From assembly GCF_030269645.1 (NCBI RefSeq), contig NZ_BSTR01000007.1, forward strand, positions 85,061 through 149,060: 64,000 bases of DNA. The letters run 5' to 3'. The translations under genes were made by a program, and so were the position numbers. Below the pieces are notes generated by a model that saw nothing but the letters and a program-made list of their open reading frames with translations, was not told the DNA's origin and made no database searches. Below are positions 1-64,000 of this stretch, piece after piece. Position 1 is the first letter of the stretch. Each line of letters begins with the position of its first letter. This stretch comes from Actinokineospora sp. NBRC 105648. GTDB lineage: Bacteria > Actinomycetota > Actinomycetes > Mycobacteriales > Pseudonocardiaceae.

Positions 1-423
1 GACCCGGAGGGGAAGGCGGCCGCGTTCGCCCAGTTGCGGCAGCTGGTGAACGCCGCGTCCCCGGACGCGATCGTGCTGGCCCGGTTCATGCAGGTGGTGC
101 CGCCCGAGCTGTGCGCGGAGTGGTCGGGTCGGGCGCTCAACATCCACCACAGCTTCCTGCCCTCCTTCATCGGGGCGCGCCCCTACCACCAGGCCCACAA
201 GCGCGGGGTGAAGCTGATCGGCGCGACCTGCCACTACGTGACCGCCGAGCTGGACCAGGGGCCGATCGTGGAGCAGGGCGTGATCCGGGTGGACCACGGC
301 GACTCGGTCGCGGACATGGTGCGCAAGGGCCGCGACATCGAGAAGGTGGTGTTGGCGCGCGCGCTGCGCGCACACCTGGAGAGCCGGGTTCTGGTGCACG
401 GGAACAAGACCGTGGTGCTCTGA
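1..423 (+). CDS. purU: Formyltetrahydrofolate deformylase PurU, C-terminal part
   Basis: The reading frame is open from the first base, so the 5' end lies outside the window; about 140 codons are present. PurU hydrolyses 10-formyl-THF to formate and THF, which balances the one-carbon pool and supplies formate to PurT. The visible part is the formyltransferase-fold domain: NIHHSFLPSF carries the conserved Asn and His, GARPYHQAHKRG and LIGATCHYV follow, and ELDQGPI carries the catalytic Asp. The C-terminal end matches the usual family end. The N-terminal ACT domain would be upstream and is not seen. No partner gene follows in the same direction closely enough to suggest an operon. Family assignment is secure. 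Confidence 0.93.
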   Translation, partial: DPEGKAAAFAQLRQLVNAASPDAIVLARFMQVVPPELCAEWSGRALNIHHSFLPSFIGARPYHQAHKRGVKLIGATCHYVTAELDQGPIVEQGVIRVDHGDSVADMVRKGRDIEKVVLARALRAHLESRVLVHGNKTVVL

Positions 424-626
424 GACGGACATGTGCCCGCCCGGGCCGGGGAAGTATTGGGGCATCTGGGTTTCCTCTCGGGATCTGTGTCCACCGTACG
501 GTTGGGTTCGGTGGCTGTCATTGCCCCGATAGCATGGGGATAGCCGTTTGACGGGGATTGGTTTATGCGCTACGGGGCCGCTAATTCGGTTGCCGCACAA
601 CGCATGCGGGGAGGAACATTCCTCGT

Positions 627-1475
627 GTGAGCACTGGGGATGTCCGCACCGCGACCGTGAGACCGCTGTCCACTACCGACCTCGATGCCTGCCTGGCGCT
701 GGCGCAGGACCGGGAGTGGCCCTACGAAGACCGCAAGTGGGAGTACCTGCTCCGGGTTGGCCAGGGCTACGGCATCGACGGGCCGGACGGCCTGGCCGCC
801 TCCGCGATCCGCACCACCTCGGGCGACCTGGCGGCCATCAGCATGGTGCTGGTGGCCGCCCGGTTCGCCGGGCGCGGGCTGGGCGAGCGGATCATGCGGC
901 ACGCGGTCGCCGAGTCCGGCTCGGCGACCGTCCACCTGCACGCGACGCCCGCGGGCAGGCGCCTCTACGAGAAGTTGGACTTCCGCGTCCTCGCCGACGT
1001 CACGGCGTTCACCGGGACGCTGCGAGCCCCGGCCACCGACCGAACCCGCCGGGCGACGCCCGCGGACCTGCCCGCCATCCTCGACCTCGACCGCCCGGCG
1101 TTCGGCGCGGACCGGTCCAACGTCCTCTCCGGACTCTTCGACTTCGCCGACCACGTGCGCGTGCTGGAGCGCGGCGGCCGGATCACCGGCTACGCCGCGG
1201 CGTGGCGCGCGGGCGAGTCCCTGCCCACCACGATCATCGGACCGGTCGTCGCCGACGACGTGGCCGAAGCCCGCGCCCTGATCACCGACCTGGCCGCCGA
1301 CTCCGGCGGCCCGGTCCGGATCGATCTCGACCGCGCGAACACCGGCCTGGTCGACTGGGCCGCCGAGCACGGGCTGGCCCCGAGTTTCCACGTCAACCTG
1401 ATGAGTGTCGACGGTCGCCCGCTACCGGGCGACCGTCGTCGCGTTCACGCCCCGTTCATGCAGGCGCTCGGCTAA
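627..1475 (+). CDS. GNAT family N-acetyltransferase (two-domain)
   Basis: This is a cytosolic acyl-CoA-dependent acyltransferase of 282 residues; the substrate cannot be told. The acetyl-CoA pyrophosphate loop is visible at about residues 79-90 (RFAGRGLGERIM), inside a first GNAT fold of about 10-140. A second, GNAT-like half (about 145-282) lacks an obvious motif A, as in the double-domain members of the family. The GTG start at 627 is preceded by a GGGGAGGA ribosome site about 10 nt upstream. It stands alone, convergent with the oxidoreductase at 1513. Confidence 0.85.
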   Translation: MSTGDVRTATVRPLSTTDLDACLALAQDREWPYEDRKWEYLLRVGQGYGIDGPDGLAASAIRTTSGDLAAISMVLVAARFAGRGLGERIMRHAVAESGSATVHLHATPAGRRLYEKLDFRVLADVTAFTGTLRAPATDRTRRATPADLPAILDLDRPAFGADRSNVLSGLFDFADHVRVLERGGRITGYAAAWRAGESLPTTIIGPVVADDVAEARALITDLAADSGGPVRIDLDRANTGLVDWAAEHGLAPSFHVNLMSVDGRPLPGDRRRVHAPFMQALG

Positions 1476-1512
1476 GCGCCTTCCTGAGGGTCAGAGACTC
1501 GTTCCAACGCCA

Positions 1513-2514
1513 CTAGACCAGCGACACCAGCATCTTGCCGGTGTTGGCCCCGCCCAACATGTCGGTGAACGCCGTAGGCGCGTTCCGCAAGCCCTCGACG
1601 ACGGTCTCGGCGTACCGCAGCTCCCCGGACCGCACCCACGCGCCGACCTCCCGCAAGAACTCCGCGCGGCGGTCGTAGTGGTCGCGCACCAGCATCCCGC
1701 GGATGGTGAGCCGCTTGCCGACCACCTTCATCAGGTTGCGGGGCGCGGCAGGGGGTTCGGCGGCGTTGTACTGGGAGATCATCCCGCAGACCGTGACCCG
1801 CCCGTGCAGCGTCAGCGACTCGATCGCGGCTTCCAGGTGGTGACCACCGACGTTGTCGAAGTACAGGTCGATGCCGTCCGGCGCCGCGGCGGCCAGTTGC
1901 TCCACCACTGGGGCGGTCCGGTAGTTGAATGCGGCGTCGAAGCGCAGTTCATCGAGCAGGTAACGCACCTTGTCGTCACTACCGGCGCTACCGATGACCC
2001 TCTTAGCGCCGCGCAGCCGCGCGACCTGCCCCACCACGCTGCCGACCGCACCCGCCGCAGCTGAGACGAAGACGGTGTCGTTGGGTCGGAACGACCCGAT
2101 GTCCAAGAGACCGACGTAAGCGGTAAGACCTGGCATACCCAGCACGCCGAGGTACGCGGACAGCGGAGCCAGGGAGGGGTCCACCGGAACCGCCTGGCTC
2201 GCGTCGACGATCGCGTACTCCCGCCAGCCGAGCTCGTGCAGCACGAAGTCACCGGGGCGCAGAGAGTCCACTGTGGTGGAAACCACCTCGCCGACGGCGC
2301 CCCCGTGCAGCGGTTCGCCGATCTCGTACGGTGGCGCGTAAGACTTGGCGTCGTTCATCCGCCCGCGCATGTACGGGTCGACGCTCATCACGTGGTTGCG
2401 CACGAGAACCTGTCCAGGACCGGGCTCGGCTACCGCGACGGACACGATGTCGAAGTCCCCCGGCTGAGGCTTGCCAACCGGGCGGGCAGCGAGGTGGATC
2501 TCCAACCCCTGCAT
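1513..2514 (-). CDS. NADP-dependent MDR oxidoreductase (PTGR/CurA-like)
   Basis: This is a 333-residue, zinc-free medium-chain reductase of the leukotriene B4 12-hydroxydehydrogenase/CurA/YncB type, which reduces activated double bonds with NADPH. Visible are the N-terminal GroES-like part with DPYMRGRM, the Rossmann stretch AGAVGSVVGQVARLRG, and LYFDNVGG, all characteristic of this subfamily. The frame stays open upstream, but the ATG at 2514 is chosen because a perfect AAGGAGGT site (2522-2529) sits 8 nt before it, inside the 3' end of the upstream SRPBCC gene. The two genes are probably co-transcribed. Physiological substrate unknown. Confidence 0.88.
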   Translation of the reverse strand: MQGLEIHLAARPVGKPQPGDFDIVSVAVAEPGPGQVLVRNHVMSVDPYMRGRMNDAKSYAPPYEIGEPLHGGAVGEVVSTTVDSLRPGDFVLHELGWREYAIVDASQAVPVDPSLAPLSAYLGVLGMPGLTAYVGLLDIGSFRPNDTVFVSAAAGAVGSVVGQVARLRGAKRVIGSAGSDDKVRYLLDELRFDAAFNYRTAPVVEQLAAAAPDGIDLYFDNVGGHHLEAAIESLTLHGRVTVCGMISQYNAAEPPAAPRNLMKVVGKRLTIRGMLVRDHYDRRAEFLREVGAWVRSGELRYAETVVEGLRNAPTAFTDMLGGANTGKMLVSLV

Positions 2515-2518
2515 CCTC

Positions 2519-2956
2519 TTAGACCTCCTTCGCCAGGTTGGCCAAGAGCTCGTCATGGATGCGCTTAAGACCGGCAGGTGCGAAGAGGCGCTCGAAGAAG
2601 CCCCCGATGCCGTTGGCGCCTTCCCAGGTGGTGGCGATGCGCACGGTCGAGGTGTCACCAGAACCGTCAACGGTCCAGGTGGTGATAAGAGTGGAGTTGC
2701 GGTCGGCCTCGACCAGGGTGCCCGGCTGGGGAGCGGTTACCGCTACCAGGCAGTCGCGGACGCGCTTGCTGGTCGCCTGGAGCTTCCAGTGCACCTCGGT
2801 GCCCGCGCCGGTGCCGCCCGCGCGGACCTCGTACTCGCTGAAGTGCGGGGTCAGGATCCGGGAGCGCACCCCCTGGTAGTCGGCGACGGCGGCGCGGACC
2901 CGGTCGACGGGGGCGGCGATGGTCCGCTCAGCGAGTGCCTGCACCTGGTTCATCAT
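2519..2956 (-). CDS. SRPBCC family (polyketide cyclase/dehydrase-like) protein
   Basis: A 145-residue START/SRPBCC-fold protein: a small helix-grip domain that binds hydrophobic ligands. The pattern is a beta-rich centre (TEVHWKLQA, TTWTVDGSG) with a C-terminal helix (GLKRIHDELLANLAKEV), typical of Polyketide_cyc2 members. Two ATG codons are adjacent at 2956 and 2953; the GGAGA upstream lies so close that 2953 is also possible. The stop is 4 nt before the start of the MDR oxidoreductase and carries that gene's ribosome site, so the pair is an operon. Ligand and role unknown. Confidence 0.8.
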   Translation of the reverse strand: MMNQVQALAERTIAAPVDRVRAAVADYQGVRSRILTPHFSEYEVRAGGTGAGTEVHWKLQATSKRVRDCLVAVTAPQPGTLVEADRNSTLITTWTVDGSGDTSTVRIATTWEGANGIGGFFERLFAPAGLKRIHDELLANLAKEV

Positions 2957-2996
2957 TCTCCGTACGTCGGCGACCGGGCATCCGTAGGCTACCGGC

Positions 2997-4109
2997 GTGC
3001 GGATGGAAATCGTCGATGTGGACGGCCTGCGCCGTCACCGTGCCGAGGGACGCGACCTGCGGAAGGTAACGCTGACCCGGCTGGACCTGACAGACCCGGC
3101 CGACGACCAGCTCTTGCGCACCGCGCTCGACGGCGCGGTGCTCCTGGGTTGCACGTTGCGCCCGGAGACCCAACGGCGGGCGCAGGCGGCCGGGGCGCTC
3201 TTGTTCCCGATCGTCCCCGGGCTGCCGTACGAGGTCTACCGCTCGCACCTCTATACGTGCGCAGAACTCTTCGCCGGGTTCGACCCCTCGCGCCCAGAGT
3301 CCTACGCGGACACACCGGACGCGCGGATTTACCGGCACACCAAGGACCAAGGACGGCTGCCCGACCCGTTGCACGCCTTGGCCGAGCGGTTGCATGACCA
3401 CGGGATCACCGAGGCGTTGAACGAGGCTCTTGTCGGTGCACCGATCGCCGTGATGGGTGGTCACGCGCTCGCGCGCGGCACCGCGGGCTACCGCAACGCG
3501 GTAGAGCTGGGCGTACTGCTCGGCAAGGCAGGCTTCACTGTGCTGACAGGTGGCGGCCCAGGCGCCATGGAGGCAGTGCCGCTCGGCGTCCGCCTAGGCG
3601 ACATGTCCACTGTGGACGACGTACTGGCGCGTTTGGCCGTAGTGCCAGGTTTCGGCGCGGATCCCACCGAGATTGGTCGATGGCTGGCCGCAGGGCTGTC
3701 GGTAGACCTACCGAGCGGCGGTAAAGCACGGACGATCGGTATTCCTACCTGGTTCTACGGTCACGAGCCGCCGAACCCGTTCTGCGAGCTGCACGCCAAG
3801 TACTTCGCCAACTCGGTACGCGAAGACGGCCTTCTCACCGTCGCCACGGGCGGTGTCGTCTACACGCCCGGGAGCGCCGGGACCGTGCAAGAGGTTATGC
3901 AGGACTACACGCAAAACCACTACGGCTCCGTGGGGCCACCCGCGCCGATGGTCTTCCTGGGCAGCCAGTTCTGGCTGGAGGAGGTACCCGCGGTCGAACT
4001 GGTCCGCAAGCTCGCCAGGGGTCGCGAGGCGGAGCGGTGGATCACGGTGACCGACGACGCGGCCGAGGCCGTCGCCTTCCTGGAGTCCTACGCCGCCCAG
4101 CAGCAGTAG
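2997..4109 (+). CDS. LOG family protein with N-terminal extension
   Basis: A 370-residue Rossmann-like protein of the LOG/lysine-decarboxylase-like superfamily, whose characterised members are phosphoribohydrolases acting on nucleoside monophosphates. The diagnostic GGGPGAMEA lies at about 185-193 and a variant of the PGGxGTxxE motif, GSAGTVQE, at about 292-299. About 140 residues precede the core, so it is nearly twice the length of the small LOG enzymes and closer to the PpnN-type long members. GTG at 2997 and ATG at 3003 are both possible starts. It is divergent from the SRPBCC operon, 40 bp away. Whether it makes free cytokinin-like bases or degrades nucleotides cannot be read from sequence. 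Confidence 0.8.
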   Translation: MRMEIVDVDGLRRHRAEGRDLRKVTLTRLDLTDPADDQLLRTALDGAVLLGCTLRPETQRRAQAAGALLFPIVPGLPYEVYRSHLYTCAELFAGFDPSRPESYADTPDARIYRHTKDQGRLPDPLHALAERLHDHGITEALNEALVGAPIAVMGGHALARGTAGYRNAVELGVLLGKAGFTVLTGGGPGAMEAVPLGVRLGDMSTVDDVLARLAVVPGFGADPTEIGRWLAAGLSVDLPSGGKARTIGIPTWFYGHEPPNPFCELHAKYFANSVREDGLLTVATGGVVYTPGSAGTVQEVMQDYTQNHYGSVGPPAPMVFLGSQFWLEEVPAVELVRKLARGREAERWITVTDDAAEAVAFLESYAAQQQ

Positions 4110-4122
4110 CCAGGCGGGGCAA

Positions 4123-4156
4123 GCCGTAGCGGGCAAGGGTTTGCACCCGCTACGGC
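4123..4156. terminator. Hairpin between convergent genes
   Basis: A perfect 11-bp stem (GCCGTAGCGGG at 4123-4133 with CCCGCTACGGC at 4146-4156) around a 12-nt loop lies 14 nt after the LOG gene and 27 nt before the response regulator stop. It could end both transcripts. No long U-tract follows, as is usual for actinomycete terminators. Confidence 0.6.
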
Positions 4157-4182
4157 CAGGCGCCGACTTGCGAGGGCAGCGC

Positions 4183-4875
4183 CTAGTCGAGCAGGCCCGC
4201 GCGCTGGGCCAGGACGGCCGCGGTGACTCGGTTCGAGCAGCCGGTCGCGGCGAGGATCTCCGAGACGTAGCCGCGGACGGTGGAGTCCGACAGCCGCAGC
4301 TCGTCGGCGATCTCGCCGTTGCTGCGGCCCATGCCCACCAGGCGCAGGACGTCGCGCAGCCGGGCGGAGAGCCGGGCCACCTCGGCGGCGGCACCGATCC
4401 GGTCGAGGTGGTGGGTGGCCAGGTGGCCCATCAGGTCGTTGGTCAGGGTCGGGTCGAGCACCGCGCCCCCGGTGGCCGCCACGCGCACCGCGCGCACGAG
4501 CTCGGCGGGGTCGACGTGCTTGAGCAGGAACCCCTTGGCGCCCAGGCGCAGCGCGGTGGCCACGGCTTGGTCGGCGTGGAACGTGGTGAGCACGACGACC
4601 GCCGGGACCCGCGGGTAGCGGCGCAGCTCGCGCAGCGTGTCCAGGCCGTCCATCCGCGGCATCCGCAGGTCCAGCAGCAGCACGTCGAGGTCCTGGGTGC
4701 GCACCAGCTCCAGCGCCTCGGCGCCGTCGGCACCCTCGGCCACGACCGCGAGGTCGGCCGCCCCGGCGAGGATCTTGGCCACGAACGAGCGCGCCATCGG
4801 CTCGTCGTCGACGATGCCGACCCGGATCGTCGCCCGCTCGAGCGCCGTCCCGCTTGCCTCGACCTGCGTCGTCAC
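4183..4875 (-). CDS. NarL/FixJ-type response regulator
   Basis: A 230-residue two-component response regulator. The receiver domain (about 17-135) has the acidic pocket DDE at 23-25, the phospho-acceptor Asp69 in VLLLDLRMPRMDG, the switch Thr97/98 and Lys119. A LuxR-type helix-turn-helix follows at about 165-225 (SNGEIADELRLSDSTVRGYVSEIL). No histidine kinase gene is adjacent, so it is an orphan in this window and its signal is unknown. It probably binds DNA as a dimer after phosphorylation. The start at 4875 gives a normal receiver; about 110 bp separate it from the YbaK gene. Confidence 0.9.
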   Translation of the reverse strand: MTTQVEASGTALERATIRVGIVDDEPMARSFVAKILAGAADLAVVAEGADGAEALELVRTQDLDVLLLDLRMPRMDGLDTLRELRRYPRVPAVVVLTTFHADQAVATALRLGAKGFLLKHVDPAELVRAVRVAATGGAVLDPTLTNDLMGHLATHHLDRIGAAAEVARLSARLRDVLRLVGMGRSNGEIADELRLSDSTVRGYVSEILAATGCSNRVTAAVLAQRAGLLD

Positions 4876-4987
4876 CGCTCTCCCCTTTCGCCCGGTTACC
4901 GCGCGTATGCAAGCACAGGAACCCGGCCCGCGACAGGGATTGTGGCCTCAACCCGACGATAGTCGGGTGCAACGCCGCTCGTTCGGG

Positions 4988-5527
4988 CTATCGGGCGAGC
5001 CCGTCGACCACCTCGGCGCCGGGGAGCGCGGCGAGCAGGTCGCCGGGCACCAGCAGCTTGCTGCCGCGGATCCCGCTGCCGATCACCAGCTCCGGCGCGG
5101 CGGCCACGGCGGCGTCGATGTAGAGCGGCCAGTCGGCGGGCAGGCCGATCGGGGTGATGCCGCCGTAGGCCATGCCGCTCTGCTCCACCGCGCGCTCCAT
5201 CGGCGCGAACGACGCCTTGCGGACGTCCAGCCGCCTGCGCAGGACCCCGTTGACGTCCGCGCGGGTGGTCGCCAGCACCAGGCACGCGGCCAGCCGCTCG
5301 TCGCCCCCGCGCTTGCCCAGCACCACGACGCAGTTGGCCGACGCGCTCAGCGGCGAACCGTAGTGCGCGCAGAACTCGGCCGTGTCGGCCAGCTCCGGGT
5401 CGATCTCGGCAACGCCGACCCGGCTCACGTCGAGCGCGGCGAGCGCCTTGACCACGGGCTCGGCCAGCAGCTCCGGGTGGTCGGCGGCGGGCAGAACGGT
5501 CAGGCTTCCGGCGATGGTCCAGGTCAC
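4988..5527 (-). CDS. YbaK/EbsC-type aminoacyl-tRNA deacylase-like protein
   Basis: A 179-residue protein of the YbaK/ProX editing-domain family, which hydrolyses mischarged aminoacyl-tRNAs in trans. The family core is seen in NCVVVLGKRGG, the conserved Lys region DVRKASFAP, and GGITPIGLPADWPLYID near the C terminus. The GTG start overlaps the stop of the upstream hydrolase by 4 nt (GTGA), so it is the last gene of a DUF2516-hydrolase-ybaK operon. The tRNA specificity cannot be inferred. Confidence 0.85.
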   Translation of the reverse strand: MTWTIAGSLTVLPAADHPELLAEPVVKALAALDVSRVGVAEIDPELADTAEFCAHYGSPLSASANCVVVLGKRGGDERLAACLVLATTRADVNGVLRRRLDVRKASFAPMERAVEQSGMAYGGITPIGLPADWPLYIDAAVAAAPELVIGSGIRGSKLLVPGDLLAALPGAEVVDGLAR

Positions 5528-6258
5528 GGCTTCGAGGGTAGCGCCAGGAACTCGGCGAGCAGGGCCCGCACCTCGCGCCGGTGGGTGACCAACGGGGCAG
5601 GTGAGTCGAAACGCACGAGCTTCGCGCGGGGGAATGCCGCGGCGGCCTCTTCTGCGGGCTCCGGTGGGTGCAGGCGATCGCCGGTCGCGGCCACCACCAA
5701 GACGTCCGCGCTGACTTCGGCGAGCGCGGCGAGATCAGGCACCGGCACCTGTTCGGCGACGGCGCGCAAGGCGGAACCGAGCCTCATCAACGCGCTGGTG
5801 CGCTCATCCACATAGGTGTCGAGGCCCGAAGGGGTGTCTTGGGCGACAAGCGCGCGTAAGAGGGCTCGGTCGCCAGTCTCTGCCGCGGTAGCCATCTCCA
5901 GCACACGCTTAGCGGATTCGGCTGGACGAGGCCGCGAGATTGCAGCAGGAAGTATCAGCACGACCCGGTCGAGTGTGTCCGGTGCGTTCGCCAAGAGCGT
6001 GCACAACGCCCCGGCACCAAGGGACACGCCGATGGCCTGCCGAGCTCCGGCTAGCGCGGGGGCGAGGTCCGCAGCGATAGCGGGGTAAGTCCAGTAGTCC
6101 GGCGGGGCATCCGGCTCGTCCGCGTGAGAGGGAAGCGTCAGCACTACCCGCGTGCCCGGAAGACCGGACGCCGGTATGCGAGCCTCACCGGCCGTGGCGC
6201 CCAACCCGGGTACGACAACCGTGCGCGGGTCACCCGAGCCGTAGGCCCGGGAGGTCAC
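5524..6258 (-). CDS. Alpha/beta-hydrolase fold protein
   Basis: A 244-residue cytosolic alpha/beta hydrolase. The nucleophile elbow reads GVSLGAG, a serine in a G-x-S-x-G context, and an oxyanion-type VVPGLGA stretch is near the N terminus. A late ATGDRLHPPEPAEE segment probably supplies the acid, and the His is probably in LVTHRREV. The frame remains open far upstream, but the GTG at 6256-6258 overlaps the stop of the DUF2516 gene as GTGA, which fixes the start. It is translationally coupled on both sides. Substrate unknown. Confidence 0.8.
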   Translation of the reverse strand: MTSRAYGSGDPRTVVVPGLGATAGEARIPASGLPGTRVVLTLPSHADEPDAPPDYWTYPAIAADLAPALAGARQAIGVSLGAGALCTLLANAPDTLDRVVLILPAAISRPRPAESAKRVLEMATAAETGDRALLRALVAQDTPSGLDTYVDERTSALMRLGSALRAVAEQVPVPDLAALAEVSADVLVVAATGDRLHPPEPAEEAAAAFPRAKLVRFDSPAPLVTHRREVRALLAEFLALPSKP

Positions 6259-6548
6259 CACCGCTGGCCGCGCTGCACCTCGATCAACTTCGGCCGGACG
6301 TCGACGATGTAGACCAGTGCGGCCACCAGACCGGCCATCCAGAAGATCCACCCGGTACCGGCGAAGCTGAACAGCAGCAGCACGGCGGTGGCGCCCGCGG
6401 TGATGCCGACCCAGGCGGGCTTGGTGAGCCGGTCGGCCGCCGAGTAGGCGTCGGGGCGCTGGAGCAGGGCGTGGATGAGCGCGAAGACGCCGACGGGCAC
6501 GGCTGCCCAATCGATGACACTCAGGATCCACGTCGCTGTCGCAGGCAC
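6255..6548 (-). CDS. DUF2516 family membrane protein
   Basis: A 97-residue integral membrane protein with three hydrophobic segments at about 10-30, 45-65 and 67-85, and a basic C terminus. Length and position fit the DUF2516 family, whose mycobacterial member is Rv0476, directly downstream of hbhA. Here it lies 83 bp after the hbhA-like gene on the same strand, past a hairpin. It overlaps the hydrolase gene by 4 nt. Function unknown. Confidence 0.75.
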   Translation of the reverse strand: MPATATWILSVIDWAAVPVGVFALIHALLQRPDAYSAADRLTKPAWVGITAGATAVLLLFSFAGTGWIFWMAGLVAALVYIVDVRPKLIEVQRGQRW

Positions 6549-6582
6549 GCCACCAGCGTACGTGCGACCCGGGCCCGGACAC

Positions 6583-6620
6583 CACCAAGGCCCCGCAGCG
6601 GCTGCTCCGGGACCTTGGTG
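6583..6620 (-). terminator. Hairpin after hbhA-like gene
   Basis: CACCAAGGCCCCG at 6583-6595 pairs with CGGGACCTTGGTG at 6608-6620 with a single mismatch, just past the stop at 6632. It could end or attenuate the regulator-hbhA transcript before the DUF2516 gene, which would otherwise be read through. Confidence 0.6.
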
Positions 6621-6631
6621 GGTGTCGGTCG

Positions 6632-7276
6632 TCAGTTGTCGGTCGGCTTGCGCGAGTTCGTCGTGGTGCGCACGGCGGGCTTGCGGGCCGGCGTGGTCTT
6701 CGCGGCCACCCGGCGGGAGGCACTGCGGGCCTCGTGCGCGACCTCGTCGCCCGCGTCCAGGACGACCTCCGCGACCTCGGCCGCGACGTCCTCGGCGGTG
6801 TGCGCGGTCTTCTCGCCCACCGAACGGGTCTTGCGGCTCACCCTGGAAAGGACGTCCTCGGCCAGCGTGCGGGCGTCGCCCGCCACGTCGCCGACGCGCT
6901 CCTGTGCGGCCTCGATGGCCTCTTCGAGCTTCTTGACCTGCGGCTGGGCGCGCAGCTTGCCCAGCGCGTCCTCACCCTGCTCGGCGAGCTTCTGGTAGAG
7001 CTTGACCGCCGCGGCGGTGTACTCGTCGACGAGCTTGCGCAGCTCGGCGGGGTCGAGCTTCTCGCGCAGGCTGGAGATGTCGGTCGGCAGCTCGCCCCGG
7101 GTCGCCTCGGCGCGCGTCTTGGCCTTGGTGACCGCGTCGAGCACGGCCTTGGCGGCCAGGTCGCCCGCGCCGAGCGCGGCGAGCAGCGGGGTGCGGGCCT
7201 GCTCGATGGCGGTGTTCACCACGGCCGCGGCCTGCCCACCTGCCTTGCGGACGTCATCGTTGGTCGGCAGCGTCAT
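6632..7276 (-). CDS. Heparin-binding hemagglutinin (HbhA)-like protein
   Basis: A 214-residue, highly charged, helical protein. A central coiled-coil-rich part (about 75-150) is followed by an Ala/Lys/Arg-rich tail (RRVAAKTTPARKPAVRTTTN), as in mycobacterial HbhA, where the Lys-rich tail binds sulfated sugars. Here the tail is shorter and mixed Arg/Lys/Thr. The ATG at 7276 has GAGGAG 8 nt upstream; a GTG 9 nt further up would overlap that site. The start lies inside the 3' end of the XRE regulator gene. Order XRE-hbhA-DUF2516 copies Rv0474-Rv0476. In a free-living actinomycete an adhesin role is unproven; cell-pole or membrane roles are alternatives. Confidence 0.8.
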   Translation of the reverse strand: MTLPTNDDVRKAGGQAAAVVNTAIEQARTPLLAALGAGDLAAKAVLDAVTKAKTRAEATRGELPTDISSLREKLDPAELRKLVDEYTAAAVKLYQKLAEQGEDALGKLRAQPQVKKLEEAIEAAQERVGDVAGDARTLAEDVLSRVSRKTRSVGEKTAHTAEDVAAEVAEVVLDAGDEVAHEARSASRRVAAKTTPARKPAVRTTTNSRKPTDN

Positions 7277-7703
7277 CGTGTTCACTCCTCGGTTCGGCTT
7301 CCACAGTGGACGGCGCCGCTGCGGGTCTGGTGGCTGAGTTCTCGCGGCGGAAGGACTCGTAGATGTCCAACAGCACCTGCTTCTGCCGCTCGGTCAGGTC
7401 GTGGTCGGCGCGCACTGCGTCGGTGACCGGACCCCCGGCCGGGAGGTCGAGGATCCCCGCCTGCACGTAGAGCGCCTCCGCCGAGATCCGCAGCCCCTTG
7501 GCGATCTGCTGCAGGATCTCCGCGCTCGGCTTGCGCAGGCCGCGTTCGATCTGGCTGAGGTAGGGGTTGGACACACCCGCGAGCCGGGCCAGCTGCCGCA
7601 ACGAGATCTTCGCGGTGTTGCGCTGCTGCTTGATGTACTCGCCGATGTCGCGCCCGAGGTCGGCGACCTTGTCGATCGCGCGGCCCTCGCCGTGCTCGTC
7701 CAT
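7254..7703 (-). CDS. XRE-family transcriptional regulator upstream of hbhA
   Basis: A 149-residue DNA-binding protein. The Cro/CI-type helix-turn-helix is clear at about 22-80 (ISLRQLARLAGVSNPYLSQIERG, then SAEILQQIAKGL). The C-terminal part is acidic and low in complexity. It overlaps the start of the hbhA-like gene by about 23 nt, so the two are probably co-expressed. It is the counterpart of mycobacterial Rv0474 by sequence type and gene order. A role in regulating its own operon is likely but not shown. Confidence 0.87.
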   Translation of the reverse strand: MDEHGEGRAIDKVADLGRDIGEYIKQQRNTAKISLRQLARLAGVSNPYLSQIERGLRKPSAEILQQIAKGLRISAEALYVQAGILDLPAGGPVTDAVRADHDLTERQKQVLLDIYESFRRENSATRPAAAPSTVEAEPRSEHDDAADQR

Positions 7704-7915
7704 CCGTTCCTCCTGGTGCCACCGCCGACGCTACGCCCGAGTGCTAGCAGTTGCAAGCACAGTGCTTGCGCAGGTCCGGTGGGGTGAGTCACAGCCGAGC
7801 CGGTCCGTGATCCAGTTCATGGCGCTGGACGACGAGCTCGACCGGATCGCCGCGGGCGCCGACGCCCGACTGGCCTTCGAGGCGAGGTACCCGGTCGCCG
7901 AGTAGAACTGAACCC

Positions 7916-8419
7916 ATGGTCGAACGGATCTCTCCGCCCCTGCAGGGTGACGAACGCGAGACGCTGCGTGCCTTCCTCGACTTCCACCGGGCGACTTTGG
8001 CCCTGAAGTGTGAAGCCCTCGACGACGACGAGTTGCGCCGCCGCTCGTCGCCGCCGTCCACGCTGTCGCTGCTCGGCCTGGTGCGGCACATGGCCGAGGT
8101 GGAGCGGACCTGGTTCCGCCGGGTGATCAACCGCGAGGACATCCCGTTGGTGTGGTCGGACTCCGGCGACTACCAGGCGGCGTTCGATACCTCTGGCGCC
8201 TCGCGCGAGTCGGCCTTCGCGGCGTGGCAGGAAGAGGTCGAGCACGCCCGGCGGATCGAGGCGGCGGCCGAGTCGCTGGAGGTGGTCGGGTACAACGCCA
8301 GGTCGGACACGACCCTGTCGCTGCGGGTGATCATGCTTCACCTGATCCACGAGTACGCCCGGCACAACGGTCACGCCGACCTCCTGCGAGAAGCGATCGA
8401 CGGGACCGTCGGGCCGTAG
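7916..8419 (+). CDS. DinB/DUF664 family protein
   Basis: A 167-residue four-helix-bundle protein of the DinB/DUF664 (mycothiol-transferase-like) superfamily. The metal-binding histidine pattern is visible: VRHMAEVERTWF in the second helix and HLIHEYARHNGHADLLRE near the C terminus. Known relatives are metal-dependent thiol S-transferases using mycothiol or bacillithiol. The ATG at 7916 has no clear ribosome site. It is convergent with, and 3 bp from, the MFS gene. Confidence 0.85.
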   Translation: MVERISPPLQGDERETLRAFLDFHRATLALKCEALDDDELRRRSSPPSTLSLLGLVRHMAEVERTWFRRVINREDIPLVWSDSGDYQAAFDTSGASRESAFAAWQEEVEHARRIEAAAESLEVVGYNARSDTTLSLRVIMLHLIHEYARHNGHADLLREAIDGTVGP

Positions 8420-8422
8420 ACA

Positions 8423-9772
8423 TCACCCCGCGGACGGCACCGGTACCTGCGCGGATGGCTCGTTGTCCGTAAGAGATCGTCCGCGGGTCTCCCTGGCGGC
8501 GAGCACCGCGATGGCTGTGATCGCGCACATGGCCGCCAAATAGAGGGAGACCGGGATAGTGCTGTGGTAGCGCTGGAAGAGGGCTGTCGCGATAAGAGGC
8601 GCTACCGCACCCGCGGCGATCGAGGAGAGTTGACCTCCGACGGATAGTCCTGTGTAACGCACGCGCGTCGGGAACTGCTCGGAGAAGAACGCCGCCTGCG
8701 GGCCGTACATCGCGCCGTGCAGCACCAGCCCCACGGTGGTCGCCAGGATGATCACGCCCGGCGACCGGGTGTCCAGCAGCGCGAAGAACGCGAACGCCCA
8801 CAACGCCATGGACACCGCGCCGAACAGGTAGACCGGCCTGCGCCCGACGCGGTCGGAAAGCGCTCCCCACAGGGGGATGCTCACGAAGTGGACGGCCGAG
8901 CCGATCAGCACCGCGTTGAGGCCGACGGTCTTGGCCATGCCGAGACCGGTCGTGATGTAGACGAGGATGAACGCGGTGATCACGTAGTAGGACACGTTCT
9001 CCGCCATCCGCGCGCCGATCGTCACCAGCACCTCGCGCCAACCGCTCCGGAAGACCTCGACCACCGGTACGTGCGGCTCGTCGCGCTCGTGCGCCTTCGC
9101 CTGCGCGGCCAGGAACACCGGCGACTCGGTGACCGTCAGCCTGATCCACAGCCCGACGACGACCAGTACCCCGGAGAGCAGGAACGGCACCCGCCAGCCC
9201 CAGGACAGGAACGCCGCGTCGGACTGGACGGCGGCGAGCAGGGCGAGCACACCGGTGGCCAAGAGGTTCCCGCCAGGCGCGCCGCACTGCGGCCACGACG
9301 CCCAGAACCCCCTGCGTTCCGGCGCGCCGTGCTCGGAGACGATGAGAACGGCCCCACCCCATTCGCCACCGAGGGCGAACCCCTGGACCAGCCGGAGCAC
9401 GGTGAGCAGGATCGGGGCGCCCACGCCGAGCACGGCGTAGGTGGGGAGCAGGCCCATCGCGAACGTCGAGCCGCCCATGAGCACGAGACTCAGCACCAGC
9501 AAGCGCTTGCGGCCGATCTTGTCGCCGAAGTGGCCGAACACCAGTCCGCCGACGGGGCGGGCGAGGAACCCGATCGCGTAGGTCAAGAAGGCCAACAGGG
9601 TGCCGGTGAGCGGATCGGCGTTGGGGAAGAAGAGCTTGTTGAACACCAGCGCGGCGGCGGAGGTGTAGAGGAAGAAGTCGTACCACTCGATGGTCGTGCC
9701 GATCAGGCTCGCGCCGACGATGCGCGCGAACGACTTCGGCCTGGCTGGTTCGATCGCTGACAAGGCAGTCAC
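8423..9772 (-). CDS. MFS transporter, metabolite:H+ symporter (MHS) type
   Basis: A 449-residue 12-helix transporter. IGTTIEWYDFFLYT at the N terminus, GHFGDKIGRKRLL between helices 2 and 3, and RLVQGFALGGEWGGAVL in helix 4 are signatures of the MHS family (KgtP/ShiA/ProP group). These carry small organic acids or zwitterions with protons. It lies 19 bp downstream of a 3-hydroxybutyrate dehydrogenase gene, which suggests uptake of 3-hydroxybutyrate or a similar acid. Substrate is an inference from context only. Confidence 0.88.
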   Translation of the reverse strand: MTALSAIEPARPKSFARIVGASLIGTTIEWYDFFLYTSAAALVFNKLFFPNADPLTGTLLAFLTYAIGFLARPVGGLVFGHFGDKIGRKRLLVLSLVLMGGSTFAMGLLPTYAVLGVGAPILLTVLRLVQGFALGGEWGGAVLIVSEHGAPERRGFWASWPQCGAPGGNLLATGVLALLAAVQSDAAFLSWGWRVPFLLSGVLVVVGLWIRLTVTESPVFLAAQAKAHERDEPHVPVVEVFRSGWREVLVTIGARMAENVSYYVITAFILVYITTGLGMAKTVGLNAVLIGSAVHFVSIPLWGALSDRVGRRPVYLFGAVSMALWAFAFFALLDTRSPGVIILATTVGLVLHGAMYGPQAAFFSEQFPTRVRYTGLSVGGQLSSIAAGAVAPLIATALFQRYHSTIPVSLYLAAMCAITAIAVLAARETRGRSLTDNEPSAQVPVPSAG

Positions 9773-9791
9773 CGCATTCCGCTAGCAGGGG

Positions 9792-10559
9792 TCAGTTCGC
9801 TGTCCAGCCGCCGTCGATGGGCATGGACGTGCCGGTCACGTGGGCCGCGCGCCCGCCGCACAGCCACAGCACGAGGTCGGCGACGTCGGCCGGGTCGATG
9901 AGCCGCTTGATCGGCGCCCGGTCGAGCAGCACCCGTTCGACGACCTCGTCCGCGTCGACGCCGTGCGCGCGGGACTGCTCGGCGATCTGCGCCTGCACCA
10001 GCGGGGTGCGCACGTACCCCGGGCTGACGCAGTTGCTGGTCACCCCGTGCGGGGCGCCCTCGATCGCGGCGACCTTGGACAGGCCCTCCAGCGCGTGCTT
10101 GGCCGCCACGTAGGCCGCTTTGAACGCGCTGGCCCGCAGGCCGTGCACGCTGGAGATGTTGACGATCCGCCCCCACTGCCGGGCGTACATGTGCGGCAGG
10201 CAGTGGCGGATGAGCAGGAACGGCGCGGTGACCATCACCCGCTGGATCAGTTCGAACCGCTCCGGCGGGAACTCGTGCAGCGGCGCGACGTGCTGCAGGC
10301 CCGCGTTGTTGACCAGGACGTCGACCTTGCCGGGCAGGCTGTGGACGGCGGCCGGGTCGGCCAGGTCGAGCACGTGCGCCCACCCGCCGACCTCCTCGGC
10401 CACCGCCTCGGCGGCGGGGCCCGCCCGGTCGACGACGTGCACCTTGGCCCCAGCCCCGGCCAAGGCCAGCACGCACGCCCGGCCGATGCCGCTCGCGCCG
10501 CCGGTCACCAGGGCGGTGCGCCCGGCGAGGCCGCTGTTGTGATCCGGACCACTCGTCAT
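9792..10559 (-). CDS. 3-hydroxybutyrate dehydrogenase-like SDR
   Basis: A 255-residue classical short-chain dehydrogenase. The cofactor motif GGASGIGRA, the NNAG motif, the catalytic Ser in NISSVHG and the YVAAK pair are all present. LQHVAPLHEFP, the KAAYVAAKHALEG active-site run and the C-terminal VTGTSMPIDGGWTA strongly resemble bacterial 3-hydroxybutyrate dehydrogenases, which oxidise (R)-3-hydroxybutyrate to acetoacetate with NAD. It leads an operon with the MHS transporter, which fits 3-hydroxybutyrate use. The divergent zinc-ribbon gene is 123 bp away, so promoters for both probably lie in that gap. Confidence 0.85.
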   Translation of the reverse strand: MTSGPDHNSGLAGRTALVTGGASGIGRACVLALAGAGAKVHVVDRAGPAAEAVAEEVGGWAHVLDLADPAAVHSLPGKVDVLVNNAGLQHVAPLHEFPPERFELIQRVMVTAPFLLIRHCLPHMYARQWGRIVNISSVHGLRASAFKAAYVAAKHALEGLSKVAAIEGAPHGVTSNCVSPGYVRTPLVQAQIAEQSRAHGVDADEVVERVLLDRAPIKRLIDPADVADLVLWLCGGRAAHVTGTSMPIDGGWTAN

Positions 10560-10682
10560 GCTGGTTGACGCTAGGTACCGCAGCCCGCGCCGACCATGTG
10601 CTCGACGCCTACACCTCGGCCGCTTGGAGTGTCAGATGCAACCATGCCGGCATGCGCACGAAGATCTGCGTAGGCTGATGGA

Positions 10683-11075
10683 GTGATTTGTCCGAAGTGC
10701 CAGAACGTCATGCGCACCGTCGACCGCCTCGGCGTGCACATCGACCAGTGCGAAGGGTGTCGGGGGATCTTCCTCGACCGTGGTGAGCTCGAGCAGATCG
10801 CCTCCGCCGAGCAGCGCCACTACGCGGCAGCGGCCCCGCCGCCGCCGTACCAGGGCGCGCCCGTGCCACCGCCTGCCGCGTACCCGGCCCCCGCCGCGTA
10901 CCCGCCGCCAGCGCAGTACCCGCCCCAGGGTTACGCGCAGCCACAGCACGGGTACCGCGACTCCCCACCCGGATACCGCGACTCGCCCCCCGGGTACGGC
11001 CACCACGGTGGTCACGGCGGTCACTACGGGCACAAGAAGAAGCGCAAGAGCTTCCTCGAAGACCTCTTCGACTGA
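10683..11075 (+). CDS. TFIIB-type zinc-ribbon protein with Pro/Tyr/Gly-rich tail
   Basis: A 130-residue protein. The first 45 residues form a zf-TFIIB domain with paired CPKC and CEGC and the family signature GIFLDRGELEQI. The rest is low-complexity Pro/Tyr/Gln/His/Gly sequence ending in a Lys/Arg patch (GHKKKRKSFLEDLFD), as in other short members. TAGGCT ends 6 nt before the GTG and no ribosome site is visible, so the mRNA may be leaderless. Role unknown; nucleic-acid or protein binding are possibilities. Confidence 0.82.
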   Translation: MICPKCQNVMRTVDRLGVHIDQCEGCRGIFLDRGELEQIASAEQRHYAAAAPPPPYQGAPVPPPAAYPAPAAYPPPAQYPPQGYAQPQHGYRDSPPGYRDSPPGYGHHGGHGGHYGHKKKRKSFLEDLFD

Positions 11076-11088
11076 TCCGTTGAACCCG

Positions 11089-11694
11089 ATGATCTGCGTC
11101 GCCTGCGGAGATTGGGCAGACGCACCTCGGGTAGACGGCGCGGTCCTGGTCTGCGACGCGTGCGGACATCGGGAGCCCTTCCACCGGCTCCCGATGTTCG
11201 CCCTGACCGGCCCCAGCGGCACCGGGAAGTCCACGGTCTGCCGCGGTTTGACCGCGCACTTGGGCGACCGCGCCGTGGTCTTGGAGCAGGACGTGCTGTG
11301 GATCGGCGCCCTGCGCGACCCCGAGGACGACTTCGGCGCGTTCCGCCAGACCTGGTTGCGGATGGCCGCGATGGTCAACCAGAACGGCCGCCCCACGGTC
11401 CTGTGCGGAACGGTGGCGCCGCCCCAGTTCGAGCACCGGCCTGAACGCGCCCTCTTCGCCGAGATCCACTACCTGGCGCTGGTGGCCGAGGACGACGTGC
11501 TCGCCGCCCGCCTGCGTGCCCGACCCGCCTGGCGCGGGTGGGACGACGAGCAGCGCATCGCCGACATGCTGGCCTTCAACACCTGGGTGCGGACCACGGC
11601 CACCAACCCGCCGATGACCCTGCTCGACACCACCTCCGCACCGGTCGAGGAGACCACCCGCGCCGTGGCCGAGTGGGTGCTCGCCCGGTTGTAG
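11089..11694 (+). CDS. P-loop nucleotide kinase-like protein with N-terminal zinc ribbon
   Basis: A 201-residue P-loop protein. It begins with two Cys pairs (CVAC, CDAC at about 3-27), probably a small zinc ribbon, followed by the Walker A motif GPSGTGKST. EQDVLW is probably the substrate or Walker B-like strand. General shape resembles AAA/shikimate-kinase-like small-molecule kinases. ATG at 11089 is chosen; a TTG at 11080 is possible. Only 13 bp after the zinc-ribbon gene, so co-transcription is likely. Substrate unknown. Confidence 0.72.
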   Translation: MICVACGDWADAPRVDGAVLVCDACGHREPFHRLPMFALTGPSGTGKSTVCRGLTAHLGDRAVVLEQDVLWIGALRDPEDDFGAFRQTWLRMAAMVNQNGRPTVLCGTVAPPQFEHRPERALFAEIHYLALVAEDDVLAARLRARPAWRGWDDEQRIADMLAFNTWVRTTATNPPMTLLDTTSAPVEETTRAVAEWVLARL

Positions 11695-11737
11695 GCCCAC
11701 TGGCGCGAGCGCGCGGAATTGGTGCGACCATGGCCCC

Positions 11738-13600
11738 GTGAAGGCCCAAGACGCCGTGCGCGAGCTGCTTGGTCTACTCGCGCGCGGGGCAGGCGCTGAC
11801 CGGTTGGCGCAGGTCACGGCATCCGCGCGGGCCGCGGGACTCGATCCGGCGGGGTTGGCGGCGCTCGCCGGTGCCACTGAGGACGCGTTGCGGATCCGGG
11901 CCACCGTGGCCGCGCACCGCCGCCGCGAGGCCGAGCTGGTGGCGCTGTTCGACACCGCGGGCGACCTGGCCCGGCTGCGCGACACCGACGCGGTCCTGCG
12001 CTCCATCGTCCGCCGCGCCCGGATGCTGCTCGGCGTCGACGTCTCCTACCTGACCCTCAACGACGAGCACGCGGGCAAGACGTACATGCGGGTCACCGAG
12101 GGGTCGGCGTCAGCGCTGTTCCAGCAGGTCACCCTCGGCATGGGCGAGGGCTTGGGCGGTCTGGTGGCGCAAACGGCGCGGCCGTACGCCACCAGGGACT
12201 ACTTCGCCGACACACGGTTCCGGCACACCACGCCCATCGATTCCTCGGTGCACGAAGAGGGCCTGACCGCGATCCTGGGCGTACCACTGGCGTTGGGCGG
12301 CAAGGTGATCGGCGTGTTGTTCGCCGCGGACCGCGCGGCGCGCGACTTCTCACCCGACGAGGTGGCGCTGCTGTCCTCGCTGGCCGACCACGCCGCGATC
12401 GCCATCGACAACGCCCGGCTGCTCGACGAGACCCGGCTCGCGCTGGCCGAGCTGAACACCGCCAACACGACCATCAGCGCGCACAACGCGGCCATGCGCC
12501 GGGCCGAGGACACCCATGACCTGCTCATGGACCTGGTGCTGCGCGGCGGTGACCTGCCCGAGGTGGCCGCCGCCGTCGCCGAGACGCTCGGCGGCGGGAT
12601 CGCCGTGCACGACGCGTCCGGCACGGAGCTGGCCCGGGTGGGCGGTGCACTGCTGGACCCTCCGGAGGACGCGGTGGTCGCGTCGCGGGCGTCCGGGCGC
12701 GCAGTGTCCACACCAGACGCATGGGTGTGTGCGGTGCAGGCAGGACAAGAGCTCTTAGGTTCGCTCCTGTTGACCGGTAAGAGTGATCTGGTAGACGCAG
12801 ACCGGCGATTGTTCGAGCGGGCAGGCGTGGTTACCGCGCTTCTTCTCATGCTGCGTCGATCGGTAGCGCAAGCCGAGGACGAGGTACGCGGGGAGTTGCT
12901 GAGCGACCTGCTCACCGCGCCCGACCGCAACCCGGGCGCGTTGATCGCACGCGGACACCGGCTGGGCGTCGACCTGACCGAGCCGCACGCGGTTCTGGTG
13001 GCCACGACCGAGGTACCCCGACGACGGCTGGCGATGGCGGCCGCCCGCTATGCGGCACTCGTCGGCGTGCACGCCGACCAGGTGGTCTTGCTCGCCCGGA
13101 CGCAGGAGCCGGGCGCGCTGGCGGCCCGGCTCGCGGCGACCCTTTCATCCACTGTGGACTCCCCGGTGACGGTCGGCGCGGCCGGGCCGGTGTCCGGAGT
13201 GGACGGTCTGGTGAGCGCGCACGCCGAGGCGGCGCGGTGCACCCGGTCGCTGCTCGCGCTGGGCCGCGCCGGGCAGGGCGCGGCCACCGCGGACCTCGGC
13301 TTCGTCGGGCTGCTGCTCGGCGACGGCGACCTGGAGGGCTACGTGCACACCACGATCGGCCCGGTGCTGGAGTACGACGACCGGCGCGGGACGGAGCTGC
13401 TGCGCACCCTGGAGGCCTACTTCACCAGCGGGGCGAACCTGACCCGCGCCAAAGAAGTCCTGCACGTGCACGTGAACACGGTGGTGCAGCGGCTGGAGCG
13501 GATCGGCTCACTGCTGGGCGCGGACTGGCAGGACCCGGAGCGGGCCCTGGAGATCCAGCTGGCGCTGCGGCTCTTCCGGCTGGCCAGTCTCGCCAGTTGA
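11738..13600 (+). CDS. GAF-domain PucR-family transcriptional regulator
   Basis: A 620-residue cytosolic regulator. After a helical N terminus, a GAF domain is seen at about 65-215 (LGVDVSYLTLNDE through SLADHAAIAIDNARLL). A CdaR-type central region follows, and the PucR C-terminal helix-turn-helix is at about 545-605 (TRAKEVLHVHVNTVVQRLERI). Such proteins sense a small molecule and switch catabolic genes. It starts at GTG 11738. The PhyH oxygenase gene 46 bp downstream is a plausible target. Ligand unknown. Confidence 0.88.
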   Translation: MKAQDAVRELLGLLARGAGADRLAQVTASARAAGLDPAGLAALAGATEDALRIRATVAAHRRREAELVALFDTAGDLARLRDTDAVLRSIVRRARMLLGVDVSYLTLNDEHAGKTYMRVTEGSASALFQQVTLGMGEGLGGLVAQTARPYATRDYFADTRFRHTTPIDSSVHEEGLTAILGVPLALGGKVIGVLFAADRAARDFSPDEVALLSSLADHAAIAIDNARLLDETRLALAELNTANTTISAHNAAMRRAEDTHDLLMDLVLRGGDLPEVAAAVAETLGGGIAVHDASGTELARVGGALLDPPEDAVVASRASGRAVSTPDAWVCAVQAGQELLGSLLLTGKSDLVDADRRLFERAGVVTALLLMLRRSVAQAEDEVRGELLSDLLTAPDRNPGALIARGHRLGVDLTEPHAVLVATTEVPRRRLAMAAARYAALVGVHADQVVLLARTQEPGALAARLAATLSSTVDSPVTVGAAGPVSGVDGLVSAHAEAARCTRSLLALGRAGQGAATADLGFVGLLLGDGDLEGYVHTTIGPVLEYDDRRGTELLRTLEAYFTSGANLTRAKEVLHVHVNTVVQRLERIGSLLGADWQDPERALEIQLALRLFRLASLAS

Positions 13601-13646
13601 GCGAATTCGGTGGCGCGGCGGCCCGCGCTGGTCTACATGTGGAGAC

Positions 13647-14357
13647 GTGCACGAGGTCCTCGACGAGCTGGGCGTCCGCGCGGACCTGCTCGCGCCCCAG
13701 CAGCTCAGCGAACTCGACGAGCTGGGCTACTGCCGGTTCGACGGGTTCCTCACCGGCGACCAGGTGTCGGCCGCCCTGGACGAGGTCGCCGAACTGCTGC
13801 CCTCGAGCGGCAGGCAGGGCGGCACGCTGCACCTGAAGGGGCTGCTGGAGGCGGGGAAGGTGTTCGACCCGCTGTGGCTGCGGCCCAACCTGCTGGCCGC
13901 GGTGCGCCACCTGCTCGGGCCCGAGTTCCGGATCAGCGAGATGCACTACCGCGCGGGCAAGCCGGACCACGGCGGCCAAGCGCTGCACATGGACACCGTC
14001 GACCGGGCCGGACCGGGTCGTTGGCAGGTGTGCAACGCGATCGTCGCGCTGGTGGACTTCACCACCGACAACGGCGCGACCCGGGTCGTGCCCGGCTCAC
14101 ACCTGGACTACGGGTTCGTCCCGCCGCGCGGTCAGGAGGACCACCCCGACCAGGTGCTGCTGCTGGGGTCGGCGGGCACGGCCTGGCTGTTCAACTCGCA
14201 CCTGTGGCACTCCGGCACAGCGAACCGCTCGACGACCACCCGGCACGCGGTCCTGACCGCGTTCCACCGGCGCAACGCGGGGACCACGCTGCTGGACACC
14301 CAGCCGTCGGACACCACGGTCGAACGCCTGGGAAGTGCTGCCTACCTGCTGATGTAG
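13647..14357 (+). CDS. Phytanoyl-CoA dioxygenase (PhyH) family protein
   Basis: A 236-residue Fe(II)/2-oxoglutarate-dependent oxygenase of the PhyH superfamily. The H-x-D iron pair is at His114/Asp116 in ALHMDTVD, the distal His is near 188 (HLWHSG) and the 2-oxoglutarate-binding Arg is near 194. GATRVVPGSH is the usual family strand. The GTG start at 13647 has GGAGA just upstream. It follows the PucR regulator on the same strand. Substrate unknown; such enzymes hydroxylate lipids or natural products. Confidence 0.87.
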   Translation: MHEVLDELGVRADLLAPQQLSELDELGYCRFDGFLTGDQVSAALDEVAELLPSSGRQGGTLHLKGLLEAGKVFDPLWLRPNLLAAVRHLLGPEFRISEMHYRAGKPDHGGQALHMDTVDRAGPGRWQVCNAIVALVDFTTDNGATRVVPGSHLDYGFVPPRGQEDHPDQVLLLGSAGTAWLFNSHLWHSGTANRSTTTRHAVLTAFHRRNAGTTLLDTQPSDTTVERLGSAAYLLM

Positions 14358-14490
14358 GCGGCCTGTGGACAACTTCCGACGCCTCTTGCGCAGCACTGCC
14401 ATCGTGTGCCGGTCCGAAGAGCCGGGGAGGGAACGATGGTCGTGGCACTGGTCCTGTGCTGGGTCCTGCAGTGTGTCCACAGTGGATTTT

Positions 14491-14529
14491 CGGTGCCGGG
14501 GGCCGACCCCCAAACGGTCCCCGGCACCG
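14491..14529 (-). terminator. Terminator hairpin of the padR-ABC operon
   Basis: CGGTGCCGGGG (14491-14501) and CCCCGGCACCG (14519-14529) form a perfect 11-bp stem 6 bp past the permease stop. It also lies between two convergent genes, so it may serve the PhyH transcript too. Confidence 0.7.
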
Positions 14530-14534
14530 GCGGC

Positions 14535-16829
14535 TCACTCCGTGCGCAGGGAGTTGAGCCGGGTCGCGCTGCGCAGGAACGGCAGGGTCAGCACCGAGAC
14601 CAGCACCCCGAGCCCGGCGGCCGCGCCGGTCATCACGACCACGCCCGACCAGTCGACGACCATGGGGCCCAGCGTCTCGCCGATGACCAGGCTCGCCAGT
14701 CCGACGCCGGTCACCACGGCGACCACCGCGCCCAAACCGATCGGCACGGCGATCTGCCAGAGCAGCGACCGCGCCAGCACGCCCCCGGGCACACCGCCCG
14801 CCGCCAGGACCGCCAGCGGGCGCCTGCGCTCGCGGATGTGCTCCAGCGCCAGCACCAGCAGGCTCACCCCGGCCAGCAGCAGGGTGAAGACCGAGCCGAT
14901 CAGCAGCCCGCGGCGGATGGTCAGGTACGAGTCCTGGTTCCTGGTGAGCGGCGCGGAGTGGGTCGAGGTCCAGGTCGAGGTCAGCCACCGCAACGGTTGC
15001 AGCGCGTTGCGGACGCGTTCGGGGGCGTCCCGGTCGGCCGGGTCGAAGCGCACCTTCAGGTTGTCCGGGGCGGCGGGCAGCGCCCGGCCCCCGGGCAGCG
15101 CGCCCGCCGTCACGATCAGGTCGCCGGGCCGGACCTGGTAGTCGAACTGGGTCGCGGGCAACGGGCGGGCCGTGGTGGGCACCGCGAACTCGCTCGCCTG
15201 GGCGAAGGTGTGGTCCGCGCCGGTGTCCACCCGCACCCGGCTGCCCGCGGCGGGGAACTCCTGCACCCGGGCATCGCGGTCGCGGAACACCTGCCCGTCC
15301 GCGCAGTCGCGCAGGTCGAACGCCAAGACCAGGTAGTCGCAGTCGGCCACCACGAGCATGCCCAGCTCGACGCCGTCGGCGGACCAGGTGGTCAGCCGAC
15401 GCGGGTCGGACGCGACGGTCACACCGGGGACCGGCGCCAGTGCCTCCCTGGCACGTGGGGTGCCGCCCTGCTCGACGTAGACCGACATCAGCGACCGGTC
15501 GAGGGTCTCGATCTGGGTGGGGACCTGGTAGTGGGTCGCCTCCGAGAGGAGCAGGGACTGCAGGGCGATCGCACCCGCCAGCACGACCGCGACCCCGCCG
15601 ACGACCCGGGCCGAGGTGCCGCTGTCGAGCTGCAGCCTGCGGATGGCCAGCTGCCAGGACGTGGGGCCGCCGCGCAGCCGACCGACCGCCCGCTCGACCA
15701 CCCACGGCAGCAGGATCGGCACGCCGAGCAGCAGCAGGGTGGCGCCCGCGGCGATAGCGTAGGCCCACAGCTGGTAGCCGGCCCCCACCCCGCCGCGCCA
15801 CAGCAGCAGCACGACCCCGAGGGCCACGACCGCCAGCCGCCAGCTGATCCGCCTGCGCACCGGCTTGGCCCGCCGGACGACGCCCAGCGGCTCGATGATG
15901 GTGCCGCGCAAGGCGAACTGCGCGGTCGAGAGGGCCAGCGCCGGGATGGCCAGCACGACCAGCACGGCCAGCCACCAGATCGGCCTGATGTCCTGCGGGG
16001 GAACACTGATCCCCATCAGGGTCACCCCGGTCGCCAGCTCCCGGCCACCGAGGAACAGCGCCCACCCGAGCACCAGCCCGGCGCAGGCGCTGACCAGCGT
16101 CTCAGCGGCGGCGATGCGGCGCACCTGCCTGCCGTCGGCGCCGACGAGCCGCAGCGCGGACAGCCTGCGGTCGCGCTCGGCCCCGGCGATCCGGGTGCTG
16201 GCGGCCAGGAAGATGAACACCGGCACCAGCAGCGCCACGGTGCCGAGCAGCAACAGCAGGAGCAGTCCGGGATCCATGTCGTGCTCGAACACCGGCGCGT
16301 TGCCGAAGGCGTACACCAGCATCGGGGATTCCGGCTGCAGCGCGCCGATCCCGCCGTAGAGCAGGTGCTGGCGCGGGTCGACGATGGTGTCGGCGTCGAT
16401 GACGCCCGCGATCCGCTGCGGGAACCGCTCGCGCAGCAGTCCGTTGTCGGGGTCGGCGAGGGTGGCGGCGAGCGCGGGGGACACGTAGATCTCGTCCGCG
16501 GCGGGCAGCCGGGGGATGCCCCGGGGCACCGGGGAGTTCGGCCCGGTACCGGCGACGAACAGCTCCAGGACCTCGATCTCGTGCCACTGCGTCGAGGCGG
16601 GCATGTAGGTGGTCGGCGCCACCCCCTCGATCTGCCTGCTGTCGGCCATCCCGGCCGCCGCGCGGCTGTCGCGGGCGTGCACCACCGTGCTCACCGAGGA
16701 AGCCAGCAGCAGCACCGCGACCGCGATGGCGATCCCGAGCGTGCTCAGCAGGAACCTGGCCATCGGGGTCCGGCCGCCCCCGACGGCCAGCCGGACCCCG
16801 ATGGCCAGGTCGTTGAGCCAGGCCCTCAC
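14535..16829 (-). CDS. FtsX-like ABC transporter permease
   Basis: A 764-residue membrane permease of the MacB/LolE/FtsX type. One helix near the N terminus (about 22-45) precedes a large extracytoplasmic segment. A first FtsX core of three to four helices is at about 205-335, further helices are at about 350-440, and a second FtsX core closes the protein (about 640-760). Such permeases move lipids or peptides, or act mechanically, rather than carrying solutes. Start ATG/GTG overlaps the ATP-binding gene by 4 nt. With a PadR regulator in front, a drug or antimicrobial-peptide stress role is likely. Confidence 0.9.
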   Translation of the reverse strand: MRAWLNDLAIGVRLAVGGGRTPMARFLLSTLGIAIAVAVLLLASSVSTVVHARDSRAAAGMADSRQIEGVAPTTYMPASTQWHEIEVLELFVAGTGPNSPVPRGIPRLPAADEIYVSPALAATLADPDNGLLRERFPQRIAGVIDADTIVDPRQHLLYGGIGALQPESPMLVYAFGNAPVFEHDMDPGLLLLLLLGTVALLVPVFIFLAASTRIAGAERDRRLSALRLVGADGRQVRRIAAAETLVSACAGLVLGWALFLGGRELATGVTLMGISVPPQDIRPIWWLAVLVVLAIPALALSTAQFALRGTIIEPLGVVRRAKPVRRRISWRLAVVALGVVLLLWRGGVGAGYQLWAYAIAAGATLLLLGVPILLPWVVERAVGRLRGGPTSWQLAIRRLQLDSGTSARVVGGVAVVLAGAIALQSLLLSEATHYQVPTQIETLDRSLMSVYVEQGGTPRAREALAPVPGVTVASDPRRLTTWSADGVELGMLVVADCDYLVLAFDLRDCADGQVFRDRDARVQEFPAAGSRVRVDTGADHTFAQASEFAVPTTARPLPATQFDYQVRPGDLIVTAGALPGGRALPAAPDNLKVRFDPADRDAPERVRNALQPLRWLTSTWTSTHSAPLTRNQDSYLTIRRGLLIGSVFTLLLAGVSLLVLALEHIRERRRPLAVLAAGGVPGGVLARSLLWQIAVPIGLGAVVAVVTGVGLASLVIGETLGPMVVDWSGVVVMTGAAAGLGVLVSVLTLPFLRSATRLNSLRTE

Positions 16830-17506
16830 GGGACCAGCTCCACGTGCCGGGTACGACCGTCGCGGACCACGACCTCGCGGTCGGAGTACGCGGCCACCCG
16901 GGCCTCGTGGGTGACCAGCACGACCGCCGCGCCGGTCTCCTTCGCGGTGCCGACCAGCAGGCGCATCACCTGCTCGCCGCTGAGCGAGTCCAGCGCGCCG
17001 GTCGGCTCGTCGGCGAAGATCACCTTCGGGCCGGTGACCAGGGCCCGGGCGACCGCCACGCGCTGCCCCTGGCCGCCGGAGACCTCACTCGGCCGCTTGG
17101 CCGCGATGTCCTCGACCTGCAGGCGCGCCAGCCACTCCCGGGCCGTGGCCTCGGCCGCCTTGCGCTTGGCACCACCCAGGCGCAGCGGCAGCGCGACGTT
17201 CTCCACACAGGACAGTTCCGGGACGAGCTGGCCGAACTGGAAGACGAACCCGAACTCGCCCCGGCGCAGTGCGCTGCGCGCCTTGTCCGACATCGACGAC
17301 AGTTCCCGGCCCTCGAACAGGACCACCCCGGTGTCCGGCGTGACGATGCCCGCCAGGCAGTGCAGCAGCGTCGACTTGCCGGAGCCGGACGGGCCCATGA
17401 CGGCCACGATCTCACCGCGGCGCACCGACAGGTCCGCGCTGTCGAGGGCGGGCGTGCTGCCGAACGCCTTGCCCAGGTTGGTGCCGCTCAGCAGGACCTC
17501 GCTCAT
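16826..17506 (-). CDS. ABC transporter ATP-binding protein (LolD/MacB type)
   Basis: A 226-residue ATPase. Walker A GPSGSGKST, the signature VSGGQGQRVAVARAL, Walker B KVIFADEPTGALD and the H-loop LVTHEARVA are intact. The LLRRGEFGFVFQFGQLVPELS stretch is the Q-loop region typical of the LolD/MacB subfamily that pairs with FtsX-like permeases. It overlaps its neighbours by 4 nt at both ends, so it is translated as part of one padR-ATPase-permease unit. Confidence 0.93.
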   Translation of the reverse strand: MSEVLLSGTNLGKAFGSTPALDSADLSVRRGEIVAVMGPSGSGKSTLLHCLAGIVTPDTGVVLFEGRELSSMSDKARSALRRGEFGFVFQFGQLVPELSCVENVALPLRLGGAKRKAAEATAREWLARLQVEDIAAKRPSEVSGGQGQRVAVARALVTGPKVIFADEPTGALDSLSGEQVMRLLVGTAKETGAAVVLVTHEARVAAYSDREVVVRDGRTRHVELVP

Positions 17507-18027
17507 CCGGCCACCTGCTCACGCAGCTCGTTCAGCCGCGCCGCCGTCAACTCCAGCCAGCGCAGGTCGGCCTCGAGGTGGAACAGCGCGTGGTCGCAGA
17601 TCAGCTGGTCGGCGAGGTCACCGTCGCGCTTGCGCGCGGTCAGCTCCCGCATCGCCTTCAGGTGCGCCGCGCGCTGCGTGTCGAGCACCACCTCCGCGTC
17701 GCGCCCGGACATCAGCGCGAGCACCACCTTGGTGTAGAGCGCGCTGTTCAGGTAGATCTGCGGGTTCTCCGGGGTCACCAGCCACGCCCCGACATCCGTG
17801 ACACCCGCGTCCGTGATCGCGTAGCGCTTGCGTTCCGGGCCGCCCCCAGCCTCGATGCCACTCTCCACCACCAGTCCGTTGCGCAGGAGCCGAGACAGCG
17901 TTGAGTAGACCTGCCCGTAGGCCAGCGGCCGGTCCTGACCGAAGCGCTCGTCGTAGACGCGCTTGAGGTCGTACCCGTGCCGGGGCCCGGTCTCCAGTAA
18001 CCCCAGCAGGGCGTGTCCGATTGACAT
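17503..18027 (-). CDS. PadR-family transcriptional repressor
   Basis: A 174-residue regulator with an N-terminal winged helix (GHALLGLLETGPRHGYDLKR, then YGQVYSTLSRLLRNGLV and RKRYAITDAG) and a C-terminal helical dimerisation arm (Vir_act_alpha_C-like). ATG at 18027 is chosen; a GTG nine bases upstream is possible. There is no ribosome site and the promoter-operator palindromes lie immediately upstream, so the mRNA may be leaderless. It heads the ABC operon and probably represses it, releasing on binding a drug-like ligand. Confidence 0.9.
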   Translation of the reverse strand: MSIGHALLGLLETGPRHGYDLKRVYDERFGQDRPLAYGQVYSTLSRLLRNGLVVESGIEAGGGPERKRYAITDAGVTDVGAWLVTPENPQIYLNSALYTKVVLALMSGRDAEVVLDTQRAAHLKAMRELTARKRDGDLADQLICDHALFHLEADLRWLELTAARLNELREQVAG

Positions 18028-18041
18028 GAGCGGCACTGTAC

Positions 18042-18056
18042 TACACGTGTATACAC
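18042..18056 (-). promoter_or_regulatory. Putative PadR operator (nested palindromes)
   Basis: Two perfect 10-bp palindromes overlap: TACACGTGTA (18042-18051) and GTGTATACAC (18047-18056). They lie 15-29 bp before the padR start codon, where the -10 region would be. The TGTA/TACA ends resemble PadR-type sites. Autoregulation is inferred. Confidence 0.6.
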
Positions 18057-18090
18057 ACAGAGAATAGGAGGGTGAGCTGGTCGAACTCGA

Positions 18091-18453
18091 TCAGCACGCG
18101 CAGAGGCAGAACGGGTGCCCGGCCGGGTCGGCGTAGACCCAGAACGACTCGTCGGACCGGTCGAGCGGCGTCGCGCCCAGGGCGACCGCCCGCTCGTGGG
18201 CGGCGGCGAGGTCATCGACGGCCAGGTCCAAGTGGAGTTGCTGCGGGTGACCACCCTCGGGCCAGGTGGGCGACCGGTAGCCGTAGATCTGCTGGAAGTC
18301 GATGCGCCCGCTGCCGCCCTTGATCGAGTACCAGGTGACGCCCTCGGCGGGCTCCGGAGCGGGCGCCCACCCGAGCAGGCTCGCGTAGAAGTTCGACAGG
18401 GCACGCGCGTCCGGGCAGTCGAGGACGACAGCGGACAACGTGGGAACCGACAT
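18091..18453 (-). CDS. VOC (glyoxalase/bleomycin-resistance-like) protein
   Basis: A 120-residue vicinal-oxygen-chelate fold protein. It has two beta-alpha-beta-beta-beta modules: the first begins at AVVLDCPDARALSNFYASLLGW, and the second has LHLDLAVDDLAAAHERAVALGA and ends in YADPAGHPFCLC. It has the short length of single-domain members. The ATG is preceded by a strong TAGGAGG site. It is divergent from the CGNR regulator with only 83 bp between. Metal and substrate unknown. Confidence 0.87.
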   Translation of the reverse strand: MSVPTLSAVVLDCPDARALSNFYASLLGWAPAPEPAEGVTWYSIKGGSGRIDFQQIYGYRSPTWPEGGHPQQLHLDLAVDDLAAAHERAVALGATPLDRSDESFWVYADPAGHPFCLCAC

Positions 18454-18461
18454 GGGGCCTC

Positions 18462-18475
18462 CTAGTAGTAACTAG
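18462..18475. promoter_or_regulatory. Small palindrome in the VOC/CGNR divergent region
   Basis: CTAGT-AGTA-ACTAG is a perfect 5-4-5 palindrome overlapping the ribosome site of the VOC gene and lying 62 bp before the CGNR start. It could be an operator for the CGNR protein. The evidence is position and symmetry only. Confidence 0.35.
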
Positions 18476-18536
18476 CGAAATCAGTATGCGAGTTACGTCG
18501 GGGACCCACAACCGGTATCCGGCCTACAGTGGTGTC

Positions 18537-18998
18537 GTGAGCAGTACGGCCCACGACGTGGAGCTGGTCCTCGACTTCCTCAACACGGTCGACGTCGAAC
18601 AGCACACGGACGTCCTGGACGACCCGGTGCGCTGGCACGCCTGGCTGGCCGAGCGCGACCTGGCCGACGACCCGACCCGCGCCCGCCCGGTCCGCGACGG
18701 CCTCCGCGCGTCCGTCGGCGGGACCGAGGCACCCAAGCCACCGCCGGTATCCGTCACCGTGGAACTGGGCGAGACCCCGGAACTGGTCGCCGCCGAGGTG
18801 ACCGGCGCCGTGCTGGCGGCCGCCACCCGCCTCGCGGTGCTGGGCGAGTGGTCCCGGATGAAGATCTGCCCCGCCGACGACTGCGAGTGGGCCTTCTTCG
18901 ACCGCTCCCGCAACCGCTCCCGAACCTGGTGCTCCATGCGCGTGTGCGGTAACCGGGAGAAGGCCCGAGCCTGGCGCGAACGCTCCAAACTGAGCTGA
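18537..18998 (+). CDS. CGNR zinc-finger transcriptional regulator
   Basis: A 153-residue protein with an N-terminal ABATE-like ligand domain (LVLDFLNTVDVEQHTDVLDD) and a C-terminal CGNR zinc finger: CPADDCEWAFFDRSRN, then WCSMRVCGNREKARAWRER. These are presumed DNA-binding regulators with a small-molecule sensor domain. The GTG at 18537 is chosen because it begins the conserved domain; the frame is open slightly further up. It is divergent from the VOC gene, which is its likely target. Confidence 0.87.
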   Translation: MSSTAHDVELVLDFLNTVDVEQHTDVLDDPVRWHAWLAERDLADDPTRARPVRDGLRASVGGTEAPKPPPVSVTVELGETPELVAAEVTGAVLAAATRLAVLGEWSRMKICPADDCEWAFFDRSRNRSRTWCSMRVCGNREKARAWRERSKLS

Positions 18999-19337
18999 CA
19001 CCCCGCGAGGGAGTGTCAGTCGCCCACGCCCACCGAGCCCTGGACCGCGCTGGGAGCAGTGGCGCGTTCAAGTCTCCAAAGCCCTCGACCCAGTGCTCAC
19101 CGCGCCCAGTGGCTGCCGCCGCGCCTACTCACCCAAAACCGCGCCTCAGCAGAACGAGGCCACCGCGCCCCCAGCCAAGCACCGCACGGCCGCCCTCAGC
19201 CACCGGCCGTGCGGGCCACCATCACCGCAGGCGACCATCACCATGGTCGGCACCGACCCCACCTGATCCTGCAGACAGCACGAACACCGCTCGACCCAGC
19301 CCAGTCGGTCCCCGAAGGGGCATCGGGTTCGCGCCTG
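18999..19337. other. Intergenic stretch without recognised gene
   Basis: About 340 bases between the CGNR gene and the terminator of the DUF445 gene. An open frame here encodes only Pro/Arg/Ser-rich low-complexity sequence with no start signal or family resemblance, so it is not called. No repeat or RNA gene was seen. Confidence 0.6.
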
Positions 19338-19367
19338 CCCCACCGGCCTGGCTCCGTGCCGGTGGGG
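19338..19367 (-). terminator. Terminator hairpin of the DUF445 gene
   Basis: CCCCACCGG (19338-19346) pairs perfectly with CCGGTGGGG (19359-19367), with a 12-nt loop, immediately adjacent to the stop codon at 19368. Confidence 0.7.
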
Positions 19368-20627
19368 TCAGGTGATCAGCTGGGCCACCGTGTAGATCAC
19401 CAGGCCTGCCAGGGCACCGACCACCGTGCCGTTGATCCGGATGAACTGGAGGTCGCGGCCCACCTGGAGTTCGATCTTCCGCGAGGTCTCCTCGGCGTCC
19501 CAGCGCTGGACCGTGTCGGTGATCAGGGTGGTGATCTCGTCGCGGTAGTTGAGGACGACGTAGGCGGCGGCGCCCTCCACCCAGCTGTCGGCCTTGGCGC
19601 GCAGGGACTCGTCGGAGACCAGGCGCGCGCCGAGGGTCATCAGGCCCGCGCGGACGCGGGTGCGCAGTTCGCTCGAGGGGTCCTCGGCGGCGTCCAAGAG
19701 CATCTTCTTCGCCGTCGACCAAGCCGAGCCGATCAGGTTCTGCACCTCGGAGTGCTCGAGGACCTGCTGCTTGACCTGCTCGGCGCGCTCCATCACCTTC
19801 GGGTCGCGCTGCAGGTCACCGGCGAACTCGCCGAGGAACTTGTCCAGGGCGAGGCGCATCGGGTGGTTCACGTCGGTCTTGACCGCCCAGGCGAACGAGA
19901 GGACCTCGCCGTAGACCTTGTCGGCGACCAGGGAGTCGAAGAACTTCGGCGACCAGGACGGCGCCCGGTTCGAGACCACGCCCATGACCTGGTCGTAGTT
20001 GCCCTTGACCCACTCGTACGCGCGGTCGCACATCAGGTCCACCAGCTTGTGGTGCGAACCGTCGGCGAAGACCCGCTCCAGCAGCTTGCCCAGCGGCGGG
20101 CCCCACGGCACGGCCACGATCCGCGAGACCACGGCCTGCTCCATCACCGCCTGCACGTCCTCGTCGCGCAGCACCGTGACCGCCCCGCGCACGACCGTGG
20201 CCAGCTCGGAGGTGACCCGCTCGGCGTTGTCCGGCTCGGCGAGCCAACCGCCCAGCCGGGCCGCCACTCCGACCCGGCGCAGCCGCTCGCGCACCACCGA
20301 CTCGGACAGGAAGTTGGAGCCGACGAACTCCCCCAGGCTCTCGCCCAGCACGTCCTTCTTGGTCGGGATGATCGCGGTGTGCGGGATCGGCAGGCCGAGC
20401 GGGCGGCGGAACAGCGCGGTCACGGCGAACCAGTCGGCCAGCGCGCCCACCATGCCCGCCTCGGCCGCCGCCTTGACGTAGCCGACCCACGCGGGCGGGT
20501 CCGGCCACAGGGTGGCGGCCAGGAAGATGACGGTCGCCACGCCCAGGAAGGCCAGCGCGACCAGCTTCATCCTCCGCAGCGCTACCCGCTTCTGCTCATC
20601 GCCGGGGACGGCTGTCAGTTGCTCCAC
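19368..20627 (-). CDS. DUF445 family membrane-anchored protein
   Basis: A 419-residue DUF445 (YheB/YjiN-like) protein. Two hydrophobic segments are near residues 22-45 and at the very C terminus (GALAGLVIYTVAQLIT). AAEAGMVGALADWFAVTALFRRPLGLPIPHTAIIP is the family hallmark and is complete. The middle is long and helical. GTG start with GGAG upstream; the divergent dapC gene begins 29 bp away. Function of the family is not established; an envelope role is often proposed. Confidence 0.88.
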   Translation of the reverse strand: MEQLTAVPGDEQKRVALRRMKLVALAFLGVATVIFLAATLWPDPPAWVGYVKAAAEAGMVGALADWFAVTALFRRPLGLPIPHTAIIPTKKDVLGESLGEFVGSNFLSESVVRERLRRVGVAARLGGWLAEPDNAERVTSELATVVRGAVTVLRDEDVQAVMEQAVVSRIVAVPWGPPLGKLLERVFADGSHHKLVDLMCDRAYEWVKGNYDQVMGVVSNRAPSWSPKFFDSLVADKVYGEVLSFAWAVKTDVNHPMRLALDKFLGEFAGDLQRDPKVMERAEQVKQQVLEHSEVQNLIGSAWSTAKKMLLDAAEDPSSELRTRVRAGLMTLGARLVSDESLRAKADSWVEGAAAYVVLNYRDEITTLITDTVQRWDAEETSRKIELQVGRDLQFIRINGTVVGALAGLVIYTVAQLIT

Positions 20628-20656
20628 GGGTCCATTCTCCGTGAGGATGCTGTCCC

Positions 20657-21823
20657 GTGCCCCGAACCAGCCTCGTGCCGCGCCTGCGCCCGTTCACCTC
20701 GACGATCTTCGCGGAGATGACCGCGCTCGCCGTGCGCACCGGCGCGGTCAACCTCGGCCAGGGATTCCCGGACACCGACGGCCCGGCCGGGATGCTCACC
20801 GCCGCCCAGGACGCCATCGCCGCGGGCGTCAACCAGTACCCGCCCGGCCCCGGCCGCCCGGAGCTGCGGGCGGCGATCGCCGAGCGGCGTGCGCGGTACG
20901 GGACGGCCTTCGACCCCGACACCGAGATCCTGGTCACGGTGGGCGCCACGGAGGCCATCGCCGCCTCGCTGGTGGCGCTGGTGGAGGCGGGCGACGAGGT
21001 GATCCTGTTCGAGCCCTACTACGACTCCTACGCCGCCGCGGTCGCCATGGCGGGGGCCACCCGGACCGTCGTCTCGCTGACCGAGGACCCGTCCGGCCGG
21101 TTCGGCCTGGACGTGGACGCGCTGCGGGCCGCGGTCACCCCGCGGACCCGGGCGATCCTGGTCAACACCCCGCACAACCCGACCGGCAGCGTGCTCACCC
21201 GGGCCGAACTGGAGGCGATCGCCGCCGTCTGCGTCGAGCACGACCTGATCGCGATCACCGACGAGGTCTACGAGGACCTGCTCTTCGACGGTCGCGCGCA
21301 CATCCCGCTGGGCTCGCTGCCGGGGATGGCCGAGCGGACCCTGACGATCTCCAGCGCGGGCAAGAGCTTCAACTGCACCGGCTGGAAGATCGGCTGGGTG
21401 TGCGGGCCCGCCGAGCTGGTGGCCGCGGTGCGCGCGGCGAAGCAGTTCCTGACCTTCGTCGGGGGCGCGCCGTTCCAGCCCGCGGTCGCCTACGCGCTGC
21501 GCGCGGAGTCCGCCTGGGTCGACGACCTGCGGGACTCGTTGGCGGACAAGCGAACCCGGCTGTCCAAGGGCCTGGCCGAGGCGGGCTTCGGGGTGCGCGC
21601 GGCGGAGGGCACGTACTTCGTGTGCGCCGACGTCCGCCCGCTCGGCTACACCGACGGCCTGGAGTTCTGCCGGGCGCTGCCCGAGCGGATCGGCGTGGCC
21701 GCGGTGCCGGTGCAGGTGTTCACCGACAACCCGGGGCGCTGGGCCCACATCGTGCGATTCGCCTTCTGCAAGCGCGACGAGGTGCTCGACGAGGCCATCG
21801 CGCGCCTGCACCGACTCGGATAG
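20657..21823 (+). CDS. dapC: PLP-dependent aminotransferase, N-succinyldiaminopimelate type (DapC)
   Basis: A 388-residue class I/II (fold I) aminotransferase. The PLP lysine is Lys236 in ISSAGKSFNCTGWKIGW, with the substrate/cofactor motif PHNPTG at about 172-177 and TDEVYE at about 201-206. NLGQGFPDTDGP, NQYPPGPG, VGGAPFQPAVA and the C-terminal VRFAFCKRDEVLDEAI closely resemble mycobacterial DapC (Rv0858c) as I recall it. DapC makes N-succinyl-LL-diaminopimelate for lysine and peptidoglycan. The related kynurenine or methionine aminotransferases cannot be excluded. GTG start. Confidence 0.82.
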   Translation: MPRTSLVPRLRPFTSTIFAEMTALAVRTGAVNLGQGFPDTDGPAGMLTAAQDAIAAGVNQYPPGPGRPELRAAIAERRARYGTAFDPDTEILVTVGATEAIAASLVALVEAGDEVILFEPYYDSYAAAVAMAGATRTVVSLTEDPSGRFGLDVDALRAAVTPRTRAILVNTPHNPTGSVLTRAELEAIAAVCVEHDLIAITDEVYEDLLFDGRAHIPLGSLPGMAERTLTISSAGKSFNCTGWKIGWVCGPAELVAAVRAAKQFLTFVGGAPFQPAVAYALRAESAWVDDLRDSLADKRTRLSKGLAEAGFGVRAAEGTYFVCADVRPLGYTDGLEFCRALPERIGVAAVPVQVFTDNPGRWAHIVRFAFCKRDEVLDEAIARLHRLG

Positions 21824-21907
21824 TTCACTCCTTCGAGGGGCCTGCGGAGCCTACCTGCGACGACCCCCGTCCGAACCGCCGGAAGGGGATCTCGGAGGGA
21901 GGACGGC

Positions 21908-22468
21908 ATGGTGGACGAACCCACGACGGACCTGCTGGCGCGGGCCGTCGACGGCGACCAACGGGCTTGGCGGGCGCTGGTCGAGCGGTACGCGGGAGTG
22001 GTGTGGCGAGTCGCGCGGGCGCACCGGCTGAGCGAGGCCGACGCCGCCGACGTCAGCCAGAACACCTGGGTGGCACTGGCCGAGCACGCGGCCACGCTGC
22101 ATTCCCCGCAGCGGTTGGCGGCCTGGCTCACCACCACCGCCCGCCGCGAGTGCCTACGGGTCCTCAACCGGCGGGAGGTGCCGGTCGAGCCCGGCTGGGT
22201 CGACGCACCGTGGGCCGACGAGTGGCCGGAGGCCATCGCCCTGCGCGGCTTCCGCGACGACCTCCTGTGGCGGGCGTACAACACGCTCAACGAACGCTGC
22301 CGCAGGTTGCTGGGCCTGATGGCCTACGCCCCCGAACTGAGCTACGCCCAACTCGGTCGCGCGATCGGCCTCGGAACGAGCAGCGTGGGCACCGCCCGCG
22401 GCCGCTGCCTACACGCCCTGCGCAAGCAACTCGCCGTGCTCGGCATGCCCGACGAGGCCGCCGGATGA
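21908..22468 (+). CDS. ECF-type RNA polymerase sigma factor (CHAT-cluster)
   Basis: A 186-residue sigma-70 family factor with only regions 2 and 4. Region 2 is VERYAGVVWRVARAHRLSEADAADVSQNTWVALAEH (about 25-60), and region 4 ends with LSYAQLGRAIGLGTSSVGTARGRCLHALRKQL (about 140-175). A GGAGGGAGGA site precedes the ATG. No classical anti-sigma gene follows. Instead the stop overlaps an ATG for a small repeat protein and the run continues to a CHAT protease, all by 4-nt overlaps. It probably responds to, or drives expression of, that protease module. Confidence 0.9.
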   Translation: MVDEPTTDLLARAVDGDQRAWRALVERYAGVVWRVARAHRLSEADAADVSQNTWVALAEHAATLHSPQRLAAWLTTTARRECLRVLNRREVPVEPGWVDAPWADEWPEAIALRGFRDDLLWRAYNTLNERCRRLLGLMAYAPELSYAQLGRAIGLGTSSVGTARGRCLHALRKQLAVLGMPDEAAG

Positions 22469-22854
22469 GCCCGGACGCACTGGGACGCACCCAGCATCGA
22501 GGAAAGTCCGAACCACCCACCACCAAGGTGGCGGGAAGCCAGTGGTCCGAACTCGCCACCCAGCACCGGACTTCGCCCCACCGGCCGAACGCAGGCTCGG
22601 CGGCAGGCTCGGCGGCAGGCTCGGCGGCAGGCTCGGCGGCAGGCTCGGCGGCAGGCTCGGCGGCAGGCTCGGCGGCAGGCTCGGCGGCAGGCTCGGCGGC
22701 AGGCTCGGCGGCAGGCTCGGCGGCGCGTGGCGCCTGCCGAGCCTCAGTGAACGGGTCCCTCGGGAGCTGGTCGCGCGTCCTGTGCTCGTTGGGCACCTCT
22801 CCAACACAACCAACCCAGCACCGCCGGGTGCTTTCCGAGGGGGTGGCGGTGTGA
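22465..22854 (+). CDS. Candidate 129-aa repeat protein (AGSA)11
   Basis: Not a recognised family. The frame opens with an ATG that overlaps the sigma stop (ATGA) and closes with a TGA that overlaps the GTG of the next gene (GTGA). It therefore fits exactly into the chain of coupled genes. It has 42 N-terminal residues rich in Thr/Ser/Gln/His, eleven tandem AGSA units, and 43 C-terminal residues with two Cys. By hand count GC at third codon positions is about 76-79 percent in the flanks, low for this genome, and the repeat is open in other frames too. It could therefore be a chance reading frame. No signal peptide or membrane segment is seen. Confidence 0.45.
   Translation: MSPDALGRTQHRGKSEPPTTKVAGSQWSELATQHRTSPHRPNAGSAAGSAAGSAAGSAAGSAAGSAAGSAAGSAAGSAAGSAAGSAARGACRASVNGSLGSWSRVLCSLGTSPTQPTQHRRVLSEGVAV
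22591..22722 (+). repeat. Tandem 12-bp repeat, 11 perfect units
   Basis: The unit GCAGGCTCGGCG is repeated eleven times without a mismatch. In the plus frame of the candidate protein it reads Ala-Gly-Ser-Ala. Unit length is a multiple of three, so copy number can change without frameshift. Identity of all units implies recent expansion. Confidence 0.95.
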
Positions 22855-23240
22855 CTGACGGCGAGCTCTTGGGTGAGTTGGCGGGCCTGCTCGATCGGAT
22901 CGACCCGGTCCCGCGGCGCGTGGTTGAGGCGGCTGTGTTCGCGGGGGCGTTGCTCGGTGTGGAGAGCACTCCGCTGGAGTTGGTGTTGGAGCCCTGCCCC
23001 TTGATGCGTGGGCCCCGCCAGTTGTTCCGCGGTGAGGACGGCATCCTGGTCGAGCTCGGCGATCGGGTGACCGGCCTCGCCGTCGGCACCGCTCGGGTGG
23101 AGGTGCACTCCCGGGTTGGCGCCGCGCTGCTGCCGGTGGACTCGCTCGGGTGTTTCTCCGGGCCGCTCGAGCCGGGGCGGGTTCGGCTTGTGCTGCACCG
23201 GTTCTGCGGTCCGCCGCTGGTCTCGGCGTGGTTGCGGTGA
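22851..23240 (+). CDS. 129-aa protein of unknown function in CHAT operon
   Basis: Not recognised. It starts at GTG 22851 (GAGGGGG site 6 nt before) and its stop overlaps the GTG of the CHAT gene as GTGA. The sequence has a helical N terminus (ELLGELAGLLDRIDPVPRRVVEAAVFAG) followed by beta-rich segments (LELVLEPCP, ILVELGDRVTGLAVGTARVEVHS, RVRLVLHRF). It looks like a small globular cytosolic protein. Small genes in this position commonly accompany actinobacterial sigma/CHAT clusters. An adaptor or anti-sigma-like role would be a guess. Confidence 0.75.
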   Translation: MTDGELLGELAGLLDRIDPVPRRVVEAAVFAGALLGVESTPLELVLEPCPLMRGPRQLFRGEDGILVELGDRVTGLAVGTARVEVHSRVGAALLPVDSLGCFSGPLEPGRVRLVLHRFCGPPLVSAWLR

Positions 23241-25567
23241 GCTGGGCGAAGTGGCACGCGGCGGCCGTCGAGCTGCAGGAGCGCGGGTTGCCGTTGCGGG
23301 CCCGGGCCGCCGCCGCGGCCGCGGTGCGAGCGGCGACGTCTGCGGGCAAGCAGGCCGAGTCGCGGTTGGTGTTGGCCTGGGTGTGCCACGTGCTCGGGGA
23401 ACGCGACGAGTGCGCCGGGCTGATCACCCTCGCCCGGCCAGCGCTCCCCGCGGCGCTGGTGGCGCGGGCGGACTGCCTGGCCGGGCTGGTCCTGTGCGGC
23501 GACAGCGCGCACGCGGAGGCCTACCCGGTGCTGACTGCCGCGGCCGACGCGTTGGCCGATGACCCGCTGTGGCGAGCGAACGCCCTGGTCGGGCTGGGGG
23601 TCAGCGCGGCGTGCCTGCGGCGGTTCGCGTTCGCCGACCGCGCGCTGCGCACCGCCTCCACTATCTACAGTGGACTGGGGATGGTCGAGCGGGCGGCCAC
23701 CTGCACGCACAACCGGGGGTTCGTCGCGGCCCAGGCCGGGGACATCCCGACGGCGCTGGCGCACTACGCGGCGGCCGGGATCGATGTGGCGCGCAGGCCC
23801 GAGGTGCTGCTCGACCGCGCGGCGGCCCTGCTCGCCGCCGGTCTGGTCAGCGAGGCCGGCACCGAACTGGCCCGGGCGGGCAAGCTCCTCGGCGCCACCG
23901 GTCGGGGTCCGGCGTTCGGCGAGGCGACCCTGGCCCACGGCTGGCACGCGCTGCGCGCGGGTGACCTGCCCACCGCCCGAACCGCGGCCCGTCAGGCGAC
24001 CGAACTCCTGCCCGCCGCTCGACTCCCGGAGGCGCAGAGCCTCGCGGCACTCGCCGACCCGGAGACGCCGGTCGACCCCACCTTGGCCGATGAGTGCGAA
24101 CAAGCAGGCCAACGGAGCGTCGCAGTCGAGCTGCGTCTGGCGGCAGGACTACCGGAACTGGTTGCTCCAGAACGGTTTTCCGACACCCCGGAGCTAAGAG
24201 CCCTGGGGTGGCTCGCGCAAGCACGGTTGGCAAAGACGCCCGACGAGGTGCTCGCGGCCTGCCGGGCCGGACTCGGCGCGGATGGCGGGTCCGCCGAGTT
24301 GGCCGCCGCGGGCCTGGCGGCGGCGATGCGGTCAGGTTGCCCCCGGCTCGTCTTCGAGTGGGTGGAGCGGGAGCGCTCGGCCCAGGTCCGGCCGCGCGCC
24401 ACCTGGGACCGCTCGGCGAACACCTGGCGGTTCGCAGGCCAGGACCTCGACGCGGACGGGCAGACCCACCGGGACGAGAACGGCCCGGCGCCCAAGAGGG
24501 AGCCCGAGGTGCGGCCCACCGACGGGCCGGACCGGCCGGTGTTCGACACCGGCGTACCGACCCAGCACGCCCCTGGCCTGCGGTTCAAGGAGTTCCACGG
24601 CATGCGGATCGCCTCCGGCGCCGGGCCGGACGACGTCGACGTGGTCGTCGGCCGGGCCGGTGCGCTGGAGGTGTCCGCGGTCGCCGACGAGGCGCAGGCG
24701 GCGGGCACGATGGTGCTCAACCTCTTCCTCCACTGTGGACGGATGCACGCCGTGACGGTCGTCGAGGGCCACTTCCGGCTGCACGACCTCGGCGAGGCGG
24801 ACCTCGTCGAGGGCGCGGCGGGCGCGCTGTGGCGCAGTGCGGCGCTGGGCGCGGTGAGCGATCACGGCCAAGCCGCGGTGGCGCAGGCGGCGGAGGTGCT
24901 GGACTCCTTGCTGCTGCGGCGGATCGGCAGCGCGGTCCGGCCGCTGGTTGTGCTCCCCACCGACAGCCTGCTGCGGGTCCCGTGGGCGGCGCTGCCCGGC
25001 AACCACGGGCGGGCGGTGGCGGTGGCCCCCTCGGCGGCGCATTGGCTGCGGGCGCGCCAGGTCCGAGCCGCCACGACGTCGCGGCTGTGGGTGGCCGGGC
25101 CGGGCCTGGAGCACGCGGAGGCCGAGGTCGCCGCGCTGCACCGCAGGCACGGGGGCACGCTGCTCACCGGGGCCGCGGCCACCGCCGACGGGGTGCTGCG
25201 CGCGATGGAGGGCCAGGACACCGTGCACATCGCGGCGCACTGCGTCCGGCGGGCGGAGGCGCCGTTGTTCGCCGCGGTGCACCTGGCGGACCGGAGCCTG
25301 TTCGGCCACGACCTCGACCGGCTCGACCGGCCACCGCGGGTGGTGGTGCTGTCCGGGTGCGAGTCGGCGGTCGGGCTGCCTCGGGTCCTGCTCGACCGCG
25401 GCGCCCGGGCGGTCGTCGCGGGCACGGTGCCGGTGCCCGACGCGCGCAGCCTGGGTCTGGTCGAGGCGCTGCACGAGCACCTAGTGGCCGGTGTGGACGC
25501 TCCCGACGCCCTGGCCAGGGCCCAGGTCCGGCACGGCGACCTGGGCTTCGTGGCGTTCGGCGGCTAG
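23237..25567 (+). CDS. CHAT-domain (caspase-like) protease with helical-repeat N terminus
   Basis: A 776-residue cytosolic protein. The GTG at 23237 overlaps the upstream stop by 4 nt; the frame is open 29 codons further up but coupling favours 23237. Residues 1-340 are Ala-rich helical repeats of TPR type (for example ERAATCTHNRGFVAAQAGDIPTALAHY), and a linker of about 400-450 is charged. The CHAT domain spans about 530-776. The His-Cys dyad is intact: His668 in VHIAAHC and Cys708 in VVLSGCES. CHAT proteins are caspase-fold peptidases, often activated through their repeat domain. The substrate is unknown; the convergent subtilisin and the two small proteins are candidates. Confidence 0.9.
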   Translation: MSWAKWHAAAVELQERGLPLRARAAAAAAVRAATSAGKQAESRLVLAWVCHVLGERDECAGLITLARPALPAALVARADCLAGLVLCGDSAHAEAYPVLTAAADALADDPLWRANALVGLGVSAACLRRFAFADRALRTASTIYSGLGMVERAATCTHNRGFVAAQAGDIPTALAHYAAAGIDVARRPEVLLDRAAALLAAGLVSEAGTELARAGKLLGATGRGPAFGEATLAHGWHALRAGDLPTARTAARQATELLPAARLPEAQSLAALADPETPVDPTLADECEQAGQRSVAVELRLAAGLPELVAPERFSDTPELRALGWLAQARLAKTPDEVLAACRAGLGADGGSAELAAAGLAAAMRSGCPRLVFEWVERERSAQVRPRATWDRSANTWRFAGQDLDADGQTHRDENGPAPKREPEVRPTDGPDRPVFDTGVPTQHAPGLRFKEFHGMRIASGAGPDDVDVVVGRAGALEVSAVADEAQAAGTMVLNLFLHCGRMHAVTVVEGHFRLHDLGEADLVEGAAGALWRSAALGAVSDHGQAAVAQAAEVLDSLLLRRIGSAVRPLVVLPTDSLLRVPWAALPGNHGRAVAVAPSAAHWLRARQVRAATTSRLWVAGPGLEHAEAEVAALHRRHGGTLLTGAAATADGVLRAMEGQDTVHIAAHCVRRAEAPLFAAVHLADRSLFGHDLDRLDRPPRVVVLSGCESAVGLPRVLLDRGARAVVAGTVPVPDARSLGLVEALHEHLVAGVDAPDALARAQVRHGDLGFVAFGG

Positions 25568-26653
25568 CTCGGCGGCCACGAACGGGGCCGCGAACGACGT
25601 GCCGCTCCACCGCGCCGCGCCGTAGGTCCGGGTGCCCGCGACCAGGTGGACGTGCGCGCTGACGATGTCGACCCCGGGCGCGAGGCGGTCGACCCACGGG
25701 CCGTGGTTGGAGAACGGCGCCGGGCTCCCGTCGGCGGCCGCGGCGCCGACGGCGGTGACCGTCGGCAGGGCAGCGGGCCAGAACGGCCGCGCGGAGCCGG
25801 AATTCCCCGCCGCCGCGACGACGGTGGGCCAGTGGGACAGCTCGCGGGCCAGCACCGGCGGGCAACGGTCGTCTGATGTGTGGCAACCCGCCGTGAGCAA
25901 GAGGATGTCCACGGTCTCCCCGCGCGCGTGGGCCAAATGGCGCGCGCGGCGCAACGTCGTGGCCACTGTGCGGTCGTCGGTAAGACCCTGCGAGGACAAC
26001 ACGGGGTGCTGACGGATCCGCACCCCGGGCGCGTGTCGCAGGAGGACACCCGCGACGAAGGTGCCGTGCCCCGCTTGGCGGTCCTCGACCCCGTCGCCGT
26101 CGGCGTCGAGCGCCTCCAGGCCCCAGTCGCCGAACCACGGCCGCCCCACGAACCACGGGTGCGGGTCCACCCCGGTGTCCAGCAGGAGAACCGTGACCGG
26201 CGGCGCCCAGTCCACCCGCGCGGGTTCCGGCGGCAGCGGCGCGGGCACCGGCCGCGCGCCGGTGCCGTGCAGGATCGGCGCGCCGACCAGCACGGAGTGC
26301 ACGTGGTTGGCCGCGACCGGGACCCGGTCGGCCAGGTCCGCGGCGACGCGGACGCAGTCGAGGCCGGGGCGCAGGCGCAGCCGAGCGTGCTCGGACGGGT
26401 CCACCGCCTCGATCCAGCGGTCCAGCGCGCGCACCGCGTCCGGGAGGCGGTCGCGCGGGACGATCAGCTGACCGCGGCGGACGAGGCACTCCGCGGGGCC
26501 ACCCGGGTCGTGCAGCAAGAGGTCGGGCCTGCGTTCGGCGAGGCGCGACAACGGGTTCCGGCTGCGGTCTGTGTGCACAACGGACACCGTGCTGCCCCGA
26601 TCGCGCACTCGCTCGGAAGAAGTCGCTGTATCACCCGGTCCAGTGATTTCCAC
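25481..26653 (-). CDS. Subtilisin-like serine protease (S8), no signal peptide
   Basis: A 390-residue peptidase. The triad is complete: Asp159 (LLLDTGVD), His196 (GHGTFVAG) and Ser353 (SGTSFAAP), with oxyanion Asn284 (AAGNSGS). DADGDGVEDRQ before the His is an acidic, calcium-loop-like run. There is an N-terminal region of about 140 residues but no secretion signal or membrane anchor, so it appears cytosolic. It is convergent with the CHAT gene and overlaps its last 87 bp, so the two coding ends are antisense to each other. ECF sigma, CHAT and leaderless S8 genes together suggest one protease module. Confidence 0.92.
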   Translation of the reverse strand: MEITGPGDTATSSERVRDRGSTVSVVHTDRSRNPLSRLAERRPDLLLHDPGGPAECLVRRGQLIVPRDRLPDAVRALDRWIEAVDPSEHARLRLRPGLDCVRVAADLADRVPVAANHVHSVLVGAPILHGTGARPVPAPLPPEPARVDWAPPVTVLLLDTGVDPHPWFVGRPWFGDWGLEALDADGDGVEDRQAGHGTFVAGVLLRHAPGVRIRQHPVLSSQGLTDDRTVATTLRRARHLAHARGETVDILLLTAGCHTSDDRCPPVLARELSHWPTVVAAAGNSGSARPFWPAALPTVTAVGAAAADGSPAPFSNHGPWVDRLAPGVDIVSAHVHLVAGTRTYGAARWSGTSFAAPFVAAELAAERHEAQVAVPDLGPGQGVGSVHTGH

Positions 26654-26820
26654 TGTCGGTGATCACGCCCGCCTCGGCCGCACTCACGCGGTGCCGTGCG
26701 CCGTCTTTCCGGGTGGAACACACGCGGTTAGGGTGCATGGGGGTGACCCGGTGCTGGATAGTGACCTGGTCACACCGGTCGGTGGCGGCTCGACTAGGTA
26801 ACCGGGATGGCGGTGAGCAC

Positions 26821-27591
26821 GTGACACGGTCAGCGAACGCGTCGCGCCTGCTGCTCCGGCTCGTGGTCACCGGGGGTCTGCTGATGGCCGCCTGGGTGCT
26901 GGGCGCGCTGCTCGCGGGCGCCGCCTCGGCCGAGACCGGCGTCGACCACCGGCCGCCGCCCGAGGACGGCAGCCTGCTCGGCTTCGTGACCAACACGCTC
27001 TCCGACCTCGACGCCGTCGCGAGCGCGCCGGTGGTCACCAACGTGGTGGACACCGTCACCGGCATCGCCGACGACGTGGTGGGTGTCGTGCAGAACGCGG
27101 TCCCCAAGCCACCCGCGCCGGTGGTCGAACCACCGCCGGTCCCGGTACCGCCCGTGCCCGCCGCCGTCGCGAGCCCGCCCGTCGAGCGGGCCGCCCCGGC
27201 AGCGCCGGTCCGCAAGCCCGCCGCGACGCCCGCGCGGGCGCACAAGCCGTCCCCGAAGGCCCCCCGGGCCACCAGCCCGGTGGTGCGCAAGCCCCCGCAG
27301 GTAGTGCAAGAGCACCGCGCGGCGCTGCCCGTGCAGCAGTCCAACGGTCCGCGTGCTCAGCGCGACAGCCTGCCCACGCCCCCCGCGGCGCCCTCGTCGC
27401 CCGCCTGCCCGGCGGCGCCGAGTCCCACCGCGTCCCCCTCGCACGACGGCGGCGGCCAGGCCCGCGCCCAGATCGGCGTGCTCTCGGCACGCCACCAGCT
27501 CGTACCCCCCACCGCCACCGGCGGTGCGGCGGCGGACGCGCTCCAGCCGCCCGGCGAGCTGACCGGGTTGCTCACCCACACCCCCGACTGA
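26821..27591 (+). CDS. Secreted or anchored Pro/Ala-rich protein
   Basis: A 256-residue protein beginning at GTG 26821. An N-terminal hydrophobic stretch with basic start (RLLLRLVVTGGLLMAAWVLG, then AGAASAE) fits a signal peptide cut after about residue 40. A short helical part (LSDLDAVASAPVVTNVVDTV) is followed by about 170 residues of Pro/Ala/Val/Lys low-complexity sequence. No catalytic domain is seen. Similar short secreted Pro-rich proteins are common in actinomycetes and have no assigned role. It is divergent from the S8 gene, 167 bp apart, so both promoters should be in that gap. Confidence 0.7.
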   Translation: MTRSANASRLLLRLVVTGGLLMAAWVLGALLAGAASAETGVDHRPPPEDGSLLGFVTNTLSDLDAVASAPVVTNVVDTVTGIADDVVGVVQNAVPKPPAPVVEPPPVPVPPVPAAVASPPVERAAPAAPVRKPAATPARAHKPSPKAPRATSPVVRKPPQVVQEHRAALPVQQSNGPRAQRDSLPTPPAAPSSPACPAAPSPTASPSHDGGGQARAQIGVLSARHQLVPPTATGGAAADALQPPGELTGLLTHTPD

Positions 27592-27684
27592 CCGGCTCGA
27601 GATCGCGGGACCGGTCTATCCACAACCGGTCCGTGCTCGACGTTCACCCGGTGCGGTCTCGCTCCCGAAAGCCACTTCCGATGA

Positions 27685-27717
27685 CCCGATCTGCCGACCG
27701 CGCCCGGTCAGATCGGG
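27685..27717. terminator. Hairpin 1 between convergent genes
   Basis: CCCGATCTG (27685-27693) pairs perfectly with CAGATCGGG (27709-27717). It lies in the 322-bp space between the Pro-rich protein gene and the MocR gene, which holds no convincing gene. Confidence 0.55.
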
Positions 27718-27721
27718 ACCT

Positions 27722-27758
27722 GGCCCCGGCGCCGCGATGCCCCCGCGGCGCCGGGGCC
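27722..27758. terminator. Strong hairpin 2 between convergent genes
   Basis: A perfect 15-bp GC stem, GGCCCCGGCGCCGCG (27722-27736) with its complement at 27744-27758, around a 7-nt loop. It starts 5 bp after hairpin 1. Being symmetric, it can act on either transcript; no U-tract is present. Confidence 0.65.
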
Positions 27759-27913
27759 CTCCCTCCGGCGACCCGCCCGATCGGCACAACGAGGGGCTGT
27801 GCCGACTGGCCTGGGTGGGCGCCGAGGTCGAGGTGCGCTGGATGGCGAAAGGTCCAAACAACTACGCCATCCAGCGCACTGGCTTTCTACCGCCTCGGCC
27901 CCGGCAAAGCCAG

Positions 27914-29356
27914 CTACGCGACCGGGATTAGACCGTCGGAACCGATCGTTCCAGGCGATCCGGTGACGAGCGAGCCGACCCGTGCCAGCCTGCGCACGGC
28001 ATCCACCAGTTGGGGCGCGGGCAGCGTGTAGGGCAGCCGCAGCCACCGCTCCAGCCCGCCGTGCACCCCGAACCGGGCACCTGGCGCCACCCGCACCCCC
28101 ACGTTCTGCGCCGCGACCGCGATCCGGGTGCCGACCGGTCCGGGCAGCTCGCACCACAGGCTCAGACCGCCCGCGGGCAGCTCGAACCGCCACTGCGGGC
28201 AGTGCGCGCGCACCGCGTCGGCAAGCACCCCGCGCAGCACCGCCACCTCTGCCCGGCGGGCCCGCAGCATCGGCTCGGGGTCGGTGTAGAGCTGGGCCAG
28301 CAGCAGTTGCTCGAACACCGGGGAGCCGAGGTCGAAGGCGTGCCGGGCGGCGGCGAGCCTGCCGATCACCTCCTCCGGCGCGCGCACCCACCCCAGCCGC
28401 AGCCCACCCCAGTGCGACTTGCTCGCCGACCCGACGGTGATCACCAGGTTGGGGGCGAAGGTCGCCATCGGCGGCGGGCCGTCCAGCGGGTCGCCGTCGA
28501 GGTCGAGCTCGACCAGCGTCTCGTCGACCACGACCGGGGTGCGGGCCCGGCGCAGGATCGCGGCGAGCCGTTCGCGGCCCGGGGCGTCGAGCCTGCGGCC
28601 GGTCGGGTTGTGGAAGTCCACGATCAGGTAGGCCAGCCGGGGCGCGGCCTGGCGCAGGGCGGCCTCGATGCCGTCGAGGTCCCAATCCGCCTCGGGCATC
28701 GGGACCGGGACCGGGACGACGTGGGCGGCACGCAGCGCCTCCAGGGCGTTCGGGTAGGTCGGCTGCTCGACGAGCACGCGGTCGCCGGGCCCGGCCATGG
28801 CCCGCAGCACCAGGGCGAGGCCGTGGTGGGCGCCGTTGGTGACCAGGATCTGCTCGGGGGTGGTGGGCAGGCCGCGGGCCGCGAACCGTTCGGCCAGCCG
28901 CTCGCGCAGCGGGTCGATGCCCAGCTCGTGGTAGCCGTGGCCGGACAGCTCGGCGGCGAAGGACCCGCGCACGGCGTCGATCGCCGCGGCGAACCCGGCG
29001 GGCGCGGCGGGGGCGGCCCGGGCCAGGTCGAGCGGCTGGTCGCCGATCGGGGCGGCGGGCCGGGCGACCGCGGTGGGCAGCGCGGTGCGCGAGCCGGAGC
29101 CGCGCCGGCTGACGACCATGCCGTCGGCGCGCAGCAGGTCCCAGGCGGTGGCGACCAGGGTGCGGCTCACCCCGAGGGCGGCGGCGAGCTCGCGCTCGGC
29201 GGGCAGCGTGGTGCCGGGTGGGAGCTGGCCGTCGAGCACCAGCAGCCGGATGCCCGCGGCCAGGCCCGCCGAGCCCTGTCGGCTGCCGTGCTCGCGCCAC
29301 TCGCCCAGCATGCGGACCAATCGAGTACTGGAGACACGGCCACCCGGGGGAATCAT
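27914..29356 (-). CDS. MocR-type GntR/aminotransferase regulator
   Basis: A 480-residue PLP-dependent regulator. A GntR winged helix is at about 12-75 (GIRLLVLDGQLPPGTTLPAERELAAALGVSRTLV), followed by a fold I aminotransferase domain (about 100-470). That domain has DFHNPTGRR, VVDETL and the PLP Lys in VGSASKSHWGGLRLGWV. The frame is open far upstream, but ATG 29356 begins the conserved domain and lies directly by the operator-like repeats. It is divergent from a YczE-family membrane gene, a pairing described for YczR-type MocR regulators. PLP or an amino-compound adduct is the likely effector. Confidence 0.9.
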   Translation of the reverse strand: MIPPGGRVSSTRLVRMLGEWREHGSRQGSAGLAAGIRLLVLDGQLPPGTTLPAERELAAALGVSRTLVATAWDLLRADGMVVSRRGSGSRTALPTAVARPAAPIGDQPLDLARAAPAAPAGFAAAIDAVRGSFAAELSGHGYHELGIDPLRERLAERFAARGLPTTPEQILVTNGAHHGLALVLRAMAGPGDRVLVEQPTYPNALEALRAAHVVPVPVPMPEADWDLDGIEAALRQAAPRLAYLIVDFHNPTGRRLDAPGRERLAAILRRARTPVVVDETLVELDLDGDPLDGPPPMATFAPNLVITVGSASKSHWGGLRLGWVRAPEEVIGRLAAARHAFDLGSPVFEQLLLAQLYTDPEPMLRARRAEVAVLRGVLADAVRAHCPQWRFELPAGGLSLWCELPGPVGTRIAVAAQNVGVRVAPGARFGVHGGLERWLRLPYTLPAPQLVDAVRRLARVGSLVTGSPGTIGSDGLIPVA

Positions 29357-29358
29357 GT

Positions 29359-29380
29359 GGCCAATTATCACTGATTGGCC
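29359..29380. promoter_or_regulatory. Putative MocR operator
   Basis: GGCCAAT-N8-ATTGGCC is a perfect 7-bp inverted repeat 3 bp from the mocR start codon, and a further CCAAT direct copy lies at about 29393-29397. It sits between the divergent mocR and yczE genes, where an autoregulated operator is expected. Confidence 0.6.
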
Positions 29381-29416
29381 ATCGAATCGCAGCCAATCAT
29401 CGCGCAAGATGGACCT

Positions 29417-30058
29417 ATGGCCCCCACCAACCTCACGCCCGTGCCGCTGCGGGTCAGTCCCGGGCGCAGGCTGCCGCAGCTGTTCCTGGGTCTCGCGCTC
29501 TACGGCTTCAGCACCGGCCTGCAGATCGAGGCCGCCCTCGGGCTCTCCCCCTGGGACGTGCTGCACGAGGCGCTGCACAAGCTGAGCGGGCTCAGCTTCG
29601 GCACGGTCACCGCGCTGACCAGCCTGCTCGTGCTGCTGTGCTGGATCCCGATCAAGCAGCGCCCCGGCTTCGGCACGGTCGCCAACGTGCTGATCGTGTC
29701 CGCGTCGATCGACCTCACCCTCGCGGCCCTGCCCACCCCGGACAACCTGGTCACGCGCGGGCTGTTCCTGGTGGCGGGCGTGGTGCTCAACGGCCTGGCG
29801 ACCGCGGCCTACATCGGCGCCCGGCTGGGCCCCGGCCCGCGCGACGGGCTGATGACCGGGATCGCCGGCCGCACGGGGTTCGCGATCCGCTGGGTGCGCA
29901 CCGCGATCGAGGTCGTGGTGCTCGCCGCGGGCTGGCTGCTGGGCGGGACGGTGGGCCTGGGCACCGCGCTCTACGCGCTGGCGATCGGCCCGCTGGCGCA
30001 GGCGTTCCTGCCGCTGGTGTCCTGGCGTCCTCGGGCCGAGGCCGAAATCGGACACTAG
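29417..30058 (+). CDS. YczE-family integral membrane protein
   Basis: A 213-residue membrane protein with about five to six helices. The family start LFLGLALYGFSTGLQIEAALGLSPWDVLHEALHKLSGL and RLGPGPRDGLMTGI are typical of the YczE/YitT-like family. ATG 29417 is chosen over an upstream ATG at 29375 that would run through the operator. It is divergent from the MocR regulator and followed 10 bp later by chaA. The transported compound is unknown; a vitamin B6-related role is suggested only by the regulator type. Confidence 0.82.
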   Translation: MAPTNLTPVPLRVSPGRRLPQLFLGLALYGFSTGLQIEAALGLSPWDVLHEALHKLSGLSFGTVTALTSLLVLLCWIPIKQRPGFGTVANVLIVSASIDLTLAALPTPDNLVTRGLFLVAGVVLNGLATAAYIGARLGPGPRDGLMTGIAGRTGFAIRWVRTAIEVVVLAAGWLLGGTVGLGTALYALAIGPLAQAFLPLVSWRPRAEAEIGH

Positions 30059-30068
30059 GGTCGGTGCC

Positions 30069-31142
30069 ATGACGACACTGCCCCGCTGGAGCCTGGCCGT
30101 CCCGCCCGTCGCCCTGGTGGTGTTGGCCGTCTCCTATGGACAGTCGCTCGGCACGGTGCTGCTGGTGCTGGTCTGCCTCGGCCTGGCCGGGGCGGTCACC
30201 GCCGCGGTGCACCACGCCGAGGTCGTGGCGCACCGGGTCGGCGAGCCGTTCGGCACGCTCATCCTGGCGATCGCGGTGACCGTGATCGAGGTCGCGCTGA
30301 TCGTCACGCTGATGGCCTCCGGCGGGGAGAAGGCGGCCTCGCTGGCCAGGGACACGGTGTTCGCCGCGATCATGATCACCACCAACGGGATCGTCGGGCT
30401 CTCGCTGCTGGTCGGCTCGCTGCGGCACAAGGTGCAGGACTTCCGCGCGCACGCCTCGGGCGGCGCGCTTGCGGTGATCACCGCGCTGGTGACGCTGAGC
30501 CTGGTGCTGCCGACCTTCACCACGAGCACCCCCGGCCCGACGTTCTCCGGTTCGCAGCTGGCCTTCGCCGGGGTGGCGTCGCTGGTGCTCTACGGGGTGT
30601 TCGTGTTCGTGCAGACCGTGCGGCACCGCGACTACTTCCTGCCCAAGTCCGACAACGGGGTCGACGACCACGCCGACGCGCCGAGCAACCGGACCACCCT
30701 GATCAGCCTGGGTCTGCTGCTGGTCTGCCTGGTCGCGGTGGTCGGGCTGGCCAAGACCGTCTCGCCCACGCTGGAGTCCGCGGTCGAGTCGATCGGCGCG
30801 CCGCTGTCGTTCGTCGGGGTGCTGATCGCGCTGCTGGTCCTGCTGCCGGAGACGGTGGCCGCGGTGCGCGCGGCGCTGCGCGACCGCCTGCAGGTCAGCC
30901 TGAACCTGGCGCTGGGCTCGGCGCTGGCGAGCATCGGCCTGACCATCCCGGCCATCGCGATCGCCTCGCTGTGGCTGACCGGGCCGCTGACCCTGGGCCT
31001 GGGGCCCAAGGAACTGGTGATGCTGGTCCTGACGGTGGTGGTCAGCACCCTCACCCTGGTCTCCGGGCGGGCGACCCTGCTACAAGGAACCGTGCACTTG
31101 ACCTTGTTCGGCGCGTTCATGTTCCTCGCGGTCAACCCGTGA
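30069..31142 (+). CDS. chaA: ChaA-type Ca2+(Na+)/H+ antiporter
   Basis: A 357-residue cation antiporter of the CaCA superfamily with about ten helices. The two alpha-repeats are seen: GEPFGTLILAIAVTVIEVALIVTLM in the first half, and LLPETVAAVRAALRDRLQVSLNLALGSALASIGLTIP in the second. The conserved acidic residues (Glu in both) are present. It exports Ca2+ or Na+ against protons at the cell membrane. The ATG has weak upstream signals and probably shares the yczE transcript. Its stop overlaps the next start (GTGA). Confidence 0.88.
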   Translation: MTTLPRWSLAVPPVALVVLAVSYGQSLGTVLLVLVCLGLAGAVTAAVHHAEVVAHRVGEPFGTLILAIAVTVIEVALIVTLMASGGEKAASLARDTVFAAIMITTNGIVGLSLLVGSLRHKVQDFRAHASGGALAVITALVTLSLVLPTFTTSTPGPTFSGSQLAFAGVASLVLYGVFVFVQTVRHRDYFLPKSDNGVDDHADAPSNRTTLISLGLLLVCLVAVVGLAKTVSPTLESAVESIGAPLSFVGVLIALLVLLPETVAAVRAALRDRLQVSLNLALGSALASIGLTIPAIAIASLWLTGPLTLGLGPKELVMLVLTVVVSTLTLVSGRATLLQGTVHLTLFGAFMFLAVNP

Positions 31143-31651
31143 AGGGCCACATCTGGTTCCCCGGGAACCCCTGGCCGGAAGGGCACCGGGTCGACGACTT
31201 CTCCTGGAGCGGCAGGCAGGGCGCGGACGGCGGGCTCTGGTTCGACTTGGAGCTGGCGACCGCGGACTACGACGAGACCAGGAATCCACCGGACACGGAG
31301 GACACGGGGGACTGGGCGTCGCCGATCGTGTGGACGAACTACCACTCCTGCATGATCTCCTCGACCAACTGGGGCAACGCGATCGGCTTCCCCGCCGGGG
31401 ACTTCCAGTTCGACCGGCCGCAGCGGCTGACCGCGGACACCGTGCCGAACCGCGAGGACCCCGCTTTCCACACCTACCTGCTCGGCCACGACGCGGTGGC
31501 GCACCACGAGTTCGAGTTCCAGCCGACGGCGGCCGGGCGGTGGGACATCGTGTGGACCGGGAAGATCGCGCTGGCCTACATCGGTGACGAGGAGTTCAAG
31601 TACTCGTTCCGCGCGGAGCTCGACGACGTGGAGTATCAGCCGCCCAGCTGA
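31139..31651 (+). CDS. Hypothetical protein coupled to chaA
   Basis: A 170-residue soluble protein without a family I recognise. It begins at GTG 31139, overlapping the chaA stop by 4 nt, which sets the start although the frame is open further upstream. The composition is Trp/Asp/Phe-rich (HIWFPGNPWPEG, VDDFSWSG, TNYHSCMISSTNWGNAIGFPAGDFQF), and it lacks a signal peptide. The 3' end overlaps the convergent sigma factor gene by 16 bp. Confidence 0.75.
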   Translation: MKGHIWFPGNPWPEGHRVDDFSWSGRQGADGGLWFDLELATADYDETRNPPDTEDTGDWASPIVWTNYHSCMISSTNWGNAIGFPAGDFQFDRPQRLTADTVPNREDPAFHTYLLGHDAVAHHEFEFQPTAAGRWDIVWTGKIALAYIGDEEFKYSFRAELDDVEYQPPS

Positions 31652-32826
31652 GCGGCACGCGCCTCCAGGTAGTCGCGCTCGGGCACGCTCAGCGTGCGGC
31701 GCGCGGCGACCCGGTAGTGCTGCCTGGCTGCGTCGGGGTCGCCCGCCAGCTCGAACAGGTGCGCGCGGACGGCGTCGACCCGGGGCTGATCGTCCAGAGT
31801 GGACAGTTCGGCCAGTCCGGCTCGCGGGCCGTGCACCATGGCCACGGCGACCGCGCGGTTCAGGCTGACGACCGGGCTGGGGGCGATGGCGTCGAGCAGG
31901 TCGTAGAGCGTGAGGATCTGCGGCCAGTCGGTGTCCTGGGCGTGGGTCGCCTCGTCGTGCACCGCGGCGATCGCGGCTTGCACCTGATAGGGGCCGACCG
32001 GCGTATGCGCCAACGCATGGGTGATTAGGGCGGTTCCTTCGGCGATGGCGGTGGCATCCCAGTGCGCGCGGTCTTGCTCGGCAAGCGGGATAAGAGCACC
32101 GTGCGCGTCCGCGCGGGCGGGGGTACGTGCGTCGGTGAGCAACATCAGCGCCAAGAGGCCGGCCACCTCTCCCTCGTCGGGGAGGCTCGTATGCAGCTGC
32201 CGGGTAAGGCGGATGGCCTCCGCGGTGAGGTCTGCGCGGTGCAGACTGGCCCCGGAGCTGGCGGTATAGCCCTCGTTGAACACCAGGTAGAGCACATGCA
32301 GCACGGCCGCCAACCGTTCTGAGCGCTCCTCCGGTGGCGGTAGGCGGAAACCGCTGTCCTTGATTTTCTGCTTGGCACGGCTGATCCGTTGACCGATGGT
32401 GGTCTCGGGGACGAGGAACGCTCGCGCGATCTCCGCGGTGCTCAACCCACCTACCGCCCGCAAGGTCAGCGCTACCTGGGACACCTGCGTAAGAGACGGG
32501 TGACAGCACAAGAACAGCAGGGTGAGCGTGTCGTCCACATCCGACACCTCTTGGTCCGAGACCTCCAACGCGGCCACGGTCTCCTCGCGCCGCTTCCGAG
32601 CCGACTCGTTGCGCCACAGCTCGATGCGCCTGCGCGAGGCAGTCGTGATCAGCCACCCTTTCGGGTTCGCGGGCATCCCCTCCATCGGCCACTGCGTCGC
32701 CGCCGCCAACAGGGCCTCTTGGACGGCGTCCTCGCACAGGTCGAAGCCGCCGTAGCGGCGCACGAGGGCGCCGAGGACCTGCGGCGCGAGCTCGCGCAGC
32801 AGGTCCTCGGCCCTTACCCCCGGCAT
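31636..32826 (-). CDS. ECF42-type sigma factor (DUF6596)
   Basis: A 396-residue sigma factor, long for an ECF. Regions 2 and 4 occupy the first 150 residues (RYGGFDLCEDAVQEALLAAATQW; GLSTAEIARAFLVPETTIGQRISRAKQKI). They are followed by the DUF6596 segment (LHVLYLVFNEGYTASSG) and a TPR-like helical tail ending in RDYLEARAAQLGG. This layout is that of the ECF42 group, which is known to occur beside DGPF (YCII-like) genes and lacks a classical anti-sigma factor; the C-terminal extension is thought to control it. A DGPF gene is directly upstream with 1-nt overlap (TAATG). Confidence 0.92.
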   Translation of the reverse strand: MPGVRAEDLLRELAPQVLGALVRRYGGFDLCEDAVQEALLAAATQWPMEGMPANPKGWLITTASRRRIELWRNESARKRREETVAALEVSDQEVSDVDDTLTLLFLCCHPSLTQVSQVALTLRAVGGLSTAEIARAFLVPETTIGQRISRAKQKIKDSGFRLPPPEERSERLAAVLHVLYLVFNEGYTASSGASLHRADLTAEAIRLTRQLHTSLPDEGEVAGLLALMLLTDARTPARADAHGALIPLAEQDRAHWDATAIAEGTALITHALAHTPVGPYQVQAAIAAVHDEATHAQDTDWPQILTLYDLLDAIAPSPVVSLNRAVAVAMVHGPRAGLAELSTLDDQPRVDAVRAHLFELAGDPDAARQHYRVAARRTLSVPERDYLEARAAQLGG

Positions 32827-33176
32827 TACAAGAAGTCCTGCAGGCCACGCACCGATCGCACCTCCACCAGGCCCAACGACGCCTCCGGGATCCGCCCGGC
32901 GATCGCCACCGCACGGTCGAAGTCGGCACACTCCAGCAGGTAGAAGCCCGCCAGGTGCTCCTTCGCCTCGGCGAACGGACCGTCGGTGGCGAACTGGCCC
33001 GGCAGCCGGGTGCCGCCCTCGGCCAGCGCCTCGGACGCCACCAGCTCCCCGGAGGCCGCCAGCTCGGCGTTCAGCTCCGCGTAGGCCGCCAGCCCCGCCT
33101 GTTTCCGCTCCGCCGACAGCGTCGCCCACACGTCCCGCGAGGCGGGGTTGGCGTAGATCAGGACCACGTAGCGCAT
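32826..33176 (-). CDS. DGPF/YCII-related protein
   Basis: A 116-residue YCII-fold protein of the DGPF family: MRYVVLIYANP at the start, FATDGPFAEAKEHLAGFYLLE containing the DGPF motif, and a C-terminal VEVRSVRGL. A GGAGGT site precedes ATG 33176; the frame is open further upstream but without signal. It is the usual partner of ECF42 sigma factors and is probably part of their regulon. Biochemical role unknown. Confidence 0.9.
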   Translation of the reverse strand: MRYVVLIYANPASRDVWATLSAERKQAGLAAYAELNAELAASGELVASEALAEGGTRLPGQFATDGPFAEAKEHLAGFYLLECADFDRAVAIAGRIPEASLGLVEVRSVRGLQDFL

Positions 33177-33210
33177 CGGCACCTCCGGCCAGACTCGGCG
33201 ATGATTCCCA

Positions 33211-33256
33211 CACCGGGGACGTCGAGACGGGTCCGCCCGCCTCGACGTCCCCGGTG
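33211..33256. repeat. Perfect 16-bp inverted repeat in a divergent promoter region
   Basis: CACCGGGGACGTCGAG (33211-33226) and its exact complement (33241-33256) flank a 14-nt spacer. Both neighbouring genes point away from it, so it is not a terminator for either. It may be an operator, or a hairpin in the leader of the VOC gene that starts 33 bp later. Confidence 0.85.
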
Positions 33257-33288
33257 GAATCGACGGTAACCGAGGACAGGAGTACCCG

Positions 33289-33651
33289 ATGTTGGGTGAG
33301 TCGAAGGCGTTCAGCGGTTTCTCGGTGGACGACATCCCGGCGGCCAGGGCGTTCTACGCCGACACGCTGGGCCTGCGCGTCTCCGAGGCGAACGGGATGC
33401 TGCACCTGCACCTCGGGGGCGGCCACGACACGCTGGTCTACCCCAAGCCGAACCACGTCCCGGCGGAGTTCACCATCCTGAACTTCCCGGTGCCCGACAT
33501 CGAGGCCGCCGTGGACGGCCTGACCGAGCGGGGCGTGGCCTTCGAGAGGTACGAGACGGTCGACGCGAAGGGGATCATGCGCCAGTACGGCCCGCCGATC
33601 GCCTGGTTCAAGGACCCGGCGGGCAACATCCTGTCGGTCATCGAGGGCTAG
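33289..33651 (+). CDS. VOC family protein (glyoxalase-like)
   Basis: A 120-residue single-chain VOC protein: [24 protein letters not shown] at the start, a central [15 protein letters not shown], then [18 protein letters not shown] and [16 protein letters not shown] with the terminal metal-side Glu. VOC proteins of this type often lie beside ECF42/DGPF genes. It is divergent from the DGPF gene across the perfect inverted repeat. Its end overlaps the convergent ClpN-domain gene by 14 bp. Confidence 0.88.
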
Positions 33652-34192
33652 CGGACCCCAGGTAGGCGCGCACGCTCTGGTGGGTGACACCGAGCGACTC
33701 AAGCGCGTTGGCCGTGACGCCACCGACGCGCAAGATGGCCAGCAGGACGTGCTCGTCGCCGATGGACCGATCGCCCCGCTCGACGGCCTCACGCAGGCTG
33801 TACTGCAGCACGCGCTTGGAATCGGAGGAGAACGCCACCCGCCAACGCGGACCGACCGTGCGCCTGCGCTTGACCGTTCCGGCCAACGCGCCCTCACCGT
33901 GCGTCTGCTCGACAGCGGCCACGATCGCGTCGACATCAATGCCGAACTCGGACAAGGCAGCGCTATCGGCGTCGGTAAGGCCGCCGCGCCGCCGGGTCGC
34001 CGCGATCGCGTCCCGCGCCGCTGACGTGGTCACCGCGTGGTGGGCCAGGGCAGCGGTAGCGGGCGTGCCGTCCTGCTTGAGCATCCCGAGCAAGAGGTGC
34101 TCCGGCTCGATCAGCGCGGCCTCGTCCTGCTCGGCGATGTGCACACCGTCACGCACCACGACGCGCGCGGCTTTGGTGAACTGCTCGAACAT
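33638..34192 (-). CDS. Clp N-terminal domain protein
   Basis: A 184-residue protein made of Clp-N repeats without AAA ATPase domains. [39 protein letters not shown] is the first repeat and [30 protein letters not shown] the second (about 118-175). Free Clp-N proteins are thought to act as adaptors or competitors for ClpC substrates. The ATG directly follows the stop of the HTH gene (TAGATG), so they form an operon. Confidence 0.88.
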
Positions 34193-34402
34193 CTAGAGCC
34201 TCCCGTACTTCTTGTGCACGGCCTGCTTGCTCACACCGAGCTCGGCCGCGATCTCCTGCCAGGACCATCCGTCGACCCGTGCGCTGCGCACCTGCACCGC
34301 CTCCAACTGCTCGAGGAGCTTCCGAAGGGCGACGACCGCGCGAAGCCCGACACGCGGGTCACGGTCGCCAGCCGCGCTGGCCAAGTGGGTTGCTTCCGCC
34401 AT
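34193..34402 (-). CDS. Small helix-turn-helix protein paired with ClpN gene
   Basis: A 69-residue DNA-binding protein. The C-terminal half is a sigma-region-4-like helix-turn-helix (SWQEIAAELGVSKQAVHKKYGRL) after a helical N terminus (RAVVALRKLLEQLEAVQVRSAR). ATG 34402 is chosen; the frame is open further up but then runs through two operators. Similar tiny HTH genes commonly precede Clp-N genes in actinobacteria. It probably regulates itself through the palindromes 2 bp upstream. Confidence 0.85.
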   Translation of the reverse strand: MAEATHLASAAGDRDPRVGLRAVVALRKLLEQLEAVQVRSARVDGWSWQEIAAELGVSKQAVHKKYGRL

Positions 34403-34403
34403 G

Positions 34404-34423
34404 CCGTCAACATAGGTTGACGG
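34404..34423. promoter_or_regulatory. Operator 1: perfect 8-4-8 palindrome
   Basis: CCGTCAAC-ATAG-GTTGACGG is a perfect palindrome immediately before the start of the small HTH gene. It shares the half-site GTCAAC/GTTGAC with a second copy 28 bp away (centre to centre). Confidence 0.8.
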
Positions 34424-34433
34424 TGGCGCCCTT

Positions 34434-34449
34434 GTCAACCAGGGTTGAC
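34434..34449. promoter_or_regulatory. Operator 2: perfect 6-4-6 palindrome
   Basis: GTCAAC-CAGG-GTTGAC, the second copy of the operator, 18 bp before the start of the PP2C-like gene. TTGAC inside it could also be a -35 element. The pair can control both divergent genes. Confidence 0.78.
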
Positions 34450-34466
34450 GGGAGCAGTATCGGGAC

Positions 34467-35276
34467 ATGCCAGAGATCGCGATGGCCGAACAGCCCGGGG
34501 TCGGCCTAGACGGACGCCCCCGCCCGAGCGAGGACGTGGTGATCGCCCTCCCCGAGGCGGTGATCCTGCTCGACGGCGCCACGTCCACCCGCCCAGACCT
34601 CCCCAGCGGCGGCGCCTACGCCACCGAACTGGCCACCCAGCTGGCGGGCAGACTCACCGCCGCCCCCGAACTCGACCTGGCGGCCCTCCTGGCGGGCGCG
34701 ATCCGCTCGGTCGCGCGCGGAAACGGCTTCACCCCCGGCGAGAGCCCCGCCAGCACCGTCGCCGTGGTCCGCTGGGACGAGTCCCAGGTCGAGGCCCTCG
34801 TCCTGGCCGACAGCCCGGTGGTCGCCTTCACCCCGGACCCCGACCTCGTCGCCGACGACCGCCTCCGAACAGTCCCACGCGGCAGCTACCGCGACCGCCT
34901 GCGCGGCGGGGGCGGCTTCTCGGAATCACACGTGGCCGCGGTGCGGGCATCGGCACGCAAGACATCGGCACTGCGCAACCAGGAAGGCGGCTACTGGGTG
35001 GCAGAAGCCGTGCCGGGCGCCGCTTACCACGCTATCCGGAAGTCCTGGCCGATCGACACGGTGAAATCAATCCTCATGGCCAGCGACGGCGTTTCCTGCG
35101 GCATAGACGACTACAAACTCTTCACCTGGGAAAAGGTCCTGGAAATAGCGAAGAACGAAGGCCCGGACGCCGTGCTGGACGCAGTGCGCGCCGCAGAAGA
35201 GTCGGACCCCGACGGCACCCGCTGGCCACGCCCCAAGGCACACGACGACCAGGCCCTGGTGCTCATCACCTTCTAA
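34467..35276 (+). CDS. PP2C-like serine/threonine phosphatase domain protein
   Basis: A 269-residue soluble protein with PP2C-fold landmarks: PSEDVVIALPEAVILLDGATS (metal-binding Asp), GESPASTVAVVRW, IDTVKSILMASDGV and the terminal KAHDDQALVLITF with the second metal-site Asp pair. It is divergent, so not a strict PPM. It may dephosphorylate Ser/Thr or be a degenerate sensor. Divergent from the HTH-ClpN operon across two operators, which suggests shared control. Confidence 0.78.
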   Translation: MPEIAMAEQPGVGLDGRPRPSEDVVIALPEAVILLDGATSTRPDLPSGGAYATELATQLAGRLTAAPELDLAALLAGAIRSVARGNGFTPGESPASTVAVVRWDESQVEALVLADSPVVAFTPDPDLVADDRLRTVPRGSYRDRLRGGGGFSESHVAAVRASARKTSALRNQEGGYWVAEAVPGAAYHAIRKSWPIDTVKSILMASDGVSCGIDDYKLFTWEKVLEIAKNEGPDAVLDAVRAAEESDPDGTRWPRPKAHDDQALVLITF

Positions 35277-35505
35277 GACACTACTTTCACGGGCACCCAA
35301 CTCACCCACCCCACACCGTCCCCCAGCCCGCTCCACTCCACACCGACACCCAGGCCCCAGGCTGCCCGAATCCACGCTGCCCAAATCTACCCGGCACGGC
35401 GTCCTCGCCAGCCTCAGCCGCGACCACATTCGACCACTACCAGGACTGGCGGCGCCGCACGACCACCAGACCCAAGCCCCACCCAACGCACCGTCCCCAC
35501 CCAAC

Positions 35506-35650
35506 TGCTCGATGGGGTGGAGTGGCTTTGTTTGGGGAGAAAAGAGGCGCTAGCCTGACCCAGGCGGTGGGTATCCCTTTCCCGCCCGCTCTACCCACTG
35601 CGCCTCTTTTCTTAGGGGCCCCAAACAAAGCCACTCCACCCCATCGAGCA
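35506..35650 (+). repeat. Long-hairpin element, copy 1
   Basis: Outer arms of 32 nt (35506-35537 and 35619-35650) are perfectly complementary. The inner arms of 13 nt (AGAAAAGAGGCGC at 35538-35550 with 35600-35612) are also perfect. TAGGGG (35613-35618) is left unpaired on the 3' side, and the loop is 49 nt. A diverged 5' flank (AAGCCCCAC at about 35474, then ACGCA) matches those of other copies. It lies between convergent PP2C and ugd genes and is oriented like the PP2C transcript. Strand given is the canonical one with TAGGGGCCCC on the 3' arm. Confidence 0.9.
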
Positions 35651-35700
35651 CGCCAGAAGAACTCAAGTCCCACCAAAACCCGGGCACACCAGAACCCGGG

Positions 35701-35737
35701 CAACAAAAAGGGGCCGCACGCCGAAGCGTGCGGCCCC
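35701..35737 (-). terminator. Canonical Rho-independent terminator of ugd
   Basis: A perfect 12-bp stem (GGGGCCGCACGC at 35710-35721 with 35726-35737) closed by a TTCG tetraloop on the minus strand and followed by CTTTTTGTTG. It lies 14 bp past the ugd stop. This is the only terminator in the window with a clear U-tract right after the stem. Confidence 0.93.
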
Positions 35738-35750
35738 CAAAGAAAGAAAC

Positions 35751-37067
35751 CTACGGCATACCGACACCGATCCACTCGAACCCAGCCCGTCGAGCCACCG
35801 CCGGGTCCAGCAGGTTCCGCGTGTCCACCACGATCGGCTTGCGCACCGCCTCCGCCAGCCGTGCCCAGTCCAGTGCCCGGAACTCCGGCCACTCGGTCAG
35901 CACGACCACGGCCTCGGCGTCCTTCACCGCGTGGTACGGGTCGTCGGTCACCGTGATCGACGAGAGCGCCGGGTGGCCGCTGTCCGGCCGCAGTGCCGGG
36001 TCGTACCCGACCAGGTCGGCGCCCGCCTGCCGCAGCAGCGCGGCCACCGCGAGCGCGGGCGAGTCGCGCAGGTCGTCGGTGCCCGCCTTGAAGGTCAGCC
36101 CGAACAGAGCCAGCCGCCGGTGCGAGAGCGAGCCGTTGCGCTTGCCGGTGACCGCGAGGCGGACCTTCTCCACCATCCGCTGCCGCTGCCGGGTGTTGGT
36201 GTCGATCGTCGCCCGGATCAGCCGGAACTCGAAGTCGGCGGCGTCGGCGAGCTGCAGCATCGCCGAGGTGTCCTTGGGCAGGCAGGAGCCGCCCCAGCCC
36301 GGGCCGGGCTGCAGGAACGCCTGGCCGATGCGCTTGTCGTAGCCCATGCCCTCGGTGACGTCGCTGATGTTCGCGCCGAGCCGGTCGCACAGCTCGGCGA
36401 CGGCGTTGACGTAGGACAGCTTCATCGCCAGGAAGCAGTTGGCCGCGTACTTGACGAGCTCGGCGCTCGGCGCGTCGGTCAGCACGGTCGGCGCGCCCAG
36501 CTTCGCGTACAGCGCGGCGACCCGCTCGGCCGCGTCCTGCTGGCTCGCGCCGACGACGATGCGGTCGGGGTTGAGGAAGTCGTAGACCGCGCTGCCCTCG
36601 CGCAGGAACTCCGGGTTGGAGACCACCGCGACGTCGGAGCGGACCAGCAGCTCCTGGGTGCGCTCGGCGGTGCCCACCGGCACCGTCGACTTGTTGACCA
36701 CCACGCAGTCGGCGGGCAGCAGGTCGCGGACCTCCTCGATCACCGACTCCACGATGCTCAGGTCGGCCACGCCGCCCACGCCCATCGGGGTCGGCACGCA
36801 CAGGAACATGACCTCGGGGCCCTCGGCCAGCGCGCGGATGGCCGCCGAGGCGCCCAGCACGAAGCTCAGCCGCCCGGCCGCGATGCCCTCGGCCACCAGG
36901 TCGGCCAGACCCGGCTCGAGGATGTCGACCTCACCGCGCCTGAGCCGCTCCAGCTTGTCGGCGTCCACGTCGGCGCACACCACGTCGTGGCCCAGCGAGG
37001 CCAGGCAGGCCCCCGTGGTCAACCCGACGTACCCGGTGCCGATCACGGCGATCCGTCGTACGAACAT
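35751..37067 (-). CDS. ugd: UDP-glucose 6-dehydrogenase
   Basis: A 438-residue NAD-dependent sugar-nucleotide dehydrogenase of normal family length. The N-terminal Rossmann motif is VIGTGYVGLTTG, with VPTP and NKSTVPVGT following. The catalytic Cys262 is in GWGGSCLPKD, and GLTFKAGTDDLRDSPA marks the C-terminal domain. It makes UDP-glucuronate from UDP-glucose in two oxidation steps; GDP-mannose dehydrogenase is less likely. ATG 37067 begins the conserved motif. It lies 25 bp after a GT4 gene, so the two form the first polysaccharide operon here. Confidence 0.9.
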   Translation of the reverse strand: MFVRRIAVIGTGYVGLTTGACLASLGHDVVCADVDADKLERLRRGEVDILEPGLADLVAEGIAAGRLSFVLGASAAIRALAEGPEVMFLCVPTPMGVGGVADLSIVESVIEEVRDLLPADCVVVNKSTVPVGTAERTQELLVRSDVAVVSNPEFLREGSAVYDFLNPDRIVVGASQQDAAERVAALYAKLGAPTVLTDAPSAELVKYAANCFLAMKLSYVNAVAELCDRLGANISDVTEGMGYDKRIGQAFLQPGPGWGGSCLPKDTSAMLQLADAADFEFRLIRATIDTNTRQRQRMVEKVRLAVTGKRNGSLSHRRLALFGLTFKAGTDDLRDSPALAVAALLRQAGADLVGYDPALRPDSGHPALSSITVTDDPYHAVKDAEAVVVLTEWPEFRALDWARLAEAVRKPIVVDTRNLLDPAVARRAGFEWIGVGMP

Positions 37068-37092
37068 CGGTACCTCTCCCCTGCGTACTGAC

Positions 37093-38496
37093 TCAGCTCG
37101 CCTGTGGGCCGCTGATCTGCTCGGACTCGCCCTCGGGCGCCATGATGCGAGTCGCGGCGAACTCGCGCAACGCCCGGTCGTCGCGGAGGTCGACGAGCTG
37201 GTTGCCCCACTGGTCGACCAGCTTCTCCTCGCGCTCGCCCGAGCGGCGCTCCGCGGCGGGCCAGCCGTCCGGGAACGGGCCCGCCGAGGGGAAGCCGAGG
37301 AGTTCGTCGTAGACGCTGATGTAGGCCTGGGCCTGCGGGCGCCAGTCGAGCACCTGCTCGGCGCGGCGCCTGCCCGCGGCACCGAGCTCGGCGCGCTTGT
37401 CCTGGTCGTCGGCCAGCGCGATGACCGCGTCGGCCAGGCCGTCGCTGTCGCCGGGCTCGACGTAGACCGCGCAGTCGCCGCCGGAGACCACGGTCTCGGT
37501 GAGCCGGTAGGCCACGACGGGCAGCGCGTAGGCCATGTACTCCATGGTCTTGTTCATGGTGGACACGTCGTTGAGCGGGCTGCGCGGGTCCGGCGAGAGG
37601 CCGATGGTGGCCGCGGACAGGTAGCGCGCGATCTGCTCGGGGCCGACCCGGCCGGTGAACTCGACGTAGTCGTCCAGGCCCAGGTCGGTGGCCTGGCGCT
37701 TGAGGTCGTCGAGGCAGTCGCCGAAGCCGAGCAGGACGAACCGGAAGTCGGTCCGGCCGTGCAGGTGGACGATCCGGTCGGCGGCGTGCAGGACCCCGTC
37801 GACGCCGTCCTGCGGGCCCATGATGCCCAGGTAGGCCACCAGGTGCTTGCCGCCGCGGCGGATCGACTCGTCGGCGTAGATGGGGCGCATGACGGAGGTG
37901 TCCGGACCCGAGCGCACCACGGTGGTGTGCTCGCGCTCGACGCCACCGCGGCGGATCGCGATGTCCTGGTAGGACGTGTTGGTGGAGATCACCCGGTCCG
38001 CGGTGCGGAAGGTGCGGCGCTCGAGCCACTTGAGGATGGCGAGCTGGACCTTGCCCGCGAGCTTCTTCGGCTCACCGAAGCGGGAGCGGAAGACCTCCGG
38101 GTTGAGGTCGTGGTGGTCGAAGACGAACTTGACCGCGTCGAGCTTCCACGGCAGCGCCAGCGCCCAGTAGGTGTCCGGCGGGTTGCACGCCTGCATGACG
38201 TGGAAGTGGGCGCGGCGGCGCACCTTGAGGCTCAGCGCGGCGGTGCGCAGCCAGCAGTAGACGAACTCCCACGCGTAGCCGAGCAGGCCGTCGGCCTGCT
38301 TGGGCGGGGCGTACTTGTACAGGTGGACACCGTCGAGAACGGCGTAGGCGGGGTCACCGGGGCCCTTCGGGCAGATGACCGACACCTCGTAGCCCGCGGC
38401 TCTGAGCGCCCTGCACTCCAACCACACCCGCCGGTCCAGCGGGACGGGGAGGTTCTGCACGATGATCAGGACATGCGGGGCCCTCTGACGGCTCAC
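37093..38496 (-). CDS. GT4 family glycosyltransferase
   Basis: A 467-residue retaining GT-B glycosyltransferase. The N-terminal domain begins HVLIIVQNLPVPLDRRVWLECRAL, with HHDLNPEVF in the middle. The C-terminal donor domain has YLGIMGPQDGVDGVLHAADRIV, LLGFGD and TMNKTMEYMAYALPVVAY, the E-x7-E-like donor site. It resembles WbuB-type enzymes, which use UDP-sugars. GTG 38496 has AGGAAGAGGT upstream. It is co-transcribed with ugd, so UDP-GlcA or a product of it may be its donor. Confidence 0.9.
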   Translation of the reverse strand: MSRQRAPHVLIIVQNLPVPLDRRVWLECRALRAAGYEVSVICPKGPGDPAYAVLDGVHLYKYAPPKQADGLLGYAWEFVYCWLRTAALSLKVRRRAHFHVMQACNPPDTYWALALPWKLDAVKFVFDHHDLNPEVFRSRFGEPKKLAGKVQLAILKWLERRTFRTADRVISTNTSYQDIAIRRGGVEREHTTVVRSGPDTSVMRPIYADESIRRGGKHLVAYLGIMGPQDGVDGVLHAADRIVHLHGRTDFRFVLLGFGDCLDDLKRQATDLGLDDYVEFTGRVGPEQIARYLSAATIGLSPDPRSPLNDVSTMNKTMEYMAYALPVVAYRLTETVVSGGDCAVYVEPGDSDGLADAVIALADDQDKRAELGAAGRRRAEQVLDWRPQAQAYISVYDELLGFPSAGPFPDGWPAAERRSGEREEKLVDQWGNQLVDLRDDRALREFAATRIMAPEGESEQISGPQAS

Positions 38497-38711
38497 GGGG
38501 ACCTCTTCCTGGCTAAGACTTGACGTCGGCCGACGCTGTGTATTCGCTCGATCGGGCAGTTCGGTTACCGGCCGTATGACCAAGCCGACATGGCTGCGCA
38601 ACTACCCACCAAAGATTCGGTCAAGTTCGGCATCTTGTTACACACCGTGGTCGTTATCCGATACGTCAGACGAGGCGCCGCAGCATGCGGGCTAGCTGCG
38701 GAGGTGTTCGG

Positions 38712-39950
38712 GTGTACGTCGCATCGACCAGGCGAACCAAGACCGCGCCGCCGGTCGACGGCCCCCGCGCGGGCCGCGTTTCGACCACCGTGGTGCTCTT
38801 GGGCACGGTGAGCCTGCTCACAGACATCTCCTCGGAGATGGTGACCGCGTTCCTGCCGGTCTACGTGATCTTCAACCTGCAGATGAGCTACCTGCAGCTG
38901 GGCGTGCTCGACGGGATCTACACCGGCGCCACCGCGGTGTTGCGGCTGGTCGGGGGGCACATCTCCGACAAGGTGTCGCGGCACAAGGCGGTCGCGGTCG
39001 CCGGGTACGGGCTCTCCGCGGTCACCAAGCTGGTCTTCCCGTCGGTCGGCGCGTCCTCGGCGGGCCTCGGCGGGGTGCTGGCGGTCGACCGCGCGGGCAA
39101 GGGCCTGCGCACGGCCCCGCGGGACGCGCTGATCTCGCTGGTCACCCCCGTCGACCAGCTGGGCAAGGCGTTCGGCGTGCACCGGACGATGGACACCATC
39201 GGCGCGCTGATCGGTCCGCTGGCCACCTACGCGGTGCTGAACTGGCTGAGCACCCGGCCCGGCCCGATCTTCATGATCAGCTTCTGCTTCGCCGCGCTCG
39301 GCGTCATCGTGCTGGTGTTCTTCGTCCGCCAGCCCCGGCTCGAACGCGTCCCGGGCAAGGTGGTGACGCTGCGTGCCACCCTGGACCTGCTGCGCAACCG
39401 CGGCATGCGCCGCACCACCATCGCCGCGGGCCTGCTCGGCCTGGCCACGATCTCCGACGTCTTCGTCTTCGTCGTCCTGCAGCGGGTGTCGGGGGTGTCG
39501 CCGACCCTGCTGGCGCTGATGCCGGTCGGCACCGCGCTGACGTTCCTGCTGGCGGCCACCCCGCTGGGCAGGCTCGCCGACCGCGTCGGCCGCTGGCCGA
39601 TGTTCTTCGCCGGGCACGTCGTGCTGTTCGTGGTGTACCTGCTGCTGCTCGGCCCGTTCAGCGGCCTCGCGCTGGTGATCGTCACGGTCACCCTGCACGG
39701 CCTGTTCTACGCGGCCACCGACGGTGTCCTGATGGCACACGGCGCCACCCTGGTCCCCGAGCACCTGCGCGCGGGCGGTCTGTCGATCGTGCAAACTGGA
39801 CAGGCGCTCGCCCGGTTCGCCTCGTCCATCGGCTTCGGGCTGCTGCTGCAGAGCTTCGCCTTCAGCACCGCCGTGCTGGTGGCCATCGCCACGATGGCCA
39901 CCGCCCTGGTCGGTGTGTTCCTGCTCATCCGCCCGGAGGTCTCGCGGTGA
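38712..39950 (+). CDS. MFS transporter in polysaccharide region
   Basis: A 412-residue 12-helix major-facilitator protein. LLTDISSEMVTAFLPVYV in helix 1, GGHISDKVSRHKAVAV (loop 2-3 motif) and RAGKGLRTAPRDALI are clear. GTG 38712 is chosen because GGAGGT sits 7 nt upstream; an ATG at 38685 is the alternative. It is divergent from the GT4 gene and overlaps the next gene by GTGA. The substrate is unknown. Confidence 0.87.
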   Translation: MYVASTRRTKTAPPVDGPRAGRVSTTVVLLGTVSLLTDISSEMVTAFLPVYVIFNLQMSYLQLGVLDGIYTGATAVLRLVGGHISDKVSRHKAVAVAGYGLSAVTKLVFPSVGASSAGLGGVLAVDRAGKGLRTAPRDALISLVTPVDQLGKAFGVHRTMDTIGALIGPLATYAVLNWLSTRPGPIFMISFCFAALGVIVLVFFVRQPRLERVPGKVVTLRATLDLLRNRGMRRTTIAAGLLGLATISDVFVFVVLQRVSGVSPTLLALMPVGTALTFLLAATPLGRLADRVGRWPMFFAGHVVLFVVYLLLLGPFSGLALVIVTVTLHGLFYAATDGVLMAHGATLVPEHLRAGGLSIVQTGQALARFASSIGFGLLLQSFAFSTAVLVAIATMATALVGVFLLIRPEVSR

Positions 39951-40915
39951 ACACCTGGCTCGTGCGCAACAGGGTCGTCATCGGCGTGGTCGCCATGGTG
40001 CTCGTGATCGCGGCGGGCGTGGTCTACGTGGTGGCCACCGTCCGCGACCAGAACGCCGACGCCACCAAGCCGGGCGCGCCGGTGCAGAGCGGACTGACCT
40101 TCGTGGACAACGGCAGCGGCCAGAACCTGGTGTCCAAACTAGACGCTACCGGCGCCCGCACGGCAGGCTCGATGAAGTGCCTGCGGGTGTACACGGCAGG
40201 CGGGACCACGGTCTGCCTGCGAATGGGCGTGCCCGGGGCGTACGAGGCAGCGGTGTCCGATTCCACGGGCAAGGAACTGCGCACGGTCCCCCTGCCGGGA
40301 ACGCCTTCGCGGGCCAGGGTCTCGGCCTCCGGGAAAATCGTGTCCTGGACGGTGTTCGTGACCGGCGATTCATACCTTTCGCCGGGCGGATTTTCCACCC
40401 GCACTGGGGTATTGGACCTGCGAACGGGCGCTCTGACGGAGTCGCTGGAGACCTTCGCGACTTCCATCGAGGGCGTGCCGGACAAGCGGCCAAACGAGAA
40501 CTACTGGGGCGTGACCGTGGCCGCCGACGACAACACCTTCTACGCGACGCTCGGGTCTGGGAACACGACCTGGTTGGTCAAGGGAGACCTGACCGCGAAG
40601 ACGATGGCGACGGTCCGCCAGTCGGCCGAATGCCCATCCCTTTCACCGGACCAGACACGGGTCGCCTACAAGAAGCGCGGGGGACGGCTGGGGACTTGGC
40701 AGCTGTACGTGCTGGACCTGGCATCCGGTAAGGAGACCGAACTGCCGGGGTCGGACGGGGTGGACGACCAGGCAGCCTGGCTGGACGCGAAGAACCTGGC
40801 GTACGCGAAGGTGCAGACGGGCGGAGCACCGACGATCTTCGAATCAGCGGCGGACGGAACCGGACAGCCTAGGCAGTTGGTTGCAGGGGCATCGTCACCT
40901 TCCCCTGTGACCTAG
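39947..40915 (+). CDS. Membrane-anchored TolB-like beta-propeller protein
   Basis: A 322-residue protein with one N-terminal membrane anchor (about 9-31, VVIGVVAMVLVIAAGVVYVV) and an extracytoplasmic part made of WD40/TolB-like blades, for example CPSLSPDQTRVAYKKRGG and WQLYVLDLASGKETELPG. It overlaps the MFS gene by GTGA, so it is translationally coupled to the transporter. It may bind or present the exported product. No enzyme motif is seen. Confidence 0.78.
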   Translation: MNTWLVRNRVVIGVVAMVLVIAAGVVYVVATVRDQNADATKPGAPVQSGLTFVDNGSGQNLVSKLDATGARTAGSMKCLRVYTAGGTTVCLRMGVPGAYEAAVSDSTGKELRTVPLPGTPSRARVSASGKIVSWTVFVTGDSYLSPGGFSTRTGVLDLRTGALTESLETFATSIEGVPDKRPNENYWGVTVAADDNTFYATLGSGNTTWLVKGDLTAKTMATVRQSAECPSLSPDQTRVAYKKRGGRLGTWQLYVLDLASGKETELPGSDGVDDQAAWLDAKNLAYAKVQTGGAPTIFESAADGTGQPRQLVAGASSPSPVT

Positions 40916-40936
40916 GCACAGCATTCTGCTTTTTTC

Positions 40937-40978
40937 TTTCCTCTCTAAATGCCCTTCATCTTTTCCTCTCTAAATGCC
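40937..40978. repeat. Direct 17-bp repeat in left flank of hairpin copy 2
   Basis: TTTCCTCTCTAAATGCC occurs twice (40937-40953 and 40962-40978), 25 bp apart. A related CTCTCTAAAGGCC lies at the same distance before hairpin copy 4, so the motif is part of the wider element. Confidence 0.85.
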
Positions 40979-41012
40979 GAGCCCGCTGGTACGCAAGACC
41001 CGTTACGTTTGT

Positions 41013-41151
41013 GCTCGATTGGGTGGACTGCCTTCGTGTGGGGGAAGGCGACCGCTAAACTTGACCTGTGGTGGGGATGCCCTTCTCCCCACGCTTTTTC
41101 CCCACGCGGTCGCCTAGGGGCCCCGCGCGAAGGCAGTCCAGCCAATCGAGC
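41013..41151 (+). repeat. Long-hairpin element, copy 2
   Basis: Outer arms GCTCGATTGGG... and ...CCAATCGAGC pair over 31 positions with one G.G mismatch and two U.G wobbles. The inner GGCGACCGC pairs with GCGGTCGCC, and TAGGGG is unpaired before the 3' outer arm. The loop holds a GTGGGG/CCCCAC hairpin followed by GCTTTTT. The 5' flank includes ACGCAAGACCCGTTACG. It lies downstream of the TolB-like gene, on the same strand. Confidence 0.9.
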
Positions 41152-41245
41152 CTCCGCTTTACTTGGGCAGGTCATAAGGTGTGCCGCCCGGGGGTCGACC
41201 TCACGGGTGGCTCGTAGACATGGGCTGCCCGAGGAAAAGATGGGG

Positions 41246-41383
41246 GCTCGATCTAGTGAACTCGCTTCGTGTGGGGCCCCTAGAGCACCGCGGTGGAGAG
41301 AAAAGGGCAGGTAAGGGCATCCCCACCCACGGCAAGTTTAGCGGTGCTCTCCCCCCACACGAAGCGAGTCCACTAGATCGAGC
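41246..41383 (-). repeat. Long-hairpin element, copy 3
   Basis: Reverse orientation to copy 2 and tail-to-tail with it, 94 bp apart. The arms are perfect except one G.U wobble on the minus strand; the inner stem GAGCACCGC is perfect. In the loop the core TAAACTTG is shared with copies 2 and 4. It is oriented with the beta-helix lipoprotein gene at 41717, whose transcript would run into it. Confidence 0.9.
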
Positions 41384-41404
41384 ATCCGTAGCGGGCATTG
41401 CTTT

Positions 41405-41552
41405 CCAGCGGGGTCGGCCTCACCGCTGCGGTCTGCTGGGGGACGGGACTCGCTTGGGTGCCAGCGGGGTCGGGATCTTTGTTGCGGTACCAGCGGGGGC
41501 GGGATCCTGTCGCATACCAGCGGGGCTGGGTTCTCTTGCTTGCCAGCGGCGG
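41405..41552. repeat. Degenerate tandem repeat, CCAGCGGGG units
   Basis: CCAGCGGGG or close variants followed by a G/T-rich tail start at 41405, 41461, 41490, 41517 and 41543. The last three steps are 26-29 bp. No open frame is convincing here. The stretch lies between hairpin copy 3 and the terminator of the lipoprotein gene. Confidence 0.7.
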
Positions 41553-41644
41553 CGGTCGTTAGCTGCTGTTGGGCGGATTGGGCATGCTCGGCTTGGCCTT
41601 GCCTGGTCTGGTCCTGGCTTTTGACTGAGGTTGGTGGTGGTACG

Positions 41645-41684
41645 ACAAGGCCGCCGTCACCGGGGGAAGTGACGGCGGCCTTGT
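41645..41684 (-). terminator. Terminator of the beta-helix lipoprotein gene
   Basis: A perfect 16-bp stem, ACAAGGCCGCCGTCAC (41645-41660) with its complement at 41669-41684, and an 8-nt loop, 32 bp past the stop. A short direct repeat TTGTGCTGTTGCC follows on the plus side (41681-41706). Confidence 0.85.
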
Positions 41685-41716
41685 GCTGTTGCCTTGTGCT
41701 GTTGCCCTGGTTGTTG

Positions 41717-42904
41717 CTACCTGGGCTGGTTGATCATCTTGTTCGACGAGCTCAGGTTGTTCACCCACGAAGCGATCTGGGCGCCCGCGTCGACGAAGAC
41801 CTCGCCGAAGCCGCCTGCGGTGGTGCCGAAGCGGTTGTCGGTGACCACCGCTCCCTTGGCGGAGGCGCCGATGCGCAGGATGTAGCCGCCGCCCGCGAGG
41901 TAGTTGCCCACTACCTGGAGGCCGCTGGTGGGGCCGTCATCGCTCGACATGATGAAGACTGCGCCGTTCTGGTGGGTGCCGTCGTAGGCCTTGCCGTCGG
42001 CGCTGATGTCGATGCGGTTGTACTTGATGACGGTGTTCGGTCCGCCGTAGGACTGGATGCCGTCGTTGTGCGTGTTGTTCGGGTACGTCCCGGCGCGGAG
42101 CAGGTCGTGGATGTAGCTCTGCTCGATCTGGCTGTTGCCCGGACCGTTCTGGATGCCGTCCGGGGTGCCGGAGATGTCGCAGCGGATGACCGTCACCGTG
42201 GCGTCGCCGTGGATGGCGCCGTTGCCCCACTTGTCGCCGGGCCACTGGTCGTCCTTGTAGGTGATCGTCGAATCGCGGACGTCGACGTGGCCGCTGTTGC
42301 CCAGGATGGGGGACCAGCTGTTGTGGTTGCCCTCGATGACCGAGTTCCGGATGGTCAGCGTGCCCTTGCCGTTGTACTCGATGCCACCCTTGATGTAGTA
42401 GCCGTCGAGGGTCACGTTGCCGCTGAAGCGCAGCGCGCCGGAGTTCCAGGTGGTGCCGGGGGGCGCGGAGCCGGGGCCGTCGACGACCTTGAGCTTCGCC
42501 CGGTCGCCGCGGTAGCCGACCTGGCCGACGGCCGGAACGGTGTTCGCGGGCAGGGAGCCGCTCGGGGGCGGCACCGGGGCCGTTCCCGTGCTGGTCGGCC
42601 GGGGCTTGACCGTGGTCGAGACCGGTGGCGTGGCGCTCGACACCGTGGTGGTCGGTGGAGCGCTGGTCGTCGTGGTCGTCGGCTCGGTCGAGTCCGTCGG
42701 CGCCGAGGTGGGCGCCGGGACGATCGTGGTCGTGGTGGGCAGGTGCGGCGGGTGCGGCGCGGGCTTGCCTGCCACGGGCTTGCAACCCGCGGCGAGGACC
42801 AGGGCACCCAGTGCCACTCCGGCGGTCAGGGCGATCTTGCGGACCCGTCTGTGCCGGTCGTGGCTCTTGCCTAACTCCGCAGACGTTTGAGGTCGAGCGG
42901 ACAT
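41717..42904 (-). CDS. Right-handed beta-helix lipoprotein
   Basis: A 395-residue exported protein. A signal sequence ends in the lipobox LVLAAGC, so it is probably lipid-anchored on the outer face of the membrane. A Thr/Pro/Ser-rich linker of about 75 residues follows. The C-terminal part (about 125-395) has repeated short strands (TLTIRNSVIEG, HVDVRDSTITY, VTVIRCDISG, NTVIKYNRIDIS, GLQVVGNYLAGG), typical of parallel beta-helix carbohydrate-active proteins. ATG 42904 has GGAAGGA upstream. In a polysaccharide locus it may be a lyase or epimerase-like enzyme, or a binder; catalytic residues cannot be assigned. Confidence 0.85.
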   Translation of the reverse strand: MSARPQTSAELGKSHDRHRRVRKIALTAGVALGALVLAAGCKPVAGKPAPHPPHLPTTTTIVPAPTSAPTDSTEPTTTTTSAPPTTTVSSATPPVSTTVKPRPTSTGTAPVPPPSGSLPANTVPAVGQVGYRGDRAKLKVVDGPGSAPPGTTWNSGALRFSGNVTLDGYYIKGGIEYNGKGTLTIRNSVIEGNHNSWSPILGNSGHVDVRDSTITYKDDQWPGDKWGNGAIHGDATVTVIRCDISGTPDGIQNGPGNSQIEQSYIHDLLRAGTYPNNTHNDGIQSYGGPNTVIKYNRIDISADGKAYDGTHQNGAVFIMSSDDGPTSGLQVVGNYLAGGGYILRIGASAKGAVVTDNRFGTTAGGFGEVFVDAGAQIASWVNNLSSSNKMINQPR

Positions 42905-43171
42905 GAGATCCTTCCGGTTGGCATGTAAGTCGCCCCCGTTGCAGGACAAGGGATTCAACCTGCGAGCCGTACCGGGACACGACGTCCCGGGAGGCCGACG
43001 GCACTCTATGCAGATCCTTTGGCAGATCACAACGGGGTCACGATGCACCCGCCATTGCGGTTACGAAGAGTGTGATCCACGACTCGGTCGGGTGAAACGA
43101 CGCTGCGTAACAATTCCCGGGCGCTGACGATCCCTGTCGCGAGCACTTCTCTACGGCAACCGGGAGCTGGA

Positions 43172-44803
43172 ATGCGCACGAGCGCGCGCCCCACCCCCGC
43201 CCCCGGACGGCCACCAGCCGACCAGGGTGCGGCGGCGCGTCGACCGATCTGGCTCACGGCCACCCTGCTGGCCTGCGCACTCGCCGCGATCCGGATCGCC
43301 ATGGTCGCGCTGTCGCCCTACGCCACGGCGGCCGGGCTGTTCGACGACGACGCCTTCTACTACTTCGGCGTAGCCGGACATATCGCCGCGGGCGACGGTT
43401 CGACGTTCAACGGGCTCGACCCGACCAACGGATATCACCCTCTGTGGCTGTTGCTACTGGTACCGGTCTTTTCGATCACCCACGGTAAAGTCGCATTGGT
43501 TGCTGTGACGCTGGTCTCATCCGCACTGGCCATCGCCTCGGCCCGCCAGATCGACCGGATCGGGCTGTTCACCGGCCGTCCGGTGCTGGTGACGCTGTGT
43601 GCGGCGCCGCTGCTGGTGGTCGGCGCGGCGGGCCCGTCGTTCTGGTACTCGGGCATGGAGACCGGGCTGCTGCTCTTCGCCCTGCTCTGGCTCGCCGCGA
43701 CCTACGTGCGCACCGACGGCTTCGCGGCCCCGGACTTCGGCCCGGCGGGCGCGCGGGCGGTGGGCGCCCTGATGGCGCTGGCCGTGCTCGCCCGGCTCGA
43801 CACGGTCTTCCCGATGGCGGTGCTCGGCGTGGTCGCCGCGCTCACCTGGGCGCGCTCGGGCAAGCCGTGGCTGCGCCTCGCGCTGTGGGTGGCGCTGTTC
43901 CCGGCGGTCGCGCTCGCCGCCTACCTGGCGGTGAACCAGGCCCTGTTCCACACGCCGCTGCCGGTCTCCGGGCAGGCGAAGGCGCTCGGCGGGTCGGGGC
44001 TCAACCTCGACGTCGTCCGCCAGTTCTTCACCTCGCCGGTGCTCTTCGGCCAGTCCACCTGGCTGGGCGCGATCGGGCTGGTCGTGGTGCTCGGCGCGCT
44101 CGCCGTCCGGGCGACCGGGCGGCTCGGCCTGGCCGCGCGGTTCGGCGCGGTCGTGCTGACCGGCGGTGTTCTCACTGTGGGTTACTACGCGTTAACCTCC
44201 TCGTGGCAGCTGTGGCCCTGGTACTTCTCGTCCGCGCCGCTGGCGGTCGCGCTCGCCGGGCCCGCGCTGCTGGCCAGGTGGGCCGGCTCGGTCCCGCTGC
44301 GCCGGCCCGCCGCGGTGGCCCTGGTGCTGCTCGTGGTCGCCACGACCGCGGCCAACGGTGTGCGCTCGACCACTGGGACGGTGCCGCGCTCGGCCTTCAT
44401 CGAGGCCGGTCCGGCGGTGGCCGCCCAGATCGACGCGCTCACCCCGCAGGGCGCGCCGATCGCGATGGGCGACCGCGCCGGCAGCGTGGGCTACCACCTG
44501 CGGCGACCGCTCGTGCACCTGGAAGGCCTGGTCAACTCGGCCGAGTACCTCACCGCGCTCAAGGACGGCACCGTCCACCAGTTCCTGGCCCGGCGCGGCG
44601 TGGCGCTCTACGCGCGCGGCGACAACGAGCCGGGCGCGCCCGACCCGGCCAACCCCGGATGTGTGCGGTTCACCGAACCGCAACAGGGGGGCGGTACGAA
44701 GGTGGGCATAGTGGTGTGTGACCGGGACCTACTGGTTACAACCCCTGTGGGGGACGGTACGTCCTACCGAGTGTGGCGATATCGCGCGAACCTCAACCCC
44801 TAG
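43172..44803 (+). CDS. Polytopic GT-C-like membrane glycosyltransferase
   Basis: A 543-residue membrane protein with about ten to eleven helices and a C-terminal soluble tail of about 120 residues. After helix 1 an acidic DDD (about 58-60) sits in LFDDDAFYYFGVAGHIAAGD, the position of the catalytic acidic motif in GT-C enzymes that use polyprenyl-phosphate sugars. NGYHPLW follows, as in similar actinobacterial proteins. The ATG has GGGAGCTGGA upstream. It begins the polysaccharide assembly run on the plus strand. Sugar and acceptor unknown. Confidence 0.75.
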   Translation: MRTSARPTPAPGRPPADQGAAARRPIWLTATLLACALAAIRIAMVALSPYATAAGLFDDDAFYYFGVAGHIAAGDGSTFNGLDPTNGYHPLWLLLLVPVFSITHGKVALVAVTLVSSALAIASARQIDRIGLFTGRPVLVTLCAAPLLVVGAAGPSFWYSGMETGLLLFALLWLAATYVRTDGFAAPDFGPAGARAVGALMALAVLARLDTVFPMAVLGVVAALTWARSGKPWLRLALWVALFPAVALAAYLAVNQALFHTPLPVSGQAKALGGSGLNLDVVRQFFTSPVLFGQSTWLGAIGLVVVLGALAVRATGRLGLAARFGAVVLTGGVLTVGYYALTSSWQLWPWYFSSAPLAVALAGPALLARWAGSVPLRRPAAVALVLLVVATTAANGVRSTTGTVPRSAFIEAGPAVAAQIDALTPQGAPIAMGDRAGSVGYHLRRPLVHLEGLVNSAEYLTALKDGTVHQFLARRGVALYARGDNEPGAPDPANPGCVRFTEPQQGGGTKVGIVVCDRDLLVTTPVGDGTSYRVWRYRANLNP

Positions 44804-44941
44804 GTGGCTCGTTAGACCATCTGGCCGAGCGAGGTCGCGCATGGGATCACATGGAGTAACGACTTTTCGTTCGATCGCGATGATTCAACAAGTAGGCAGC
44901 CGGACCTGTTGCTCGGTGTCACGTCGTGTGTTGGGGCGCAG

Positions 44942-46189
44942 ATGGACTTCTTCAAGACACTGCTGGTAATGCTCAAGCGGTGGTACGTCGCGCTCCCGGT
45001 CTTCGCCGTCACGGTCGGCGCAGCGGGAGCGGTGTACGCCGCAATGCCACTGCACTACGAGTCCAGTGGCGTCATCGTGCTGACCTCGCCGTCCAGCGGG
45101 CCGACGAGTGTGACCGACAAGGTCAACGGCCAGACGAACCCGCTGCTCGCGTTCGAGACCAGCCTGTCCATCTCGGCCTCGATCGTGATCCAGAGCATCA
45201 ACACCCCCGAGGTGGTGAAGTCGCTCGGGGCGGACAAGCCGGATCACACCTTCGTGCTGACCGGCGGCTCCGACGGCGGCCCGTTCATCACGGTCAAGAC
45301 CGAGAGCGCGTCCGAAGAGGGCGCCCGCCAGCTGGCGATCCAGGTGCTGGACCGGGTCAAGGCGGAGCTGGCCAAGCGGCAGCAGGCGCTCAACGCCCCG
45401 GTGAGCACGTTCATCGGGGTCGACGACGTCGTGCCGCCGACCAAGCCCGAGCCGCTGCGCGGCGGGAAGCTGCGCGGTGCCGCGGTCGCCCTGGTGCTCG
45501 GTCTGGTCGCCAGCCTCGCCGCGGTCTACGGCCTGGAGACGATCAAGGCCCGCCGCCGCAAGCGCGACGAGGACCTCGACGACGCCGACGGGGCCGAGGA
45601 CACCGCGGACGAACCGGTCGAGGACGAGCCGCGCGTCGAGCCGACCCGCCGCGCGGAGCCCGAGGCCCGCCCCGCGACCGGCTCGCTGCCCAAGGTCACC
45701 CGCACCCCGCAGCCGCTGCGCGAGGAGCCCCGCCAGCCGGTCACCAACTCCGAGCGCACCCAGGTGCTGCGCCCGGCCAAGGTCGAACCGGGCAACCAGA
45801 GCGCGCCCAACGGCAGGCCGATCCCGGCCCAGGCGAACGGCAAGCCGGTCAACGGCGCGGCCAAGCCCGCCACCGGCGCGCCGACCAAGAACGCCGCCCC
45901 GGTGGCCGGTCCGGCCACGACCAAGGTCCCGCCGGTCGCCGCTCCCGCGAAGAGCGCGCAGCCGGGGCAGGCCTCCCAGCCGAGCACCCCCGTCAAGGCC
46001 GGCCAGGTCCAGGGCAACCTGGGCAAGACCGGTCAGGCACCGGCCAAGACCCCGGGCACCCCGGTGGCGCCGCCCGCCAACGGCAAGCCGCCCGCGCGCC
46101 GCTCGGGCAACTGGCCCGGTGAGGAGTACCGCGAGCCGCCGACGGTGCGGGTGAAGCCCGCGCAGACGCCGCCCGAACCCCGCGGCTGA
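44942..46189 (+). CDS. Wzz-like chain-length determinant protein
   Basis: A 415-residue inner-membrane protein. The N-terminal part is a Wzz/YveK-type domain with a helix at about 13-33, an extracytoplasmic region, and a second helix at about 182-202 (GAAVALVLGLVASLAAVYG) preceded by the usual PPTKPEPL proline motif. The last 210 residues are a cytoplasmic Pro/Ala/Lys-rich disordered tail without a kinase domain. ATG 44942 is chosen as the start of the conserved domain. It probably controls chain length of the polysaccharide; no cognate tyrosine kinase gene is in the window. Confidence 0.87.
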   Translation: MDFFKTLLVMLKRWYVALPVFAVTVGAAGAVYAAMPLHYESSGVIVLTSPSSGPTSVTDKVNGQTNPLLAFETSLSISASIVIQSINTPEVVKSLGADKPDHTFVLTGGSDGGPFITVKTESASEEGARQLAIQVLDRVKAELAKRQQALNAPVSTFIGVDDVVPPTKPEPLRGGKLRGAAVALVLGLVASLAAVYGLETIKARRRKRDEDLDDADGAEDTADEPVEDEPRVEPTRRAEPEARPATGSLPKVTRTPQPLREEPRQPVTNSERTQVLRPAKVEPGNQSAPNGRPIPAQANGKPVNGAAKPATGAPTKNAAPVAGPATTKVPPVAAPAKSAQPGQASQPSTPVKAGQVQGNLGKTGQAPAKTPGTPVAPPANGKPPARRSGNWPGEEYREPPTVRVKPAQTPPEPRG

Positions 46190-46193
46190 ACCG

Positions 46194-47621
46194 GTGCTCC
46201 CCGACCACGTCGGCAAGCGCTCGCGCGCCGACGGAGCCACCATCGCGGGCGTCTACGCGCTGGCGATGACCGTGATCCCGGCGGCGCTGGTGATCAAGGG
46301 CCTGCCCATGTCGCTCGCCCCGGGCGTGGCGATCGGCCTGGTGATGGGCGTGCTCTGGTTCTGCGCGCAGCTGGTGACCACGCTCGGTGTGGCCAAGGGC
46401 CGCAACGCCGCGCGCACCGCGCTGTTCCTGTTCGCCTGCTCGCAGCTGGCCACCTACGGCTACGCCACCTACGGCTACCTGCCCGGTGACGAGCTCGCCG
46501 CCGCCGACCGGACGCTGATCACCGTGGTCGCGGTGACCGCGGTCGGCATCGCGGTGTGCGACGGGGTGCGCGGGCTGGCCCGGATCGACCGGCTGCTCAA
46601 GATCATGATCGTCGGCGCGACCTTCATGGCCTTCGTCGGGATCCTGCAGTTCATGGCGGGCCTGGACCTGACCCAGTACCTCAACTTCCCCGGGCTGCGC
46701 TCCAACGGCACCCTCTCGCACGTGCTCGAGCGGTCCAACTTCCGCAGGCCCGCGGGCACCTCCGGGCACCCCATCGAGTTCGGCGTGGTCTGCGCGATGA
46801 CCGTGCCGCTGGCCCTGCACTACGCGCTGCGCGGGATGGACCACGGCGGCCAGCAGAAGCGCTGGTGGCTGTGCCTGGCCATCCTGGCGGTGGCCTCCAT
46901 GCAGTCGCTGTCGCGCTCGGCGGTGCTCGGCCTGGCCATCGCGGCGATCTTCATCGTCCCGGCGATGGCGCCCAAGCGCCGGGTCCGCGCCATCTACGCG
47001 ATCGTGCTGTTCATGGGCGCGATGCGGGTGATGGTGCCCGGTCTGGTCGGCACCCTGGTCAGCCTGTTCACCAGCATCAGCGTCGACCCGAGCGCGGAGA
47101 GCCGCCGCCGGGCCGTCGAGCGGGCGGGCAAGGAGATCCCGAACCACCTGTGGCTCGGCCGCGGCATGGGGACCTACCTGCCGGAGAAGTACGGCTGGCT
47201 GGACAACCAGTACCTGGGCACGCTGGTGCAGAACGGGGTCATCGGCCTGACGCTGCTGATCTTCATCTACCTCGCCGGGATGTACTGCGCCGTGCGGGCC
47301 CGGCTGGCCAGCAAGGACCCGCGGATCCGCGACCTGGGCATCACCATCGCGGCCTGCATCGCGGTGCCCGGAATCTCCTCGGCGACCTTCGACCTGATCG
47401 GCTTCGCCGTGGCCACCGGCTACACCTTCCTGCTGATCGGGGCCGCGGGCGCGCTCTGGCGCACCGTCCAAGAACAGCCAGGTGGGATTCCGCCACTTCT
47501 CGGCGCGCAGGCGCAACGGCCGAGGCGGTTGCAGCGACGCCAACACCGGGAGTCGGGCGCGTCCGCCGACCCCGGGTCTGACAGCTCCGAGAAACCCGAG
47601 AAATCCGAGGTGCACGCGTGA
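46194..47621 (+). CDS. O-antigen ligase/polymerase family protein (Wzy_C)
   Basis: A 475-residue membrane protein with about eleven helices and a large extracytoplasmic loop near the C terminus (SVDPSAESRRRAVERAGKEIPNHLWLGRGMGTYLPEKYGWLDNQYLGTLVQNGVIG). That loop holds the conserved Wzy_C/WaaL pattern N-x-Y-x-x-x-x-x-x-N-G-x-x-G. The GTG follows the Wzz-like stop by 4 bp. It polymerises repeat units or ligates polysaccharide to an acceptor. It overlaps the flippase start by GTGA. Confidence 0.87.
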   Translation: MLPDHVGKRSRADGATIAGVYALAMTVIPAALVIKGLPMSLAPGVAIGLVMGVLWFCAQLVTTLGVAKGRNAARTALFLFACSQLATYGYATYGYLPGDELAAADRTLITVVAVTAVGIAVCDGVRGLARIDRLLKIMIVGATFMAFVGILQFMAGLDLTQYLNFPGLRSNGTLSHVLERSNFRRPAGTSGHPIEFGVVCAMTVPLALHYALRGMDHGGQQKRWWLCLAILAVASMQSLSRSAVLGLAIAAIFIVPAMAPKRRVRAIYAIVLFMGAMRVMVPGLVGTLVSLFTSISVDPSAESRRRAVERAGKEIPNHLWLGRGMGTYLPEKYGWLDNQYLGTLVQNGVIGLTLLIFIYLAGMYCAVRARLASKDPRIRDLGITIAACIAVPGISSATFDLIGFAVATGYTFLLIGAAGALWRTVQEQPGGIPPLLGAQAQRPRRLQRRQHRESGASADPGSDSSEKPEKSEVHA

Positions 47622-49084
47622 CCGCAGACGCCCCCGAGGCGCCGCAGAGCACGAGCAGTCCCAGCACCGTCGGCGGGAAGGTCGGCCGCGGCGCGCTGTG
47701 GAGCCTGCTCAACACCGTCGTGCTGCGGTTGGGCACGCTGGTCTCGGGCATCGTCCTGGCCCGGCTGCTCAGCCCGTCCGACTACGGCGTGTTCGCCGTG
47801 GCCCTGGTCGCGGTGACGCTGCTGCAGGCGTTCAACGAGCTCGGCGTGAGCCTGGCGCTGGTGCGCTGGGAGCGCGACGTGCGCGAGTTCGCGCCGACGG
47901 CGATGACCATCGCGGTCGGCACGTCCACCGCCCTCTACGCGCTGGTGTTCCTCGGCGCGCCCGCGTTCTGCGACCTGATGGGCAGCCCGGACGCGGTGGC
48001 GGTGGTCCGGGTGCTCTGCCTGGCGGTGATCTTCGACGGGATCGCGGTGGTCCCGGCGGCGATCCTGAACCGGGAGTTCCTGCAGCGCACCAGGTTCCTC
48101 TGCGACGCGGCGGCGTTCGTGGTGGTCACCAGCGTGACCATCTCGCTGGCCTCCTCCGGCGCCGGGCCGATGAGCTTCGCGGCCGGGCAGATCGCGGGCA
48201 ACCTGGTCTCGGTGAGCTGCTACCTGTGGCTGTGCCCGGTGAAGGTGCGGCCCGGCTGGAACCCGGAGGTGGCCAGGGACCTGATCCGGTTCGGTCTGCC
48301 GCTGGCCGCGGCGAGCCTGCTGGTGCTGTCGGTGACCAACGTGGACAAGATCGTGATCGGCTCGCTGGCCGACGAGGCCGCGCTGGGCCTCTACGTGATG
48401 GCGTTCAACCAGTCCAGCCTGCCGCTGCAGGTGTTCTCCGAGGCCGCGCGGCGGGTGTCGCTGGCCGGGTTCTCCCGGCTGGTCAACGACAAGCGGGCGC
48501 TGGAGCAGGCGCTCGCGCGCGGGGTGGGGCTGCTGATGGCCGCCTCGATCCCGGTGTGCGCGCTGCTCGCCTGCTACGCCACCCCGATGCTGCACGTGGT
48601 CTACGGCGAGAAGTGGATCCCGGCCGCGGTGGCGCTGCAGTTCTTGGCGGGCCTGGGTTTGCTGCGCATCCTGCTGTTCATCGGCTACGACCTGCTGGTC
48701 GCCCTCGACGGCAACCGGGTGCTGATCGGCCTGCAGGCGCTCTGGTTGGGCACGATGCTGCCCGCGCTGATCCTGGGCACGCACCTCGACGGCATCCGCG
48801 GCGCGGCCATCGCGCAGGTGGCGGTGGCCGCGGTGGTCGTGGTGCCCGCGTTCCTGCTCGTGATCAAGCGCCGTGGGCTGCGGCTCAAGCCCGCGCTGCT
48901 GGCCTGCCGCCGACCGGTCGTCGGCGGGCTGCTCGTGGTGGCCTCGGCCCTCGTGGTGCACAACGTGTTCGACAACCCGTGGGCCAAACTCCTCATCGGC
49001 GGTCTCGCGGCCGTCGCCGTCTACCTCCCGGTGGTGTACCCGATGCGTGCGATGCTCCCCGGCCGTGCCGGAGCGACGGCATGA
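47618..49084 (+). CDS. Polysaccharide flippase (Wzx-type)
   Basis: A 488-residue polytopic protein of the MATE/Wzx lipid-linked oligosaccharide flippase group, with 12-14 helices. GRGALWSLLNTVVLRLGTLVSGIVLARLLSPSDYGVFAVA is a typical start, and IRFGLPLAAASLLVLSVTNVDKIVIGSLADEAALGLYVMAFN marks the second half. It moves undecaprenyl-linked units to the outer face. Coupled by 4-nt overlaps to the ligase before it and the GT2 after it. Confidence 0.9.
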   Translation: MTADAPEAPQSTSSPSTVGGKVGRGALWSLLNTVVLRLGTLVSGIVLARLLSPSDYGVFAVALVAVTLLQAFNELGVSLALVRWERDVREFAPTAMTIAVGTSTALYALVFLGAPAFCDLMGSPDAVAVVRVLCLAVIFDGIAVVPAAILNREFLQRTRFLCDAAAFVVVTSVTISLASSGAGPMSFAAGQIAGNLVSVSCYLWLCPVKVRPGWNPEVARDLIRFGLPLAAASLLVLSVTNVDKIVIGSLADEAALGLYVMAFNQSSLPLQVFSEAARRVSLAGFSRLVNDKRALEQALARGVGLLMAASIPVCALLACYATPMLHVVYGEKWIPAAVALQFLAGLGLLRILLFIGYDLLVALDGNRVLIGLQALWLGTMLPALILGTHLDGIRGAAIAQVAVAAVVVVPAFLLVIKRRGLRLKPALLACRRPVVGGLLVVASALVVHNVFDNPWAKLLIGGLAAVAVYLPVVYPMRAMLPGRAGATA

Positions 49085-49902
49085 CCGCCCCCCTCAAGGA
49101 CCGCGGCGGCGTCTCCGCGACCGTCCGCCGCGCGCTGCGCGACGCGTTCGGCCTGTGGCCGATGCACGAGGCCAAGAACCGGATCACCCTGGGCAAGCGG
49201 CTGCCCGAGCTGCGCGCGTTCGAGGACGCGCAGGTCGCCCGGTTGCGCACCGCGGTCGGCGACCGGCCGGAAACCCTTGTCACGACGGTGATGCCGACGT
49301 TCAAGCGGCCCAAGCTGCTGCCGGACGCGGTCGAGTCGGCGCTGGCGCAGACGGTCACCGACCAGCTGGTGATCGTCGTCGACGACGGCGGCGGCCTGCC
49401 CGCGCTGCCGGACGACCCGCGCCTGGTCGCGGTGAGCCTGGCGCGCAACTCCGCGGTGCTCGGCCTGGTGCGCAACGTCGGCATCCGGCTCACCCGGTCG
49501 CGCTACATCGCCTTCCTCGACGACGACAACACCTGGCGCGAGGACCACCTGGCGCACGCGCTGACCGCCCTGGGCCGCGGCGCCGACCTGGTCTACTCGG
49601 CCGTCGAACGCCGCCGCGCGGACGGGACGGTGCTCGACGTGCTGTCCGAACCCTTCGACCGCAAGACGATGGCCGACGACTCGCCCTACGTCGACTCGAA
49701 CTCCATCGTGCTGCGCCGGTCCGACGACGTGCTGTTCAGCAGGCTGCCGCGGGTGAAGGCGACGCTTCCCAAGGAGGACTGGGAGTTCGTCTACCGGATG
49801 GCCAAGACCCGGGTGGTCGCGCACGTGCCGGAGCCGACCGTGCGGTACCTGGTCAACGAGGCCAGCTACTACACGACGTGGCAGCCGGAGCAGCCCCAGT
49901 AG
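49081..49902 (+). CDS. GT2 family glycosyltransferase
   Basis: A 273-residue inverting GT-A enzyme. TVMPTFKRPKLLPDAVESALAQT is the donor-domain start, VVDDGGG the first acidic motif, and YIAFLDDDNTW holds the DxD metal site. KEDWEFVYRMA may supply the catalytic base (ED-like). ATG overlaps the flippase stop by ATGA, making it the last gene of the wzz-like/ligase/flippase/GT2 run. Sugar unknown. Confidence 0.88.
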   Translation: MTAPLKDRGGVSATVRRALRDAFGLWPMHEAKNRITLGKRLPELRAFEDAQVARLRTAVGDRPETLVTTVMPTFKRPKLLPDAVESALAQTVTDQLVIVVDDGGGLPALPDDPRLVAVSLARNSAVLGLVRNVGIRLTRSRYIAFLDDDNTWREDHLAHALTALGRGADLVYSAVERRRADGTVLDVLSEPFDRKTMADDSPYVDSNSIVLRRSDDVLFSRLPRVKATLPKEDWEFVYRMAKTRVVAHVPEPTVRYLVNEASYYTTWQPEQPQ

Positions 49903-49940
49903 CCGCCCGGGTCTCCGCAGCCCTCCGTTCTCCTGAGCCC

Positions 49941-51518
49941 TCAGATCACGGTGAGGGTCAGCCGCGCCGTGTAGGTGCCCGCCGGTGCGCTGGTGGGCAC
50001 CTTGAGCGCGATGTCCGCGGACAACCGCGCGGTTCCGTTGCCCGCCAGGGCGAGCGCGGTCGCCATGGTGCGGCTGTCGCGCAGTCCCCGTCCCGCGGGT
50101 GCGACGTCCGTCAGGCCGATAGCGTCGGCCGGGTCGACCCGTGGGCCCGCCGTGATCGCCTGGACCGGTGACTGCTCGACGATCCGCGGCGCCCAGCCCA
50201 GGTTGGCGCCGTTGATCAGGTCCGCGCCGCCGGCGAAGTCGGTCACCTGACCGGAGGCGTTCCAGCCGGGGTTGCCCGCCCGGGTGTCGGTGACCGTGAT
50301 CGGGTTCAGCGATCCGGCCGTGCTGCGCAGGGATCCGTCCGGGGCCAGGACGGGCGGTGGCAACACGACGTCCTGGTCGGCGACGCTGATGGTCAGCGCA
50401 CCCGGGACCACGGTGGTGGTGATGTCCACTGTGGCCGGACCGCTCGACGCGACGATGGTCATCGGGACCGGCGCGGACTCCGACACCGCCCAACGGTCCG
50501 TGGGCGGCACGAACTGCGCCACGACGCCGTAGGTGCCGAGGTCTGGTGGGACCTCGTCGCGCACGGTGGCGACACCGCCGACCACATCCGCCCGGTAGAC
50601 CGGGCCGAGGCCGCGGGTGTCCCGGAAGAAGAAGTACACCTTGCCGGTGGCCTCGCGAGGGCTCACCGTCGCGCGCAGCTCGAACGGGCTGCCCACGACG
50701 ACGATCTCAGCCGCGCGGCGCTCGAGGGTGACCGCGACGGGTTCGGGATCGGTGACCAGCAGGTCCAGCGGTGCCGAGGTGGAGTCCCCGACCTCCGGAA
50801 CGGTCCCGACGAACTCGGCGACGACGCTGCGCGTACCGAGCGGGTAGCTAACCCGGGTTGTCGCGACGCCGTCGACCACCGGTTTCCAGAGCTCACCCAA
50901 CGGCGTGCCGTCACGGAACCTGAGCCGCCCGGCAGCGGAGGGCGGGGAGACGGTCGCGGTCAGGGTTACCGGGTGGTAGGGCGCTAAGCGCGGGTTGTCC
51001 GGCGTGACGGACACCGTGACCGTCGTGGGGACCGGTGGCTGCGGCCAGATCGACCACCTCGTCGCACTGTTGAGGTAGATGTCGGTGCTGAAGCTGTTGA
51101 ACACCTCGGTCCCGAAGTTCGCCGTGCAGGTGAGCGTGACCGTGTAGGTACCGCGGGTCAGCAGGCGGCCGTAGGCGGCGAACGGCGCTGCCTGGTGTGC
51201 GGTGAACGGTTCCGTGATCGACACCGGGTCGGAGGACCAGAGGTTCAGGTCCTCGGCGTACCCGTTCGGGCCGCGGGCGGTGAGCTGGTAGGTCGTGGCA
51301 CCCACCGCGCACGGGCCGGAGGTGCGGTAGGTGATACCGGTGTCCTCTGTGGTGCCGCCCGACAGCGTCGGGGTGAGGGTGCCGTCCGCGGCGGCCGCGG
51401 CGGTGCCGGTCAGGCTGAGCACCGCGGTGCACGCCAACACAACCGCGCCGACGGCGATCCGCCGCAGGGTGTTCTTCGACGCTGCCAGCGCAATGTACCT
51501 AGCCACGTACCCAGCCAT
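49941..51518 (-). CDS. Secreted protein with Ig-like repeats
   Basis: A 525-residue exported protein. A signal sequence (KNTLRRIAVGAVVLACTAVLS, then TGTAAAAA) is followed by Ig-like beta-sandwich repeats of Big_3_5 type: SVTPDNPRLAPYHPVTLTATVSP and PLGTRSVVAEFVGT, then a second similar unit at about 280-360. The C-terminal part (DVVLPPPVLAPDGSL to the end) resembles another beta domain found in actinobacterial surface proteins. No cell-wall anchor is seen. The start codon has a distant GAGGGGG. It is convergent with the GT2 gene and divergent from a sigma factor gene. Confidence 0.82.
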   Translation of the reverse strand: MAGYVARYIALAASKNTLRRIAVGAVVLACTAVLSLTGTAAAAADGTLTPTLSGGTTEDTGITYRTSGPCAVGATTYQLTARGPNGYAEDLNLWSSDPVSITEPFTAHQAAPFAAYGRLLTRGTYTVTLTCTANFGTEVFNSFSTDIYLNSATRWSIWPQPPVPTTVTVSVTPDNPRLAPYHPVTLTATVSPPSAAGRLRFRDGTPLGELWKPVVDGVATTRVSYPLGTRSVVAEFVGTVPEVGDSTSAPLDLLVTDPEPVAVTLERRAAEIVVVGSPFELRATVSPREATGKVYFFFRDTRGLGPVYRADVVGGVATVRDEVPPDLGTYGVVAQFVPPTDRWAVSESAPVPMTIVASSGPATVDITTTVVPGALTISVADQDVVLPPPVLAPDGSLRSTAGSLNPITVTDTRAGNPGWNASGQVTDFAGGADLINGANLGWAPRIVEQSPVQAITAGPRVDPADAIGLTDVAPAGRGLRDSRTMATALALAGNGTARLSADIALKVPTSAPAGTYTARLTLTVI

Positions 51519-51677
51519 GTCTTACGTCGCTCCCCCTCGCGCACGCGCGCGTTGCCGCGATCCTGCGCGGACCGGGTGACCAGGTGAGGCGACGCAGGTG
51601 AGCAGCAGACGAACCCGTGCAACCCTGGTGGTCGGTGCGGGCGTGAGTAACCCGTAGCTACGCACCCAGGGGGTTCG

Positions 51678-52175
51678 ATGGACGATCGGGACAGGGGCTT
51701 CGCCGAGTACTTCGCGGCGCGGTCCGGGGCCATGCGCGGCACGGCGTTCCTGCTGTGTGGTGACTGGCACCGAGCCGAGGACCTCGTGCAGACGTCGTTC
51801 GTCAAGCTCTACCGCGTGTGGAACCGGATCTCCGAGCACGGCAAGCTCGACGCCTACACCCGGCAGATCCTCGTCCGCACCTTCCTCGACGAGACCCGCC
51901 GCGGGTTCTTCCGCCGCGAGCAGGTCACCGACGAGCCCGGCGACTGGGCCGCCCCCGCGCAGGGCAGCCCGGAAGACCGGATGGTGCTGCTGCGGGCACT
52001 GGCCAGAGTGCCCGCGCGGCAACGCGCCGCACTGGTCCTGCGGTACTGGGAAGACCTTTCCTTGGAGGAGACCGCCCGAGCGCTCAAGTGCTCCACCGGC
52101 ACGGTGAAGAGCCAGGCGTCGCGCGGCCTGGTCAACCTGCGCGCTCTCCTCCCCGCCACCACCGCAGCCCTCTGA
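51678..52175 (+). CDS. SigE-family ECF sigma factor
   Basis: A 165-residue sigma factor. Region 2 is FAEYFAARSGAMRGTAFLLCGDWHRAEDLVQTSFVKLYRVW (about 8-48) and region 4 is ERTARALKCSTGTVKSQASRGLVNLR-like (about 128-155). The CGDWHRAEDLVQT form is typical of the actinobacterial SigE-family (SigE-like 50) group. The next gene starts 9 bp later and encodes a membrane-anchored protein that may be its anti-sigma factor. Signal unknown. Confidence 0.9.
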   Translation: MDDRDRGFAEYFAARSGAMRGTAFLLCGDWHRAEDLVQTSFVKLYRVWNRISEHGKLDAYTRQILVRTFLDETRRGFFRREQVTDEPGDWAAPAQGSPEDRMVLLRALARVPARQRAALVLRYWEDLSLEETARALKCSTGTVKSQASRGLVNLRALLPATTAAL

Positions 52176-52184
52176 GAGGACCCC

Positions 52185-53054
52185 ATGGACGAGCACGAGG
52201 TGCGCCACGCCCTGCGCGGCGCGATGGACGGGATGGCAACGCCCCCGGCCATGAACAGCAGTGCGGTGCTGGACGCCGCGAAGCACGACCAACGGCGCAG
52301 GCGGGCCACCCTGGCCGGCCTGGGCAGTGCGGCCGCCGTGGCCGCGATCGCCGCAGGGGCGGTGCTCCTGCCCGGACTCGGCGGCACGGACAGCGGCCCG
52401 GCGGTCGCCGAGGGCGCCGTGGGGACGATCACCACGAGCCCGTCCGCGACCAGCCGGTCGACCAAGCCCACAAAGCCGACCAGGACCGGTACGACGTCGG
52501 GCACCATGAGCCCTGGTGGCCACACGCAGTCCAGCGGACCGCAGGAAGACCTGGCCGTGCGGCTGACCGACACCCTGCTGGGATCGGTGCCCGCGGGTCT
52601 GACCTCGCCGCCCGGGGTGATGGGCGAGTCCTTGCAGGGACCGTGGGCCCTCCGCCACCACCAGGCCACCACCGGTGAGGGCGGGGTCGGCTGGGAGTAC
52701 CAGGCACACATCCCGGTCGGCACCGGGGACGGCAAGTGGGGCAGGCTCAGCGCCGAGGTCCACCACGGCGAGAGCGCCCTGGACGGCTGCGCGCTGACCC
52801 AGAGCTACTGGGGCATGGGCGGGACCTGCTCGCTGGTCGACGTCGACGGCAAGAAGGTCGGCGTGGTCACCAAGCCGGGCGTGGACAAGCGACTGGACCA
52901 GTGGGCGGCCTACAAGCACCCGGACGGCACCGTCGTGTTCCTCGCGCAGGCCAAGGGGTACTTCGCCGCCCAACTGCCCGGCATCGCCAACGAGCCGTTC
53001 ACCGTCGAGCAGCTGGCCCGACTCACCACCGAACCGAAGTTCACCCTGCGCTAG
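52185..53054 (+). CDS. Membrane-anchored protein, probable anti-sigma partner
   Basis: A 289-residue protein. Residues 1-40 are cytoplasmic (EHEVRHALRGAMDGMATPPAM, then HDQRRRR), followed by one membrane helix (about 42-63) and a Ser/Thr/Pro-rich linker. An extracytoplasmic globular domain (about 120-289) has two Cys (GCALTQSYW, GTCSLVDVDG). Gene order and topology fit an anti-sigma factor for the sigma factor just upstream, but no zinc-binding anti-sigma motif is seen. The terminator at 53068 ends the pair. Confidence 0.72.
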   Translation: MDEHEVRHALRGAMDGMATPPAMNSSAVLDAAKHDQRRRRATLAGLGSAAAVAAIAAGAVLLPGLGGTDSGPAVAEGAVGTITTSPSATSRSTKPTKPTRTGTTSGTMSPGGHTQSSGPQEDLAVRLTDTLLGSVPAGLTSPPGVMGESLQGPWALRHHQATTGEGGVGWEYQAHIPVGTGDGKWGRLSAEVHHGESALDGCALTQSYWGMGGTCSLVDVDGKKVGVVTKPGVDKRLDQWAAYKHPDGTVVFLAQAKGYFAAQLPGIANEPFTVEQLARLTTEPKFTLR

Positions 53055-53067
53055 CCACCACCCAGAG

Positions 53068-53104
53068 GAGGCCGTCGGTCCACTGTGGACCGGCGGCCTC
53101 TTCG
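53068..53104 (+). terminator. Terminator of the sigma/anti-sigma-like operon
   Basis: GAGGCCGTCGGTCCA pairs with TGGACCGGCGGCCTC (53068-53100) as a 15-bp stem with one T.G wobble and a 3-nt loop, followed by TTCG. The centre is the TCCACTGTGGA sequence that recurs in the window. Confidence 0.85.
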
Positions 53105-53191
53105 CGTGTGCCGAAGTGGCCGTTTTGTCCGAAACTTCCGTAGAGTGGTGGCGTCGGGTACCCGATCACCTACTCAGGGAGAGAATGACCG

Positions 53192-54169
53192 GTGGTCTTC
53201 AAGAAGATGCTGCAGAAGTTCGGCGTTGGCGGCCCGACGGTGGACACCGTCCTGTCCGACCCACGCGGCGTACCGGGCGGACCGCTCAACGGCGAGGTCC
53301 GCCTGACCGGCGGCGAGGCCGACGCCGAGATCGAGCACATCGCACTGTCCCTGGTCACCCAGTCGACCGCCCGCCAGGTCGAATTCCACCGAGCAGTCGT
53401 CTCCGGCGCGACCCGACTGCGAGCGAAGGAACAGCGAACGGTCCAGTTCACCCTGCCACTCCCCTGGGAAACACCGGTGACCGAGGTGTCCGGCCAGCCA
53501 CTACCGGGCATCTCACTCGGACTGCGCACGGAACTGTCGATCGCGAAAGCGGTGGACAAGGGCGATCTGGACCCGGTCTACATCGCCCCACTGCCGTCGC
53601 AGGACGCTGTGCTCGACGCTTTCGGGGAACTCGGATTCCACTTCAAGTCGGTATCGCTTGAGGGCGGACAGGCTTATGGGGTTCGGCAGGAACTGCAGTT
53701 CTACCAGGAGATCGAGTTCTACCCGCCGCCGCAGTTCGCTGGTGGCGTGAGCGAGGTGGAACTGAGCATCATTGCCTCGGCGGCCGGCGTGACGGTTTTG
53801 CTGCAGGCGGACAAGCGATTCGGCGGGACTGGGGTTGGGCGGTTCCAGGCTTCGCACGAGGAGGCCCAGGCGCAGGATTGGGCTGCGGTTGTGGGGTCTT
53901 GGCTGGAGCAGACTCTGGCTGGGCGGCAGGCGCAGCAGGGATTTGGGCAGCAGGGGTATGGGCAGCAGGGGTATGGGCAGCAGGGTTACGGCCAGCCTGG
54001 CTATGGACAGCCGGGGTACGGGCATCCGGGGCAGCACCAGCGGCGTGGGCCTGGGATGGGCGGGATGGTTGCCGGGGTCGCGGGTGGCCTGGTCGGCGGC
54101 ATGATCATCGGCGACATGCTGGACGGCGGACTCATTGACGGGGACGACGGCGGCGGCGAAGAGTTCTGA
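53192..54169 (+). CDS. Spo0M family protein with Gln/Gly/Tyr-rich tail
   Basis: A 325-residue protein. The first 240 residues are a Spo0M (arrestin-like) domain: MVFKKMLQKFGVGGPTVDTVL, GEVRLTGGEADAEIEHI, LPWETPVTEVSG and FYPPPQFAG. Bacillus Spo0M acts at the cytoskeleton/sporulation-phosphorelay interface; the actinobacterial role is unknown. The tail has repeated GYGQQ/GYGQP units (about 250-275), then a Gly/Met-rich hydrophobic stretch (GGMVAGVAGGLVGGMIIGD) and an acidic end. That tail could associate with membranes or self-assemble. GTG start at 53192. The third-codon GC drops in the tail. Confidence 0.88.
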   Translation: MVFKKMLQKFGVGGPTVDTVLSDPRGVPGGPLNGEVRLTGGEADAEIEHIALSLVTQSTARQVEFHRAVVSGATRLRAKEQRTVQFTLPLPWETPVTEVSGQPLPGISLGLRTELSIAKAVDKGDLDPVYIAPLPSQDAVLDAFGELGFHFKSVSLEGGQAYGVRQELQFYQEIEFYPPPQFAGGVSEVELSIIASAAGVTVLLQADKRFGGTGVGRFQASHEEAQAQDWAAVVGSWLEQTLAGRQAQQGFGQQGYGQQGYGQQGYGQPGYGQPGYGHPGQHQRRGPGMGGMVAGVAGGLVGGMIIGDMLDGGLIDGDDGGGEEF

Positions 54170-54305
54170 GGCACCACCCTCGCCCTAGCACTTGCATTCC
54201 CTTGCCCTAGCACTCACTTGCACTGGCATTTGCACTCGCATTTGCCCTTGGCTTGTCGCTCTCTAAAGGCCAAGCCCCACGCTACGCAACACCCGCTACG
54301 CCAGT

Positions 54306-54446
54306 GCTCGATTCAGTGGACTCACTTCGTGCGGGGGGAGAGTACCGCTAAACTTGCCGTGTGGTGGGGAATGCCCTTCACCCGCCCTTTTTTCACCACC
54401 GCGGTGCTCTAGGGGCCCCGCACGAAGTGAGTTCACTGAATCGAGC
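54306..54446 (+). repeat. Long-hairpin element, copy 4
   Basis: Outer arms GCTCGATTCAG... and ...CTGAATCGAGC pair over 31 positions with one G.U wobble; the inner GAGTACCGC/GCGGTGCTC has one U.G. TAGGGGCCCC is on the 3' arm. The 5' flank AAGCCCCACGCTACGCAACACCCGCTACG-like (54272-54300) closely matches copy 5. It is downstream of, and oriented like, the Spo0M gene. Before it, 54184-54248 is a degenerate TTGCACT/TTGCATT run with no gene. Confidence 0.9.
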
Positions 54447-54455
54447 TCGCTCTTA

Positions 54456-54519
54456 AGTCGGGCAACCTGGATGAGCTACACCCAGTTTAGGACGCGTAGC
54501 TCATACAGGTTGCCCGACT
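54456..54519. repeat. 24-bp inverted repeat between hairpin copies 4 and 5
   Basis: The arm starting AGTCGGGCAACCTG (54456-54479) and its complement (54496-54519) match at 23 of 24 positions around a 16-nt spacer. They are the 3' tails of copies 4 and 5 facing each other; a weaker GGGCAG/CTGCCC version lies between copies 2 and 3. Confidence 0.85.
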
Positions 54520-54528
54520 AAGACGCAG

Positions 54529-54669
54529 GCTCGATCTGGCGAACTCCCTTTGCGCGGGGCCCCTAGAGCACCGCAGTGGGGAAAAAGCGTGGGGTGAAGG
54601 GCATCCCCACCACCAGGTCAAGGTTAGCGGCACTCCTCCCCCACACAAAGGGAGTCCGCCAGATCGAGC
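54529..54669 (-). repeat. Long-hairpin element, copy 5
   Basis: Reverse orientation, tail-to-tail with copy 4. On the minus strand the outer arms pair with three G.U wobbles and the inner GAGTGCCGC/GCGGTGCTC with two more; there is no A.C. The loop has GTGGGG/CCCCAC followed by GCTTTTT. Its canonical strand is that of the glycosyltransferase gene at 54973. Confidence 0.9.
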
Positions 54670-54778
54670 ACATCCGTAACGGGTGTTGCGTTCCGTAGGG
54701 CTTGAGAATTAGGGATGAAGAGAAGAAGAGATCGAATGGAAGGAGAAACGGAGGGGAACGGACGGAGGCTGAGGCCAA

Positions 54779-54902
54779 GGGGCGGGGCGGGGCGGGGCGG
54801 GGCGGGGCGGGATGAGGGTGGCCGGGGGGGTTGGGCGGTTGGGTAGCCGGGTGGCCGGGGGGTTGGGTGGCTGGGTAGCCGGGGGGCTGGGCGGCTGGGC
54901 GG
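54779..54902. repeat. G-rich array: (GGGGC)6 and degenerate G-rich minisatellite
   Basis: Six perfect GGGGC units (54779-54808) are followed to about 54902 by degenerate GGGTNGCCGGG/GGTTGGGCGG-type units. There are many G3-G7 runs on the plus strand, so G-quadruplexes are possible in DNA; the minus-strand transcript would be C-rich. No gene is seen. Confidence 0.85.
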
Positions 54903-54909
54903 AGAAACG

Positions 54910-54947
54910 CCGAGAGACCCCAGGCCGTGGGCGCTGGGGTCTCTCGG
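54910..54947 (-). terminator. Terminator of the GT2 gene
   Basis: A perfect 14-bp stem (CCGAGAGACCCCAG at 54910-54923 with 54934-54947) and a 10-nt loop, 25 bp past the stop at 54973. Confidence 0.85.
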
Positions 54948-54972
54948 TGTGTGTCTGCTTGAGTGTCTCTAG

Positions 54973-56016
54973 TTAGATTCCCTCGCGTTGCCAGCGGAGT
55001 ACGCGGGCGTGCTGGCGGACTCGCCTGGCGGGGGCGGTGAGCACCAGCGGGGAGAGGGCACGGGCCTTGCGTGCGCCCAAGCGCTGGCGCAGGCGCAAGG
55101 TGTGCCATTCCGGCAGGCTCTCGATGTCGCCATGGGCCTCGCGGGCGAAGTCGATCAGTTCGGGGACCGGGTCGGTGTCGGCGCGGCCCTTGTCGAAGGC
55201 CCGGCCTGCCCTGCGGAGTGCGTCCCGGGCCAGGACCCTGCGGACCTGGCGGTCCATGTCGTGCTTGTCCGGGAGGTTGTTGTCCGTGCGCTCGCTGATC
55301 GCGGTGTAGGCCGCGAGGCGCTGGCGCAGGTCGTTGACCACCGACGCGTAGTACGCGGCCGACATGTTCTGGCCGTGCACGCGGTAGTACGCCTGGTCCA
55401 CGCCACGCAGGTAGCCGACGTCCGCGTGCAGGGCGAAGCGCATCCACATCTCGATGTCGCCGGTGTGGCGCAGTTCCGGGTCGTAGCCGCCGAGCTCGCG
55501 CTGCAGCGAGGTGCGCACCACGACCTCCGGCGAAGTAATGCAACCTTCGCCGAGGGTGAACCGCCTGCGGAGCCAGGAAAGTCCGTTGTAGACGGTCCAG
55601 CCCTTGTCCTCGGTTCTGGCCATCGGCAGCGGCTCGCTGCCGTCCCAGTGCAGCGGGCGGCCGTAGACGAACCCGACCTCCGGGTGCGCGTCGAGCAGGC
55701 GGGTCGCCCGCCGGAGCGCACCCGGGGTCAGGGCGTCGTCGGCGGAGAGGAGAGCGCAGTAGTCCGCGCTCGCCCACTCCATCAGGCCCTCGTTGTAGGT
55801 GGCGATGTGACCCATGTTCCGCTCGTGCTCCAGAACGGTCACCCGGCTGTCCACATCGGACAGAGCGCGGGCCACATCGGCACTGCCGTCACCGGAGCAG
55901 TCGTCGATCACGAGCACCCGGACGTCCACGCCCGGCTGGTCGAGCACGCTGCGCACGGCGGTCGGCAGGACCGACCCGTACTTGTAGCACGGGATCACCA
56001 CATCAACGCTGGCCAC
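54973..56016 (-). CDS. GT2 family glycosyltransferase
   Basis: A 347-residue GT-A enzyme: VDVVIPCYKYGSVLPTAVRSVLDQ at the start, VLVIDDCSGDGS, the DxD-like CALLSADDALTPGA and the GxGD-like RHTGDIEMWMR. A helical C terminus rich in Arg follows. GTG 56016 begins the conserved motif and has AGGGGGC upstream. It starts 19 bp after the stop of the large DUF4082 protein gene, so the two are probably co-transcribed. Donor unknown. Confidence 0.88.
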   Translation of the reverse strand: MASVDVVIPCYKYGSVLPTAVRSVLDQPGVDVRVLVIDDCSGDGSADVARALSDVDSRVTVLEHERNMGHIATYNEGLMEWASADYCALLSADDALTPGALRRATRLLDAHPEVGFVYGRPLHWDGSEPLPMARTEDKGWTVYNGLSWLRRRFTLGEGCITSPEVVVRTSLQRELGGYDPELRHTGDIEMWMRFALHADVGYLRGVDQAYYRVHGQNMSAAYYASVVNDLRQRLAAYTAISERTDNNLPDKHDMDRQVRRVLARDALRRAGRAFDKGRADTDPVPELIDFAREAHGDIESLPEWHTLRLRQRLGARKARALSPLVLTAPARRVRQHARVLRWQREGI

Positions 56017-56035
56017 TGGTAAAGCCCCCTCGGGT

Positions 56036-59000
56036 CTACGAAATGCTCGTCGCGAACACTGCGTCGACCCAGTAGTTGGTTCCGTTACCGGATCCGTTCG
56101 GGACCAGGCCACCACTGCCGTAGCGGTAGAGGCCGTTGGGCGCCGCCTCCGAGCTCGCGGGCGCGGTGAGCGGCCCGTTCGTCCGGTCCGCGGTGAAGTA
56201 CTGCCCGGTGTAGCCGTAGTGGCCCGCCGAGCCCCAGTAGGAGACCACGTAGCTGGTGCCCGCGGTCACCTGGACGGGCTGGGCGAAGGTGAGCGTCTGC
56301 CACCCGCTGCTCGACTCGGCGCTGAAGGTGCCGGTGGCCAGCTGGCCGCCCGCACTGCTCCACAGGGTTCCGGTGTGCGAACCGGGGTCGCCCGCGGTCT
56401 TGTAGAACCGGACACCGGTGATGTAGCCGTTCTGGCCCGGCGTGATCCGCATGCCCAGCTCCACGGTCGCGTCCGTGGTGCTGTTCGCGGGCTTGTCCGT
56501 CGGCCGGAACAGGCTGCACGGGCACTGGCCCGCGGCACCGGTGGTGAAGGTCCACGTGTACGCGCTGGGCATCGTGTTGCCCCAGGCGTCCGCGGCCCGG
56601 GCGCTCACCGTGAACGTCGCGTTGCCCGCCAGCACGGCGGTCGAGGCGAAGGTCACGCTGCGGCCGTCGGTGGCCACCTCGGTGGTGCCGCTGACCACGC
56701 CGACACCGTTCTGGGTCACCGAGAACTGCAGCGAGGCCGGGTTGATCGGCTCGGAGAAGTTCGCCGTGACACCGGTACCGGTGGACACGCCGGTCGCGCC
56801 GGAGGCCGGGGTGGTGGAGGAGACCGTGGGAGCGGTGTTGTCCGCGCCGTTGGTGTCGACCACCGGGTCGACCCAGTAGTTGTTGGCGTTGTACGAGCTG
56901 CTCGGGTAGCCGCCGCCGTAGACGTACACGCCGTTGCCGCCGCCCGCCGGGGAGCTGGGCGCGGTGAGCACACCGCGACCCGCGCCCTGCGCGGCGAAGT
57001 AGCCGTTGTCCACCGAGTAGTGCCCGTTGGGCGCCCGGTAGGAGGCGATGTAGGTCTGGCCCGCCTGGATCTGCAGCGGCTGGGCGAAGGTCAGCGTCTG
57101 CCAGCCCGAACCCGACTCGTTGGCGAAGGTCCCGGTCGCGAGGCGCTGGCCGGTGGTGCTCCAGATCGAGCCGGTGTGCGTGCCGGTGTTGTTGAAGTTC
57201 TTGTAGAACCGGACACCGGTCACGTTGGCACTGGCGCCGACGGTGAACTTGACGCCCAGCTCCACGTCGCTGGCGTCCCCGGCGTCCACCGTCGCGGGGG
57301 TCCGCGACTTGAACAGGTTGCACGGGCACGGCTGCAGGTTGGTGCCGGTGGTGAAGCTCCACGTCTTGGCCTGGGCCAGGGCGTTGCCGAAGCCGTCGGT
57401 GGCGTTGAGCGTCACCGAGTGCACCTTGTTCGCGGGCAGCAGGTCGGTCGGGGTGAAGGTGACCACCTTGTCGTCGACGCTGACCGAGCCCGGGATGGGG
57501 CTGCCGTTGGCGTTGACGGTGAACTGCACGCTGCCCGGGTCGACGGCCTCGTTGAACGTGGCCGAGATGCTGCCGTCGACGTAGGCGTTGGTGCCGCCGG
57601 AGGCGGGCGAGGTCGACTGGACCACCGGCGGGGTGTTGTCCGCGGTGTCGGTCGTGATGACCGCGTCGACCCAGTAGTTGCCGCCGTTGTACGAGCTGTT
57701 CGGGAAGCCGACGCCGTACTTGAACACGCCGTTGCCGCCGGGGGTGTTGCCGGTCGCGGGCGCGGTGAGCGGGACGATGCCCGCCCCCTTGCCGTTGAAG
57801 AACCCGGCGTCGACCGAGTAATGGCCGCTGGGCGCGCTGTAGGAGACCACGTAGGTCTGCCCGGAGCGGATCTGCTGCGGCTGGGCGAAGGTCAGCGTCT
57901 GCCAGCCCGAGGCCGACTCACCGCTGAACGTGCCGGTCGCCAGCTGCTGGCCCGCCGAGGTCCACAGCGTGCCGGTGTGCGTGCCGGTGTTCGTGGTCGC
58001 CTTGTAGAAGCGGACACCGGTGACGGTCGCGTTCACCGAGGTGTTGAACTTGGTGCCGACCTCGATCGGGGCGGTGTCGTTGCCGTCCACGGTGCCCGGC
58101 ACCTGGGTGCCGAAGATCGTGCACGGGCACTGCTGCGCGCCGACGGTCGCGTTGCTGGTGACGGTGGCGCCCAGGTTGGCGCTGTCGTCGGAGGCGCGGA
58201 CCTTGATGCTCACCTGGCCGAGCACGCTCGGGGTCCAGGCGTAGCTCCAGTTGTCCAGACCGGTCGCGCGGTGGTAGGTCGCGCCGCCGTCGACGGAGAC
58301 CTCGACCGAGCCGACCTTGCCGCCGCCGCTGTCGACCGCGGTGCCGGTGATGGTGCGCGGGCTGCCCGCCGGGACGGTGCTGCCGTTGGCCGGGGACGTG
58401 ATGGTGACCGTGGGACCGGTGGTGTCCGTGGTCTTGCTCGCGCTGAACATGCCCGACATCAGCGTCCTGGGCTGAGCGCCCATGTCCGCGAGCAGGTTGA
58501 CGGTGGCCTGCTGGATCTGCGGGCTCACCGGCGCGGACGACGGGGCGCCCGCCGGGAAGGAGTGCTCCGCGTCCAGACCCCACGACCACTGCACCGAGGC
58601 CGAGCTGAACACCAGCGCCTTGCTGGTCGGGTCGCGGTAGAGCACGAGCTTGTGGTTGGCCGGACCGCCGGTGTAGAGGTTGCCGTAGTCCTGCAGCAGC
58701 TGACCGTTGTCCACGGTGACCGTGGTGTCCGACAGCGGCACCGAGCCCGCGGGGCGCAGACCGTTGTCCGGGTCACCGTCCCACTCGTAGCCCAGCGTGC
58801 CCGCGGACAGCGTGGTCGTGGTGGTCGCGGTCGCGATCGAGGTGTTGCGCCAGAACCGGTTGCGGCCGAAGGAGGCCGGGACCTGGATGGCGTCGGCGCG
58901 GTAGCCGTTGACGTTGAACAGCGTGCCGACGAGCGCGTTCTCCGGGCGGCCGCCGTCGGCCGGCGGCGAGGAGCGCGGGTCGCGCCAGGTGCCGGTCCAC

Positions 59001-60085
59001 TCCGGGCTCGGGTCGATCTTCTGGCCGTTGGGCGCCTTGGTCTCCTTGTAGCAGACCAGGGTGCGCATCGCGGTGTTCGCGCCGTCGATGGAGTTCTCGA
59101 ACCGGGTCTTCCAGAACATGGTGTTGCCCGAGGAGAAGACCAGGTTCACCCCGGCGGCCTTGGCCGACTCGATGCCCGCGCGCTGGGCGGCGTTGACGTA
59201 CTCGTCGTGGCCGGAGGAGATGTAGACCTTGTGGTTCTTGAGCAGGTTCGGGTTGCGCGTGACGTCGACCCCGGACAGGTAGGTCACGTCGTAGCCGTTG
59301 CGCTCCAGGAACCGGATCATCGGGTACTCGGCGTTGAGGAAGTTCGAGGTGCCGCCGTTGCGGTACGGGCGGTTGTAGCTGACCTTGTACGCGCGGCCGT
59401 CGGACGACCCGGTGAAGCCACCCTCGTACAGGTTGTACTCGTTGACCCCCTCCTTGTCGCCGTACTTGTTGTAGGCCTGCCACGTCTGGTCGGAGGTCTG
59501 CACGACGATCTCGGAGGTGGAGGAGTCGTTGCGCACGACGAACGGGAACTCGCCCGCGCCCGCGCCGTCGTTGCGGATGAAGTTCGCGACGTAGAAGCCG
59601 GGGACCGCGGTGCTGGGGACGTACCAGCTCGTCGAGACCGCCCAGTTGCCGCAGTCGACCAGCCCGGACGCGGCCTGGTAGGCGCAGTTGGGCTGGGTCT
59701 GCGGGAGGTGGGCGGTGGGGGCCAGCGTCGTCTGCAGCCGACCACCGGTGCCGCCGTAGTAGCCCAGGCGGACGATGTCGACCTGGTAGTTCGTGCTCGG
59801 CGTCTTGATCTTGAAGTCCAGCCGCTCGCCGGGCTGGACGCTGGCGGCGGTGCCGAAGCCCTCGATGTCGCCGTAGTGGCTTTCGACCTTCCAGTCCTCC
59901 TGCGGCGTGCCGGGTTTGGAGTTCTCGCAGACGATCGGGTTGACCGGCGCGTCACAGGGACCGGCGGAAGCCGGCGAAGCGACGAGCACGGGCAGTCCGA
60001 CGACGATCAAAACTCCTGTGAGGGCAGCGCGCACCCAGCGCCCCACCCGTCCCCGACCGCGTGCGTCGTGCATCGCACGGTCCAT
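56036..60085 (-). CDS. Large secreted DMFase-beta-like/DUF4082/Ig-like protein
   Basis: A 1349-residue exported protein. A signal sequence (VRAALTGVLIVVGLPVLVASPASA) is followed by a domain of about 500 residues resembling the N,N-dimethylformamidase beta-subunit large domain (IVRLGYYGGTGGRL, YMIRFLERNGYDVTYLSG-like, SSGHDEYV, FSSGNTMFWKTRFE). An Ig-like domain (about 570-680) comes next. Three DUF4082 modules each start with a CPC motif (about 685, 965, 1220), separated by Big_5-type Ig domains. The ATG at 60085 has GGAGG 7 nt upstream. DUF4082 modules are thought to bind carbohydrate. It probably acts on or decorates the surface polymer. Confidence 0.88.
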   Translation of the reverse strand: MDRAMHDARGRGRVGRWVRAALTGVLIVVGLPVLVASPASAGPCDAPVNPIVCENSKPGTPQEDWKVESHYGDIEGFGTAASVQPGERLDFKIKTPSTNYQVDIVRLGYYGGTGGRLQTTLAPTAHLPQTQPNCAYQAASGLVDCGNWAVSTSWYVPSTAVPGFYVANFIRNDGAGAGEFPFVVRNDSSTSEIVVQTSDQTWQAYNKYGDKEGVNEYNLYEGGFTGSSDGRAYKVSYNRPYRNGGTSNFLNAEYPMIRFLERNGYDVTYLSGVDVTRNPNLLKNHKVYISSGHDEYVNAAQRAGIESAKAAGVNLVFSSGNTMFWKTRFENSIDGANTAMRTLVCYKETKAPNGQKIDPSPEWTGTWRDPRSSPPADGGRPENALVGTLFNVNGYRADAIQVPASFGRNRFWRNTSIATATTTTTLSAGTLGYEWDGDPDNGLRPAGSVPLSDTTVTVDNGQLLQDYGNLYTGGPANHKLVLYRDPTSKALVFSSASVQWSWGLDAEHSFPAGAPSSAPVSPQIQQATVNLLADMGAQPRTLMSGMFSASKTTDTTGPTVTITSPANGSTVPAGSPRTITGTAVDSGGGKVGSVEVSVDGGATYHRATGLDNWSYAWTPSVLGQVSIKVRASDDSANLGATVTSNATVGAQQCPCTIFGTQVPGTVDGNDTAPIEVGTKFNTSVNATVTGVRFYKATTNTGTHTGTLWTSAGQQLATGTFSGESASGWQTLTFAQPQQIRSGQTYVVSYSAPSGHYSVDAGFFNGKGAGIVPLTAPATGNTPGGNGVFKYGVGFPNSSYNGGNYWVDAVITTDTADNTPPVVQSTSPASGGTNAYVDGSISATFNEAVDPGSVQFTVNANGSPIPGSVSVDDKVVTFTPTDLLPANKVHSVTLNATDGFGNALAQAKTWSFTTGTNLQPCPCNLFKSRTPATVDAGDASDVELGVKFTVGASANVTGVRFYKNFNNTGTHTGSIWSTTGQRLATGTFANESGSGWQTLTFAQPLQIQAGQTYIASYRAPNGHYSVDNGYFAAQGAGRGVLTAPSSPAGGGNGVYVYGGGYPSSSYNANNYWVDPVVDTNGADNTAPTVSSTTPASGATGVSTGTGVTANFSEPINPASLQFSVTQNGVGVVSGTTEVATDGRSVTFASTAVLAGNATFTVSARAADAWGNTMPSAYTWTFTTGAAGQCPCSLFRPTDKPANSTTDATVELGMRITPGQNGYITGVRFYKTAGDPGSHTGTLWSSAGGQLATGTFSAESSSGWQTLTFAQPVQVTAGTSYVVSYWGSAGHYGYTGQYFTADRTNGPLTAPASSEAAPNGLYRYGSGGLVPNGSGNGTNYWVDAVFATSIS

Positions 60086-60518
60086 CCGAGCCTCCACGGT
60101 GAGTAACCGTATGTAGGGTTAAAGCATCAACTTGGCACCGAATAGGGGACGCGCGACAGGGGACGCGGTTCCTATTTACCCTCACATCGTTACAACATCC
60201 CACCCTGTTACCCCCGATGGGGGAAGGTAGTAGGTCCCGGACCAAGAACGGTCACCGACTGTCGCTACTGGACACACAGCTTTCGACCAAAGCCATTCCA
60301 GTCCAACGACCAAGGGTAGCCGGCACGACACGCGCTGACGTGGGCGCATCCCCCGCGCCCCTTGACCTGCGGGCAGGTCCGCCACCCGGCTACCCAGCGT
60401 CCACACGCGACTCCAGAACCAAACCGGGCGGTCGGAGTGAGGGGCGTCACCGGCGCGGAATCACCCGATCGACCCAGTGCGACAGCGGCCAACAGCGGTG
60501 CGGGTGGGTGAATACCCG
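60086..60518. other. Upstream region of the large secreted protein gene
   Basis: About 430 bases without a credible gene. The 5' part near 60110-60240 is AT-richer than its surroundings (for example GTTAAAGCATCAACTTGGCACC-like sequence, runs of TTACC), as expected for promoters of the minus-strand gene. The rest shows only short low-quality frames. Confidence 0.5.
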
Positions 60519-60548
60519 AATGGCCGCCGACTTTCGTCGGCGGCCATT
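60519..60548 (-). terminator. Terminator of the amino-sugar operon
   Basis: AATGGCCGCCGAC (60519-60531) pairs perfectly with GTCGGCGGCCATT (60536-60548), a 13-bp stem with a 4-nt loop, 16 bp beyond the stop of the last gene of the operon. Confidence 0.85.
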
Positions 60549-60564
60549 GCGAGAACGTGAAAAA

Positions 60565-61143
60565 TCAGGCCCGGGTCAGCCCGTTGTCGTCGGCCGCGGG
60601 GCGGAAACGCAGTCCGCAGTCGGCGCAACGCAGTGCGTCATCGAGGCGAGCACCGCATTCGCAGACCCAGCCTTTCCGGCGCGCCGGGTTGCCCGCGACG
60701 AAAGCGTGCGGGGCGACGCTCTTGGTGACCACCGAGCCCGCGCCCGCGAAGGCGAAGGCGCCGATCTCAACACCGCACACCACCACGGTGCCCGCACCCA
60801 GCGTGGCGCCCCGCCGGACGACGGTGTCGACCAGCTGGTCCGGTCCCCGCTTGATCGCCGCGCGGGGGCGCAGGTCGTTGGTGAAGAGCACGTTGGGGCC
60901 GAGGAACACCTCGTCCTCACAGGTGACGCCGCCGAACACCAGGGTCCCGTTCTTCACCGTGACCCGGTCGCCCAGCACGGCGCCGGTCTCGACGAACGCG
61001 CCGTCGCAGATGTTGCAGTCGGCGCCCACCCGGGCACCGGGGAGCACGTGGGCGAAGGCCCACACCCGGGTGCCCGCGCCGACCTGGTCGCTCTCGCACA
61101 GGCCCTGGGCGTGCACGAACACCCCGGAGTCGACCGCGGTCAC
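60565..61143 (-). CDS. Sugar N-acyltransferase, left-handed beta-helix, with zinc-ribbon tail
   Basis: A 192-residue hexapeptide-repeat transferase of the WlbB/WbpD/FdtC type. Repeats run through GAGTRVWAFAHVLPGARVGADCNICDGAFVE, NGTLVFGGVTCEDEVFLGPNVLFTNDLRPRA and TLGAGTVVVCGVEIGAFAFAGAGSVVTKSV; VAGNPARRKGWVCECG is the family end. A C-terminal four-Cys cluster (CECG, CADCG) probably binds zinc. It acetylates a 3-amino sugar nucleotide. GTG overlaps the aminotransferase stop by GTGA. Confidence 0.88.
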   Translation of the reverse strand: MTAVDSGVFVHAQGLCESDQVGAGTRVWAFAHVLPGARVGADCNICDGAFVETGAVLGDRVTVKNGTLVFGGVTCEDEVFLGPNVLFTNDLRPRAAIKRGPDQLVDTVVRRGATLGAGTVVVCGVEIGAFAFAGAGSVVTKSVAPHAFVAGNPARRKGWVCECGARLDDALRCADCGLRFRPAADDNGLTRA

Positions 61144-62249
61144 GAGCGCACCGCGTCCGCCACGACCGACACCACGCGCTCCTGCTGGGCCGGGGTGATC
61201 TCCGGGAACAGCGGCAGGCTCAGGATCTCGCGGCCGAGCAGCTCGGCGTTGGGGAAGGCGCCCGCGCCCAGGCCCAGGTCGGCGAACGCGCCGGTCAGGT
61301 GCACCGGGGTGGGGTAGTGGATGCCCGCGCCGATGCCCTCGGCGTGCAGCTTGCCCAGCACCGTGTCGCGGTCGGCGACCCGGACGACGTAGAGGTGCCA
61401 GACCGGCACGTTGCCCTCGGCGACCACCGGGGTGACCACGCCGTCCACCTCGGACAGCAGCGCGGTGTAGCGGTCGGCGGCCTCCCGGCGCGCGGCGTTC
61501 CAGCCCGCGAGCCTGCGCAGCTTCGCCGAGAGGACGACGGCCTGCAGGGTGTCCAGCCGGGAGTTGAAGCCCAGCACCGGGTGCTCGTACTTGCGCGGCG
61601 AGCCGTGCGCGCCGAGCAGCCGGACCCGCTCGGCCAGGTCGGCGCGCGAGGTGGTGACCGCGCCCGCGTCGCCGTAGGCGCCGAGGTTCTTGCCCGGGTA
61701 GAAGCTGGTGGCGGCGATATCGCCGAGCGAGCCCGCGGTCTCGCCGTGGCGGGTGGCGCCCTGCGACTGCGCGGCGTCCTCGACGATCGCGACGTTGGCG
61801 GGCAGCAGCGCGCGCAGCTTCTCGATCGGGGCGACCTGGCCGTAGAGGTCGACCGGCAGCACCGCGCGGGTGCGGGTGGTCACCGCGGCCGCGGCGGCGG
61901 TCGGGTCGATCAGCGCGGTGTCGGGGTCGCAGTCGACCAGGACCACGGTGGCCCCGGTGCGCGCCACGGCCTCGGCGGTGGCGATGAAGGTGTTGGCGGG
62001 CACGATGCACTCGTCGCCCGGGCCGATCTCCAGCGCGCGCAGCGCGAACTCGAGCGCGTCGGTGCCGTTGCCGACGCCGATGCAGTGCGCCGCACCGGAG
62101 AACTCGGCGTACTCCGCCTCGAAGGCGGCCACCTGCGGGCCGCCGACGAAGGCGGTCTTGGCGAGCACCTGGGACCAGCCCGCGGCCACCTCCTCCGCCA
62201 CGGCGGCGTGCTGCGCGGCCAGGTCGACCAGGGGGATGGGGCCGGTCAT
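61140..62249 (-). CDS. DegT/DnrJ/EryC1/StrS sugar aminotransferase
   Basis: A 369-residue PLP enzyme: IGVGNGTDALEFALRAL, VPANTFIATAEAV, EDAAQSQGA and the PLP Lys in SFYPGKNLGAYGDAGA are diagnostic, and HLYVVRV and the HYPTPVHL end region are complete. It transfers an amino group to a keto sugar nucleotide, probably at C3 given the adjacent WlbB-like enzyme. No sugar-3,4-ketoisomerase or oxidase gene is in the window, so the keto sugar must be made elsewhere. ATG 62249 overlaps the upstream stop (ATGA). Confidence 0.92.
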   Translation of the reverse strand: MTGPIPLVDLAAQHAAVAEEVAAGWSQVLAKTAFVGGPQVAAFEAEYAEFSGAAHCIGVGNGTDALEFALRALEIGPGDECIVPANTFIATAEAVARTGATVVLVDCDPDTALIDPTAAAAAVTTRTRAVLPVDLYGQVAPIEKLRALLPANVAIVEDAAQSQGATRHGETAGSLGDIAATSFYPGKNLGAYGDAGAVTTSRADLAERVRLLGAHGSPRKYEHPVLGFNSRLDTLQAVVLSAKLRRLAGWNAARREAADRYTALLSEVDGVVTPVVAEGNVPVWHLYVVRVADRDTVLGKLHAEGIGAGIHYPTPVHLTGAFADLGLGAGAFPNAELLGREILSLPLFPEITPAQQERVVSVVADAVRS

Positions 62250-62920
62250 GCGGTCTCCTCGCGAGGCTTCGGGCACGGTGCCCGGTCGATGAGTTGCTTG
62301 GCGGGCACGCCTGCCCAGGTCTGGCCGTCCGGGATGTCGGACAGCACGACAGCCCCCATGCCGATCACGGCACGGGCGCCGACGCGGACACCCTGGCGAA
62401 CGAGCGAACCCGCTCCCAGGTACGCCGACTCGGCCACGGTCACCGCGCCCGCGAGCGCGGCCCGCCCGGCGCAGGTCACGAAGTCGCCGACGACGTCGTC
62501 GTGGGTGAACAGCACGTGCGGCATGGCCAGCACGTGCGCGCCGACCCGCTGCGGCGCGGTGATCACCGCCCCGGCGAGCAGCACGGTGCCCTCGCCGAGC
62601 TCGGTCCCGGCGGCCACCGAGGCCATCGGGTGGACCAGCGTGGCGTAGCGCTCGGCGGGCAGGTTGAGCCTGCGGACCACCTTGGCCCGCCCGTCCGGGC
62701 GGCCGGGGGAGGCGACGCAGACCAGCACGAGCGCGTCCTCGTGCTGGTGGACCAGCTCGGCCGGGCCGAGCACCTGCAGACCGTCCAGGGTGACCCCGTG
62801 CCGAACGGGGTCGTCGTCGAGCAGGCCGAGCGGGGTGAACTGGTCCGGCAGCGCGCGGGCGGCCGCCAGCACCTCCCTGGCCAGGCCACCGGCGCCGACC
62901 AAGAGCAACGGGCGAGTCAC
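62246..62920 (-). CDS. PglD/NeuD-type sugar O/N-acyltransferase
   Basis: A 224-residue enzyme: an N-terminal Rossmann-like nucleotide-sugar domain (LLLVGAGGLAREVLAAARAL, LGLLDDDP) and a C-terminal left-handed beta-helix (HPMASVAAGTELGEGTVLLAGAVITAPQRVGAHV, GAGSLVRQGVRVGARAVIGMGAVVLSDIPDGQTWAGVPAK). This is the PglD layout. It acetylates an amino sugar or adds an O-acyl group. GTG 62920 overlaps the asparagine-synthase-like stop. It differs from the second acyltransferase of the operon, so two acylations are possible. Confidence 0.88.
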   Translation of the reverse strand: MTRPLLLVGAGGLAREVLAAARALPDQFTPLGLLDDDPVRHGVTLDGLQVLGPAELVHQHEDALVLVCVASPGRPDGRAKVVRRLNLPAERYATLVHPMASVAAGTELGEGTVLLAGAVITAPQRVGAHVLAMPHVLFTHDDVVGDFVTCAGRAALAGAVTVAESAYLGAGSLVRQGVRVGARAVIGMGAVVLSDIPDGQTWAGVPAKQLIDRAPCPKPREETA

Positions 62921-64000
62921 GTGCGCACCCACGCCGATCGGGACAGCTCGCGGTGCCAGACCTCGAGCGAGAGCAGCGTCCACAGCCGGGGCTGCTCGTT
63001 GCGGGTGCCCGCGTCGTGCTCGGTGAGCAGCTTGCGGACCGCCGCCGGGTCCAGCGCGCCGCCGACGAACGACGACGGGCCGGTGAGCAGGTCGTTGGCC
63101 ATCTCGCGCAGGCCGTCGCGGAACCAGGCGTCCAGCGGCACCTTGAAGCCGGACTTGGCGCGGTCGACGACCTCGCCGGGCAGGTGCCTGCGCGCGACCT
63201 CCTTGATAACCCACTTGGTCACCCCGCCGCGCACCTTGACCGAGCTGGGCAGCGAGAACGCCAGCTCCACCAGCCGGTGGTCGAGGAACGGCGGCCGCAG
63301 CTCCAGCGAGGCGGCCATCGACATCCGGTCGCCGCGCTCGAGCAGGTTGTCGGCGAGCCAGGCGTGCGAGTCGGCGTAGAGCATCCGGCTCAGCGCGTCG
63401 CCGCGGCCGCGCTCGTACGGCGCGATCGCGCTGCGCACGGCGGGACCGCCGAGCAGCCCGTCGCGCTCGCGCTCGGTGAACGGGGCGAACCAGCCGCGCA
63501 TCCGCTCCGCGGAGCTGCCCTCGCCCATCGCCCGGACCGCCACGCCCAGCCGCGCACGCGAGGCGGGCAGCGCGCGCTCGATGCGGGGCAGGATCCGGCC
63601 GCGCACCGCGCCCGGGACCAGCCCGGCCCAGCGGGTGGCGGCGGCGAAGCGGTACTTGGGGTAGCCGCCGAAGAGCTCGTCGCTGCCCTCGCCGGAGAGC
63701 ACGACCTTGACCTCGCGGCGGGCCAGCTCGGCCAGCTTGAACACCGCCACGTCGGCGGGCTCGGACAGCGGCGCGTCCCGGTGCCAGCTCAGCTGCGCCC
63801 AGTTCTCCTTGAAGTCCTCGGCGGTGACGATCACCTCGTGGTGCTCGCTGCCGACGATGCCCGCCACCTTGCGCGCCCAGTTCAGCTCGTCGACCCGGGG
63901 GTCGCCGAAGCCGGCGGCGAAGGTGTGCAGGCCGGTACCGCCCTTGGCCTTGGCGGCCAGCGCGGAGATCAGGCTGGAGTCGATGCCGCCGGAGAGGTAG
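62917..64000 (-). CDS. Asparagine synthase-like amidotransferase, C-terminal part
   Basis: The frame runs off the right edge, so the N-terminal glutaminase domain is not seen; about 361 codons are present. The ATP-pyrophosphatase motif SGGIDSS is at the very edge, then VVLSGEGSDELFGGYPKY and ADSHAWLADNLLERGDRMSMAASLELRPPFLDHRLVELAFSLP, all typical of AsnB-like enzymes. In polysaccharide loci such proteins amidate a carboxyl group, for example on a uronic acid. It is first in a four-gene operon linked by 4-nt overlaps. Plain asparagine synthesis cannot be excluded. Confidence 0.9.
   Translation of the reverse strand, partial: YLSGGIDSSLISALAAKAKGGTGLHTFAAGFGDPRVDELNWARKVAGIVGSEHHEVIVTAEDFKENWAQLSWHRDAPLSEPADVAVFKLAELARREVKVVLSGEGSDELFGGYPKYRFAAATRWAGLVPGAVRGRILPRIERALPASRARLGVAVRAMGEGSSAERMRGWFAPFTERERDGLLGGPAVRSAIAPYERGRGDALSRMLYADSHAWLADNLLERGDRMSMAASLELRPPFLDHRLVELAFSLPSSVKVRGGVTKWVIKEVARRHLPGEVVDRAKSGFKVPLDAWFRDGLREMANDLLTGPSSFVGGALDPAAVRKLLTEHDAGTRNEQPRLWTLLSLEVWHRELSRSAWVRT

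What the first reader, a model, noticed from the sequence alone, without database searches (positions are those of the whole stretch)
35506..54669. Family of five long-hairpin elements, all between convergent genes
Seen directly: copies at 35506-35650, 41013-41151, 41246-41383, 54306-54446 and 54529-54669 share GCTCGAT/ATCGAGC ends, outer arms of about 31 nt and inner arms of about 9-13 nt. They also share an unpaired TAGGGG before the 3' arm, a loop core TAAACTTG (copies 2-4, diverged in 5 and 1) and a 5' flank with ACGCAANACCCGYTACG. Each lies where two genes converge and none is within a gene. The canonical strand of each matches the transcript of the adjacent gene (5 of 5). I know of no described family with this layout; it could be a 3'-UTR RNA element, an mRNA-processing or terminator module, or a MITE that inserts at 3' ends.
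Basis: partly seen in the sequence, partly recalled or inferred. Interest (0 to 1): 0.92.

Follow-up and report, generated by a model that had tools for sequence, protein, structure and literature searches.

The report
Mobile hairpin repeats tied to nucleases
These five long hairpins belong to a large family of repeated hairpins found in this bacterium and its relatives; in two related genera they sit beside a poorly understood nuclease gene, so they look like parts of an undescribed kind of mobile element rather than RNA tails of genes.

Summary
The five hairpins are real and far beyond chance, but not a convergent-gene feature. The genome (Actinokineospora) holds at least 344 copies (167+/177-); all 16 held genus genomes match the family. 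In 848 kb, 0 of 64 copies are genic; 19 of 42 classifiable loci are convergent, and orientation does not follow transcription. So the 3'-UTR/terminator reading fails; a REP/MITE-like repeat fits.

The fold is conserved: 48 of 52 pairs show double-sided changes across 40 copies. In Actinokineospora, wobble pairs (178) far exceed A.C mismatches (11) on one strand, so a single-stranded DNA or RNA form is under selection.

No RAYT gene was found here and no Rfam match. In a one-contig genome of another genus, 48 of 49 detected hairpins lie 5' of an intact or decayed DUF222-HNH-type gene, always antiparallel. In a second genus, 14 of 23 DUF222 matches have an inverted hairpin on each side, as REPs flank RAYT genes.

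Best reading: non-autonomous, REP-like hairpin elements with DUF222-HNH as candidate partner. The mobiliser in Actinokineospora is unidentified.

The parts
35507..35649 (+). Copy 1, type C: bare 143-nt hairpin without conserved flanks; preceded by T, as in 44 of 50 unique type-C copies
41013..41151 (+). Copy 2, type B hairpin, left half of an inverted pair
41246..41383 (-). Copy 3, type A hairpin, right half of the pair with copy 2
54306..54446 (+). Copy 4, type A hairpin, left half of an inverted pair
54529..54669 (-). Copy 5, type A hairpin, right half of the pair with copy 4
54260..54715 (.). Composite inverted unit: flank - copy 4 - middle hairpin - copy 5 - flank; arms of 220 nt, 77% complementary
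   Evidence: I1
54454..54522 (.). Middle palindrome between copies 4 and 5 (read from the sequence)
   Evidence: sequence
40954..41400 (.). Composite inverted unit around copies 2 and 3 (approximate limits)
35703..35738 (-). Separate intrinsic-terminator-like hairpin at the 3' end of the UDP-glucose dehydrogenase-like gene (35751-37067, -; named by eye); not part of the element
   Evidence: sequence

Best explanation
The hairpins are members of an abundant, REP/MITE-like family of non-autonomous mobile elements of Pseudonocardiaceae. The recognised form is one single strand folded into a long hairpin: outer stem, asymmetric AGGGG internal loop, inner stem, AAGCT-like internal loop, apical stem. 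In gene-bearing form the hairpins border a DUF222-HNH-type gene, as REPs border RAYT genes. I infer that the HNH protein, or an enzyme that replaced it, nicks or processes the folded hairpin and lets it copy into intergenic DNA without a target-site duplication, and that copies landing in genes are lost. In Actinokineospora the hairpins persist without a linked gene and pair into inverted, BIME-like units. Shown: the family, its fold, its strand asymmetry, mostly lineage-specific placement at the one gap compared, gene linkage in two genera. Inferred: the mobilising role of the HNH protein, the ssDNA or RNA intermediate, the cause of the intergenic bias.
For: Copy number: 344 pattern matches, 167+/177-, reversed-pattern control 0. 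16 of 16 genus genomes match the model; arms differ between the genomes examined. Structure: 94.7% of cells paired (shuffles 62.6), 48 of 52 pairs with double-sided changes on 40 copies (alignment fitted to the model). Strand: G.T against A.C 99:6, 43:3 and 36:2 in three Actinokineospora sets. Mobility signs: 16 of 17 relatives' loci lack a hairpin at the copy-1 gap (15 of 17 keep the neighbouring gene in the fetched stretch); 0 of 64 copies genic; no junction duplication above chance in 50 unique type-C copies. Gene linkage: 42 of 49 hairpins in G049 and 32 of 36 in G022 lie within 2 kb of a DUF222 match; 60 of 60 on the 5' side are antiparallel to it and 14 of 14 on the 3' side parallel. Six of the 7 leftover G049 hairpins have DUF222-type remnants. 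Two DUF222 classes, 24% identical over the aligned 286 columns, share that hairpin type in G049.
Against: In Actinokineospora no hairpin-linked DUF222 gene was found: counts are G000 1, G003 0, G012 2, none with a hairpin at E<=0.05 (one G012 locus has a 15.5-bit match at E=0.07). tblastn over 133 Actinokineospora sources (1.45 Mb) found no remnant beyond one weak hit. None of 11 HNH loci in G000 and G003 has a hairpin. In genera g17, g23 and g28 the listed hairpins and DUF222 genes are not neighbours, and hairpin-bearing G074 and G102 have no DUF222 match (positions compared by eye). 27 of the 30 DUF222 loci fetched lack a hairpin; the three with one are all genus g35. PF01844 was found in 4 of 6 DUF222 proteins tested, not in the G049 class II protein. 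So the HNH protein could be a passenger. The copy-1 gap of A. auranticolor does hold a hairpin of another subtype in the same orientation, so an old shared site is possible there. No donor element, transposition event or strain polymorphism was seen.
Confidence: 0.6

Rival explanations
1. The hairpin is mobilised by an unidentified enzyme, and DUF222-HNH genes are homing parasites or passengers captured by the hairpin in genera g8 and g35 only.
For: Hairpins are numerous without a DUF222 match in G003, G074 and G102. 27 of 30 DUF222 loci have no hairpin. Two very different DUF222 classes sit beside one hairpin type, which fits repeated capture. IS elements are reported to target REPs (PMC1525189: title and start of abstract in a listing), and an ISL3 IS sits inside one hairpin here.
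Against: In G049 only 1 of 49 detected hairpins lacks an intact or decayed DUF222-type neighbour; a homing target should leave many unoccupied hairpins.
Confidence: 0.3
2. 3'-UTR or terminator RNA module selected at convergent gene ends.
For: Three of three window loci are convergent; convergent gaps are over-used (19 of 42 loci against 25% of intergenic bases, p=0.004, or 17.5% of gaps, p=3e-5). Wobble asymmetry shows one strand is folded.
Against: Tandem gaps hold 18 and divergent gaps 5 of 42 loci; no sense bias; no T-run follows the 3' arm of the five copies; a separate terminator-like hairpin is in the copy-1 gap; 16 of 17 relatives have no such hairpin there.
Confidence: 0.04
3. Self-standing structured RNA (a guide or scaffold RNA for an HNH protein, OMEGA-like) amplified as a selfish gene.
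For: Strong covariation and G.T excess on one strand. The HNH part of 3 of 4 proteins tested matches the NCBIfam IscB model weakly (best 21.1 bits, cut-off 175).
Against: The 5'-side hairpin is antisense to the gene in 60 of 60 cases. Pfam found DUF222 and HNH only. Type C copies carry no conserved flank that could be a promoter. ssDNA hairpins explain the same data.
Confidence: 0.05
4. Palindromes maintained by template-switch (quasi-palindrome) correction without selection.
For: Outer arms are nearly perfect and vary together between copies.
Against: Correction should erase G.T and A.C pairs alike; instead G.T exceeds A.C 178 to 11 on one strand. The asymmetric AGGGG-type loop is kept across genera.
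Confidence: 0.01

Closest known systems
REP / BIME / REPIN with RAYT (TnpA-REP, IS200/IS605-like tyrosine transposase)
   Same: High-copy intergenic palindromes, inverted dimers, bulged hairpin, gene borne between two inverted copies (PMC2817692: passages; PMC8266576: abstract; PMC3733652: passages).
   Different: Hairpin about 105-150 nt instead of 20-40; no GTAG foot; no Y1 transposase in this genome; linked gene is DUF222-HNH-type and only in two genera.
CGTC-tagged REPs
   Same: Palindromic repeats without a known dedicated transposase (PMC3733652, passages).
   Different: 8-9 bp stems and a CGTC tag; the word Actinobacteria does not occur in that paper's main text.
MITEs / ERIC / Correia-type elements (recalled)
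   Same: Short non-coding intergenic palindromes with terminal inverted repeats.
   Different: No target-site duplication; internal loops conserved across genera; no parent IS found in the part examined.
REP13E12 / DUF222-HNH repeats of mycobacteria
   Same: REP13E12/HNH endonuclease/DUF222 named as a repetitive-element class in Mycobacteria (PMC10589994, passage).
   Different: No hairpin borders mentioned in the passage read; mycobacterial copies were not examined here.
Integron attC sites and IS608 ends (recalled)
   Same: Folded single strands with extrahelical bases that mark the active strand.
   Different: No integrase, cassettes or Y1 enzyme seen with these hairpins.

Membership tests
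REP/RAYT system | Cognate RAYT (Y1_Tnp, PF01797) in the genome | tested here: not met
   0 matches at E<=0.001 in G000, G002, G003, G005, G008, G014; only G001 and G012 of 16 have one, with no hairpin at either locus at E<=1
REP/RAYT system | GTAG (or CGTC) tetranucleotide at the hairpin foot | tested here: not met
   Type-C feet are GCTCGAT/ATCGAGC-like, preceded by T in 44 of 50; the conserved motif is internal AGGGG
REP/RAYT system | Gene flanked by two inverted copies | tested here: met
   14 of 23 DUF222 matches in G022 have hairpins on both sides in inverted orientation; 0 of 50 in G049, which has 5'-side hairpins only; not met in Actinokineospora
REP/RAYT system | High-copy intergenic repeats in inverted dimers | tested here: met
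   344 copies; 0 of 64 genic and 17 inverted pairs among 47 loci
DDE-type MITE | Target-site duplication | tested here: not met
   43 of 50 unique type-C copies have no junction repeat of 3 nt or more (41.4 expected with shuffled partners); the rest 3-5 nt
DDE-type MITE | Parent IS with the same terminal repeats | tested here: inconclusive
   None in the fetched part; the ISL3 found is an intruder with an 8-bp duplication
Known Rfam RNA family | Match at or above gathering score | tested here: not met
   0 in the window; 6 relatives' loci gave 2 sub-threshold miRNA matches, outside the hairpins
Intrinsic terminator | Hairpin followed by U-tract, oriented with transcription | tested here: not met
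   No T-run after the 3' arm of the five copies; orientation mixed
DUF222-HNH mobile element | Hairpin linked to a DUF222-HNH gene | tested here: inconclusive
   Met in g8 and g35; not met in g1, g17, g23, g28
DUF222-HNH mobile element | The protein acts on the hairpin | not testable with these tools
   Needs biochemistry

The most novel reading that the evidence does not exclude
A new class of bacterial mobile element in which a DUF222-HNH nuclease, not a RAYT or DDE transposase, recognises a long strand-specific hairpin with two conserved internal loops at the element's ends. It moves the element without target duplication and can spread gene-less hairpins to hundreds of copies. This would give the large DUF222/13E12 family a role.
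Probability: 0.3. Interest if true: 0.88.

Novelty: new variant of a known kind. Interest (0 to 1): 0.7.

Why it matters
DUF222 genes are common in this family (82 of 130 genomes) and Pfam still calls the domain 'of unknown function'; a structured partner at near-fixed spacing and orientation makes one function directly testable. The family also extends REP-like biology to an enzyme class for which the papers listed in the searches made here gave no description, with a hairpin several times longer whose covariation shows what a partner must see.

Tried and rejected
RAYT partner: absent from this genome, no hairpins at the two RAYT loci of the genus. ISL3 transposase as mobiliser: it lies between two halves of one type-C hairpin, but with its own ends and an 8-bp duplication, so it is an intruder. 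An IS3-type gene (recognised by eye) beside G003 hairpins at two places: judged an intruder too. Genes between neighbouring hairpins in G000 look ordinary by eye. HNH genes in G000 and G003: 11 loci, no hairpin. Plasmid and phage collections: no match of the copies 2+3 unit. PDB by sequence for the G022 protein: none. Replichore bias: read by eye from the listed part of the 164 G003 places; no clear bias, not a formal test. My motif scan (49 copies, 40 loci) misses copies that the covariance model finds, so the final placement counts use the model (64 copies, 47 loci). The motif scan also reported no hairpin in 17 relatives' loci; the model found one, in A. auranticolor, and the count was mended to 16 of 17. 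That and the weak HNH evidence for one class did not move my odds. One further covariance model was not built.
Full report
Observation. Searches show the five palindromes at the stated places. All canonical strands fold 8.8-12.2 sd below shuffles. Copies 2+3 and 4+5 are two composite inverted units, the second (54260-54715) with a middle palindrome. Copy 1 is a bare hairpin of another subtype. Rfam has no match in the window at gathering thresholds.

Extent. A 37-nt pattern covering the AGGGG motif and 3' arm, with up to 2 mismatches, has 344 matches in the window's own genome, 167 forward and 177 reverse, none for the reversed control. The same pattern hits 6 of 16 genus genomes. An inner-loop pattern for the copy-1 subtype gives 70, 35 on each strand. 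Covariance model R1 finds the family in 16 of 16 genus genomes, 2 to 150 matches each (150 is the number scored, so a ceiling). With stricter filters it finds 16 of 120 family genomes, 8 of 46 genera. R2, built from 40 copies, finds 11 of 249 order genomes (13 candidates scored per genome, so a lower bound); one weak match, in another family (G280), has the AAGCT loop and a GGGGTCCCC junction. The genus is inferred as Actinokineospora: the closest relatives of a window protein are A. enzanensis (93%) and A. terrae, A. globicatena, A. diospyrosa and A. auranticolor (92%), and same-genus genome G007 has a contig of the length of an A. fastidiosa contig.

Structure. Across genera the arms change, but the layout persists: outer stem, short side against AGGGG, inner stem, internal loop, apical stem. 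The internal loop is AAGCT- or AAACT-like in most rows and deviates in G003 and G007. On 40 copies 94.7% of cells pair (shuffles 62.6) and 48 of 52 pairs show double-sided changes, against at most 32 for slid controls (fitted alignment, which flatters it). In G106 GGGG/CCCC becomes GGAG/CTCC and the bulge AGGGG becomes AGAGG. In other genera a T.C mismatch at the ninth pair recurs in 8 of 10 unique arm pairs.

Strand. Detection that treats mismatches alike gives G.T against A.C of 99:6 (G000, 77 unique arm pairs), 43:3 (G003, 23) and 36:2 (other Actinokineospora, 17) on the canonical strand. Counting each position-and-type once per set, to reduce founder effects, I get 36 against 10 by hand from that call. 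Elsewhere numbers are too small: 5:2 in the gene-linked g8/g35 set (7 arm pairs) and 1:0 in other genera (10). So in Actinokineospora one single strand is folded and selected, as RNA or as ssDNA; these data do not separate the two.

Placement. My codon-based gene finder makes 85% of the 848 kb genic. Of 64 model-detected copies 0 are genic. Of 47 loci, 19 are convergent, 18 tandem, 5 divergent, 5 at edges; convergent gaps are over-used (p=0.004 by bases), divergent ones not significantly thinned (p=0.10). Copies in tandem gaps are 12 sense, 9 antisense. In 400 kb of G003: 14 convergent, 19 tandem (6 sense, 13 antisense), 0 divergent, 4 at edges, plus one chance palindrome in a gene without the family motif. 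The window was a biased sample.

The copy-1 gap in relatives. Of 17 relatives' loci, 16 have no hairpin by R2 and one, A. auranticolor (L108), has one. It lies on the same side and in the same orientation, but its inner stem and much of its arms differ. An independent insertion or an old site with turned-over sequence are both possible. 15 of the 17 still have the neighbouring gene in the fetched stretch.

Mobility signs. Type-C copies are bare hairpins; 50 unique copies show no junction duplication beyond shuffled partners, and T precedes 44 of 50. Inverted pairs are '+-' in 16 of 17 G000 pairs; in G003 all six mixed clusters run '-' then '+'. An ISL3 element has inserted in one hairpin with duplication TAAGAAAA.

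The partner. Single loci in genera g8 and g35 led to DUF222 genes. In G049 (one contig, 8.57 Mb) 42 of 49 hairpins, and in G022 32 of 36, lie within 2 kb of a DUF222 match; all 60 on the 5' side are antiparallel to it, all 14 on the 3' side (G022 only) parallel (positions). Of 50 G049 matches 42 have a 5' hairpin and 8 none; of 23 in G022, 14 have both, 4 the 5' one, 5 none; some matches are pieces of one gene. Six of the 7 remaining G049 hairpins sit 5' of a truncated or decayed DUF222-type gene and one does not. In G022 a further 40-bp inverted repeat lies outside both hairpins in 5 of 5 copies compared. Of six DUF222 proteins tested, four have a Pfam HNH match; the G049 class II protein and one of G012 do not, though class II aligns with class I through the HNH region. 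The two classes, 24% identical, carry the same hairpin type 130-145 nt from the predicted start in the two loci compared (L272, L273). G082 and G109, same genus as G049, show the hairpin at the loci fetched.

Limits. 27 of 30 DUF222 loci fetched have no hairpin, and genera g1, g17, g23, g28 show no linked DUF222. So the HNH protein is a strong candidate partner in two genera and unproven elsewhere.

Comparison. [quoted passage not shown] coli needs a bulged, folded single strand (PMC8266576, abstract). The present family resembles that in layout but fails two membership tests, RAYT and GTAG. In nine literature searches (several listed only the top 10-20 of many) no listed title or abstract start describes such hairpins; the DUF222 passage read calls REP13E12/HNH/DUF222 a repetitive element only. 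Subscription papers are not covered.

Noticed in passing
L235:1425-2990 (G000:C46): ISL3-family IS inserted inside a type-C hairpin with an 8-bp target duplication.
   Followed up: yes
L059:18025-18564 and L070:1312-1851 (G003): The same IS3-type transposase gene (recognised by eye) lies between hairpins at two places.
   Followed up: no
L076 and L077 (G069, G120): A hairpin is at the same place, beside a yebC-like gene (named by eye), in two genomes of genus g17, so some copies may be old and inherited.
   Followed up: partly
L108:4557-4698 (A. auranticolor): A hairpin of another subtype in the gap that holds copy 1 in the window, same orientation.
   Followed up: partly
L071 (G001), L072 (G012): Y1_Tnp (RAYT/IS200-like) genes in two of 16 genus genomes, not linked to hairpins.
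   Followed up: yes
Beside type-A copies, e.g. window 41384-41500 (-), C15 near 88850-88970 (G000): CCGCAGCGGATAGGCCGACCCCGCTGG-like repeats, 19 near and 12 away from hairpins in the 848 kb; a GGTTCCAGCG word lies outside the hairpins of G022 and G049. Meaning unknown.
   Followed up: partly
L261 (G280), L259 (G232): Single weak-scoring hairpins with similar loops in other families of the order; no DUF222 gene recognised beside them by eye.
   Followed up: partly
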